DNA of 38,988 bases from a virus, in IMG/VR virus record IMGVR_UViG_3300009285_013578, positions 1-38,988 of that record. The stretch is one strand, 5' to 3'. Within the stretch, counting starts at the first letter, position 1; each line of letters starts with the position of its first letter. Shown one piece after another: positions 1 through 38,988 of this stretch. The translations under genes and the position numbers were made by a program. A model generated the notes under the pieces. It was not told the origin of the DNA. It searched no databases and worked only from the letters and a program-made list of their open reading frames with translations.

Positions 1-1824
1 GGCAAAAGCGAGCTGGAAGAGAAAAAGAAAGCTGCAGCTGCGCAAATAGAAGTCCCTAAAAAACCAGCCGGATGGGATAAAGACGATGAATACTTGGAAA
101 AGATGAGCAAAATCAAACTTAATAATTCCATAAGTATTGACCTGCCCAAACTGATTGAATCCCGGCTTCTGATTCAAGCCAATTCGGGTGGCGGGAAGAG
201 TTGGGCTATCCGACGCGTTATAGAGCAAGCGTTTGGCAAGGTGCAGATAATCGTCTTGGATCCCGAGGGAGAGTTCACTAACCTGCGCGAGAAATACGAT
301 TTTGTATTCGCGGGGAAAGGCGGAGACGCGCCGGCGGAACCGCGCTCGGCGGGATTATTGGCGCGCCGGCTCTTGGAATTGCGCGCATCGGCAATCGTTG
401 ATCTTTACGAAATGCATCCGTCAGAGCGCAAGCATTTTGTCCGCGTATTCTTGGACACGATGGTCAACGCCCCGAAAGAATTGTGGCACGATTGCCTCGT
501 GATTCTTGACGAGGCGCATAACTTTGCGCCGGAAAAAGGAGAGGCGGAATCGATGGGCGCGGTTATTGACTTGGCGACCCGGGGAAGGAAGCGCGGATAC
601 TGCGCCATCTTGGCCACCCAGCGTCTCCCCAAACTTCACAAAGACGCTTCGGCCGAATGCAACAACAAACTCATCGGCCGGGCTTCGCAGGACATAGACC
701 GCAAGCGCGCGGCAGAGGAGCTGGGATTTACCACCGGAGAGCAGGTCCGCTCGTTGCGGGATTTAGAGCCGGGAGAGTTTTATGTGTTCGGTCCCGCGGT
801 CTCAAGAGATGTGCAGAAGACAATGATAGGCGATGTTCAAGTAAAACCGCCGAAGCGTGGGCAAGCGGCATTGGCGCCCCCGCCTCCTACGGAAAAGGTT
901 AGGAGTATTCTCGGCAAATTAGCTGACTTGCCCAAAGAAGCGGAAACGGAAGCGAGGACAATCGCGGAGTTCAAAAAGGAAAACGCAAACTTGAGGCGCG
1001 AGATTACGCTGGCAAAGAGAACAAACCCCGCCGCGCCGGCGGTTAAAATTGAACGCATAGAAGTTCCGGCCGTGGGAAAGCGCGCGCTCGAAGGGTTGAA
1101 GAAATCGGAGGCAAGTATGAGAAAATTGCTCTTTGGTTTACAAAAAGCAAATGCAATCAACAGCGGACTTGTTGAAAGTGTGGAAGTTGCCATCGGTAGT
1201 TTCGCTGCAGCAGTTAAAAGTGCGGTCGAAGAAATGAAACAGAAGCATACGGAGATAGTGCCGCGTGTCCATTCTGCGTTTTCACTTCCGAAATTACCAG
1301 TAAAAAATTACTACCCGAAAAATACTATGCTTAAAGTGGAGGGCGAAATCACTAATCCCGAACAGCGCATTTTGGACGCAATAGCGTGGATGGAAAGCAT
1401 TGGCATTAACGAACCGGAGCAAACGGCCGTGGCTTTTCTTGCCGACTATCGTTACGGCGGCGGAGCATTTAATAATCCGCGAGGAGCTTTGCGGACAAAG
1501 GGACTGGTGGAGTATCGTGGCAACAACATCGCGCTTACGGAAGAAGGCCGGCTGGTGGCTAACGCGCCGGAAACGCCTCTTACCACGGAAGAACTGCACA
1601 AAAGGGTTCTCGGCCGGCTCGAAACGCCACATCGCAAATTGCTCGTCCCGCTTCTTGAAGCGTATCCTGAATCGATTACGAACGAAGAACTGGCTGAACG
1701 GAGTGGCTATACATTCGGCTCCGGCGGTTTCAATAATCCGAAAGGTCGGTTACGCTCCCTTAGTTTGATTGAATATCTGAACGGCGGCCGCGTGAGAGCG
1801 AGGGATTTATTGTTTTTGGATTAA
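1..1824 (+). CDS. HerA/FtsK-like ATPase (DUF87 type) with two C-terminal winged-helix repeats, 5' end open
   Basis: Predicted P-loop ATPase of the HerA/VirB4 (DUF87) class, which usually forms hexamers that pump or unwind DNA in end processing or packaging. Counting from a TTG codon at 94, the Walker A motif SGGGKS lies near residues 31-36 and the Walker B motif VILDEAH near 135-141, followed by an ATQR segment typical of the family. A charged coiled-coil-like stretch follows (about 270-370). Two related winged-helix-like units close the protein, each containing a GGxFNNPxGxLR core (about 450-500 and 525-570). The frame has no stop back to base 1, so the gene probably begins outside the window; TTG at 94 and ATG at 103 are internal alternatives. 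It lies 14 nt upstream of an AAA+ gene. The ATPase class is secure; the phage role is inferred. Confidence 0.85.
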   Translation, partial: GKSELEEKKKAAAAQIEVPKKPAGWDKDDEYLEKMSKIKLNNSISIDLPKLIESRLLIQANSGGGKSWAIRRVIEQAFGKVQIIVLDPEGEFTNLREKYDFVFAGKGGDAPAEPRSAGLLARRLLELRASAIVDLYEMHPSERKHFVRVFLDTMVNAPKELWHDCLVILDEAHNFAPEKGEAESMGAVIDLATRGRKRGYCAILATQRLPKLHKDASAECNNKLIGRASQDIDRKRAAEELGFTTGEQVRSLRDLEPGEFYVFGPAVSRDVQKTMIGDVQVKPPKRGQAALAPPPPTEKVRSILGKLADLPKEAETEARTIAEFKKENANLRREITLAKRTNPAAPAVKIERIEVPAVGKRALEGLKKSEASMRKLLFGLQKANAINSGLVESVEVAIGSFAAAVKSAVEEMKQKHTEIVPRVHSAFSLPKLPVKNYYPKNTMLKVEGEITNPEQRILDAIAWMESIGINEPEQTAVAFLADYRYGGGAFNNPRGALRTKGLVEYRGNNIALTEEGRLVANAPETPLTTEELHKRVLGRLETPHRKLLVPLLEAYPESITNEELAERSGYTFGSGGFNNPKGRLRSLSLIEYLNGGRVRARDLLFLD

Positions 1825-1838
1825 TATAAATATTACGT

Positions 1839-3197
1839 ATGGAGAAAGATGAAATAATTAGGGAAGCCGAGAGCAACGCGGCCAATCGGCCGGAGATCAG
1901 AACAATTGAAGAATTGTCCGCGGTTTTTGACAAGTGGCTGCTGATTAAGGACCGGCAGGTGGTTAAGCTGGTGGCAGCGACTGTTATCGCCAACCGTCTT
2001 CCTATAGATCCGGTGTGGATGTTTTTGGTGGCGCCGCCGGGCGGAAGCAAGACGGAATTGATAAGGGCGCTGGGAAAGATTAAGGATGTTTATCCGATCA
2101 GCAATCTCACGGCCCAGACATTCGTTTCGGGATTGACAACGAGAAAAAATATCGATCTTCTCCCAAAGGTAACGAACAAGACAGTTTCTTTTAAGGACTT
2201 CACGACGATTATGGAGGGGCGAAAGGACTCGCAGGCGGATATTTTGTCGCAACTCCGGGAAATTTACGACGGGGAATACAATCGCGAATACGGAAGCGGC
2301 AAGTCATTTCATTGGAAGGGAAAAATGGGTTTCATCGCCGGCGTCACGCCGATAATGGACAAATATTATTCGGTGCATAAGGTTTTAGGAGAGCGCTTTT
2401 TGCAGTATCGCGTCCTGCAGCCCGACCGCCGCGAGGTTTTGGAAAAAATAAACAGCAATATTTCGAAACAATTCCAAATGCGCGAAGAGCTAATGGACTC
2501 GTTCGCCAGTTATCTTGGAAACGTAAGATTGCCGGATCTTGTCGCCGGGGAGGAGTTACCGCGATTGCCGAAGGAAGTTAATAAGAGAATTATTGAGGTA
2601 GCGGTTTTCGTTTCGCAGAACAGGTCAACGGTTATCAGGGATGAATATTCGAGGGATAAGAACATTATTTTTGTGCCCGGAAAGGAAATGAGCACGCGCA
2701 TATACGCGCAGCTTACCACGCTTGGAACGGCCCTGATGATTTTGAACGGGAAAAACGAGTTTAAGGATGAGGACTATGCCATTCTTTTTAAGGTTGGGTT
2801 TGACTCCATTCATTATTTGAAGAAGGAAATTTTGGATATTTTGAGGTCTTATAAGGGTTGGGTCCGCACTTCGCAGGTCGCGATTGACAGCGGTTATTCC
2901 ACGCATACGGTCAGGTTTTATTTGGAGGAGCTTACGGTATTGGAGACGATTGAGCGCTTGAAGCCACGCGAACGGCTTGATGTCTGGCGGTTAAGAGCGG
3001 ACGTGAGGGATCAATGGGCTTTTGCCGAGAACGACGCGGTTACTGCCCTGGTTAAGTTTGGTTGGAAGGTGGATAAGTATGCGGAGGACGCGGTTGGGAA
3101 TATGAATCCGGACGAAGCGGCTTCCGGCGGGGCCGAGATCGGGCAGGGCGATATTCCAAACGATACTCCGTTGACAGATGAGCAAGGAATGTTGTAA
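1839..3197 (+). CDS. AAA+ ATPase with C-terminal winged helix, putative replication helicase or loader
   Basis: A 452-residue protein with an N-terminal AAA+ module and a C-terminal DNA-binding domain. The P-loop is unusual, APPGGSKTE (residues 65-73), where a GSGKT-like loop is expected; lysine and threonine are kept. A Walker-B-like strand with VSFKDF (116-121), a sensor-1-like GFIAGVT (164-170) and an arginine-finger-like GERF (184-187) follow, an arrangement reminiscent of MCM-like helicases. Residues about 325-390 form a winged helix (VRTSQVAIDSGYSTHTVRFY). It follows the HerA-like gene closely and probably shares its transcript. No Shine-Dalgarno site precedes the ATG; a TATAAA lies 8 nt upstream. 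A role in opening or loading at the nearby repeat region is inference. It could equally be a packaging or recombination ATPase. Confidence 0.7.
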   Translation: MEKDEIIREAESNAANRPEIRTIEELSAVFDKWLLIKDRQVVKLVAATVIANRLPIDPVWMFLVAPPGGSKTELIRALGKIKDVYPISNLTAQTFVSGLTTRKNIDLLPKVTNKTVSFKDFTTIMEGRKDSQADILSQLREIYDGEYNREYGSGKSFHWKGKMGFIAGVTPIMDKYYSVHKVLGERFLQYRVLQPDRREVLEKINSNISKQFQMREELMDSFASYLGNVRLPDLVAGEELPRLPKEVNKRIIEVAVFVSQNRSTVIRDEYSRDKNIIFVPGKEMSTRIYAQLTTLGTALMILNGKNEFKDEDYAILFKVGFDSIHYLKKEILDILRSYKGWVRTSQVAIDSGYSTHTVRFYLEELTVLETIERLKPRERLDVWRLRADVRDQWAFAENDAVTALVKFGWKVDKYAEDAVGNMNPDEAASGGAEIGQGDIPNDTPLTDEQGML

Positions 3198-3256
3198 TAG
3201 GGGTTTTAGGGGTAGGAAGTAGATTTTGAAAATAGGGGTAGAAAAAGAGGTATACT

Positions 3257-3285
3257 TTGACAAAGTTAAAGGGTTATGATGTAAT
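3257..3285 (+). promoter_or_regulatory. Candidate sigma70-type promoter
   Basis: TTGACA (3257-3262) is followed after 17 nt by TGTAAT (3280-3285). Transcription would begin near 3292, at the inverted GTAGGAAGT copy, and meet the terminator at 3317-3344. The product would be an RNA of only about 50 nt with no ORF. The -10 box has one mismatch, so this is tentative. Confidence 0.35.
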
Positions 3286-3316
3286 TTGAAAACTACTTCC
3301 TACCCTTTTAAGGTTC

Positions 3317-3344
3317 AAAAGCCCTTGAAATATGGGGCTTTTTT
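3317..3344 (+). terminator. Rho-independent terminator after the AAA+ gene
   Basis: AAAAGCCC (3317-3324) pairs with GGGCTTTT (3335-3342) around a 10-nt loop, and the T-run extends to 3344. It is correctly oriented to end transcripts of the HerA-like/AAA+ pair. Confidence 0.7.
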
Positions 3345-3399
3345 GACGAAATAGGGGGTAGGAAGTGGAGTGCGTAAGGGGTGCTCACATACCATACCC

Positions 3400-3430
3400 T
3401 ATATATATTATCTCTCTCTATCTCTCATAT
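3400..3430. repeat. Low-complexity TA and CT tract
   Basis: A run of alternating TA is followed by CTCTCTCTATCTCTC and CATATAG. It is easily melted DNA next to the GTAGGAAGT repeats. No gene is seen on either strand here. An unwinding-element role is a guess. Confidence 0.4.
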
Positions 3431-3492
3431 AGATTACTTCTTCCTACTATAGTTATGGGAATGGAATGACGAGGCCGGCAAAAAAGTGAGAT

Positions 3493-3529
3493 CAAAAAAA
3501 ATGCGCCACTTACTCTGTAGATATGGCGC
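3493..3529 (-). terminator. Second, distal minus-strand terminator
   Basis: On the minus strand GCGCCA (3529-3524) pairs with TGGCGC (3508-3503) around a 15-nt loop and is followed by a run of eight T. It lies about 150 nt beyond the terminator at 3682-3708, so some RNA must be expected to reach it. Confidence 0.6.
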
Positions 3530-3681
3530 TCTGGGGTCTTGACTTGTTTTTGGTGGTATTGCGTAATATGGTTTGGGGCTATTTTCTTTTTGTCTGTGGG
3601 CTTTGGGTTGTTTGTGGTGTTGTATGGCTTTGGCGCGCGCGCTATTCGGATGCGTTGACGCTTTAAGCGACGCAAGGCAAC
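3530..3681 (-). other. Non-coding spacer between two minus-strand terminators
   Basis: About 150 bases without a credible gene. It contains a strong hairpin at 3651-3674: TGCGT, a TGA bulge, CGCTT, one T, then AAGCG and ACGCA. The minus-strand frame is open for 87 codons across here, but its product is proline-, lysine- and glutamine-rich without domain character. Because a terminator lies at each end, a small RNA formed by read-through is possible. Confidence 0.3.
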
Positions 3682-3708
3682 AAAAAACCACCGGCAAGCG
3701 TTCGGTAG
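3682..3708 (-). terminator. Terminator of the small-gene operon
   Basis: On the minus strand CTACCG (3708-3703) pairs with CGGTGG (3693-3688), including one G-T pair, around a 9-nt loop and is followed by six T. It lies 48 bases after the last gene of the minus-strand operon. Confidence 0.65.
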
Positions 3709-3755
3709 CTTATTTGTGGCTGATTTTTAGGTCAGCGAGATAACAAGCGAGGATT

Positions 3756-4052
3756 TTAAGCGTTTTCACAATCGGGGTCAGGGCATCCGTAGCTTTCAAG
3801 GAAGCGACCACAGCCGCATTTTACGGCTGGCGGTGGGTTCTTTTGTGGGTTAGATGCTTTGGCGCATTTACAGCTCGCGGGATGCAGTCCGCATAACGCG
3901 CAACGCGGTGCGTTTACATCAAGGCGCTTATTTTGTGTCTTGATAAGCTTGTCGGCGTGCCGCTCAAGTGCTTTCAGCGCGCCAATAGCGTGGCGGCGGA
4001 CGGATGGCGAGGAATGGGCGAGAAGCTCGCCGAGCGTAAAGTTATGAAGCAT
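3756..4052 (-). CDS. Small cysteine-rich protein, probable zinc-binding
   Basis: A 98-residue protein of unknown function and the last gene of the minus-strand operon. The N-terminal half is helical and basic. The C-terminal half is cysteine-rich, with CALC, CKC, CGC and CPDPDC clusters that could hold one or two zinc ions, spaced by a proline-rich segment. The ATG overlaps the end of the upstream gene by 11 nt, which points to translational coupling. The composition suits a nucleic-acid- or protein-binding adaptor, such as a phage early regulator, but no family is recognised. Confidence 0.6.
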   Translation of the reverse strand: MLHNFTLGELLAHSSPSVRRHAIGALKALERHADKLIKTQNKRLDVNAPRCALCGLHPASCKCAKASNPQKNPPPAVKCGCGRFLESYGCPDPDCENA

Positions 4053-4338
4053 TACAATCTGCGCATTTTGCGCTTTTTAAGAGGGTGCATCCTTTGATGT
4101 TTTTATAATGCAGAACATAAGCCCGATTTCCGCAATTTTTGCATTCGCTCACTTCATCCCATTCTCTAATTGTCGGCGGCGTGAGCGTGTCAAGCCATCT
4201 CGCGACTCGGTGAATGTGATGATACATATGATTTGCGGGTCTTTGTGCTTCTTCCCAATGCTTCCGCTCGTCTGCGTGTAAATAGTTTACGACTTCGCAC
4301 AAGTCAGCGTATAATTTGCGCGTGATGAGTGCCTCCAT
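4042..4338 (-). CDS. Small protein with C-terminal zinc ribbon
   Basis: A 98-residue protein of unknown function. The front two-thirds is helical and rich in histidine and tryptophan (HMYHHIHRVARWLD). The C-terminus has CKNC and CADC pairs about 22 residues apart, a typical treble-clef or ribbon zinc site. I chose ATG at 4338, which follows the upstream stop directly. A GTG at 4350 would overlap the upstream gene by 8 nt and add four residues. It is coupled to both neighbours in the operon. Confidence 0.6.
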   Translation of the reverse strand: MEALITRKLYADLCEVVNYLHADERKHWEEAQRPANHMYHHIHRVARWLDTLTPPTIREWDEVSECKNCGNRAYVLHYKNIKGCTLLKSAKCADCNAS

Positions 4339-4342
4339 TTTT

Positions 4343-4744
4343 TTAAGCACTTTTTACGAACTCGGCGACAATTTGTTTTACTTCTGTAATGCTTTCGGAA
4401 GCCCAGATGTCGCGGATTGCGAGCTTCAACGCGGTTACGCGGTTTTTGCGTCTTTGTTCTTCTTCTTTTTCAAACTTTTCAAGCGCGGTCTTGATGGCTT
4501 CTGACGCTTTTTTTATTTTTGCTTCAAGCGCGGTTTTTTCGTTTAGCATTTCTTGGAAGCCATATTTTTCCACAAGTGCGGTTGCGGCTATTGCGGCTTC
4601 TTTGTTGTTCCAGTTCTGGATGTCGTCCCTGTCTGTATATTCGCTGAAGTGAAAATATTTTGATGTTTTGCTTTCCGCTTTTTTAAGCTCTGCGGACAAG
4701 AGGCGCACGAAGCCCGCGCGCTGGTTGTTGTTAATTGCTTTCAT
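4343..4744 (-). CDS. Coiled-coil protein of unknown function
   Basis: A 133-residue lysine- and glutamate-rich protein. Residues 60-105 form a long predicted helix or coiled coil (ALEAKIKKASEAIKTALEKF and beyond). The N-terminus begins MKAINNNQRAGFVRLL. It is the first gene after the structured RNA element at 4798-4891, so that element would lie in its 5' leader. It ends just before the zinc-ribbon gene. No family is recognised; a structural or regulatory role is possible. Confidence 0.6.
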   Translation of the reverse strand: MKAINNNQRAGFVRLLSAELKKAESKTSKYFHFSEYTDRDDIQNWNNKEAAIAATALVEKYGFQEMLNEKTALEAKIKKASEAIKTALEKFEKEEEQRRKNRVTALKLAIRDIWASESITEVKQIVAEFVKSA

Positions 4745-4797
4745 CTTTTTTTGTTAAGGCGGCAGGCGCGCGCTTGCTCGTGCGTGCCTCCATTTGT

Positions 4798-4891
4798 CCC
4801 GCTTCGGGCGGGTGAGGGTTGCGGCGTGTGCCGCGTTGTTCAGCCCCTCATCTCTGGGTTTGCGCTCTTGCGACAAGCCCAGAGTCAAGAG
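4798..4891 (-). ncRNA. Candidate structured RNA element in the small-gene operon
   Basis: A 94-nt gene-free segment that is almost entirely paired. In minus-strand order: CTCTTG (4891-4886), CTCTGGG (4884-4878), CAAGAG (4870-4865), CCCAGAG (4858-4852), an interleaved ABA'B' order that allows an H-type pseudoknot or two exclusive hairpins. Then TGAGGG (4850-4845) pairs with CCCTCA (4818-4813), enclosing a hairpin GCGGC-ACAC-GCCGC (4834-4821). A hairpin CCCGC-GCGGG (4812-4798) abuts it. It resembles a riboswitch- or attenuator-like leader in compactness, but no known class is recognised. Which strand is functional is inferred from the operon. Confidence 0.5.
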
Positions 4892-4904
4892 CCAATTTAC
4901 TTAT

Positions 4905-5072
4905 TTAACAATCAGTAATCATTTCCGCGTCTTTCGTAATATCCCCGTCAATTCTGATAACGTATTTTGTTTTTTCGTTTATTATTCCCTCTCTGCGTCC
5001 GTCATCACATTCAATATAAGTGTCAAAAAGATATTCCGCGCCTCCGTCTGTTTTGTGATAATACAGTTTCAC
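4905..5072 (-). CDS. Small protein of unknown function (GTG start)
   Basis: A 55-residue acidic protein, MKLYYHKTDGGAEYLFDTYI at the start. GTG at 5070-5072 is the only plausible start because an in-frame stop lies 12-15 nt upstream. The sequence suggests a small beta-rich fold. It lies 40 nt downstream of the previous gene and just upstream of the structured RNA element. No family is recognised. Confidence 0.5.
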   Translation of the reverse strand: MKLYYHKTDGGAEYLFDTYIECDDGRREGIINEKTKYVIRIDGDITKDAEMITDC

Positions 5073-5112
5073 TTTGTTATTTTATTTTTTGATGTTTGCG
5101 ACCTTTTAATTT

Positions 5113-5277
5113 TTAATCCGTTGGCTCAATGACTAACTCGTTATAAACATTCTCTGCGATATTGACGACAATATCTATGGAAGTTCTTTCTTCTGCGGTT
5201 ACGTATTCCGTGTCCCGCAATTCTCCGAGTAATACAATCAGTTCGCTTATTTTTTGTTTATCGCTTTTTTCTTTCAT
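5113..5277 (-). CDS. Small helical acidic protein of unknown function
   Basis: A 54-residue protein beginning MKEKSDKQKISELIVLLGEL. It is rich in glutamate, isoleucine and valine and probably forms two helices. The ATG follows the stop of the preceding gene by 3 nt, which fits an operon. It may be one of the small early proteins phages use against the host, but nothing in it identifies a function. Confidence 0.55.
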   Translation of the reverse strand: MKEKSDKQKISELIVLLGELRDTEYVTAEERTSIDIVVNIAENVYNELVIEPTD

Positions 5278-5280
5278 ATT

Positions 5281-5424
5281 TTATTTCTTAATTTTTTCTG
5301 CGACCTTTGCGGCGAATTGTGCCGCGTTAAATGGTTGGTTCTCCGCGAAGTCAATCGCGGCATCTGGTGTGAAGCCAGCGAGTATCAGCTCAAAGATTGT
5401 TTTTTCAATTTCTTTTGTACTCAT
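5281..5424 (-). CDS. Small helical protein of unknown function
   Basis: A 47-residue protein, MSTKEIEKTIFELILAGFTP at the start, ending in a lysine-rich helix (FAAKVAEKIKK). The ATG lies 1 nt after the preceding stop. The pattern of a short acidic helix, a turn with proline and alanine-rich helices suggests a compact helical bundle. No family is recognised. Confidence 0.55.
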   Translation of the reverse strand: MSTKEIEKTIFELILAGFTPDAAIDFAENQPFNAAQFAAKVAEKIKK

Positions 5425-5425
5425 T

Positions 5426-5584
5426 TTAATGAATGTAATTGTTGGCTTCTTTTATTCCTTCGCGCATTTCTAATTCGTCAAGCACTTCAACGGCTTCGCA
5501 TAGCGCTTCGCGTTCGTCGCTGTCTTTGTAGCGGCTTTGTCCGACAATATCCGATAATATTTTCCGTATTTTTTTTAGCTTCAT
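5426..5584 (-). CDS. Small protein of unknown function, first gene of the minus-strand operon
   Basis: A 52-residue protein with a basic N-terminus (MKLKKIRKILSDIVGQ) and an acidic helical middle (EREALCEAVEVLDELEMREG). The same frame is open to an ATG at 5632, but that codon would lie within a few bases of the predicted transcription start and add a poly-lysine tail-like stretch, so ATG at 5584 is preferred. Only an A-rich tract precedes it. It heads the seven-gene operon driven from 5645-5674. Confidence 0.55.
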   Translation of the reverse strand: MKLKKIRKILSDIVGQSRYKDSDEREALCEAVEVLDELEMREGIKEANNYIH

Positions 5585-5644
5585 TTTTTTCTTTTTTTTA
5601 TTTTTTGCTGAAGCCGTCAGCGCGGCGACCATTTACTTGTTTTA

Positions 5645-5674
5645 ATCTTATCATAGATTTCCAGTTGAAGTCAA
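5645..5674 (-). promoter_or_regulatory. Promoter of the minus-strand small-gene operon
   Basis: On the minus strand TTGACT (5674-5669) is separated by 18 nt from TAAGAT (5650-5645). Transcription would begin near 5638, about 55 nt ahead of the first gene. Unlike the plus-strand promoters in this window it has a good -35 box and gives a leader. Confidence 0.55.
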
Positions 5675-5749
5675 TGAGTTGTCCACACTCTAACATAACA
5701 CAATAAAACATATAACAAGTCAAGCCGCGCGCTCTTGTTCTTTCGTTGC

Positions 5750-5859
5750 TCGGTTTTTGCTCGGTGTTTTATTTGCGCGTGTTTGTTTCGGTGTTCGGTT
5801 TTTGTTCGGTGTTGTTTGTGTGCGCGTGCGCGTTTGTTGTCTTTCGGTTTTCTTTCGGT
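5750..5859. repeat. TCGGT-based repeats in the divergent control region
   Basis: TCGGTTTTTGCTCGGTGTT at 5750-5768 recurs with one change at 5795-5813, 45 nt later. A shorter relative, TCGGTTTTCTTTCGGT, lies at 5844-5859. Each copy is a pair of TCGGT half-sites about 11 nt apart, one helical turn, which suits a dimeric DNA-binding protein. The surrounding strand is very T- and G-rich. No gene is seen. Confidence 0.5.
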
Positions 5860-5902
5860 ATCGTTGGCACGCGTTCGTTGTGCGTTTCATTATATGAATA
5901 AA

Positions 5903-5930
5903 AAAACCGCCTCACTGGCGTTTTGTTTTT
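5903..5930. terminator. Hairpin with A- and T-tracts, possible bidirectional terminator
   Basis: CGCC-TCACT-GGCG is flanked by an A-run and a T-run that extend the stem with a bulged C. It could end transcripts in either direction, although no annotated transcript clearly arrives here. It would insulate the two divergent units. Confidence 0.45.
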
Positions 5931-6190
5931 TGCTCTGTTTTAATTTTTCTGCCGCCGCCCCCTTCTTTTTGTTTTTTAATCCTTTTTATTCGTAGTAATT
6001 ATTCGTAATTCGTTTTTAGATTTAGTATTGGGGTAGCACTACCACGGATTTAATTCTCTAACTAGGTAGAGGAGTTAACCCGCTGCCGAAAAAAAATTTC
6101 AAAGAACCTTATATAGAAATCATATTCCCAATTCCAAAATTTGTCAAGTATTTACTACAAATTAATACATTTTTCCAATTCCAAAGATTG
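5931..6190. other. Non-coding region upstream of the packaging genes
   Basis: About 260 bases with no credible gene. It holds a near-perfect palindrome GGTAG-CA-CTACC (6032-6043), a second GGTAG in CTCTAACTAGGTAGAG (a 5-bp inverted repeat), a run of eight A, and a direct repeat listed separately. Position just before the terminase genes makes a packaging start (cos or pac) possible, but no nick site can be read from sequence alone. Confidence 0.3.
6128..6185. repeat. CCAATTCCAAA direct repeat near the packaging promoter
   Basis: Two exact copies of CCAATTCCAAA, 6128-6138 and 6175-6185. The second lies in the -35 to spacer region of the promoter at 6191-6199, so it could be an operator. Confidence 0.4.
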
Positions 6191-6199
6191 TGTTATAAT
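6191..6199 (+). promoter_or_regulatory. Extended -10 promoter, leaderless start for the packaging operon
   Basis: TGTTATAAT with the TATAAT box at 6194-6199, ending exactly 6 nt before the ATG at 6206. Start of transcription is predicted at or next to the A of the ATG. No convincing -35 box; the TGn extension compensates. Confidence 0.65.
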
Positions 6200-6205
6200 A
6201 ATTTT

Positions 6206-6757
6206 ATGGGAATGATAGGTTTCATATCAACCAACAAGCTTATGACTTCGCCGCACGCGGTGGAAATATTGCGTGCCTACAACGAAATATTGCTCCGTGA
6301 CGGTAAAGTCAACAAGCTGAAATTTTATCGCGATGTTATTCTGCCGAAAATTCCGGAATACGATCAAGGTTCTTGGTATTCGTTTTTAAAACGCCAGCAC
6401 GCGAAGCTTGGATCCGCAGCCGCGTCATTGCCGGTTCCAACCGTTAACGATATTGAAAAAAATACCGAACTGGACGCGATGCAAGACGTTATCGTTGCCA
6501 ACGATGAGGCCACGCAATCCGGTGTCAAGTACGCTCTAAATATTGGAGCAAAATTTTATAAAAAATTATGGAAAAAATATACTGAAACACCCGACTTGCT
6601 TACGGAAGTGGAGAGAAGAATTTTGTCTGATTCGTTGTTTAAAGCGATGAAAGCCCAGGACTCGCGCATTCATGCTCTTGGCAAGGTGCGCGAAGATAAT
6701 CGCGAGCAATATAAATTTGACCGCGCCTTTCAGAGCGCGGCCGGAGAAGATTTTTAA
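6206..6757 (+). CDS. Putative small terminase subunit or packaging-associated protein
   Basis: A 183-residue, mostly helical protein directly upstream of the large terminase, separated by 4 nt. By position it may be the small terminase subunit, which recognises phage DNA. The N-terminal half (AVEILRAYNEILLRDGKVNK and following) could form a helix-turn-helix-like unit, and the C-terminal half is highly charged (KFYKKLWKKY). No signature motif proves it. ATG at 6206 is chosen over an upstream TTG because it follows the extended -10 box by 6 nt. An ATG at 6212 is also possible. Confidence 0.5.
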   Translation: MGMIGFISTNKLMTSPHAVEILRAYNEILLRDGKVNKLKFYRDVILPKIPEYDQGSWYSFLKRQHAKLGSAAASLPVPTVNDIEKNTELDAMQDVIVANDEATQSGVKYALNIGAKFYKKLWKKYTETPDLLTEVERRILSDSLFKAMKAQDSRIHALGKVREDNREQYKFDRAFQSAAGEDF

Positions 6758-6761
6758 TGTT

Positions 6762-8531
6762 ATGGGAAGAATAAGAACCAAGGAAACCAACGCCAAAATT
6801 TCTCGGACGCTTCTTGAAAAAGGACTTTCCAAAGAGCAGATTGAATTTCTTGATCTTGTCAGAACCGGGAAAAAAGACCCGATATTTTTCGCGGAAAATC
6901 TTTTGGACATAAAACTTCATGACGGGCAGAAGCTGTGGCTATGGATGACGACGAGAACGCAGATCGACAAAGCGTATGAGCTTGGTCTGCGGCTTAATGA
7001 TGAACACCGCAAGCTATGGGCGAACCGGGAGGAGTTCGAGGAGTTGATAAAAAGGAATCCGGACTCATTGAAGAATCTTTTGATTCCGAGCAACCGGTGG
7101 GGTAAGACGCTTTGCACTTCCGTAAAGCATCTTTGGTATGTTTTTTATAAAGTCGGAGTCAGGGGGAATTATGAACAGAAGTGGGCGGTGCGGTGCGGGA
7201 CGCTGAATCTTTCTCCGCACTCGAATCAGTGTCAGGCGGCTTATGATTTTATTCTGGATATTTTATCCTCGCAGTTCGTTTATACGTATGACGGAAAATC
7301 TTACGGGAATAAATGCAAGATAGAGGATTTTTATGTTTCGGACAATAAGCAGAAACGAATGATTATTTTTAAGAACAATACTTTTTATCGGTCCATTCCC
7401 ACCGGTGAGGACCAAGCATCGTCATTGGCCGGAAATCCGTATCTTTATATTTCGTATGATGAGGCGGCCCAATCGCTCCATTTAAAAGCGGAACTGCCGG
7501 CGAAGATTATGAGCCGATTGATTGACTTCGGCGGTCCGCTGGATTTAGTTTCGACTCCGGAAGTCGACAAGCCCAGCCACCAGTATTTTTTTCACATCGC
7601 CAAACTCGGGCTTAAAGGAGAAGATGGTTGGTGGACCTTCCAGGGAAGGATCACCGACAACATTTTTTTGGGCGAAAGGGAAGTTCGGCAAATTTCGGAA
7701 GCGATCAGGCTTACCGATCCGATGAAATACCGCCAGGTTGTTTTCGGAGAATTTATCACCACCGGCAAAAAGATGTTTGACACGATTTTGATTGAGCGCT
7801 TATGGGATTCGGATAAGCCGGACATGCCGAAATACGAGCATAAGTATCTGGTGTGGGCCGACTGGGGATTCGCGGACACCGGCGACCCGACCGTTTTTTA
7901 TGTTCTCGATTATACGGAACTCTTAAACGAAAAAATTCCCGCGCATTTGCGCAAGATCCGCGTTGCATATCGCGAAGCAATCCGCGGCGGTTCTCCGTTC
8001 GCGGTTATGGCCCGGGCTAAAATGCTGCAGCGCGAATGGAATGGCGCGCTCTTCGGCCACGACTCTTCTTCGATGGGCGGAGTGATTATAAAGAAGATGC
8101 TCCGCGAAATGGAGATGTCGAACATAATCGACTTTACCGGAATGGGCGGCCAGAAGCAGGATATGCTTTTCTGCTTATTGAAGGTCATGACCGAGAACCG
8201 GCGCGCGGAAATGGCAGAAGACGGCAAGGTAATTGAAAAGAATCCCGATTTCGGCCGCTTACGCTCCTACTACATTCCCGAACTCGAGGACCAGATGGGT
8301 AATTACCAATACAATCCGGACAAGGGCGTTTCCGACAAGCGCTTGGAGCAAGATGACGTTATGGCTCTTGGCATGGGCATTTGGTATTTGGAGCGGAAAA
8401 TAATGAAATCCCAGATTAAAATGGTTGATTTCAATCCCCTGGCGCCGACATTGGATACGATATTCTCGGAAAAGTCGGCCCGGTCCCTGCATATGAAAAA
8501 CATAACTATTCCTGAGAAGAGGATATTCTGA
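6762..8531 (+). CDS. terL: Large terminase subunit
   Basis: A 589-residue packaging motor: an N-terminal ATPase drives DNA into the procapsid and a C-terminal RNase H-like nuclease cuts the concatemer. The Walker A variant PSNRWGKT is at residues 109-116, Walker B YISYDEA at about 229-235, and the coupling motif LVSTPE at 262-267. Acidic residues of the nuclease are visible in WADWGF (D367), FGHDSS (D434) and EQDDVMAL (D531, D532). The frame is open for 30 codons further upstream, inside the preceding gene, but ATG at 6762 fits the junction. Its TGA stop doubles as the TG of the next promoter. The length fits the family. Confidence 0.93.
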   Translation: MGRIRTKETNAKISRTLLEKGLSKEQIEFLDLVRTGKKDPIFFAENLLDIKLHDGQKLWLWMTTRTQIDKAYELGLRLNDEHRKLWANREEFEELIKRNPDSLKNLLIPSNRWGKTLCTSVKHLWYVFYKVGVRGNYEQKWAVRCGTLNLSPHSNQCQAAYDFILDILSSQFVYTYDGKSYGNKCKIEDFYVSDNKQKRMIIFKNNTFYRSIPTGEDQASSLAGNPYLYISYDEAAQSLHLKAELPAKIMSRLIDFGGPLDLVSTPEVDKPSHQYFFHIAKLGLKGEDGWWTFQGRITDNIFLGEREVRQISEAIRLTDPMKYRQVVFGEFITTGKKMFDTILIERLWDSDKPDMPKYEHKYLVWADWGFADTGDPTVFYVLDYTELLNEKIPAHLRKIRVAYREAIRGGSPFAVMARAKMLQREWNGALFGHDSSSMGGVIIKKMLREMEMSNIIDFTGMGGQKQDMLFCLLKVMTENRRAEMAEDGKVIEKNPDFGRLRSYYIPELEDQMGNYQYNPDKGVSDKRLEQDDVMALGMGIWYLERKIMKSQIKMVDFNPLAPTLDTIFSEKSARSLHMKNITIPEKRIF

Positions 8532-8537
8532 TATAAT
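8529..8537 (+). promoter_or_regulatory. Extended -10 promoter overlapping the terminase stop codon
   Basis: TGATATAAT, with TATAAT at 8532-8537. The terminase stop TGA supplies the TG extension. The gap to the portal ATG is 9 nt, so at most about 3 nt of leader is expected. Confidence 0.5.
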
Positions 8538-8546
8538 TAAATTGAT

Positions 8547-10244
8547 ATGCCGCTTTCTAAAGAAAAAATGACCGATAAAGAAAGGCGCCAATTCGAATTT
8601 GATTTGGTTAAGGAATTTACGCAAAATAAATTCGAGACCAAGCGCGACCTTTCTTTACGGGTTAACGGAGTTGCCGCCCGCCACGGCTCTTCCGGTTATC
8701 AGTTTGCCGGCTATACGGTTCTTGAAAGATTTTATCGCGGCGACCAATGGGATCATAACGAGCCGCCCGGAGCTTCTCAAAAGACCGACAATTACTGCGC
8801 TGTCATTGTAGACAATCTTTCTTCGCTTATTTTTGACGATATTCCGGAAATCAATTGTCCTACCGATGACCCTACGGACGATCTTCTTGAATTGAAGGCG
8901 GAGATGAAAGAAAAGATTATTCGCAAAGTATGGGAAGACAATGACTTTGAAGTTGAGTTCGATGACTGGGCCAAGAACGGTTCGGTTTATGGAGATGGTT
9001 TTTTGAAGGGACCGTGGATGGAAAAAGTTGACAAGATGGGACGTCTTATTTCTCCGGATTCTCCGGGGCAATGGAAGATCCGTTTCGCGCACGTAGAAAA
9101 TCCCGGTTCAATTCGTCCTATTTTTGAGGACGATCAATATAAAAAACTTCACGGCTTTATTCATACGAACAGAATATCCGTTGCGAGGGCGCAGAAACGT
9201 TACGGAAAACTGGCCAAGGCGAAAAATATTACCATTGAACCTTCTTTGCAATCAACCGCGGAAAGCCGGGTAGATCCGGCATCAAATGTTCCTATGGTCA
9301 ATATAGACGAATACTGGACCGATGAAGCCATGTCTGTTTTTATTAACGACAAACTTCTCGATTATTATTTCCATAACTGGGGATTCGTGCCATTGCGGCA
9401 CGTGAAAAATATTTATGTTCCCAATCATCCGTACGGAAAGTCTGACCTTGAAGACGCTCTTGATCCCCAGCTCTTTCATAACAGGGTCAATAACGACCTG
9501 GCTAATTTGCTTAAATGGATTTCTTCAGTGAACTTGTGGGGCAAAAATCTTGAGGGCATGCAGGCGCTTGTAGCCGGCTTGTCGCGTATTTATTCCCTGC
9601 CGGAGGACGGCGAAATCCATTCATTCGAAAAAACCGGAGATCCGTACATTACCAATACGTTTGTGACCCAGCGCCGTTCCGCGATTATAGAAATTACTGG
9701 AGTTTCTGAGGCCATGCTTTCTTCTTCACAGGTGGCGGCCGCTTCCGGGCGCGCGCTGGCCCTCGCTTTCCAAGGAACGATTCGTAAACTCAGTCCCAGG
9801 ATTAAGCGTTATCGCTCCGCGCTGCAAGAATTAAACCGGAATATTTTGAGATTGGTTGAGCTTTATTATCCGCAAATGGAGATAATTATTGAAGGCGATT
9901 ATCGGAACAATGTTTATCTTCCTTCGACTCTACTTCGCAATATTATTGACACAATAAATAAATTCCAAAGCGGTCTTATATCTCAGGATACCGCTATGCG
10001 CGAGGCCGGCGTGAACCAGCCGAAACTCGAACAAAAATTGATGAGGAAAGGATTAATGGATCCGATTCTCGGACCGCAAGTCGCGCGCCAACCGGCGCTT
10101 TTGCCAAGATTATCTGAGGGTCAAAATCAACCCGGCGAACAGCCGAATCCACAGCCCGGCAATGCTCCGGCCGCTTCGCAAGCCGGCGCGGTCGCGGCTC
10201 AAAACCAGCAGTCGGCTGGCGCGGCTCCTGCGGTAGTAGAATAA
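8547..10244 (+). CDS. Portal protein
   Basis: A 565-residue protein in the portal position right after the large terminase. Portals form the dodecameric ring at one capsid vertex through which DNA passes and to which the tail attaches. The N-terminus has the family-like segment GYTVLERFYRGDQWD, followed by aspartate-rich loops and a long helical region (RLVELYYPQMEIIIEGDY and neighbours). The helical stem and crown region includes QVAAASGRALALAFQGTIRK. The C-terminal 60 residues are low-complexity, rich in proline, glutamine and alanine. Assignment rests on order, size and family-like sequence. Confidence 0.85.
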   Translation: MPLSKEKMTDKERRQFEFDLVKEFTQNKFETKRDLSLRVNGVAARHGSSGYQFAGYTVLERFYRGDQWDHNEPPGASQKTDNYCAVIVDNLSSLIFDDIPEINCPTDDPTDDLLELKAEMKEKIIRKVWEDNDFEVEFDDWAKNGSVYGDGFLKGPWMEKVDKMGRLISPDSPGQWKIRFAHVENPGSIRPIFEDDQYKKLHGFIHTNRISVARAQKRYGKLAKAKNITIEPSLQSTAESRVDPASNVPMVNIDEYWTDEAMSVFINDKLLDYYFHNWGFVPLRHVKNIYVPNHPYGKSDLEDALDPQLFHNRVNNDLANLLKWISSVNLWGKNLEGMQALVAGLSRIYSLPEDGEIHSFEKTGDPYITNTFVTQRRSAIIEITGVSEAMLSSSQVAAASGRALALAFQGTIRKLSPRIKRYRSALQELNRNILRLVELYYPQMEIIIEGDYRNNVYLPSTLLRNIIDTINKFQSGLISQDTAMREAGVNQPKLEQKLMRKGLMDPILGPQVARQPALLPRLSEGQNQPGEQPNPQPGNAPAASQAGAVAAQNQQSAGAAPAVVE

Positions 10245-10248
10245 AACT

Positions 10249-11976
10249 ATGGCATTTCAAAGATTGTCGGACACTAAGGTAAAAGGAGAAGGATTTGATG
10301 TTTTCGTTGAAAACCTTACGAAGCTTTTTGAGCGTCAGCTTTCTATTCGCAATGCCGATGACGAGCGCAACTTTCAGCGCGCGGTTTTGGAGGAAAACTT
10401 GCCGCTGGAAGCACAACTTGAATATCGCAAGGAGCAACTAAAGCGAGTTGGCGATGATCCGTCAGAAAGGAAAAGAGTCCGCAGTGAAATGTCCATTCTT
10501 AAAGACCGCATTGAGCAGAAAAAATTCGCCGACAGTTATCTTGATGAGATTATAAAATCTGAATCCGGCATAACTTCGGTTGATTCCGTTTTGAATTGGT
10601 TGAGGGGTCGTCTTGATTCGGAAACGGATTCCTCTTTAAGAGATTTAATCCGCCAGCAGATTGCCGTTAAAGAAAAAGAGAGAATGACCTCCGTTCAAAA
10701 TATGCTTCAGAACCAAACCAATTTTGCCGTAAAAGACAAAAGTGTTTCGATTATAAGTAATCAAATTCAAAAAGTTTCATCCGAAAGAAGCAAGGCGCTT
10801 CTTGCCGGAAACAATGAACTTGTTTCGGTCTTTGATCTTCAAATTCAATCGCTTGAGAGAGCCAAGAATGAGAGTGTGATTGAAAACGATCTCAAAAACT
10901 TTGCCGTATCAACTATTTCGGGAGCCGCTTCGGCGTCGGCTCTTTTGAATGAGTATAACAATAAAATTCTTAATTCCGCGGTTGAGGGATCCGTCATCGT
11001 TAACGGTGTAACCTATGCCTCGGCGCGGGAATTTTGGACGTTTACAAGGAATTCTTTCTTGGCTGATAATTCCAATGCCGGATTTTTCGGCAGATTCTCA
11101 TCTGAAAAAGATTTGGCTATTAAAGTAAAAAATTCGAATCAAACTCTTTCCGTTAACGATATCCGCGCCGTTGCTTCGGAATACGATCAACTTTCCGGCC
11201 GTTCCGAATTCCAGCCATATCTGAATAATCTCCAGGCATACAAACAGGGATCATTGCAAAGCAGCGCGGACTTCCTTTCTTCTTCAATTGTAAACCGATA
11301 TACCAATACTTTGGATCTTAATAAAGCGGTCGTCGACTTAAAATCCATAAGTTCTTTTGGAGTAAATACAGATGATGCTTATACTAAAATTCTTTCATTG
11401 GCTTCTGCGACTAAAAGGGCTGAAGTTGCCGGTATACTTGACGCGGTAGCTTCAATGCCTCCCGGTACTCCCATAGCAGAGGCGGTGGCAAAAGCCATTG
11501 CTACCGGCGCAGCGCCGGTTTTATCTCCTGAACAGGAAGCAACAAAAACCGCGGGACAAATAGCCCAAGAAACTTTGAAGGCAAGTCAAGCCGGAACATT
11601 CGGTCCTGAAACAAGGACAACGGTTCAACCTGGAGTAGCGCCTCAAAACGTTCCTCCGGTGGTGCCGGTTCAGCAACCCGTTCCCGCTCCGACTCCTACT
11701 CCGGCCGTTTCTCTAAACAAACAACTTGATTTCGGAATTACCGATCCACAAGTTCTTGAACTCCAAAAATTCTTGAATAAGCAAGGATTCGCGCTGGCTT
11801 CTCCGGGACAACCCGGATCGGCTGGATTTGAAACTTCGTTCTTTGGTCCCGCGACTCAGGCGGCTTTGAAAAAATTCCAGGCGGCCCAAGGAATAGTTTC
11901 AACCGGAGATCCCGTAAGCACCGGCTTTGGTCGAGTCGGTCCGCAAACATTACAAAAAATTCAATCGTTATTATAA
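10249..11976 (+). CDS. Internal virion protein with C-terminal peptidoglycan-binding domain
   Basis: A 575-residue protein located where podoviruses keep internal or ejection proteins. The first 400 residues are helical and charged. A proline-rich linker (about 440-485) precedes a C-terminal domain of the PG_binding_1 type: DPQVLELQKFLNKQGF, then FFGPATQAALKKFQAAQGI and VGPQTLQKIQSLL. Such domains bind the cell wall; the FGPxTQxAxxKFQ form is very common in Patescibacterial proteins. It may help the phage pierce or anchor to the wall during DNA entry. A TAGAAT lies 6 nt before the ATG and could be a weak leaderless promoter. Confidence 0.7.
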   Translation: MAFQRLSDTKVKGEGFDVFVENLTKLFERQLSIRNADDERNFQRAVLEENLPLEAQLEYRKEQLKRVGDDPSERKRVRSEMSILKDRIEQKKFADSYLDEIIKSESGITSVDSVLNWLRGRLDSETDSSLRDLIRQQIAVKEKERMTSVQNMLQNQTNFAVKDKSVSIISNQIQKVSSERSKALLAGNNELVSVFDLQIQSLERAKNESVIENDLKNFAVSTISGAASASALLNEYNNKILNSAVEGSVIVNGVTYASAREFWTFTRNSFLADNSNAGFFGRFSSEKDLAIKVKNSNQTLSVNDIRAVASEYDQLSGRSEFQPYLNNLQAYKQGSLQSSADFLSSSIVNRYTNTLDLNKAVVDLKSISSFGVNTDDAYTKILSLASATKRAEVAGILDAVASMPPGTPIAEAVAKAIATGAAPVLSPEQEATKTAGQIAQETLKASQAGTFGPETRTTVQPGVAPQNVPPVVPVQQPVPAPTPTPAVSLNKQLDFGITDPQVLELQKFLNKQGFALASPGQPGSAGFETSFFGPATQAALKKFQAAQGIVSTGDPVSTGFGRVGPQTLQKIQSLL

Positions 11977-11980
11977 AAAC

Positions 11981-13282
11981 ATGTCGGTATACAATGTAGC
12001 AGCGGTATTTAGAAAACAAGCATCCCAGAATTATGGACCCTCAATAGATCAGCTTGCTATTTGGGAAAACCAGCTCGCGTCTTTTGACGGGAAACTTTCT
12101 CCGGGAAATTACGATCTTTTAATTAATGGATATAACAAACTTCTTTCCAGCCCCGGTCTTTCTCAGCAACAACGATCGGATTTAAATGTAAAGATTTCTG
12201 GCTTGGAAAAAGGCAGAAGTGTTTCGCAATTTCAGGAACGTTCCGGAATAGATTTGATGAACCGCGATTTTCAAGACGATATGAGAAGCTACGTCCGCGG
12301 AAGCGGAACCAATCCTCAGGAATTTTTGCTCGGAAAAGAATTTTCTTTAACCGCGAAACTTGAAAGATTGAATGACGCGATTAATCTTCTTGATTCCCCC
12401 AGCCCGGGCGGAGATCCGCTTGGAGATCCCACCACTTATTTTAACGAAGCGGAGCAGACCATAAATGAACTCCAGAAAACGCAGGCCATGTTGAATATTG
12501 TTGAGGATTATGACGGTAAGAAAGATCCGGAGTCGGGTTATTGGGCCTTTGTGGAAACAAATGATTCCGGAGAAATAATCAATGTTGATTTCGATAGGAC
12601 GGGTTCAAAATCCGGCTACGTAAAAACCAATGCCGTGATGGGTGGATTCCAAGTTGCCGGAAAAGTAAATCGCGAAGAAGCGGGTAAGGATGTATTTATT
12701 CTCGGAGACAACAGATATTCTACGCCAGATGAATTAATTGCGCGTTCGCAGGGTAATCCCCTTGCGAAAGTAAATCAAACTATGACTCTTGAAACTTCTG
12801 GTAGAAAGAGAATAGAAACGTTGGCTTTCAATCACGTTGATTCGTCTCTATTGCGCGTTCAAGGATATGTTGGAGAAGGTGGGTGGGCGCAAGGAATGTC
12901 TGGGAATATTTATCAGAAATCCGGTAATGGTTATGTTGAATATACCGGAGAGGCGGCAAAGAAGAGAAAAGAAGAGCTTGATGCCGCGAATACAAGATTC
13001 TTGCCACTTAACGTTGTGAACGAACAAGCGGTACGTTCCACATCGTTTAAAACAGTATCCGACATTGAATTTGAAGCGCCCCTACCCACTTTTGGTCCGC
13101 AACCGCTTCCGCAAGCCACGGCCTCTCGAGCATTTGCTGGCCCGCAAGCCCAACCACTTGCTGTCGCTGGCGCTCCTCCAGTTGCTCCGGTTGAAAGATC
13201 TCCTCAGGGCGCGACCGGCATAGCCGGCAGAACCCTGCAGTCGGCAAGGGGATTTTTGGGAAGAATATTCGGTAATCAATAA
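11981..13282 (+). CDS. Putative internal virion protein
   Basis: A 433-residue protein of unknown function. The front half is helical (SIDQLAIWENQLASFDGKL), the middle mixed, and the last 70 residues proline- and alanine-rich, ending in a glycine/arginine stretch. ATG at 11981 is chosen because an upstream frame extension would run 50 nt into the previous gene. A TATTAT lies 6 nt before the ATG, without the TG extension. By position between two large proteins downstream of the portal, it probably belongs to the internal core that is ejected with the DNA. Confidence 0.6.
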   Translation: MSVYNVAAVFRKQASQNYGPSIDQLAIWENQLASFDGKLSPGNYDLLINGYNKLLSSPGLSQQQRSDLNVKISGLEKGRSVSQFQERSGIDLMNRDFQDDMRSYVRGSGTNPQEFLLGKEFSLTAKLERLNDAINLLDSPSPGGDPLGDPTTYFNEAEQTINELQKTQAMLNIVEDYDGKKDPESGYWAFVETNDSGEIINVDFDRTGSKSGYVKTNAVMGGFQVAGKVNREEAGKDVFILGDNRYSTPDELIARSQGNPLAKVNQTMTLETSGRKRIETLAFNHVDSSLLRVQGYVGEGGWAQGMSGNIYQKSGNGYVEYTGEAAKKRKEELDAANTRFLPLNVVNEQAVRSTSFKTVSDIEFEAPLPTFGPQPLPQATASRAFAGPQAQPLAVAGAPPVAPVERSPQGATGIAGRTLQSARGFLGRIFGNQ

Positions 13283-13284
13283 TT

Positions 13285-16200
13285 ATGTCTATTGTTTCAA
13301 ACAAATTTTATGAAGAACTGGAAAAAAGACAGCCACAGCAACCAGTTCAACCACAGCCAGTTCAGCCATCGGCTGTTCCGGTCGTTCAGTCCAGTCTTTC
13401 GGTGGAAGATCAGGAAAAGTTACGGGCATTCGATCCGGTTTCCCAACCGTCACGTCCGTTTATAAGCGAAGAAGAACAGATCAAGCGTTTTGGCGCGCCG
13501 GTGGGATCCGATGAATATTACAGGTTTAGAAACATTCAGCCCGGAGGACGTCCGAATTTATTTCAGGTCGCTGGCACGGGAGAACGCGGCCTTGGTCCGC
13601 GTCCTCTGCGTTTTCGCGGAATGTTAAGAGATGTTTTACAGCCAGTTGAAGAAGAGACCTGGGATAAAATGTCTCGGCTCGATCAATCCGCGATGACCGG
13701 GAAAAACGCGGCGAGACTTGGAGTAAAAATGATTGCCGCATTGCCGACGGTTTTGGTCAAGGTGATTCCCTCTGTAGCTTTTACCGCGACACAAATGGCG
13801 GCAAATGTGGCGAATGGCCGTCCTTGGTATACGGCTGAAAAACAAGTTGTATGGGGAGCGCCAACCGCGTTTAAAACCCGCGAAGAGTTAAAAGATCACG
13901 GATACAGTGAACTCGAATCTGATTTTTGGGCCGCGCTTCATCTTGTCGGAGATGTTATGATTGGTGGCTCTCTTGCTGGGGCCGCAAGATCCGCGCTGAC
14001 TCCGAAATATACGCTCAAGCCCGGAGAAACGATTAAAGCTCGGCCGGATCCCGTTCCTCCTCCGGGAGTGCGTCAGGTGGAATCTACCGCTTCTTATTCT
14101 ACGCTTGATAAAACCACTACCGCGAAATATGGGGGCAATTCTCAAAACACTTATTTTAAAATTACTCCGGCCGGAGAAGGGTCCGTGGAAATTGCGGTCG
14201 TGAAAAGCGTTGAGGGAGCGATTCCAAAAGGAGTGAATTATGTAAAAACAAAGTTTGGTTATCCGGAAAAAGTTTATCAAGGAAAATATGGCGCGGAAAT
14301 AAAACTCGAATCGCAGATTGTAAAAGTTAAAACGGCGGAAATCGCGGCATCCCCGATTCCGAAGTTTACTCCCAAGCCAGATTTTTCTCCTTTGGAAAAT
14401 CTAAAATTGGAATTAAGCGGACTTGAAATTGCAATTAAAGAGCATCCTGCTTTTGCATTGACTAAATTCGCGAAGGATAAAAAAACGGAATTGCCAGAGG
14501 TTGTCGGGCTTACTCAGGCAGAAAAAGCAGCCGGGAAAAGAGTAAGTCAATATGGACGTAAGGGAGATGATATAGCTAAGTCACTTGGATTCGATGACGT
14601 TGAAGAGGCAGCAAGGGCTTATGAAGGACTGGTTACTTTAAGAAAAGAACGGGTAAAACTTCAAGAGCGCTTAAAAGAAGAACGAACGGTAATTGGCGAA
14701 AAATTTGACGAAGCCGCGGAGCGCGCATCGCTTGACGCCTCAATCGCTTTAGAAACCGAGATTGAAGTAGCTCTTAATCGTATTAGCGGCAGCATACTTG
14801 ACGCTATTCCGGCCGCGCCTCTTAAGGGACGAGTTAACGCTCTTATATCCGATGCCGAAATAAAAAACGTTGAACTTTTGGCAAAAATTCAGGGAATTGA
14901 TGGAGAGTCATTGCGCGCAATGAGTCATGTAGTAACCGGAAAACAAGCGATAGGTGATTTGACGCATGCCGAATACGTTTCTTTGGCCCAGACAATGGGA
15001 TCCGTGGGAACCGTGCCGGCGCAGCTGAATATTCCGGAAGCCGCGAGAATGAGTTTTCTTGGTCATAAATTATCTCCTGTTTTAAATTACGCTGATAAGG
15101 CCGAAAAAATTACCGGCTATCCCTTGGCTTCTCAATTTGTTCTTCCAATGGAAGAGGCATTTAATTTTGTAAAGCGGGAAACTTTCAATTTCGGTATAAA
15201 AAAGAATGAGATTTTTGGAAAATATAATCAGGCCAAATATCAGGATGAGCGTATTTTGGTTAAGAGATATATTGAAGGCGATACGAAATTAATTTCGGAA
15301 AATCCCGCGCTCACTCCGCAAGTAAAAGCCGACCTTGTAAAAATTGCCGAGAGTATGCGGTCATTGACTAAAGAGGCCGGAAAAATTTATAAAGTTTCGA
15401 TGGAAAGATTCGGAGAATTTTATCAATCAAGCGTCCGCGAAGCCGAACGAGGGGTGTTTCAGTTGTATGCCGCTGATTTGAAAGATTTTCCCACAAGCCC
15501 TACCGCGTTCGCGCGATTTCAAAGACGCGGATCGATATCTCCAATGCTGGAAGACGCATCTTCTCTTTTTGATATTTATATTAGAAGTTTGGCGATGGAA
15601 AAATATGTTAAACCGGTACTCAGCCGCGTTGCTGCGGATTTGTATCCCAAAGTTCCGGCCAATCTTCAGCAGTGGATGAGAACAGCCGTCGCGGAGAAAC
15701 TTGGCTATGCCACGGAATTTCAAAGAAAATTATCGAATTTTGGACTGAAACTTAACAATAAACTCGGGACAAAAATGCCTCCGGATGTTTTACAAAATCT
15801 TGTGGACGATTCTTTGCTTACGATTTATTCAGGCGCTTTGGGCGCGCCGAGGTTCGATGCTCCTATCCGCGATATGATTACGACCACAATGATTGCTTAC
15901 GGAAGATTAGGCAACAGGCATGCGGCTTCTGGATTTAAAAAAGCGGTTGATCCGAAATATATTGATTACGTTAGGCGCAAAGGATGGTTGGTTGAATTCG
16001 GTATTCCTGGTGGTGAAGATATTGCGCGGACTCGGGCAGGCGTAACTGGTTTGCGTGGACAATATCGTCAATTAGCAGAAACAACTTTAAAACCTTATGG
16101 CGCTGGAGATAACTGGCGGCGCGCTTGGACCGCGGCTCAGGCCGAAGAATTATTTAACGAATCAATCGCGAAGTTTAATGCCGGAAAAATTACCTGGGAG

Positions 16201-17178
16201 CAAATGGAAAAAGAAATGACGCTCGATAAAATGCGCGTTCCTTCGCAGGATTTTATCCGACAGCGTCTTGGTGAAAAAAACATTGAACGCGCTCGGGATC
16301 ACTATGTTTCACAAATTATAGATGAGACAAGTTTCCCTTATAGAAGAGCAACTGGCGCTCCGGTTACTTTTGGTCCGGAAGGTCATCTTGCATTTAATTT
16401 AAGTAACTGGAATATTCATTTTGCGCATACGCTCGGGAGATGGGCGCAAACGGGTCAATGGGACAATATTGTCAGATTTCTTGTTGCTGGTGAAATTTCT
16501 CGCAGAACTTTGGAAGAATCCTTTGGGATTGATGCGTCACGTTTTACTGCTTTGAATAAAATCACAAATATTACCCTATCTCCGGTTCTTCAAGTGGTTC
16601 AAAATTTGATGACGGCTTTTAACAACGCGAGAGAAAATAATAGGCGAGCATTCAATGAATCCTCCGGGGAATTGGTACGTACTGCCGTAGCGCTTCAAGT
16701 TCCAGGTGGAGTTGGAATAATTAATTGGAATCAATTCTTGAAATCATACAGAAACTTTGAAAAATACGGCGCGCTGGAGGGTATGTATCCTGTCTTCAAT
16801 CGTTTTGGGAAGGTAACGAGTTATGCAGATTTTACGGATATATTCTGGAAGGGATTTGGTTTGACTCCAATATCTCAAAGTGAAGTAACTGAGTTTTCCC
16901 GGACATCCGCAAATGCGAAATTTGAATATGACATGGCCCGCGAAAAAGCCGTGAAACTTATTGCCGAAGCTGAAGCGACTGATAATCCGACAACTCAACA
17001 AAGGAAATGGCTGCAGGCGGAAGAGATAATTAATGAATATCAAATTACCAATATAACTGATTCTGTTCTTAATTATTTAAAACCATCCATACTACAAAAA
17101 TGGAATCAATTACCGTTAACCTTGAAGGATAGATTCGAGCCGTGGTATAATGAATTATTAGAACAGCAGAAGTTATAA
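13285..17178 (+). CDS. Giant internal virion (ejection) protein
   Basis: A 1297-residue protein, the largest in the window, 2 nt after its neighbour. A proline/glutamine-rich N-terminus (about 1-45) is followed by two hydrophobic stretches near residues 150-175 and 213-233 that could insert into a membrane. Long helical regions fill the rest. The size, the position after the portal and the membrane-active segments resemble podovirus ejection proteins such as T7 gp16, although no lysozyme-like motif is seen. It may form a channel through the host envelope. Homology to a named family cannot be shown from sequence alone. Confidence 0.65.
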   Translation: MSIVSNKFYEELEKRQPQQPVQPQPVQPSAVPVVQSSLSVEDQEKLRAFDPVSQPSRPFISEEEQIKRFGAPVGSDEYYRFRNIQPGGRPNLFQVAGTGERGLGPRPLRFRGMLRDVLQPVEEETWDKMSRLDQSAMTGKNAARLGVKMIAALPTVLVKVIPSVAFTATQMAANVANGRPWYTAEKQVVWGAPTAFKTREELKDHGYSELESDFWAALHLVGDVMIGGSLAGAARSALTPKYTLKPGETIKARPDPVPPPGVRQVESTASYSTLDKTTTAKYGGNSQNTYFKITPAGEGSVEIAVVKSVEGAIPKGVNYVKTKFGYPEKVYQGKYGAEIKLESQIVKVKTAEIAASPIPKFTPKPDFSPLENLKLELSGLEIAIKEHPAFALTKFAKDKKTELPEVVGLTQAEKAAGKRVSQYGRKGDDIAKSLGFDDVEEAARAYEGLVTLRKERVKLQERLKEERTVIGEKFDEAAERASLDASIALETEIEVALNRISGSILDAIPAAPLKGRVNALISDAEIKNVELLAKIQGIDGESLRAMSHVVTGKQAIGDLTHAEYVSLAQTMGSVGTVPAQLNIPEAARMSFLGHKLSPVLNYADKAEKITGYPLASQFVLPMEEAFNFVKRETFNFGIKKNEIFGKYNQAKYQDERILVKRYIEGDTKLISENPALTPQVKADLVKIAESMRSLTKEAGKIYKVSMERFGEFYQSSVREAERGVFQLYAADLKDFPTSPTAFARFQRRGSISPMLEDASSLFDIYIRSLAMEKYVKPVLSRVAADLYPKVPANLQQWMRTAVAEKLGYATEFQRKLSNFGLKLNNKLGTKMPPDVLQNLVDDSLLTIYSGALGAPRFDAPIRDMITTTMIAYGRLGNRHAASGFKKAVDPKYIDYVRRKGWLVEFGIPGGEDIARTRAGVTGLRGQYRQLAETTLKPYGAGDNWRRAWTAAQAEELFNESIAKFNAGKITWEQMEKEMTLDKMRVPSQDFIRQRLGEKNIERARDHYVSQIIDETSFPYRRATGAPVTFGPEGHLAFNLSNWNIHFAHTLGRWAQTGQWDNIVRFLVAGEISRRTLEESFGIDASRFTALNKITNITLSPVLQVVQNLMTAFNNARENNRRAFNESSGELVRTAVALQVPGGVGIINWNQFLKSYRNFEKYGALEGMYPVFNRFGKVTSYADFTDIFWKGFGLTPISQSEVTEFSRTSANAKFEYDMAREKAVKLIAEAEATDNPTTQQRKWLQAEEIINEYQITNITDSVLNYLKPSILQKWNQLPLTLKDRFEPWYNELLEQQKL

Positions 17179-17179
17179 C

Positions 17180-17341
17180 ATGCCAAAAGCGTTTACGGAT
17201 TGCATAAAAGCCGGCGGGAAAGTCTTTACCATTAAGATCGGCAAAGATAAGTTCCGGCACGGCTGTAAAATGAAGGGGTCGAACAAAGCAGTTTACGGAG
17301 AAGTTAAAACAAAAAAATCCAATGGCTCGCAAAGGGCGTAA
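17180..17341 (+). CDS. Small basic protein of unknown function
   Basis: A 53-residue lysine-rich protein with two cysteines, beginning MPKAFTDCIKAGGKVFTIKI. The pattern TDCIKAGGKVFT is reminiscent of small proteins seen in structural regions of tailed phages, but no family is recognised. It begins 2 nt after the giant protein ends and so should be on the same transcript. A small virion or assembly protein is likely. Confidence 0.6.
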   Translation: MPKAFTDCIKAGGKVFTIKIGKDKFRHGCKMKGSNKAVYGEVKTKKSNGSQRA

Positions 17342-17363
17342 AAAAAGAAAAAAGCGATATTGA
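17322..17363 (+). CDS. Tiny basic ORF overlapping the previous gene (doubtful)
   Basis: A 13-residue ORF, MARKGRKKRKKRY, nine residues of it basic. It lies in the +1 frame over the last 20 nt of the preceding gene and stops 1 nt before the next ATG (TGATATG), a spacing typical of coupled phage genes. Such peptides can bind nucleic acid, but a 14-codon ORF can easily arise by chance. Confidence 0.25.
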   Translation: MARKGRKKRKKRY

Positions 17364-17364
17364 T

Positions 17365-17514
17365 ATGGCGGTACAAATGATAAAAAAAGACGGCAAGATG
17401 GTCCCGGCTGAATTTAAGGACGGTAAGTGGGTTGCGATTGAAGGAGCTTCGCTCGCGGTTGAAGGCGAGAAACTTGTCGTAAAAAAAAAGCAGGAAGAAT
17501 CAAAAGAGCATTAA
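17365..17514 (+). CDS. Small lysine-rich protein of unknown function
   Basis: A 49-residue protein with a short beta-rich core (GKMVPAEFKDGKWVAIEGA) and a charged tail. A run of nine A (17481-17489) lies near its 3' end within the poly-lysine codons, a place where polymerases or ribosomes can slip. It sits between other small genes ahead of the scaffold candidate and is probably a minor virion or assembly protein. No family is recognised. Confidence 0.6.
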   Translation: MAVQMIKKDGKMVPAEFKDGKWVAIEGASLAVEGEKLVVKKKQEESKEH

Positions 17515-17530
17515 TGGATTTTTTCAAAAG

Positions 17531-17842
17531 ATGAAAACTATAAATTCTACGGATATTCCTTCCATAAAATTCGATGCCGAAGAAAATAAAAACGGCGGCA
17601 AGTTTTTGGCGCAGAGTGGAAAAATAGGATGGCTGCATTCCATTTCGGATGCCCCCGGCGCGAAATTCGATATAGTAATAAAAGATTCTTTGGGCCGCGT
17701 CAAGTATCAGAAAAAAGGATGCCATTCCGAAACGCAGCGTTTTGGAGAACTTGTCAATATGCCGACCCTGGTCGGAGAACGGCTGGAAGTGTCTATTGAG
17801 AACGTAGAAAAAGCCAAAAAAATTGACCTCTTTTTGAATTAA
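17531..17842 (+). CDS. Small beta-rich protein, possible virion component
   Basis: A 103-residue protein, with alternating hydrophobic strands such as KFDIVIKDSLGRVKYQKKG and RLEVSIENVEKAKKIDLFLN. The pattern suggests a single beta-sandwich domain. It is the last gene before the promoter that serves the scaffold and capsid genes. Decoration or stopper-like roles are conceivable, but no family is recognised. The ATG is preceded by CAAAAG without a Shine-Dalgarno site. Confidence 0.55.
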   Translation: MKTINSTDIPSIKFDAEENKNGGKFLAQSGKIGWLHSISDAPGAKFDIVIKDSLGRVKYQKKGCHSETQRFGELVNMPTLVGERLEVSIENVEKAKKIDLFLN

Positions 17843-17873
17843 TAAGTTATACACAGACAAAAGTTGTAAGTTG

Positions 17874-17882
17874 TGATATAAT
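17874..17882 (+). promoter_or_regulatory. Extended -10 promoter, leaderless start for scaffold and capsid genes
   Basis: TGATATAAT with TATAAT at 17877-17882, ending exactly 6 nt before the ATG at 17889. No clear -35 box. It gives the capsid unit its own promoter. Confidence 0.65.
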
Positions 17883-17888
17883 AAATAT

Positions 17889-18608
17889 ATGGAAAATCCA
17901 AATCCGGTCACCCTCCCGAAAGGGACCGACCCCGGTAACGATCAGCCGAAACCAGTCACGTCTTCGTCTGGTTCTCAGCCCGCTACCGATAAGGGGCAAG
18001 GGGGGAATCAAGCAGAAGGTCAAGTGACGATTTCCACGAAGGAGTATGCCGATCTCCAGCGTGCTAAAGCGAGGTCGTTGTCTTTTGAGAAAAGGGCGCA
18101 ATTCTTTAAAAAGAATCCTCCCAAACCTCAATCGACGAATGGTGATGGCTCCGACGATCCTGAGATGCTTGAGCAATTACGCCAAGAACAGGAAGCGAGA
18201 GCCGAATCCGACAAAAGGGCAAATCGCGCCGAGATAACGCTTAAAGTTCGCGATATCTTGGAGAAGGAAGAATTTAAAGTTCTTCCGGAATCCACTAAGG
18301 CGTTGATTCTTAAAAATCCGCATATGTTAAGCCAAGCCGATAATGTTGAAGAAGCGTTATTGGATATTGAAGATTTTGTAAGGGACCAAGTCGCAGGACT
18401 TAAGGTTCCAAATTCTTCACCAAATCCCGGACAGGGCGGCAGTCGAGCCGCGAATCCTTCCGGACACGAAACTCCTTCATCTGTTTCTGCCGGCGCTCCG
18501 GCGCCAGCAAGCGCAATTGAATTGGAAGATGTTTCCAATTTATCCGGAGTAGCCCGTTCAAGAGCGGTTCTGAGAAATTCAATGAAGAAAGCTCGTGGAG
18601 TTAAATAA
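17889..18608 (+). CDS. Putative capsid scaffolding protein
   Basis: A 239-residue, highly charged, low-complexity protein directly upstream of the major capsid protein, the usual scaffold position. The N-terminal 45 residues are disordered (proline, glycine, glutamine). Residues about 50-160 form coiled-coil-like helices (LEQLRQEQEARAESDKRANR). A flexible linker leads to a basic C-terminal tail (RSRAVLRNSMKKARGVK), the part that in known scaffolds touches the capsid protein. The scaffold would guide procapsid assembly and then leave. The role is inferred from position and composition. Confidence 0.65.
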   Translation: MENPNPVTLPKGTDPGNDQPKPVTSSSGSQPATDKGQGGNQAEGQVTISTKEYADLQRAKARSLSFEKRAQFFKKNPPKPQSTNGDGSDDPEMLEQLRQEQEARAESDKRANRAEITLKVRDILEKEEFKVLPESTKALILKNPHMLSQADNVEEALLDIEDFVRDQVAGLKVPNSSPNPGQGGSRAANPSGHETPSSVSAGAPAPASAIELEDVSNLSGVARSRAVLRNSMKKARGVK

Positions 18609-18627
18609 TTAAGCAAATTTCACAAAT

Positions 18628-19794
18628 ATGGCCTTAATAGATCCAACACAAGCTGCGTCATTTGATCAGTCCGCAGTATATAAATTAGATCTTTCAGAGG
18701 TTCTTGCGGCCATTCTTTTGGACGACACGGATTTCGTTTCGATGATCGGCATCAGCAATGAAGTCGCTACTCAAACGAAACATTCGTGGGTTGAGGATCT
18801 CTTGAACGCGACAACCGCACTTCAGTCAGGTGGTACAGCGGCCCAGATGGCTCTCGGTACTACTTCCGGCACGGTTCTCCGTTTGAGTTCTTCTCACATT
18901 ACTCGTTCAAAGATTACCGCAGGCACGATTCTGAAAAATAAGCTTTCGGGTAAAACCGAAGTCGTTCAAGTAACTGCCGTAAGCAGCACATCTGCTACGG
19001 TTACTCGTGGTTATGGCGGAACCTCCGCTCAAACTCATGCCGCAGCTGCGACTTGGGAAATAATCGCGAATCCCCGACCGCAGGGTATGGCGGGACCGGC
19101 AGACGAATCAACAACTCGTACTTTGGTCCACAATTTCACGCAAATCTTTTCTAAGGGCGTAAAAGTTACAGGAACAGCCCAATCGATAGATCACGCGGGA
19201 ATTTCAGCCGAAGACGACTATCAGATTGATCTTCGTTTGCGCGAGTTAAAGAGAGAATTGGACCGTACCGCGATTATGGGAGTTCGCGCTCCTAACGATG
19301 TCGGCGCCTCTACCTATGGAACAATGGGAGGCTTGATCGAATTCGTTGGTTTTATCGGCGCGGGCAACAACAACGGTGTCGCTGAAACTCTTACTCCGAG
19401 TGTTCTTAACACAATGATTAAGGATTGCTGGGACGACGGGTTATTCCCGGACACAGTTCTCGTTGGCGGAGTCCAGAAACAGAAAATATCCAGCTTTGAC
19501 CAGGAATTCAGACGCTCAACGCTTGATACTCGCAGAGCCGGGTATACCGTTGAAGAATTCGTTTCTGATCTCGGTATCAATTTGAAAGTAATCGTTGATC
19601 GCTGGGTTCCGAACGATGTCTGCGTTGTGTTTGATTCGGCAAAAGTAAAACTTATGCCGCTCAAAGGACGCGCCTTCTTCCTTGAGAAGTTGGGCAAGAC
19701 AGGAGATTCCAACGATTGGCAAATTGTTGGCGAATATACGATGGAAGTTCGAAACGCGGACGCCGCTGCGTACCACTTCAACTTGAAGCAATAG
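18628..19794 (+). CDS. Major capsid protein, SU10/DUF5309 type
   Basis: A 388-residue protein matching the SU10-like major capsid family (HK97 fold). Family-typical segments are TRTLVHNFTQIFSKGVKVTG, DDYQIDLRLRELKRELDRTA and a C-terminal EYTMEVRNADAAAYHFNL. An insertion near residues 75-130 (KITAGTILKNKLSGKTEVVQ and beyond) with a YGGTSAQTHA turn may form a surface-exposed domain. It builds the icosahedral shell. It is preceded by the scaffold candidate 19 nt away and followed by a repeat-rich fibre gene. Confidence 0.88.
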   Translation: MALIDPTQAASFDQSAVYKLDLSEVLAAILLDDTDFVSMIGISNEVATQTKHSWVEDLLNATTALQSGGTAAQMALGTTSGTVLRLSSSHITRSKITAGTILKNKLSGKTEVVQVTAVSSTSATVTRGYGGTSAQTHAAAATWEIIANPRPQGMAGPADESTTRTLVHNFTQIFSKGVKVTGTAQSIDHAGISAEDDYQIDLRLRELKRELDRTAIMGVRAPNDVGASTYGTMGGLIEFVGFIGAGNNNGVAETLTPSVLNTMIKDCWDDGLFPDTVLVGGVQKQKISSFDQEFRRSTLDTRRAGYTVEEFVSDLGINLKVIVDRWVPNDVCVVFDSAKVKLMPLKGRAFFLEKLGKTGDSNDWQIVGEYTMEVRNADAAAYHFNLKQ

Positions 19795-19854
19795 TCCCGC
19801 TTCGGTTATTAGTGGGGTCGTTTAACGACACTTAATTAACCTAAATTTAAAACT

Positions 19855-20580
19855 ATGCCTTCATCACGTGGTAACGCATTATCTGCTTACATCCCGGCCG
19901 TCTCAAAAGGAGCCCTGGTCTACGGAGCGAATATTCAGTCCGGCGTGGTTACATCGGCCCATATCGCTGATGGAACCGTTGTCGCGGCTGAGGTTGCTGC
20001 CGGAGCGATAACTTCCGCGAAGCTTGGTACTGGTGCAGTGGTCAGCGTAAAGCTCGGAGCTGCTTCGGTAATTTCAGCAAAGATCGGAACTGGAGCTGTA
20101 CTCGCTGCAAATCTTGGCGCTGCCTCAGTAATCTCCGCTAAACTTGGTGTGAGCGCCGTACAAAATACTAATATTGCCGCGAACGCAATCCGGGCCGGTG
20201 CAATTTCAGCGCAAGCTGTTACTTCCGCCAAGCTTGGAGTGAGCGCTGTTGGCAATACGAATATCAAGGCGAATGCGATTCGCGCTGGCGCGATCAGCGC
20301 CCGGGCAGTCACCTCCGCTAAGATATTTGCCGCGTATCTTTCGGGAACAATATCCGGACTTTTGTCCGGGGTGGTAGCTGTTGCTCACGGTCTTGGTGCA
20401 ACGCCTAAATTTGTGATTGTGCAAATGAAAGCCTCGCATGCGAATATTATTGATATGGCGAAAGGCGTATCTGCACAAGGCGTATTTGTATCACAGGCCT
20501 CTGCGTCAACTTCAACGAATATTTTCCTAAAGACAGTGAGATCGGGAAACGTAAATTACGTGGCGTACGTTCAGATATAG
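19855..20580 (+). CDS. Repeat-rich head or tail fibre protein
   Basis: A 241-residue alanine/glycine-rich protein. Residues about 25-160 are tandem repeats of roughly 10 residues, such as AGAITSAKLGTGAV and AASVISAKLGVSAV; the longer unit NTNIAANAIRAGAISA appears twice with small changes. Such repeats build elongated trimeric or beta-helical fibres. The C-terminal domain begins AVAHGLGATPKFVIVQMKA, a pattern echoed in the tail fibre at 31332 (TVTHNLGTTNYVVLAI), so both may end in the same knob fold. Position just after the capsid gene suggests a head fibre; a tail fibre is the alternative. Confidence 0.6.
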   Translation: MPSSRGNALSAYIPAVSKGALVYGANIQSGVVTSAHIADGTVVAAEVAAGAITSAKLGTGAVVSVKLGAASVISAKIGTGAVLAANLGAASVISAKLGVSAVQNTNIAANAIRAGAISAQAVTSAKLGVSAVGNTNIKANAIRAGAISARAVTSAKIFAAYLSGTISGLLSGVVAVAHGLGATPKFVIVQMKASHANIIDMAKGVSAQGVFVSQASASTSTNIFLKTVRSGNVNYVAYVQI

Positions 20581-20598
20581 AATTGGATGGCTATATGA

Positions 20599-20626
20599 CG
20601 GGAGAGTTATCGACCTTTCTCTCCCG
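20599..20626. other. Stable hairpin before the glycosyltransferase island
   Basis: CGGGAGAG (20599-20606) pairs perfectly with CTCTCCCG (20619-20626) around a 12-nt loop. No T-run follows, so it is not a standard terminator; it may protect or process the mRNA between the capsid unit and the island. An AGGAG (20631-20635) follows, one of the few Shine-Dalgarno-like sites in the window, 12 nt from the next ATG. Confidence 0.5.
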
Positions 20627-20647
20627 CCATAGGAGAAAAATAAAAAG

Positions 20648-21694
20648 ATGAAAATACTAATTGGAAATCAAACATTATCATTACTGGCCGGAACAGAGAC
20701 GGCTACCTATACATTAGCCAAACAGCTTAAGAAGCTCGGCCATAAAGTTCAGTGCTTCAGTCCCGAACTTGGAATTATCTCCGAGGAATTGGAGAAGGAA
20801 GGAATAAAATCCTTTAACCAAATTCTTACTTCGGGAGTGAGGCCTTTTTCTTTTGTCTTTGAGGAGGAGCCGGATCACCAATACGATGTGATTATCGCGA
20901 ATCATTGGCCTGTCGTAAAATATCTTCGCGAGCAATTTCCGCGAACTCCCATAATATCCACCATTCATGGAGTGATGCACAAACTTGATGACGGAAAAGA
21001 TGCCCCGGAACATCCCGCGATGGATGCCGGCGTTAATCAATTTGTCTCGGTCTCGGAAGAAGTCCAGGCGCTTCTTCAAAAAGAATATAATATTGAGTCG
21101 GTTGTTGTCAGAAATTTCTTCGACACGGATTTATTTAAAGAAAAGAGAAAAGTATCCAAAGACAAGCCCGGGCAATTTTTGATAAATTCAAATTATAACG
21201 ATGCGAATGATCCGGATGTTCAGATTATCCGGGAGGTGGCGAAACATTACGGAGCCAAATTTACTGCAGTTGGCCAGAATTTTGTTCAAACTTTTGACGT
21301 TAAAAAAGCTATTGATGATTCGGATGTGGTAGTCGGTATGGGTCGGAGCGTACTTGAGGGCGTTGCCATGGGCCGGCTCGGAATCGTTCACGGAAGGTGG
21401 GGAACTGCCGGCGTTATTCATGAAGGGAGCGCGGAGAAAATCCGCAGCGTTAATTTCTCGGGTCGCGATTCCGAAGGAAAGGTTATGTCAGCACAAGAAT
21501 TGATTGAGCAGATTGACCAGTTTTATAATCAAAAAACGATTGAATGGGGCAAGCAGTATATAAAGCGCGAACATAATGTAGTTTTTGCGGCAGAAATGTA
21601 TCTTAATCTCGCGCGCGAGCTTACCGGGCAAAATATAGCGCGGCCAGTCGAGCCGCTGATAAGAAAATATCGCAGAGCAAAAGATGTTAAATAA
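20648..21694 (+). CDS. Glycosyltransferase, family 4-like (GT-B fold)
   Basis: A 348-residue enzyme expected to move a sugar from a nucleotide donor to an acceptor. The N-terminal GT4-type Rossmann domain has GTETATYTLAKQLKKLGHKV, the usual donor-loop start, and IISTIHGV. The C-terminal domain has ESVVVRNFFDTDLF and the nucleotide-binding region DSDVVVGMGRSVLEGVAMGR, in which the E of VLEGVAMG matches the conserved GT4 glutamate. It opens an island of sugar- and methyl-transfer genes embedded in the virion module. Likely acceptors are virion proteins or host surface glycans. No signal peptide or membrane segment is seen. Confidence 0.8.
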   Translation: MKILIGNQTLSLLAGTETATYTLAKQLKKLGHKVQCFSPELGIISEELEKEGIKSFNQILTSGVRPFSFVFEEEPDHQYDVIIANHWPVVKYLREQFPRTPIISTIHGVMHKLDDGKDAPEHPAMDAGVNQFVSVSEEVQALLQKEYNIESVVVRNFFDTDLFKEKRKVSKDKPGQFLINSNYNDANDPDVQIIREVAKHYGAKFTAVGQNFVQTFDVKKAIDDSDVVVGMGRSVLEGVAMGRLGIVHGRWGTAGVIHEGSAEKIRSVNFSGRDSEGKVMSAQELIEQIDQFYNQKTIEWGKQYIKREHNVVFAAEMYLNLARELTGQNIARPVEPLIRKYRRAKDVK

Positions 21695-22454
21695 ATTACC
21701 TAAAATTATCGGGATTGGCAAAATGCGAAACGAATCGCATATTATCTGGGATACGTTGGAGAATTGGAAAAATATCTGTACCGGAGGAATATATTTATAT
21801 GACGATGTTTCTACCGATAATACAGTTGAGATAGCCCGCTCTCATCCGATTGTAAAAGATGTGATTTTGGGCGATTTTTGGGATCCTGATCGAGAAAAGT
21901 CCGAATGGTTTAACCGACAGATGGTGCTTATTCGGGCACAACAGGAAGCTGATGAAAATACATGGTTCGTTCTATTCGATATGGACGAGCATATTTATAA
22001 TTTCACGCAGTACGAACTCTTTGCGCAGGAGCACGTGAAAGCGATTGCGTGCCGGCTTTGGGATTTTTATTTAACCCCGGAGGACGTTGATTTGTCTTAT
22101 AAGAAGCGGGAATGGGTCGGGCCGGAGTATCGGACAATAATATTTTTCTTCAGAAATAATCCGGCGTTGCGATATCATTTGCCGGATCAGCGCGAAGTAA
22201 CGCTTCCGGAGTATGGTGAGATACCAGTACACGGATCAATTAAGCACTTTGGTAAGGGATTTTCAGTAAAACAATATGAGAATACTTGTAACTATTATAT
22301 AAAATATTTTCCGCGCTATTCTGATAAATGGAGAAAACGAGTTGGTAAAGCGATCCATACAAACTATGAATCGGACTTTGGAAATAAACTTGTTAAATGG
22401 AAAGATCGTATGCAGGGATTTTCACTTGAAACACAAATCTATGGACAAAATTAA
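21684..22454 (+). CDS. Glycosyltransferase, family 2-like (GT-A fold)
   Basis: A 256-residue enzyme of the GT2/Glyco_tranf_2_4 kind. It opens with IIGIGKMRNESHIIWDTLEN, typical of this group, then DDVSTDNTVEIARSH. The metal-binding D-x-D motif is in LFDMDEH (about residues 98-104). Late aromatic residues (WVGPEYRTIIFFFR) shape the acceptor side. It overlaps the preceding glycosyltransferase by 11 nt, so the two are coupled. The last 14 nt overlap an HNH gene, which may have displaced a longer C-terminus. Donor and acceptor are unknown. Confidence 0.75.
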   Translation: MLNKLPKIIGIGKMRNESHIIWDTLENWKNICTGGIYLYDDVSTDNTVEIARSHPIVKDVILGDFWDPDREKSEWFNRQMVLIRAQQEADENTWFVLFDMDEHIYNFTQYELFAQEHVKAIACRLWDFYLTPEDVDLSYKKREWVGPEYRTIIFFFRNNPALRYHLPDQREVTLPEYGEIPVHGSIKHFGKGFSVKQYENTCNYYIKYFPRYSDKWRKRVGKAIHTNYESDFGNKLVKWKDRMQGFSLETQIYGQN

Positions 22455-22914
22455 AAAAGAACATATTGTAAGGTTTTGGTCAAGAGTTAAAAAAACTCAA
22501 GGATGTTGGACTTGGACTGGGGGAAAACACCGTCAAGGTTATGGATTTTTTTATTTTGATAGTGGATCAGAATTAGCTCATAGGGTTTCTTATTTAATAG
22601 AGTTTAAGAAATTTCCTAAAAATAAGTTTGTTTGTCATCATTGCGATAATCCATCATGTGTACGACCATCTCATTTATTTCTTGGAACGCAAAAAGATAA
22701 CATAAGAGATATGGTTAGAAAAGGACGAGCAGCAGACATGGTTGGAGAAAAAAATAGCAATAGTATTCTTACTTATAAAAAAGTTATTGAGTTAAAGAAC
22801 CTTTTAAAATCTAAGAAATTCACCTATAAAGAGTTGGCAAAAAAATTTGGTATTTCTTATGGAGAAGTAAATAATATAGTAAGTGGATATTGTTGGAAAA
22901 ATGTAAAACAATGA
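22441..22914 (+). CDS. HNH homing-type endonuclease
   Basis: A 157-residue HNH_3-type endonuclease, a selfish gene that cuts DNA lacking it. The core is VCHHCDNPSCVRPSHLFLGT followed by QKDNIRDMVRKGR; the two histidines after the first cysteine and the later asparagine fit the active site. A C-terminal helix-turn-helix (FTYKELAKKFGISYGEVNNI) would bind DNA. The base composition is clearly more AT-rich than the flanking enzymes, a sign of recent arrival. It overlaps the upstream gene by 14 nt and the downstream gene by an ATGA. ATG at 22441 is preferred to an earlier ATG inside the glycosyltransferase. Confidence 0.85.
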   Translation: MDKIKKEHIVRFWSRVKKTQGCWTWTGGKHRQGYGFFYFDSGSELAHRVSYLIEFKKFPKNKFVCHHCDNPSCVRPSHLFLGTQKDNIRDMVRKGRAADMVGEKNSNSILTYKKVIELKNLLKSKKFTYKELAKKFGISYGEVNNIVSGYCWKNVKQ

Positions 22915-23387
22915 TTATAGAATTATCCCCTAAAAAAATAGTGCCGGGAAGTTTCACTTGCTGGAACGAACCCGGGCCGGAGGTTGATCTTGTAGTTGAT
23001 TTAAAGAAACTTACTTTTAAAGAAGGGAGCGTTGAAGAATTATATTCGTTCCATATCGTTGACCATCTTTTCGAAAACGAAATAGTGCCGGCAATTTCAA
23101 ATTGGAAAAGTTGTCTTAAAAAAGGCGCGAATCTTTTTATAATTGTTGATAATTTTGAGTACCTCGCGCGCGCGTTTGTTGGCGGGGATATGTCAATAGA
23201 TGAATTGAATTTTAATTTCACTCATCCTACGAACGTAACCCGTGATAATTTACTCAGATATTTCAAAGAAGCGGGATTCAACGAAGACGCGGTAATTGAA
23301 TGGAATAACGGAATCAGGACTCCCAAAAACGAAATAATCGTTCCGCAGCAGCATTTCGAAATGATATTTTCGTCTAAAAAACCATGA
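22911..23387 (+). CDS. Methyltransferase-like protein lacking the SAM-binding glycine motif
   Basis: A 158-residue protein that resembles the second half of class I methyltransferases: VDLVVDLKKLTFKEGSVEEL, then SWKSCLKKG-like helix and LFIIVDNF. The normal N-terminal motif (DLGCG), which binds S-adenosylmethionine, is missing; the first residues MIIELSPKKIVPGSFTCWNE replace it. It could be a truncated, inactive relative or a specialised partner. The related gene at 25297 keeps the motif. The truncated end lies exactly where the HNH gene was inserted. Overlaps with both neighbours suggest coupled translation. Confidence 0.6.
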   Translation: MIIELSPKKIVPGSFTCWNEPGPEVDLVVDLKKLTFKEGSVEELYSFHIVDHLFENEIVPAISNWKSCLKKGANLFIIVDNFEYLARAFVGGDMSIDELNFNFTHPTNVTRDNLLRYFKEAGFNEDAVIEWNNGIRTPKNEIIVPQQHFEMIFSSKKP

Positions 23388-24481
23388 ATAGAATTCCTAA
23401 AATATTATACATAGCTCGTGACATTGGAGGGTGTGGCTATTTCCGCTGTGAACAGCCGGCAAATTTTATCAAGCGTATGGGGCTTGCGGAAACGGAAGTC
23501 GTGCTGCGTAACGCTTCCCGGGAACAGCTTCTTAGTGCCGATCTCGTTGTCATTCAGGATACCGGTTCTCCCACTGGAACTAAGGCCGCGCAATTCCTGC
23601 TTCAAAATAAAATTCCTTACATAACGGAATTCGATGATTTTGTGCAGCATGTTTCTCCTCATAATATTTATGGCTGGCCGGCCTGGAATCCCGGAACGCT
23701 TTATATTCATCGCGCGATGGAGATGATGCGTTCGGCAATGGCGGTTACGGTATCTACTCCGCAACTCGCGCGCGAATACTTTCCTTACAATCCCACGATC
23801 TACGTCGTGCCGAATTATCTTGACGAAGAGCGCTGGGTAAATCCGATTATAAAAAGGCAGGACAATAAAGTCCGCGTAGGATGGATCGGCGGTAACGCGC
23901 ACGCGGATGATCTTCGCATGGTGGCTCACGTTTTACACAAGCTTGTCAAGGAGGGCAAGGGCAAGGTTATTGTCGAAACAATGGGAATGGCGAAGCAGGA
24001 ACTTGCCGGAGTATTTCCGTTTAGCGAATTCAGCGCCTCTTGCCCGCATTGCGGCTACGAAGGAGAATTGCACAACTTTCCCGGGGAAAGCCAGAACGAT
24101 TATCCGGCTGTTTTGGCCGGTCATGGCTGGGACATTGCCCTGGCTCCGGTTATAAACAACGCTTTCAACAATTGCAAATCCGACATAAAAATCAAGGAAT
24201 ACGCGGCTGCGGGCATTTCTGTCGTAGCTTCGCCCATTGTTCCTTACCGCGAGGCCGCCGCGAGTAATGCACAGGTGGTCTTTGCGGATGGTTTCGAAGA
24301 ATGGTATAATGGTATTAAGGGATTGATTAAAGATCCGGCGCGCAGGGACGAAATAGCCCGGAAGAATAAAGAATGGGTCGCGCAGTACTGGATCCAAAAT
24401 AACGCCCAAAAGATTTTTGAAGTTTATAAACAGGTTCTACAAAAGGCCGAACTTGTTTACGGAAAGAGGAATATGCTATAA
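23384..24481 (+). CDS. Glycosyltransferase, family 4-like (GT-B fold)
   Basis: A 365-residue GT-B enzyme of a kind frequent in phage genomes. The N-terminus has YIARDIGGCGYFRCEQPANF, the start of the acceptor domain. RVGWIGGNAHADDLR begins the nucleotide-sugar domain; APVINNAFNNCKSDIKIKEY carries the conserved KxxEY-type segment with a catalytic-site glutamate. A CPHC pair (about residue 220) lacks a partner pair, so it is probably not a zinc site. The start overlaps the preceding stop by 4 nt (ATGA). The stop codon lies in the promoter of the next gene. Confidence 0.8.
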   Translation: MNRIPKILYIARDIGGCGYFRCEQPANFIKRMGLAETEVVLRNASREQLLSADLVVIQDTGSPTGTKAAQFLLQNKIPYITEFDDFVQHVSPHNIYGWPAWNPGTLYIHRAMEMMRSAMAVTVSTPQLAREYFPYNPTIYVVPNYLDEERWVNPIIKRQDNKVRVGWIGGNAHADDLRMVAHVLHKLVKEGKGKVIVETMGMAKQELAGVFPFSEFSASCPHCGYEGELHNFPGESQNDYPAVLAGHGWDIALAPVINNAFNNCKSDIKIKEYAAAGISVVASPIVPYREAAASNAQVVFADGFEEWYNGIKGLIKDPARRDEIARKNKEWVAQYWIQNNAQKIFEVYKQVLQKAELVYGKRNML

Positions 24482-24482
24482 T
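24474..24482 (+). promoter_or_regulatory. Extended -10 promoter, leaderless start
   Basis: TGCTATAAT with TATAAT at 24477-24482, 6 nt before the ATG at 24489. A TTGTTT lies 18 nt upstream of the box. It overlaps the end of the glycosyltransferase. Confidence 0.65.
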
Positions 24483-24488
24483 AAAAAC

Positions 24489-24767
24489 ATGCTATTAGAA
24501 GTCGCAGTAAGCGGCACAGTCGGGAAACAAACTATCCCGACCACGCAGCAAGCAAAACTTAAGAGAGTGATACTCACTCCCTCTGCCGCGAATCTTACTA
24601 TTAAAATTCGAGACGGTAACGCGTCCGGTGAAGTTGTTTTTTACGCAGTTGCTCCGAGCGCTGCTCCGAAGCGTTCTTATGAATTTAATGCCGAACATAA
24701 GTTTACGAAAGGCATGCACGTAAAGGTCATTGGGGCTGCGAATATCGCGTATCTTGTGCTTGAATAA
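24489..24767 (+). CDS. Small beta-rich protein, possible virion component
   Basis: A 92-residue protein, probably one beta-sandwich (LKRVILTPSAANLTIKIRDG, SYEFNAEHKFTKGMHVKV). ATG at 24489 is chosen, because it follows the extended -10 box by 6 nt; earlier in-frame codons lie inside the preceding enzyme. It has its own promoter in the island and pairs with a second virion-like gene. No enzyme motif is seen. It may be an accessory capsid or fibre protein. Confidence 0.6.
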   Translation: MLLEVAVSGTVGKQTIPTTQQAKLKRVILTPSAANLTIKIRDGNASGEVVFYAVAPSAAPKRSYEFNAEHKFTKGMHVKVIGAANIAYLVLE

Positions 24768-24773
24768 TTAATT

Positions 24774-24782
24774 TGTTATACT
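24774..24782 (+). promoter_or_regulatory. Extended -10 promoter, leaderless start
   Basis: TGTTATACT with TATACT at 24777-24782, 6 nt before the ATG at 24789; TTGTGC lies 17 nt upstream of the box. It is the second such promoter in 300 nt. Confidence 0.6.
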
Positions 24783-24788
24783 AAAAAT

Positions 24789-25277
24789 ATGAAGAACTCG
24801 GGAATAAAAGATAATACAAAAATAAGAGGTTTCTTCCGTCTCAATATTCTTGAGAATGGAAAAATTGTCGGAGATTCCGGATGGCGCGAAAACCAAGTTA
24901 CGAATCTCGGAATCCAGGATTATCTCGTAGATGCCGTATTGGGAAATGCCGGCAATAAAGCCGTAAGTCATATGGCGCTCGGGACCGGTGCCGCTCCGGC
25001 ATCTGACGCAACTTCTTTGTCTGGTGAAATAACTCACGCGGCAGGTTCAAGAAAAGCTGTTTCGACTTCAATAGTGGCTTCGCGGACCGCGCAATTTACC
25101 GCGGCTTTCGCAAGCGCGGATTCATTTGTCACTGCGACCGTTAATATCTCAAACGTAGGATTATTCGAAACATCCACCACGGAAGGCGGAACGATTTTCG
25201 CGGGAAATACCTACGCTTCAAGTTCGCTTGCAACTAATCAAAATGTTAATGTCACGTACCAGATAAGGATATCTTGA
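24789..25277 (+). CDS. Phage virion or tail-fibre-like protein
   Basis: A 162-residue protein of a pattern seen in many phage structural genes. It begins with a beta-rich domain that ends NQVTNLGIQDYLVDAVLG, then GTGAAPASDATSLSGEITHA and NISNVGLFETSTTEGGTIFA. These match the frequent phage motifs of the type GxGTxxPxxxDxxL and ITEAGLF. It probably sits on the virion surface, at a fibre base or capsid. It has its own promoter and is flanked by enzymes, so it could be a substrate of the island. That link is inference. Confidence 0.6.
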   Translation: MKNSGIKDNTKIRGFFRLNILENGKIVGDSGWRENQVTNLGIQDYLVDAVLGNAGNKAVSHMALGTGAAPASDATSLSGEITHAAGSRKAVSTSIVASRTAQFTAAFASADSFVTATVNISNVGLFETSTTEGGTIFAGNTYASSSLATNQNVNVTYQIRIS

Positions 25278-25296
25278 CCTTCTGATTGATAAAAAG

Positions 25297-25815
25297 ATGA
25301 AAGGAAAATTTAATATTCAAAAAGTTCTCAAGAATAAAAATCTTGGAATTTCGCTAGATTTGGGTTGCGGAGCCAACAAGCAAAATGGCTTTGTCGGCAT
25401 AGACGCGCGGCCGCTTCCTGGAGTTGATATAGTTCACGATCTTGAAAAATTCTCATGGCCGTTGCCGGATCGTTGCGCGAGCTTAGCGGTGGCGTCCCAT
25501 TTAGTAGAACACATAAACCCCCATGGCGGAGTTTTTTTGCGTTTTATGGATGAAGTGTGGCGCGTCTTGAAACCGGGCGGAAAGTTTTTGATAGCGACTC
25601 CGTATGCCGGTTCGCAGGGATATTGGCAAGATCCAACTCACTGCAACGGTTGTAACGAGGTAACGTGGGCTTACTTTGATCCGTTGGATCGCAGCGGGTT
25701 CTATAAAATATACAAACCAAAACCATGGAAGATTGTTTCAACCGCTTTCAGCGTTAACGGCAATATGGAAGTTGCGTTGGAAAAACGATTGGAAGACAAA
25801 TCTTACTATGCCTAA
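25297..25815 (+). CDS. SAM-dependent methyltransferase
   Basis: A 172-residue class I methyltransferase. Motif I is intact (SLDLGCGANKQNGFVGID), the acidic residue after strand 2 is in GID, and motif post-I reads VASHLVEHI with VWRVLKPGGKFLIATP following. The C-terminal third (PTHCNGCNEVTWAYFDPLDR) has four histidine and cysteine residues but no clear zinc site. Sugar methylation is a plausible role because glycosyltransferases flank it, and phage glycans are often O-methylated. The substrate is unknown. It overlaps the next gene by 8 nt. Confidence 0.75.
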   Translation: MKGKFNIQKVLKNKNLGISLDLGCGANKQNGFVGIDARPLPGVDIVHDLEKFSWPLPDRCASLAVASHLVEHINPHGGVFLRFMDEVWRVLKPGGKFLIATPYAGSQGYWQDPTHCNGCNEVTWAYFDPLDRSGFYKIYKPKPWKIVSTAFSVNGNMEVALEKRLEDKSYYA

Positions 25816-26608
25816 AAAATTAAAATATAACGGAGAAGCTCCGCGCAATACCAGTGACTGGTCAAAGCGCGTGCTTCTTTTTACTCCTTCCCGAGGACTT
25901 GTCCGGACCGAATGGGTGCAGGCGCGTTACGGACAGATAGTGCCGACCAATTGGTCAATGGTGGAAATGACGCAATTCGTTTCTCCGTACATGCCGATTG
26001 AATATCAGCTTGCGGACGCGCAGAATCTTATGGCGCGGAAAGTCGTCCAAGACGATTATGAATGGATTATTTATATTGAAGACGACAACATAATTCCTCC
26101 GGACACGATTGTCAGGTTCAACAGATACATAAATGAAGGAAAAGTTCCGGTGGTATCGGGATTATATTTCACAAAATCGGATCCTCCCGAGCCGTTGCTT
26201 TATCGCGGCCGCGGAAATTCTTATTTCAGGAACTGGAAAATGGGAGATAAAGTTTGGGTTGATGGTGTTCCGTTTGGCTGCCGGTTGGAGCATGCCGGGT
26301 TAGTTAAAGAGGCCTGGAAGAATTCTCCGGAGTATACGATAGGAAACGAAGTCGTAAGAAGAGTTTTCGAACAGCCGAACCGCATTAATTGGAATAACGA
26401 AAAAGGAGGATATGAAGCCGTAAAAGGCACTACCGACCTTGCCTGGTGCAAGAGAATAATGGAAGAAAAGCTATTCGGCAAGGCCGGTTTTCCGCAATAC
26501 GACAAAAAACAATATCCCTTTCTCGTTGATACCAATATCTTCGTCAAGCATATAGACCAGAATGGCCGGCAATATCCTCTCCAGGATCCAAAGGCGCTGG
26601 GATTCTAA
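25808..26608 (+). CDS. Glycosyltransferase, GT-A type
   Basis: A 266-residue enzyme with the GT-A pattern: LLFTPSRGLVRTEWVQA at the start, NLMARKVVQDDYEWIIYIED with the D-x-D-like EDDN (about residues 95-98), and PVVSGLYFTK. GVPFGCRLEHAGLVKEAW resembles the region that closes the acceptor pocket. ATG at 25808 is used, overlapping the methyltransferase by 8 nt; a longer frame starts inside that gene. It closes the glycan island. The donor sugar cannot be read from sequence. Confidence 0.7.
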   Translation: MPKKLKYNGEAPRNTSDWSKRVLLFTPSRGLVRTEWVQARYGQIVPTNWSMVEMTQFVSPYMPIEYQLADAQNLMARKVVQDDYEWIIYIEDDNIIPPDTIVRFNRYINEGKVPVVSGLYFTKSDPPEPLLYRGRGNSYFRNWKMGDKVWVDGVPFGCRLEHAGLVKEAWKNSPEYTIGNEVVRRVFEQPNRINWNNEKGGYEAVKGTTDLAWCKRIMEEKLFGKAGFPQYDKKQYPFLVDTNIFVKHIDQNGRQYPLQDPKALGF

Positions 26609-26629
26609 ACTGACTAAAACTCTATTTTG

Positions 26630-26638
26630 TGGTAAAAT
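26630..26638 (+). promoter_or_regulatory. Extended -10 promoter with a short leader
   Basis: TGGTAAAAT with TAAAAT at 26633-26638. Transcription would start near 26645, about 33 nt before the ATG at 26678, so this mRNA has a leader, unlike most promoters of this type here. Confidence 0.5.
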
Positions 26639-26677
26639 AAAAGCAGGAATAGTGCTTTGATTTTATGATTATTGTAT

Positions 26678-27892
26678 ATGGCTAAAGTATTTCAGGTAGA
26701 TACAGGGGGAACTCTTACCACGAGTCTTGTGTCTTACTACAAATTAGAGGACGTGAATGATTTTTTTGCCTCAAATAATTTAACGAACAACAACTCGGTA
26801 GCTTTTAACACGGGTAAAGTGAGTAATGCGGCTGATATGGGGGCGAGCAATACAACTAAATACCTTAATATCGCAAGTGATTTGGGAATAACAAATGGAA
26901 ATTGTAGTATATCTTGTTGGGTTAATGTTACAACTGCCCCAGCGAGTGGCACCCAAGGAACTATAGTTGCAAAAAACGATGGTGGCACATTCATAATGTA
27001 TAATCTTTACTATCAGAATGACGCTGGAACATTACGTGTTTCTGCAGACCGTTTGCGGGGGGGGGTAGCCGATGATGAGGTAAAAGTTGCACACACACTT
27101 ACTATTGGTACTTGGTTTCATTTAGTCTTAACTTATGATGGTACCAATATAGAGCTTTGGATAGATGGGGTAAGTAAAGGCACGGCAGCGGCAAGCGGGA
27201 ATGGCAGTAATTATATCGCGGATACTTTTAATATCGGAAATAGACTTTACAATGGCGTTTTGGCGACATATCTCAGCGGTCTTGTAGATGAGGTCGGTAT
27301 CTGGAGCAAAAAACTTTCAAATACAGAAGTGGCTGACCTTTATAATGCAGGAAGTGGGCAGACGATGGAGGAAAATGATAGAAATGTAAATGTTTTAGAC
27401 ACTATATCCATTGTTGATTTTCCAACCATAGGAATAATAAACGATATAAATGTCAACGATGCGATCTCGCTTTCCGAAAGCGTTTCTCTCGAATTCATTA
27501 ATCTTATAAGCGTTTCCGACGATATTGCGCTATCGGAATCCGTAACTGTTCAAAATACCGAGCTGGGAGGGATATCGGTGACTGACGCGCCAAGCTTGGC
27601 TGAAGATGTAACGATAAATAATGCTCCGGCCGGGGTTTCGGTAAGTGACGAAATCACGATTGCGGAAGATATTATCACGCTTACCGTAAATATAATCTCC
27701 GTATCGGATTCAATTTCTTTGGGCGAAGATTTAGATCCAGAAACGAACTTAGGAAATATCAGCGTAAACGATTCTTTGACCATAACCGAATCAATAACCG
27801 TATTGCCTTCCGATCCAAAACAAGGATACGTTAAAATGCGGTCTTTCCAGCAGAATTATCCATTGCCGATGGATGATACGAGACAATTATAA
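26678..27892 (+). CDS. LamG-domain adhesin with tandem stalk repeats
   Basis: A 404-residue putative receptor-binding protein. Residues about 20-225 form a LamG/concanavalin-like lectin sandwich (SCWVNVTTAPASGTQGTIVA, LVLTYDGTNIELWIDGVSKG, LVDEVGIWSKKLSNTEVADL), a fold that binds sugars. The rest is a stalk of about six repeats of 15-25 residues with the core SVSDxISLSESV. The N-terminus may attach to the virion. The gene contains nine consecutive G at 27057-27065, which could slip and switch it on and off. ATG at 26678 is used; a TTG six nt earlier is less likely. Confidence 0.7.
   Translation: MAKVFQVDTGGTLTTSLVSYYKLEDVNDFFASNNLTNNNSVAFNTGKVSNAADMGASNTTKYLNIASDLGITNGNCSISCWVNVTTAPASGTQGTIVAKNDGGTFIMYNLYYQNDAGTLRVSADRLRGGVADDEVKVAHTLTIGTWFHLVLTYDGTNIELWIDGVSKGTAAASGNGSNYIADTFNIGNRLYNGVLATYLSGLVDEVGIWSKKLSNTEVADLYNAGSGQTMEENDRNVNVLDTISIVDFPTIGIINDINVNDAISLSESVSLEFINLISVSDDIALSESVTVQNTELGGISVTDAPSLAEDVTINNAPAGVSVSDEITIAEDIITLTVNIISVSDSISLGEDLDPETNLGNISVNDSLTITESITVLPSDPKQGYVKMRSFQQNYPLPMDDTRQL
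27057..27065 (+). repeat. Nine-G homopolymer inside the adhesin gene
   Basis: CG followed by GGGGGGG forms a run of nine G within codons for R-G-G-V. Gain or loss of one G would shift the frame and truncate the LamG domain. Homopolymer sequencing error is an alternative explanation. Confidence 0.6.
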
Positions 27893-27901
27893 TGGTATAA
27901 T
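27893..27901 (+). promoter_or_regulatory. Extended -10 promoter, leaderless start
   Basis: TGGTATAAT with TATAAT at 27896-27901, 6 nt before the ATG at 27908. No clear -35 box. Confidence 0.65.
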
Positions 27902-27907
27902 ATAAAT

Positions 27908-28753
27908 ATGATTGCATCAGCACTTATAACCCAATGCAGGCAGGACTTCGGAGACATCGTGCGCGCGATGCAGGTTAAGCGCACCGGAGACGCGGCCTCA
28001 ACTCTTTACAATCTCGGTTATTTTCCGGTGAAAGAAACTTCATACGGAATTTATGTTAATGATGTTTTGAAAGCGGAGACCACCGATTACACGATTGACC
28101 TGGATAGCGGAGACGTTGTTTTTAATAATGCTCCGGGAGCCGTGGAGGTGAGAGCGGAATTCAAGTACGCGCATTGGCGCGACAATAATTGGAACTTGGC
28201 GATCAGTAACGCGATAGAGGATCTGAATGCCCGCGGATTTTTCCGGCAAGTCGTTAGGAATAAAACCATAATGGCCATTTCGGCCAACGTGCGGGAGTAC
28301 TCCGGCCCATCCGCATGTATAGATATTTACGAGGCGCTTCGTTTCAGCGACAGAACAATCTCCGGATTTTACAGGGCCTTGCACGGCAATTGGAATTACC
28401 AACAGGACGCGAATAAACTGGTTCTCGGATGGAAGCCAAGCGTGGCGGAAAAATTGGCCGTATCGTATTTGCGTAATCTTCAAACTTATTCAGCGACATC
28501 GGCGACTCTTGATGTTTTGAATGACTGGATGATATTGGTTAAGAAAAAAGCCGGCGCTCAATTTTACAGATTCCTTGCCGGGAAAATAGCCACGCAGGGA
28601 AACGCGAACATAGACGAAGGGCATTTCAGTTTCACGAATTTGAGAACGCAGGCGCGTGACCTTGACGAAGAAGCCAATATATTGTCCATAAGAAAAAAGC
28701 CGACCCGGCCGGCTAAGCCGATGCAATATCACGTTGACGGGATAATACCGTAA
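27908..28753 (+). CDS. Putative head-to-tail adaptor
   Basis: A 281-residue protein. It contains IDLDSGDVVFNNAPGAVEVR, a beta-hairpin pattern common in phage connector and adaptor proteins, then a helical region (NLAISNAIEDLNARGFF) and a C-terminal LDVLNDWMILVKKKAGAQFY. In podoviruses the adaptor joins the portal to the tail nozzle; the nozzle candidate lies just downstream with only an HNH gene between. The name is from position and pattern, so it is tentative. The C-terminal tail is basic and proline-rich. Confidence 0.5.
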   Translation: MIASALITQCRQDFGDIVRAMQVKRTGDAASTLYNLGYFPVKETSYGIYVNDVLKAETTDYTIDLDSGDVVFNNAPGAVEVRAEFKYAHWRDNNWNLAISNAIEDLNARGFFRQVVRNKTIMAISANVREYSGPSACIDIYEALRFSDRTISGFYRALHGNWNYQQDANKLVLGWKPSVAEKLAVSYLRNLQTYSATSATLDVLNDWMILVKKKAGAQFYRFLAGKIATQGNANIDEGHFSFTNLRTQARDLDEEANILSIRKKPTRPAKPMQYHVDGIIP

Positions 28754-28754
28754 T

Positions 28755-29390
28755 ATGGCATTTAAAATTGGAAATAAAATTTGTGTTGGTAGAATTCCCT
28801 GGAATAAGGACACGAAAGGAATATGTAAACCCAATTCTGGAAGTTTTAAAAAAGGACATAAAAATAATTATATTTATGTAAATACCGAAGCGCGAAAAGA
28901 AGCCCGTAAAAAGGGTGCTTTCCCAAAAGGACATAAAATAAACTTAGGAAATAAAAATCATTTTGGTTTTAAACATTCTGAAGCAACAAAAGAAAAACTA
29001 AGAAAATTATCATTGCAACAATTTTTGAATGGTATGCCGTTAGAAACAAGAATAAAAATGTCCGGTATTCATAGGGGAGAGAAAGGAGCTAATTGGCAAG
29101 GCGGAATTACTCTTATAAATTCTAAAATCAGAAATTCTTTTGAGTACCGATTATGGCGCGAATCCGTTTTTAAAAGAGATAATTATACTTGTCAGTGGTG
29201 CGGTATTCGCGGGGGATATATTCAGGCAGATCATATAAAGCCATTCGCTTATTTTCCTGAATTAAGATTTGAATTATCAAATGGACGCACTTTATGTCGG
29301 GAGTGCCATAAACTAACAGACAGCTTCGCTTATAAAGCGAAAAAAAATTATGGCCAGCAACGTTCGAACGCGATATCATATAGCTATTAA
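28755..29390 (+). CDS. HNH homing endonuclease with NUMOD3-like repeats
   Basis: A 211-residue selfish endonuclease. The N-terminal half has NUMOD3-like DNA-binding repeats (GFKHSEATKEKLRKLS and neighbours). The HNH domain is C-terminal: RDNYTCQWCGIRGGYIQADH, then RTLCRECHKLTDS, giving the CxxC...H...CxxC layout with D-H as the catalytic pair. The coding sequence is AT-rich compared with both neighbours, so it is probably recent. It sits 1 nt after the adaptor stop, and its 3' end overlaps the nozzle gene by 41 nt. Insertion here separates two genes that are adjacent in related phages by inference. Confidence 0.85.
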   Translation: MAFKIGNKICVGRIPWNKDTKGICKPNSGSFKKGHKNNYIYVNTEARKEARKKGAFPKGHKINLGNKNHFGFKHSEATKEKLRKLSLQQFLNGMPLETRIKMSGIHRGEKGANWQGGITLINSKIRNSFEYRLWRESVFKRDNYTCQWCGIRGGYIQADHIKPFAYFPELRFELSNGRTLCRECHKLTDSFAYKAKKNYGQQRSNAISYSY

Positions 29391-31332
29391 CGGTGTTGGA
29401 TACGTTCTCCGAGGGGCGCCGAATTCGCCGCGCTATATTAAGGAACAAGCCCCCTCATTAGTCAATCAACTTGGGATTGGCGATCTTTCTTACGCGCAAC
29501 TTAACGGCAGCGGTTGGTCATACTGGACGCAAACGGATTTTTCCGGCGGTTTTCAAAAATTAAAATGGGAAGACAATGCCACGTTCAAAGACGGACAAGC
29601 CGTTGAACCGCTTAAAAAATACGGAGAATTGACTTTGCAGAACGCTTTTACCTCCGCGCTGTCAATTTCCGGCAGCCATAAATTCGGCGCTTATAATGTG
29701 CATGACGGGGAATTGATTTTGGGAAGCGTTAAAGCCGGCGCGGCCAAAGTATTTAAAACCACATCCGCGCATTCTCTTTCAACGCTGAGTGCTTACGTGG
29801 GCATCAGCGCGGTAAATTCAATGAGCAGATATCAGAACGTAACGCTCATCGGTCTCACCAGGCCCTCCGGTACGCTCAAAACCCTTGCCAAGTGGAACGG
29901 CACGGCCGTATCGGCATTCCGGAGCGCCAATCCTATTGTCCGGGCCGTAAAAGGAATCGGAATCCGGGCATATACCGGCGAGCGGGTTACTTCGCTTTCG
30001 GGAGATGTGCTTTATTATTCAACCGATCTTTCTACTTTTACCTCCGCGTACCAATCCGGTAAAAACAGAAAAATACCTTTTATTGAAGAATTGAACGGCG
30101 CTCCGTTTTTCTTTATCCAGGAAGAACGCAAGGTTGAACTTAATCGATGGGACGAATTCGCGGAACGCGCTTATCCGATTTACACCTGGAATGATCTGAC
30201 CGGATTGGGAGTTACTCGGTATCTTTCTTTTATAGTCATAACCGGAACATCAAACGGAAAATCCGTTGCTTTTGCTTTCAACGGCGCGCGGCTTTGGCAG
30301 ATTTTTGACGACCAGCTTCTTGATTCTTCTTATGATTTTTCCAAACCGTTTGTTTTCAAAGATGAAGTGCAGCTCAAGGGCGCGCGCTGGGACGGGCAGT
30401 TTTGGTCTCCGGGACTTTACGGAAAATTCGCGACCGTGCAATACACTCCGTTCGCGAATTTCGCGAACCGCGCTTACGCTTTCGCGCTAACCGGAACCTT
30501 GATGAAGATAGCGTATTACGATTCAACGAAGTTCGCGATTTCCGGGCATGTCGTTTCTTCGGAATTCGGCTCGCAGATTGCCGGCGTAGACAAGCTCGTG
30601 AATTCGGTGAACGTGAATTGCAAAGCGCTGGCTACTGGTCAAACAATCGAAGTGTCCCGATCAACGGACGGCGGAGATAATTTCACTTCGGTAGGAACTC
30701 TCAAATTCGCGACCGATGGCGCGGTCACGAAAAAGAACCTTTATTTCCCTTCCGGATTCGTTACCAAGCTTTGGAACTATAAAGCGCAGCTGGCCGGACC
30801 CGGGACCTCAACCCCGACTTTACTGGATATAACCCATGAATACAGACCCTCACCCGATTTAAAGAAGCGCTGGACGCTGTCAATTGACGCAGGGGACGAT
30901 ATAACGCTGCTTAATAGGCAAGTAGAGCAGAGGGACGGAAAAGCCCTTATAAACGAATTGTGGCTTGAAAAAGAGGCCAAAAGGACGGTTGTTTATGAAG
31001 ACGTGGACGCTTTTGAGGTAAATATCGTGTCCGCGATGGCTTCGGGTAATACTTCGGCCCGGGTCAATAATACACGTTTGATGCCCCCGAAAGGCCGCAT
31101 ACGGGCCGTTGTATCGGGAGTTGTAGAAGAAATGACGTACACTTCCGCGGGCGGCAACATAGTTAAAAATATTTCCCGAGGCCAAAAAGGAACTTTGGCG
31201 CGCGCTTATACTTCTGCTCATAAGTTCAATAATTTTTACAACACAATAGTTTCCGATGTCAAGGAACAAGTTAATAACACAGATCAACAAAAAACAGAAA
31301 GCGTCGCGCAAGTAATGCTTTTAGAAATTTAA
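29350..31332 (+). CDS. Putative tail nozzle or hub protein
   Basis: A 660-residue beta-rich protein that by size and position could be the podovirus nozzle (T7 gp12-like) at the base of the tail. It has many short repeated strands (LSGDVLYYSTDLSTFTSAYQ, VQLKGARWDGQFW), compatible with a beta-propeller, and a C-terminal part (VSAMASGNTSARVNNTRLMP) resembling an Ig-like or hub domain. Homology to a named family cannot be proven here. ATG at 29350 lies inside the upstream HNH gene. The stop and the next start share bases (TAATG). Confidence 0.5.
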   Translation: MASNVRTRYHIAINGVGYVLRGAPNSPRYIKEQAPSLVNQLGIGDLSYAQLNGSGWSYWTQTDFSGGFQKLKWEDNATFKDGQAVEPLKKYGELTLQNAFTSALSISGSHKFGAYNVHDGELILGSVKAGAAKVFKTTSAHSLSTLSAYVGISAVNSMSRYQNVTLIGLTRPSGTLKTLAKWNGTAVSAFRSANPIVRAVKGIGIRAYTGERVTSLSGDVLYYSTDLSTFTSAYQSGKNRKIPFIEELNGAPFFFIQEERKVELNRWDEFAERAYPIYTWNDLTGLGVTRYLSFIVITGTSNGKSVAFAFNGARLWQIFDDQLLDSSYDFSKPFVFKDEVQLKGARWDGQFWSPGLYGKFATVQYTPFANFANRAYAFALTGTLMKIAYYDSTKFAISGHVVSSEFGSQIAGVDKLVNSVNVNCKALATGQTIEVSRSTDGGDNFTSVGTLKFATDGAVTKKNLYFPSGFVTKLWNYKAQLAGPGTSTPTLLDITHEYRPSPDLKKRWTLSIDAGDDITLLNRQVEQRDGKALINELWLEKEAKRTVVYEDVDAFEVNIVSAMASGNTSARVNNTRLMPPKGRIRAVVSGVVEEMTYTSAGGNIVKNISRGQKGTLARAYTSAHKFNNFYNTIVSDVKEQVNNTDQQKTESVAQVMLLEI

Positions 31333-32492
31333 TGGCCAGGGACGTTGATTTATATAATATCGGAGATACGAACGAAGAGCTGCAAAGACACCTCATTGAA
31401 TTGCGGCGCGATTTTGATTCGCATAATCATGACGGCACAATCAGCCGCGCGTTTCAGAATTTATATGTTGAATCAATAGCTTCGCTTGCTTCTCTTTCGG
31501 TCCGCAAGACAAGCTTTAACGACAATACGGCAGGATTTTGGGTAGGTATCCATAATAATATCGCGAAGCTTTTTCTTGGGAGCGCGACCAATAGTTTGAA
31601 ATGGGATGGCACAACGCTGACTATAACCGGAACGATTACCGCGACAACCGGTACGATTGGGGGGTGGACGATTGGGACCAACTCTCTTGTCGGAGGCACA
31701 ATTACGCTTTCAACGGTAAGTGTAAGTGCGGCAGCGGGAACAATTAAGGTAGACGGCGGCAATACCAGAATTCTTGTAGGCAGCGGAATTGTTATTAGTG
31801 GCGTCAGCACCGGCACGATTACAGTAGGTAGCGGAATTACAATTGATGGCGCGAGTACCGGAACTATTACTGGTGGTATAATTCGGACAGCAGCAAGCGG
31901 GGCCAGGGTTGAAATAAACGGCACTTCAAACGCATTATTGTTTTACGGCGCAAGTACTCTTGACGGGCAAATCGCGGCTTCATCAAGTGGTATCGGCTTT
32001 TTTGATGGAAGTAGTAATTTATACGCAGTATTAACCGCGACTGGTTTTGGTCTCAGTCAGGGTAATATTGTCATTCCTTCCGCAAAAGCTTATCTGTGGG
32101 ATGATACCGGTACCGTTTTTATAGATAAATCATCTTCGACGGTTATAAGAATATCTGGAGGAGATTTGAATATTGCATCTGCCGGAAAACGCCTCAAGGT
32201 TGAAGGCGTTAGCCAACCGATTGCTCAACATGGATACGTCAATTCGAACGGAACAGCCGGAACTCCGTTTCCTTCAGGGTGGAGCGTCGCGCTTACAGCT
32301 ACGGGACGTTATACAGTAACTCACAACCTCGGAACTACCAACTATGTAGTACTAGCTATCGCTGCAGATGCAGCAGCTGTAAAATACTGCACGATAGAAT
32401 CACGGTCAACGAATAGTTTTATTGTAAGAATTGCTAATGTAACGCCAGCCCTTGAAGATAACGCCTTTATGTTCGTCTTGTTTCAAACATAA
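31332..32492 (+). CDS. Tail fibre protein
   Basis: A 386-residue fibre. The N-terminal 40 residues have LRRDFDSHNHDGTISRAFQN, a common fibre-attachment pattern. The middle is glycine/threonine/isoleucine-rich repeats (TITGTITATTGTIGGWTIGT, then TGTITVGSGITIDGASTGTI), which form elongated triple beta-helices. The C-terminal knob includes TATGRYTVTHNLGTTNYVVL, similar to the fibre after the capsid gene. It probably binds the host surface. It is coupled to the nozzle candidate by an overlapping stop and start. Confidence 0.75.
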   Translation: MARDVDLYNIGDTNEELQRHLIELRRDFDSHNHDGTISRAFQNLYVESIASLASLSVRKTSFNDNTAGFWVGIHNNIAKLFLGSATNSLKWDGTTLTITGTITATTGTIGGWTIGTNSLVGGTITLSTVSVSAAAGTIKVDGGNTRILVGSGIVISGVSTGTITVGSGITIDGASTGTITGGIIRTAASGARVEINGTSNALLFYGASTLDGQIAASSSGIGFFDGSSNLYAVLTATGFGLSQGNIVIPSAKAYLWDDTGTVFIDKSSSTVIRISGGDLNIASAGKRLKVEGVSQPIAQHGYVNSNGTAGTPFPSGWSVALTATGRYTVTHNLGTTNYVVLAIAADAAAVKYCTIESRSTNSFIVRIANVTPALEDNAFMFVLFQT

Positions 32493-32497
32493 AATTA

Positions 32498-32506
32498 TGA
32501 TATAAT
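32498..32506 (+). promoter_or_regulatory. Extended -10 promoter, leaderless start of the lysis genes
   Basis: TGATATAAT with TATAAT at 32501-32506, 6 nt before the ATG at 32513; TTGTTT lies 16 nt upstream of the box. It lets the lysis genes be expressed separately from the tail operon. Confidence 0.65.
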
Positions 32507-32512
32507 AATAAA

Positions 32513-32767
32513 ATGAGCATAGGACCCCGGGAATCAGACCAAAAAGTTGAGTTAAGCGTATTCAACCGGTTGCAATACAAGATTGGCAAAGCCGCGGAAA
32601 CGTATTTCGCGGATCCGGTCCATTATCTTTTTTATGGAACGCTCGGGCTTACGATAGCCGGATTATTTTTTGGAATGGAATTTTCTTGGAAGTTTTATTT
32701 GATATTGGGCGCTTTATGCGGAATTGAGGGCTTTAAATATTACCAAAAAACATGGAAGAAAAAATAA
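32513..32767 (+). CDS. Small membrane protein, holin-like
   Basis: An 84-residue protein with two hydrophobic segments, about residues 35-57 and 59-77, separated by a short turn, and a lysine-rich C-terminus. Its position at the head of the lysis cassette, next to the amidase, suits a holin that opens the inner membrane. No named holin family can be confirmed. The 3' end overlaps the next ATG by 16 nt. Confidence 0.55.
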   Translation: MSIGPRESDQKVELSVFNRLQYKIGKAAETYFADPVHYLFYGTLGLTIAGLFFGMEFSWKFYLILGALCGIEGFKYYQKTWKKK

Positions 32768-32940
32768 TTCAGATTTTAGTGCAAGGAGGATTAGCGAGTG
32801 TGGCTCTTGTTTCACTTTATTTTAACTATAAAATCGTGTCCAATCATATGCAGCACAATACAGAAAGCAACAAAGAGTTGACCAAGGTTTTGGGAGAGCT
32901 TAAAGAATTAATTAAAACGCATATTAAAAAAGATGAATAA
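32752..32940 (+). CDS. Small single-span membrane protein, holin or spanin-like
   Basis: A 62-residue protein with one N-terminal transmembrane segment (about residues 6-29) and a charged helical C-terminus (NKELTKVLGELKELIKTHIK). The layout resembles the BhlA/UviB-type small holins of Gram-positive phages. It overlaps both neighbours by 8-16 nt. It probably helps pore formation or regulates timing. Confidence 0.5.
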   Translation: MEEKIIQILVQGGLASVALVSLYFNYKIVSNHMQHNTESNKELTKVLGELKELIKTHIKKDE

Positions 32941-33436
32941 ACCGGAGGTAATCGTAATCCATCATACAGGCAACAACAACGGATTTGAAATTGATAATGA
33001 CTATCACCGTAAAAAGTGGTTGAAGCAATTCGGCACGGAGTTTAAATCCGAACTCGGTTATTCTATCGGGTATCAATGGTATTACGAAAAGAAAGAAAAA
33101 ATATGGATACAGGGGAGAAACGAATCTGAAGTAGGCGGGCATACGCTTGGCGACTGGAACAAGAAATCAATAGGAGTAGCCCTGGTAGGAAATTACAATG
33201 CTGAATTATTTGAATTTGGTCAGCAACTTGAAGATAAAATAAAAGATATTCGCTCTCGTTGGGGAAATCTCCCAATCAAGACACACGGAGAATTATATAG
33301 CACAAGTTGTCCTGGCAATAATCTCCAAGCGTGGGTAGATGAGTTTAGAAAGAAAGAAAAGCAGATCGGATTATTACAGACCCTTGTTTCCCTGTACCAA
33401 AAATTGATTGAATTATTAACCAAAGGTCGCAATTAA
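32933..33436 (+). CDS. N-acetylmuramoyl-L-alanine amidase endolysin (PGRP/T7-lysozyme-like)
   Basis: A 167-residue zinc amidase that cuts the bond between muramic acid and the peptide in peptidoglycan. It has the family's VIHHT near residues 8-12 (zinc ligand among H10/H11), H118 in KTHGEL and C126 in TSCPG; the H-H-C spacing matches T7 lysozyme closely. A short helical tail (GLLQTLVSLYQKLIELLTKG) follows the catalytic domain and may help membrane or wall binding. No signal peptide, so it depends on a holin. It lies among membrane-protein genes in a lysis cassette. Confidence 0.88.
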   Translation: MNKPEVIVIHHTGNNNGFEIDNDYHRKKWLKQFGTEFKSELGYSIGYQWYYEKKEKIWIQGRNESEVGGHTLGDWNKKSIGVALVGNYNAELFEFGQQLEDKIKDIRSRWGNLPIKTHGELYSTSCPGNNLQAWVDEFRKKEKQIGLLQTLVSLYQKLIELLTKGRN

Positions 33437-33446
33437 ATAAAATATC

Positions 33447-33680
33447 ATGACATATCCATCATTACTTCAAAGTTCGGTAGATTCAAGAAATCTATCACTA
33501 ACGGTCAAGGGTTTCCTTGCTGGTCTCATCCCGCTCGCGCTTTTTGCCAGCCATTATCTTGGCTTTGTGGAAATTAACGAGGGAGACCTTCTGGCGTTTG
33601 TCGAAGCGGCCGGCGCGGTAGTTTCTTCCGCAATGGTTTTGTATGGCGTGGCCCGTAAGATCGCAGTCAAGTTCCGTTAA
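33447..33680 (+). CDS. Two-span membrane protein, candidate holin
   Basis: A 77-residue protein with two hydrophobic segments (about residues 22-41 and 49-68) joined by an acidic loop (VEINEGDLL), and a basic C-terminus (RKIAVKFR). This topology fits a class II holin. It follows the amidase by 10 nt. With two other membrane proteins beside the amidase, which one is the true holin is unclear. Confidence 0.6.
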   Translation: MTYPSLLQSSVDSRNLSLTVKGFLAGLIPLALFASHYLGFVEINEGDLLAFVEAAGAVVSSAMVLYGVARKIAVKFR

Positions 33681-33695
33681 TATTGATTTTAAATG

Positions 33696-33704
33696 TGGTA
33701 TAAT
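33696..33704 (+). promoter_or_regulatory. Extended -10 promoter with a 37-nt leader
   Basis: TGGTATAAT with TATAAT at 33699-33704. Start of transcription is predicted near 33711; the next ATG is at 33748. The leader includes a GTG-initiated 6-codon mini-ORF, probably meaningless. Confidence 0.55.
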
Positions 33705-33747
33705 ATTAAAACGGTGACAGTCGCAGCCGGTTAACTAATTTACTAAA

Positions 33748-33846
33748 ATGGACGAATTAAATAAAGACGATGTTGCTACTCCGGAAGCGCCGGACGCAGA
33801 CGTCCCAGTAGAACCACCGAAGCCGGAAGAAGAACCAGCTGGCTAA
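33748..33846 (+). CDS. Small acidic proline-rich ORF of unknown function
   Basis: A 32-residue protein, strongly acidic and rich in proline (EAPDADVPVEPPKPEEEPAG). It has its own upstream promoter and a terminator just downstream, which argues that it is expressed rather than chance. Disordered acidic peptides can mimic DNA or bind host proteins, but no family is recognised. Confidence 0.4.
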   Translation: MDELNKDDVATPEAPDADVPVEPPKPEEEPAG

Positions 33847-33854
33847 TAAGGCCG

Positions 33855-33909
33855 AAAAAAAACACCCCTCCCCGGGTTTTCATCTTCCCGGGACAAAGGG
33901 GTGCTTTTT
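33855..33909. terminator. Bidirectional terminator between convergent units
   Basis: CACCCCT (33863-33869) pairs with AGGGGTG (33897-33903) and an inner CCCGGG pairs with CCCGGG, with eight A on the left and five T on the right. It serves the plus-strand lysis unit and the minus-strand recombination unit. Confidence 0.8.
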
Positions 33910-33910
33910 G

Positions 33911-34243
33911 TTATCTGCGAGGAATTTGGCTTTGCGGCGCGTCGTATAAATTGACTACGAATTCTCCATCTTCAAGAGCCGCGGTTTCAAAGCCGATATC
34001 CTTTAAATAAATATCGGACCGGCCATTCTTATCAAGGAATTTGCGAAGCTCAAAGAATAAATTTTGCAATGCTACGTTAAGTGTAAGCTCCTTTTTAGCC
34101 ATCACTAAAACTTGGGCATTGTAATCTTCGCGTAGATCTCTCCATTCCTTCGCGGCTTTTTTAAAACCATCGGGAAGGAAAATTGATTTCCCCCCGGACT
34201 CGGAGACGATTTTTGACCAATTTCTTTTTTCTTGATTAAGCAT
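33911..34243 (-). CDS. Protein of unknown function in the recombination unit
   Basis: A 110-residue mixed helix-strand protein with a basic middle (KKAAKEWRDLREDYNAQVLV) and an acidic C-terminal region (FETAALEDGEFVVNLYDA). Its 5' end overlaps the RusA-like gene by 8 nt, so it is the last member of that coupled set, ending at the bidirectional terminator. No family is recognised. Confidence 0.55.
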   Translation of the reverse strand: MLNQEKRNWSKIVSESGGKSIFLPDGFKKAAKEWRDLREDYNAQVLVMAKKELTLNVALQNLFFELRKFLDKNGRSDIYLKDIGFETAALEDGEFVVNLYDAPQSQIPRR

Positions 34244-34649
34244 TTGTAATTTGAATTTCTAACCAATCTTCGTTTTTCTCGACCTTTTCCTGGCCCATAT
34301 GGCCAACATTCTTCTTGTTTTTCTGTTTTGGGAGTGCAACAACCTCGATGATCGTGCGCGCAACGTATTCAGGAGAATCCTCTTTGATAATTTCAAAGGC
34401 AACAAGCGCGTCTTCAAAGCATTTAATAAGATACGAACAGTTAGTGGAATCGAGCGGTTTTGAGCCAAAAACGAATTTATAAAGGATTTGAACTGGGTAC
34501 GATTCAACGCGTTGAATTGGTCTGCAATGCCATCCTGCAAGAGCAAGGATGCTATCTTTAAATTGTTTGCGTTTGGCCCAGTGTACTCCCGCATAAATTT
34601 TGTTTGTTGACTCTTTGTACCCGGTTATGGGAATACGATACGTAATCAT
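34236..34649 (-). CDS. rusA: RusA-like Holliday junction resolvase
   Basis: A 137-residue enzyme that cuts four-way DNA junctions made during recombination or replication. The RusA pattern is seen in STNKIYAGVHWAKRKQFKDS, then LDSTNCSYLIKCFEDAL and IIKEDSPEYVA. D67, E79/D80 and D91 are candidate metal ligands and K76 a conserved lysine; the usual D-x-D-N reads D-S-T-N, as in some other phage relatives by recollection. The size fits (RusA is about 120). The leaderless promoter at 34656-34664 precedes it. Confidence 0.75.
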   Translation of the reverse strand: MITYRIPITGYKESTNKIYAGVHWAKRKQFKDSILALAGWHCRPIQRVESYPVQILYKFVFGSKPLDSTNCSYLIKCFEDALVAFEIIKEDSPEYVARTIIEVVALPKQKNKKNVGHMGQEKVEKNEDWLEIQITNA

Positions 34650-34655
34650 ACTCCC

Positions 34656-34664
34656 ATTTTATCA
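34656..34664 (-). promoter_or_regulatory. Extended -10 promoter, leaderless start (minus strand)
   Basis: Minus-strand TGATAAAAT, with TAAAAT at 34661-34656, 6 nt before the ATG at 34649. The TGA stop of the upstream gene supplies the TG. This shows the same spacing rule on the other strand. Confidence 0.55.
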
Positions 34665-34913
34665 TTTATCGGGGTTATTTGCGTTTGCAGCCGTAGAATT
34701 CTGATCTATTGGTACGTTGGGCAGTACAACTTTCGCGGGCAGTTGACCGGCAAGTTCGGGATTCTTGTTCTCGGACTCCACAAGCTCCCGGTCATGCACT
34801 CCTTTCTCAACTTTGGTAACCGCTTCCTCAAAACTATCGCAATTTACCACCTGCAGGACTTCTTTCTGGCCACGCGCGTTTTTTCTTTCTATCGAATAAT
34901 TATATTTTGCCAT
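34662..34913 (-). CDS. Small protein of unknown function
   Basis: An 83-residue protein with a beta-rich N-terminus (YNYSIERKNARGQKEVLQVV) and a disordered C-terminus rich in proline, asparagine and alanine. It starts 1 nt after the dehydratase stop. The TGA stop forms part of the next promoter. No family is recognised. Confidence 0.5.
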   Translation of the reverse strand: MAKYNYSIERKNARGQKEVLQVVNCDSFEEAVTKVEKGVHDRELVESENKNPELAGQLPAKVVLPNVPIDQNSTAANANNPDK

Positions 34914-34914
34914 G

Positions 34915-35937
34915 TTATAAACCTAACCAATTTTTATGTTCAAGATACCACTTTACGGTCTTTTGAAGTGAATCTTCGAACTTTAATGGTGACGACCATC
35001 CCATTTGTTTTATTTTTTCTCCGGAAAGCGCGTACCTTGTGTCATGGCCCGGGCGGCTGGAATGTACGTCAGTAATTTCGTATCGTAACGGCAAACCAAT
35101 AATATCTGCGATCAGTTGAGCCATTGCTAAATTGTCCATTTCCTTTTCTCCAACAACATTAAATCTATCAGGGCGATCAACGTCCGGATATTGATTTATG
35201 GAATGATTTTTAAGAAGAAAAAGAAGCGCATCGGCATGATTTCTCGCGTGCAAGTAAAATCTTGAACCAGCCCTCTTGCCATCGGGATATCCATGAATCT
35301 GTACAACTTCATTGGTCAAAACTTTCTTTATAATCAATGGGATAAACTTCTCGGGGTCTTGGAATTCTCCCAGGTTATTCATAGTATTGGTAATAATCAA
35401 TGGTAGTCCGTATGTCCTCCAGTAGGATATGGCGATGGCTTCCTGTGCCGCTTTTGATGCCGCATAAGGATTGGATGGAATTATGGGAGACCACTCTTTG
35501 TGGTTTACACCCTCCGGAGCGCTTCCATAACACTCGTCAGTCGATATCTGAATAAACTTTTTCGGCTTCACTTCGCGGGCAAATTCCAGCATCATCAGAA
35601 TCAAATCAACGTTATTTCTTACAAAGGAAACCGGATCGGAGATAGAACGATCAACGTGGGATTCCGAAGCAATATTTACGATATAATCTACTTTCCCAAT
35701 CTTACTTTTCGTAAAGTTTGAAAAAGGAGCAGTGAGATCGTGAGTGATAATCGTTACGCGTTCTTTGTATTTTTGATAATGGTCGTTCTCTAAAATTCTT
35801 TCCGGAATTCCTCGATGCGTCCAGCTCGCTACGCCAACAATATCCCAGTCAGTATTGAGCAAGAAATGACTCAGGGTATGAGAACCTATAAATCCTCCAA
35901 TTCCGCTAAGCAATACTCTTTTTTTTATGTTTTCCAT
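34915..35937 (-). CDS. RmlB-like nucleotide-sugar 4,6-dehydratase
   Basis: A 340-residue extended SDR enzyme; RmlB converts dTDP-glucose to a 4-keto-6-deoxy sugar. The NAD-binding loop GIGGFIG is at residues 12-18. The catalytic set is present: STDECYG (T133, D134, E135, as in RmlB) and YAASK (Y158, K162). NTMNNLGEFQDPEKFIPLII and SRFYLHARNHADALLFLL match the family's later motifs. The donor sugar nucleotide (dTDP or GDP) cannot be read. ATG at 35937 is used; an earlier ATG at 35964 adds nine residues. It is a metabolic gene in a recombination unit, perhaps supplying the glycosyltransferase island. Confidence 0.85.
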   Translation of the reverse strand: MENIKKRVLLSGIGGFIGSHTLSHFLLNTDWDIVGVASWTHRGIPERILENDHYQKYKERVTIITHDLTAPFSNFTKSKIGKVDYIVNIASESHVDRSISDPVSFVRNNVDLILMMLEFAREVKPKKFIQISTDECYGSAPEGVNHKEWSPIIPSNPYAASKAAQEAIAISYWRTYGLPLIITNTMNNLGEFQDPEKFIPLIIKKVLTNEVVQIHGYPDGKRAGSRFYLHARNHADALLFLLKNHSINQYPDVDRPDRFNVVGEKEMDNLAMAQLIADIIGLPLRYEITDVHSSRPGHDTRYALSGEKIKQMGWSSPLKFEDSLQKTVKWYLEHKNWLGL

Positions 35938-36364
35938 GATGTACTTGAGAATGATGTTTCGCACATAACCAGACGACTTTTAATTTTTCGAAATAATTTG
36001 GGTGATGTGCGTGACTCTTTTTTGCCCCGCACTTAATACAGGGCATTCTTTTAATCTTTTTATTTCTTAAGGCGTTATCTACTGCGAAGTGGGCCTTGCG
36101 CGCCGCTTCATTTCTCGCGCGCCATTGTAACTTATACCCGTTCATCTTTTCTCTATTTTTTTCAGCCCATTCTTTGTTACGCTTTCGGTTTCGTGCGTAA
36201 TTCTTGTAATAAGATTTTCTGGATCTAAGTTTTGATGGCCCGGGATTCTCATAATATTCTTTTTTCCGACAATCCTTGCATGAGGATTTTCTTCCCCTCT
36301 TCGTCCCAGAGCGTTTATGAAAATCTTCTGAACTCTTTTCTTTTTTACAAGAACCGCACTTCAT
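35906..36364 (-). CDS. HNH-like zinc-finger protein, probable phage nuclease
   Basis: A 152-residue basic protein. An N-terminal zinc finger (MKCGSC and CKDC) precedes a lysine/arginine-rich helix. The C-terminal module is CIKCGAKKSHAHHPNYFEK, then VVWLCAKHHSQVHHG, a common phage HNH-like arrangement (CxxC...HxHH...C...HH). It may cut or bind DNA. The gene overlaps the dehydratase by 32 nt and the next zinc-ribbon gene by a TAATG. It may be a mobile gene or a normal part of the recombination unit. Confidence 0.65.
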   Translation of the reverse strand: MKCGSCKKEKSSEDFHKRSGTKRGRKSSCKDCRKKEYYENPGPSKLRSRKSYYKNYARNRKRNKEWAEKNREKMNGYKLQWRARNEAARKAHFAVDNALRNKKIKRMPCIKCGAKKSHAHHPNYFEKLKVVWLCAKHHSQVHHGKHKKKSIA

Positions 36365-36531
36365 TATTGGTTTTCCCTTCGATTCTCGTACCTTTGTTTC
36401 TTTTTAATGCGGCATTCTTTGCAGCGCTTCGCCTTTTCAAATCCCCTGCCGGTGTAAAACTCCTGATCTGCTCCCGAGAATTCAAACTGAGTTCCGCAAT
36501 CAATACAATCTAAATATTCACTTTGATTCAT
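36364..36531 (-). CDS. Zinc-ribbon protein (zf_Tbcl-like)
   Basis: A 55-residue protein with a single zinc site: LDCIDCGTQFEFSGADQEFY, then GFEKAKRCKECR. The pattern CxxCG...F...EQ.FY..GF...KRC..CR matches a probable zinc-ribbon family seen in many bacteria and phages. ATG at 36531 is used; a TTG at 36552 would overlap the upstream gene further. The C-terminus is highly basic, so nucleic acid binding is likely. Confidence 0.65.
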   Translation of the reverse strand: MNQSEYLDCIDCGTQFEFSGADQEFYTGRGFEKAKRCKECRIKKKQRYENRRENQ

Positions 36532-36823
36532 TTTTGCTTTCTCTAAATTCAAGTTGTTCCACCTCGACGAAGGTGGCGGTGCCGATGGCTTCTTCGTTGG
36601 CTTTGGCTTCCTTGATCGATTCTATCAATTCGTCCAAGGCCGGACTATAAGTCCACCGTTTCACCTTTTTAATGTTAAAGTTTCCCAAGTTCGTTGGCAA
36701 TTTATCAAGGCCGGCGGAAACAAGCTCCTCCTTAATAATCGGATTAAGTTCTTCAACCCGGGCTTTGATCTGTTTTTCTTTTATTTTGAGTTCCGCATAT
36801 TCGCGGAATAATTCTGGTTTCAT
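36518..36823 (-). CDS. Coiled-coil protein paired with the nuclease
   Basis: A 101-residue protein. The N-terminal 45 residues form a coiled coil (EYAELKIKEKQIKARVEELN); then FNIKKVKRWTYSPALDELIE and GTATFVEVEQLEF. Similar short proteins with the KRWTYSPAL pattern sit beside Cas4-like nucleases in other phages (recollection, not a search). The start and the nuclease stop overlap by an ATGA. It may be a partner or regulator of the nuclease. Confidence 0.55.
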   Translation of the reverse strand: MKPELFREYAELKIKEKQIKARVEELNPIIKEELVSAGLDKLPTNLGNFNIKKVKRWTYSPALDELIESIKEAKANEEAIGTATFVEVEQLEFRESKNESK

Positions 36824-37803
36824 AATTGCATGAATTCTCCTACCGACTTTTGATTATCTTTGCGCAAAGAACGAATATACTGGATCCCATTACTTGTCCG
36901 CACCATTGATTTCGCATATCGGCATAAAATTGAAGGCGATTTCAAATCTTCAACTTTATAAGTACAATCCACCTTGCTCAGCTTTAAGATAAAACTCCTT
37001 TCCGGAGTCACTTTTACCAGATTAAGAAACATAAAATAGTAAAGCGCGACTTGAAAAAAATAATGATCTTTGAACTGGTTGGAGGTTTTGATATCCATCA
37101 ATACGAATTTACGCCTCCATTTCGTTCCGCATTTCAAGCAAGTTGAACGCATCTCCTTACCGCAATCTTTGCAATCCGCAACCTTATGATGGTCCATTTT
37201 AACGTGATCGCAGTTGGGATTTTCTCTACCTATAACCCAATCCATAATTCCGATGTCATCAAGCGTGCCGGCGATCTCCAAATCATGCGAATAAACAAAT
37301 AATTCCGTAGCAATAGGTTCATATCTTGTTTTGACGCAAAATGTTTCAAGGGCCGAAAGCGCGGACTTCATACGAATATCGGGATTGTCGGGAGGAATAT
37401 AGTCCAGAACGTTGGCGGGCCGGATGCCCGTTTTGATCCAGTTTTCAAAATACTTTTGCCTGGCGTTATGAATTTCCGTGCCGATATCTCCCGCGTCAAC
37501 CAACACGTCAACCGAAGCGCGCGCGGCAAAATCCAGATGTTCCATGATATTGGAATCGTTAAATTCCTTATATTTACGGAACACGTACTGAATTGCTTGA
37601 TTCATCTTATAATTTATCAGCGACTCGTCTTTTATAATCTGGATCTTGCCAGTAACGGAGGGGTAAACATTTCCGGTGTTTCCTTCCTTATCCGGAGTCA
37701 TAATCTTATAGAAGTGTCCCTTCTCGTTATGCACCGGTACTACGCTTCCTTCGGGAATTGCCTTATTTATTTGTTGACGGATAAAATCCGCGCTTAGTTT
37801 CAT
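36820..37803 (-). CDS. PD-(D/E)XK nuclease, Cas4/RecB-like, with inserted zinc ribbon
   Basis: A 327-residue nuclease of the RecB/Cas4 type that would process DNA ends. Motifs in order: GTEIH (H112), ATELFVYS (E167), GTLDDIG (D182), MDIKTS (D237, K239) and FQVALYYF (Q251, Y255). Between the third and fourth motifs sits an extra zinc-ribbon-like insert: C198, then CKDC (211-214) and CLKC (222-225) with several histidines. The insert is absent from simple RecB-like nucleases and may replace the iron-sulfur cluster of Cas4 in structure. It is coupled to the coiled-coil gene downstream. Confidence 0.8.
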   Translation of the reverse strand: MKLSADFIRQQINKAIPEGSVVPVHNEKGHFYKIMTPDKEGNTGNVYPSVTGKIQIIKDESLINYKMNQAIQYVFRKYKEFNDSNIMEHLDFAARASVDVLVDAGDIGTEIHNARQKYFENWIKTGIRPANVLDYIPPDNPDIRMKSALSALETFCVKTRYEPIATELFVYSHDLEIAGTLDDIGIMDWVIGRENPNCDHVKMDHHKVADCKDCGKEMRSTCLKCGTKWRRKFVLMDIKTSNQFKDHYFFQVALYYFMFLNLVKVTPERSFILKLSKVDCTYKVEDLKSPSILCRYAKSMVRTSNGIQYIRSLRKDNQKSVGEFMQL

Positions 37804-37809
37804 CTTTTT

Positions 37810-38241
37810 TTATTCAATATCAGTCGCTTGTTCGCCTTGATAATTCGGGTCCATCTCTCCGATGAAAACACTGATTATCTTTGCGGCGTTATGACCAGGC
37901 GTTGTGGGCGGGCGTTCCTCGACGAAACGCAATCCGACTACCTGACCTATCTTCGCGGATTTAAGCTGGGCCTTGACCGCGCCTTTCGCGAAATAAGAAT
38001 AAAATTCTCCGGCTTTAATGTCGGTAACATCGGCCTGAGGAACTTTATCAACAATGTCGTGAAATGAACCGCCATGCATCTTGAACTCGTAGATCGTCTG
38101 CATTTCACGCTTTGCGGAAAGCTTATTTTCAATCTCCCGGGTGTTATCAACTACGGTTCCCTTAAACCAGTCGCCGACTTTGCCGAATTTAACCTGGGGC
38201 CTCTTGGCCTCAGTCATACCTGCAAATGGATCGTTGCTCAT
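37810..38241 (-). CDS. Putative ssDNA-binding (OB-fold-like) protein
   Basis: A 143-residue protein, probably beta-barrel: KFGKVGDWFKGTVVDNTREI, IYEFKMHGGSFHDIVDK, then AQLKSAKIGQVVGLRFVEER. The C-terminus is acidic (PNYQGEQATDIE), a feature of single-stranded DNA-binding proteins that recruit partners. It lies 6 nt upstream of the nuclease in the same unit, which fits a DNA repair or replication role. No signature motif proves it. Confidence 0.45.
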   Translation of the reverse strand: MSNDPFAGMTEAKRPQVKFGKVGDWFKGTVVDNTREIENKLSAKREMQTIYEFKMHGGSFHDIVDKVPQADVTDIKAGEFYSYFAKGAVKAQLKSAKIGQVVGLRFVEERPPTTPGHNAAKIISVFIGEMDPNYQGEQATDIE

Positions 38242-38261
38242 TTTAAATGGTTATGATTATT

Positions 38262-38462
38262 TTAATTTCGACCTTTTAGTTTTCTTTCCTTTTTTCTTTT
38301 TTCCCATCCATAGCGATTATTAATCGCGAAAAATATCGTTGTCCTTGAAATTTGAAGTTTTTCGGATATCTCGGAATAAGTATAACCTATTCTATATAGC
38401 GCGCGGATCTCTTTGTCGCGCAGCGCTTTGATTTCTTTAGAACGCGAGGGAATTACCTTCAT
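38262..38462 (-). CDS. Small HTH DNA-binding protein
   Basis: A 66-residue protein. A helix-turn-helix like that of sigma-factor region 4 or resolvases occupies residues 16-50 (LYRIGYTYSEISEKLQISRT), with a lysine-rich C-terminus. It could be a regulator of the minus-strand unit. ATG at 38462 is used, coupled to the upstream 29-residue ORF by an ATGA. A longer frame, to 38552, lies inside that ORF and is rejected. Confidence 0.6.
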   Translation of the reverse strand: MKVIPSRSKEIKALRDKEIRALYRIGYTYSEISEKLQISRTTIFFAINNRYGWEKRKKERKLKGRN

Positions 38463-38548
38463 GACAAAGTTATTACTGCCGTTACCACAGCTCCAATTAA
38501 AATTCCAAAAAGTACTCCTTTCCAAAATCTTAATTCCACTTCGTTCAT
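38459..38548 (-). CDS. Tiny single-span membrane protein
   Basis: A 29-residue ORF: MNEVELRFWKGVLFGILIGA, then VVTAVITLS. Residues about 11-27 form a transmembrane helix. The stop overlaps the HTH start by an ATGA, and direct repeats lie directly upstream. Such tiny membrane proteins occur in phages but are easily missed. Function is unknown. Confidence 0.45.
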   Translation of the reverse strand: MNEVELRFWKGVLFGILIGAVVTAVITLS

Positions 38549-38592
38549 ACAATATTTACAATACCTCAACCTCATACAATATCTACAATACC
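38546..38592. repeat. Direct repeat upstream of the HTH operon
   Basis: CATACAATATTTACAATACC (38546-38565) recurs with one change at 38573-38592, 27 nt later. Each copy is itself an internal near-repeat of TACAATA. Placed just before the tiny membrane gene and the HTH gene, it could be an operator for the HTH protein. There are only two copies, so it is not a CRISPR array. Confidence 0.5.
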
Positions 38593-38631
38593 ATAGAATT
38601 AAAATGTAAACAAATAAAAACTGTGGAAAAC

Positions 38632-38988
38632 TTAAATACGCAGAATGGCCTTGATATCTTCTTCATTAAAGCCAATATCTTCAAGCCGCTCATCGTCTTT
38701 CAGGATGTCAACCGACATCTTTTGCTTTTTATGGAGGACCTTGACAACGTATTCGTCTATTGTGTTGCGGGCTATTAGATTATAAACAGTAACCGATTTA
38801 GTTTGGCCTATTCGGTGAGCTCTTCCTTCTCGTTGTTCCATTTTTGAAACACTCCAAGGTAAGTCGTAATTTATTAAGAAGCTACATGACTGAATATTTA
38901 GACCAAATGTTCCTGCCTCTGTCATTATAAGAATTTTATATTTAGGATTGTAATTAAACTCATTTATAATTTCTTGTCTTTCCTTAGA
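38632..38988 (-). CDS. SNF2/RapA-type helicase, C-terminal part, cut by the right edge
   Basis: The last 118 residues of a superfamily 2 helicase. Motif V (MTEAGTFGLNIQ) and motif VI (SKMEQREGRAHRIGQTKSV) are clear, typical of Swi2/Snf2 ATPases common in phages with an early replication unit. The N-terminal ATPase half lies outside the window: the frame is open from residue 1 to the right edge. The C-terminal tail is acidic and leucine-rich. It would be the first gene of the minus-strand recombination unit. Confidence 0.85.
   Translation of the reverse strand, partial: SKERQEIINEFNYNPKYKILIMTEAGTFGLNIQSCSFLINYDLPWSVSKMEQREGRAHRIGQTKSVTVYNLIARNTIDEYVVKVLHKKQKMSVDILKDDERLEDIGFNEEDIKAILRI

Follow-up and report, generated by a model that had tools for sequence, protein, structure and literature searches.

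Predicted sigma70-type promoters at the start codons of late transcription units in a phage clade without Shine Dalgarno enrichment

In the window (the whole 38,988-nt stretch of viral DNA analysed), several late transcription units very likely start from sigma70/sigmaA-type promoters set at the start codon of their first gene, with the near-terminal AUG being read without a Shine Dalgarno sequence. The promoter identity and position of the boxes are established by sequence and by comparison with relatives; initiation on their mRNAs would be leaderless or nearly so, their timing would be late and the host would likewise make no use of Shine Dalgarno sequences. In the mechanism proposed, promoters of an uncultivated tailed phage for the housekeeping sigma factor (weak TTG-like −35, 17-bp spacer, TRTGnTATAAT) would drive the first genes of the packaging, portal, scaffold/capsid, structural-region and lysis units. 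RNA would begin on the A of the ATG where the discriminator is 6 nt, or 2–4 nt upstream, and ribosomes would recognise the 5′-terminal or near-terminal AUG with no need of a Shine Dalgarno site. Operon-internal genes, likewise without Shine Dalgarno sequences, may depend on translational coupling or on starts in A/T-rich unstructured contexts.

Boxes and their distance to the ATG

The original prediction was of seven TGnTATAAT-like boxes, each ending exactly 6 nt before an ATG, and all seven were located, as were similar boxes at greater distances (hexamers at 8532, 9 nt, and at 26633 and 33699, the last two ~39–43 nt before their starts). The gap is the number of nucleotides between the end of the extended −10 box and the ATG. 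Exact TGnTATAAT is present at 5 of the 7 gap-6 boxes (6191, 17874, 24474, 27893 and 32498), the others having TATACT (24774) and TAAAAT (34664, minus strand). The TA-like core (TANNNT/TATAAT) is ~12 nt 5′ of the start, with its first T at −12 in the five exact sites; two are variants.

The spacing in the window is far tighter than in shuffled sequence. TGnTATAATN6ATG occurs exactly at 5 sites in the 39-kb window versus 0.01 expected, and at least 5 were found in 0/100 genome shuffles. With TATACT and TAAAAT allowed, the 40 nt upstream of 33 gene starts gave gaps of 6, 6, 6, 6, 6, 6, 6 and 9, that is, 8 at gaps 6–10 against a mean of 0.05 and a maximum of 2 in 5000 shuffles of the same stretches. 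When window and relatives are taken together, 18 of the 64 strict extended −10 boxes are at gaps 6–10 before an ORF's ATG and none is at 0–5, 7 or 11–27; permuted hexamers at the same clade junctions gave a mean of 0.63 and a maximum of 3 at gaps 6–10, and no peak. The density of TGnTATAATN6ATG is 128 per Mb in the window versus at most ~8 per Mb in 598 cellular genomes from two phyla. Among distant capsid relatives (71 viral loci), 0/42 boxes are at gaps 6–10, and a search of lambda, PaP3, TP901-1 and P23-45 for the strict box near an ATG revealed none.

Features of the window, with distances from box end to ATG given as gaps in nt
Feature	Coordinates	Strand	Remarks
Extended −10 TGTTATAAT	6191..6199	+	exact match; gap 6 to ATG 6206, small-terminase-position gene
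Terminase large subunit	6672..8531	+	PHROG 2, E=1e-16
Extended −10 TGATATAAT	8529..8537	+	gap 9 to ATG 8547 (portal); T-G initiator 6 nt past box
Portal protein	8547..10244	+	PF05133 SPP1_portal, E=8.4e-14
Extended −10 TGATATAAT	17874..17882	+	gap 6 to ATG 17889, scaffold-position gene
Major capsid protein, SU10 type	18628..19794	+	PF17236, E=1.6e-70
Extended −10 TGCTATAAT	24474..24482	+	gap 6 to ATG 24489; overlaps preceding gene's stop codon
Variant extended −10 TGTTATACT	24774..24782	+	gap 6 to ATG 24789; weaker case; −35 TTGTGC, 17 bp spacing
Extended −10 TGGTAAAAT	26630..26638	+	CTGACT at 17 bp; ~39 nt to ATG 26678
Extended −10 TGGTATAAT	27893..27901	+	gap 6 to ATG 27908; ATGATA-17-TATAAT, promoter match 10/12
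Extended −10 TGATATAAT	32498..32506	+	gap 6 to ATG 32513
Extended −10 TGGTATAAT	33696..33704	+	TTAATA at 16 bp; 43 nt to first ATG, 33748
Acidic 32-codon ORF (MDELNKDDVATPEAPDADVPVEPPKPEEEPAG)	33748..33846	+	without Shine Dalgarno sequence; read from sequence
Intrinsic terminator, CACCCC...GGGGTG then T5	33863..33909	+	read from sequence; separates late region from convergent minus-strand genes
TGATAAAAT	34656..34664	−	gap 6 to ATG of 34236-34649(−)

Promoter character and conservation

The boxes have the appearance of true promoters of the sigma70 type. For 23 promoters, which were chosen by a box near an ATG and include orthologues so are not fully independent, the summed −35 match to TTGACA is 60 at a spacer of 17 versus 23–48 at other spacers. 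The −35 element is weak (TTG), with its spacing optimum only at 17 bp, and this signal weakens the notion of promoters with an extended −10 only and no −35. The extension is TRTG, with R in 20 of the 23, R not having been a selection criterion though TGn was. At gaps 8–10, the pyrimidine-purine initiator is still at a discriminator length of 6 in 10 of 11 promoters of this same set (background 0.246). Because the initiator is fixed 6 nt past the box, the predicted RNA start is on the A of the ATG at gap 6, as had been proposed, but 2–4 nt upstream at gaps 8–10; we infer, with good support, that transcription would start at or 0–4 nt before the ATG. These are the elements of a housekeeping sigma factor, and the term regulon, which implies a dedicated regulator, does not suit them. 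In several cases a box and the stop codon of the preceding gene share nucleotides, so part of the box sequence is constrained for another reason.

Spacing of exactly 6 nt does not survive as a conserved rule, for orthologues have it at 6, 8, 9 and 10 nt. In relatives, 8 of 12 strict sites are at gaps of 8–10 nt and such sites are therefore not strictly leaderless; a leader length of zero is not general among orthologues, and a predicted leader of 0–4 nt is the better rule. The scaffold-position gene, 5′ of the major capsid gene, has kept its promoter in 7/7 genomes compared (window included) with a protein only 24–50% identical, the gaps being 10 in R1 (the closest relative of the window), 8 in L042, L027 and L037, and 6 in L028 and L034. 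For the gene at 6206, the orthologue in R1 has gap 6 and that in L021 gap 9, with weaker boxes at gap 6–10 in L042, L027, L040 and L023. The portal promoter of R1 is TAGTATAAT at gap 10, and in more distant relatives the portal box was not seen. R1 also has TGATATAAT at gap 9 before its orthologue of 24489, TGATATAAT at gap 6 before that of 27908, and TGGTATAAT at gap 8 before that of 32513, the gene that heads an apparent lysis cassette (32513, 32752, amidase 32933 and 33447; amidase by Pfam/PHROGs).

The R1 orthologue of 24789 is without a box, leaving the hexamer at 24777 unmatched in relatives. The minus-strand box at 34661 was rejected as a promoter and is probably spurious: it is without a −35-like hexamer at 17 bp, it shares bases with the TGA that ends the preceding gene, and the R1 orthologue is without a box and has AGGAG before its ATG. 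On its sequence, the 26630 box is a promoter with an ordinary leader, and for the 33696 box a leader of ~38 nt is predicted because of the distance to the first ATG. Nor are start-codon promoters the main late-gene rule that had been anticipated, as most late genes, the major capsid gene at 18628 and that at 29350 among them, are operon-internal without a box of their own; before the major capsid gene, the motif is absent in all relatives too. DnaA-type boxes (TTATCCACA) were considered as fixed upstream activator sites and discarded: they are enriched in R1 but at a varying 30–41 nt from promoters, and in the window TTATCCACA is not enriched. No annotated RNA families were found in the window.

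Shine Dalgarno sequences and rival explanations

The near absence of Shine Dalgarno sequences that had been described is upheld, as their cores precede 3 of 56 starts (window plus closest relative) versus a shuffled mean of 3.0, which is chance. The motif fraction for the clade is 0.079 versus 0.121 in the control; elsewhere it is 0.386 (distant relatives) and 0.41–0.68 (reference phages). No core was found upstream of the six gap-6 plus-strand genes, and the sequence upstream of start codons in the window is A/T-rich. Because the late-gene starts of these phages carry no usual ribosome-binding sites, the host probably initiates translation without them. A bolder version, entertained tentatively and at somewhat short of an even chance, is that phage clade and bacterial host alike have abandoned Shine Dalgarno-led initiation, with most late units having 0–4-nt leaders, downstream genes being translated by coupling only and the 5′-AUG being the main late point of ribosome entry.

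A clade without Shine Dalgarno sequences needs some other start signal, and given the A/T-rich sequence before window starts, the motif might act in translation and not as a promoter, as an A/U-rich element that binds ribosomes within a longer mRNA. This is very unlikely, as a −35 peak at exactly 17 bp and a TG extension are marks of a promoter, and so is an initiator fixed to the box and not to the ATG; operon-internal genes such as that for the major capsid protein do without the motif in all relatives. It is just as hard to credit that the promoters are ordinary ones with their RNA start elsewhere, the nearness of box to ATG being a by-product of compact gene packing. Junctions are indeed tight, with the upstream stop codon inside the boxes at 24474 and 8529, and the similar boxes at 26633 and 33699 have leaders of ~33–38 nt; however, packing accounts neither for a gap peak at 6–10 flanked by empty ranges, where permuted A/T hexamers are peakless, nor for the absence of the pattern from other compact phages.

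Box and junctions are both A/T-rich, and in a genome of such composition the pattern might have arisen by chance or from base content; this is refuted by the genome shuffles, the junction shuffles (0/5000), the permutation control and conservation in diverged relatives, and has virtually no likelihood left. A different proposal adds to the start-codon promoters a dedicated late regulon, in which a putative phage factor would take sigma region 4 off the −35 so that late transcription is confined to promoters of the extended −10 class. The boxes belong to this class and have a weak −35, and gp39 of Thermus phage P23-45 is a precedent (PMC7403470); against this, the residual 17-bp −35 suggests that contact with sigma region 4 still matters, and such a factor is considered rather improbable.

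Known systems, host and significance

Leaderless bacterial genes have a TA-like (TANNNT) signal ~12 nt upstream of their start codons (Zheng et al. 2011, PMC3160421; a survey of cellular genomes, with Actinobacteria and Deinococcus-Thermus as main groups), and leaderless initiation is known in lambda (PMC3160421). The genes described here share with those surveyed the Pribnow-like box at the same distance, the lack of a Shine Dalgarno sequence and an extended TG in A/T-rich genomes (there Lactococcus), but differ in belonging to a phage clade, with Shine Dalgarno motifs at chance throughout and leaders of 0–4 nt. An example of an isolated leaderless phage mRNA is that of lambda cI, likewise of a tailed phage and beginning at or close to its AUG; in lambda, however, it is one gene in a phage and host that use Shine Dalgarno sequences, whereas here there are six or seven unit heads and no Shine Dalgarno enrichment. 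In Bacteroidota, promoters are built differently, with TAnnTTTG as −7 element, unlike the TRTGnTATAAT plus 17-bp spacer here. What is common to both is the absence of Shine Dalgarno motifs, Bacteroidota having non-Shine Dalgarno translation with Kozak-like contexts (PMC6847099). The middle/late promoters of P23-45, read by host RNA polymerase, are also of the extended −10 class (PMC7403470), but the weak 17-bp −35 present here sets the two apart; in P23-45, strict TGnTATAAT is absent from gaps 5–10 and ~52% of starts have a Shine Dalgarno core.

No capsid relatives were found among 84,980 species genomes. A contig of a 'Clostridia' MAG, matched in an epimerase scan, was dropped as a host lead since it is itself phage-derived-looking with nothing else common to the window; in the phylum of that MAG, 8/398 genomes have capsid matches, distant only. 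Searches of the literature found no paper on leaderless expression in uncultivated phages and none on Shine Dalgarno use in Patescibacteria.

Leaderless bacterial genes with such a signature are already known; what is new is a non-Shine Dalgarno phage clade applying it to several late transcription units, leaderless phage mRNAs having so far been viewed mostly as single curiosities. Start-codon promoters with no Shine Dalgarno enrichment point to host ribosomes that load without Shine Dalgarno pairing, and the clade would be well suited to finding out what amount of late phage protein 5′-AUG mRNAs can yield. TRTGnTATAAT 6–10 nt before the ATG, together with Shine Dalgarno motifs at chance, is a genome-wide signature usable in the search for the host.

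Placement of extended −10 boxes before start codons

Seven boxes resembling the extended −10 promoter motif TGnTATAAT had been claimed to end exactly 6 nt before ATG, and all are present in the window at those positions. Perfect TGnTATAAT-N6-ATG strings number five, against 0.01 expected from dinucleotide-preserving shuffles. A looser search covering 40 nt ahead of each of 33 gene starts, in which TATACT and TAAAAT were also accepted, gave gaps (nt between box end and ATG) of 6, 6, 6, 6, 6, 6, 6 and 9; 5000 shuffles of the same 40-nt stretches never gave more than two boxes at gaps 6–10. Near-ATG boxes are thus far above shuffled sequence. Near-ATG placement is not universal, since the boxes at 26633 and 33699, noted earlier for their longer gaps, have leaders of ~33 and ~38 nt. 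The latter box drives a 32-codon ORF (33748–33846; acidic, proline/glutamate-rich and below the length of usual gene callers) followed by a strong terminator. Intragenic TGnTATAAT strings at 17146, 24305 and 31877 have no start codon shortly downstream.

In the window plus its close relatives (315 kb; 64 strict boxes, i.e. exact matches), gaps up to 30, counted for ATGs that open ORFs of ≥60 codons, were 6 (nine cases), 8 (five), 9 (three), 10 (one) and 28 (two), and no others. All 19 alternative arrangements of the hexamer gave a mean of 0.63 cases at gaps 5–10 (maximum 3) in this clade. Near-ATG placement therefore recurs among relatives, but a gap fixed at 6 is not kept. Distant capsid relatives (71 loci, 1.03 Mb) have 42 strict boxes, none of them at gaps 5–10, and by the same test lambda, PaP3, TP901-1 and P23-45 have no strict box at near-ATG gaps. 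The higher G+C of the distant set (0.51 vs 0.41 in the clade) should reduce the box count, but on its own would not be expected to make near-start boxes a smaller share.

A promoter precedes the scaffold-position gene (17889) in all seven genomes in which that gene was aligned, with gaps of 6, 10, 8, 8, 6, 6 and 8; the protein has just 24–50% identity among these genomes. That at the small-terminase position (6206) is kept in R1, the closest relative (46 kb), and in the relative L021, with weaker forms in L023, L027, L040 and L042; those at 24489, 27908, 32513 and 8547 are conserved in R1. Five of the seven original boxes (6206, 17889, 24489, 27908, 32513) are thus retained in R1, but those at 24777 and 34661(−) are absent from the R1 orthologues, the second of which has AGGAG before its ATG. 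In every relative compared, a box is lacking at the capsid gene and at most of the remaining structural genes, which are operon-internal, and the box cannot be called the main late-gene rule.

Promoter identity and predicted transcript start

The boxes are read as promoters because three features unused in site selection agree: the −35 element and TRTG (23 promoters) and the initiator (11 with gaps 8–10). TTGACA matches, summed over the 23, peak at 60 with spacer 17, vs 23–48 elsewhere (spacers 10–29); at spacer 17, 14 of them have two or more of the TTG bases (0–7 at other spacers). A purine directly precedes TG in 20/23, itself mostly preceded by T, hence TRTG. At discriminator length 6 (the discriminator being the stretch between −10 box and transcription start), 10/11 promoters have a pyrimidine-purine step (background 0.246; about 7e-6 by a simple binomial, the sites not all being independent), against 0–1 at lengths 3, 4, 5 and 7 and 6 at length 8. 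The initiator distance is therefore fixed to the −10 box, not to the ATG. Transcripts should, as judged from sequence, start at the A of ATG at gap 6 and 2–4 nt upstream at gap 8–10; a 0–4 nt leader is too short to hold a Shine-Dalgarno (SD) motif.

The favoured explanation has housekeeping-type promoters sitting directly at the start codon of the lead gene in each of several late units. In bacteria such an arrangement has been interpreted as leaderless genes (Zheng et al., PMC3160421), and the window promoters share it, including the strong TG extension of the leaderless signal reported for Lactococcus (PMC3160421). Phage P23-45 has extended −10 middle and late promoters (PMC7403470), but by the same test it lacks near-ATG spacing and has SD sites, the opposite of the window clade. 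With their weak −35, these promoters would withstand a gp39-like protein. The term 'regulon' in the original prediction is not earned, because nothing observed requires a special regulator.

Shine-Dalgarno use and the host

The suspected near-absence of SD motifs is borne out: SD cores precede 3/56 starts in the window and R1, which equals the shuffled mean, and in the clade (239 genes) their frequency is 0.079 at the SD position vs 0.121 at a control position. For distant relatives (804 genes) the values are 0.386 vs 0.107, and for reference phages SD frequency is 0.41–0.68. Frequencies at or below control in the clade and high in distant relatives suggest that the clade's hosts probably do not select for SD sites. 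Bacteroidota are a large non-SD group, but an unlikely host because their promoters are of a different type.

No relative emerged when 84,980 species genomes were scanned for the capsid. Among 598 genomes of two phyla, neither a known non-SD phylum, TGnTATAATN6ATG reaches about 8 per Mb at most, vs 128 per Mb in the window. The highest of these genomes (G300) has 16 in 2.1 Mb (control pattern 0); another (G541) has 8 in 1.0 Mb (control pattern 7). Locus L019 (PWPR01000131.1), binned as a 'Clostridia bacterium' MAG, has sugar-modification genes beside a neck/tail-like gene and is poor host evidence because the contig looks phage-derived.

The genome, its relatives and other elements

Principal genes of the window
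Feature	Coordinates	Strand
Large terminase	6672–8531	+
Portal, SPP1-type	8547–10244	+
Major capsid protein, SU10-type	18628–19794	+
Amidase endolysin	32933–33436	+
Convergent genes	33911 onward	−

The window, 38,988 nt long, is a complete IMG/VR virus record, possibly a fragment. Testing 14 kb of window DNA against an annotated phage collection gave no matching record, and the collection's capsid relatives have <32% identity. The window's nearest relatives are uncultivated contigs: 3300009285_000018 (R1; capsid 90%), 3300009285_005504 (72%) and ~20 more recovered via portal and capsid.

The DnaA-box consensus TTATCCACA has 10 copies in R1 (L016–L018, reverse-complemented), where simple base counting predicts about 0.35, and several of them lie just 5′ of near-ATG promoters. 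Most relatives have 1–3 copies, and the window only TTATACACA at 17847–17855. At 6147–5900(−) is a leftward near-perfect sigma70 promoter (TTGACA-17-TATGAT, 11/12) with a CGCC..GGCG-T7 terminator-like hairpin ~200 nt past it, possibly a short untranslated RNA or attenuated early leader; Rfam gave no match.

Glycosyltransferase, methyltransferase-like and GDP-mannose-dehydratase-like genes lie at 20648–26608 (structural block) and 34915–35964(−), and in relatives too; they possibly modify glycans of the virion or host surface. HNH-type homing-endonuclease-like ORFs, recognized by eye, are at 22342–22914, 28755–29390 and 35906–36364(−), their positions varying among relatives. The R1 terminase gene (L006, about 3224–4291) has a ~320–350-codon insertion between conserved halves, absent from the window, which is a candidate intein or homing endonuclease.
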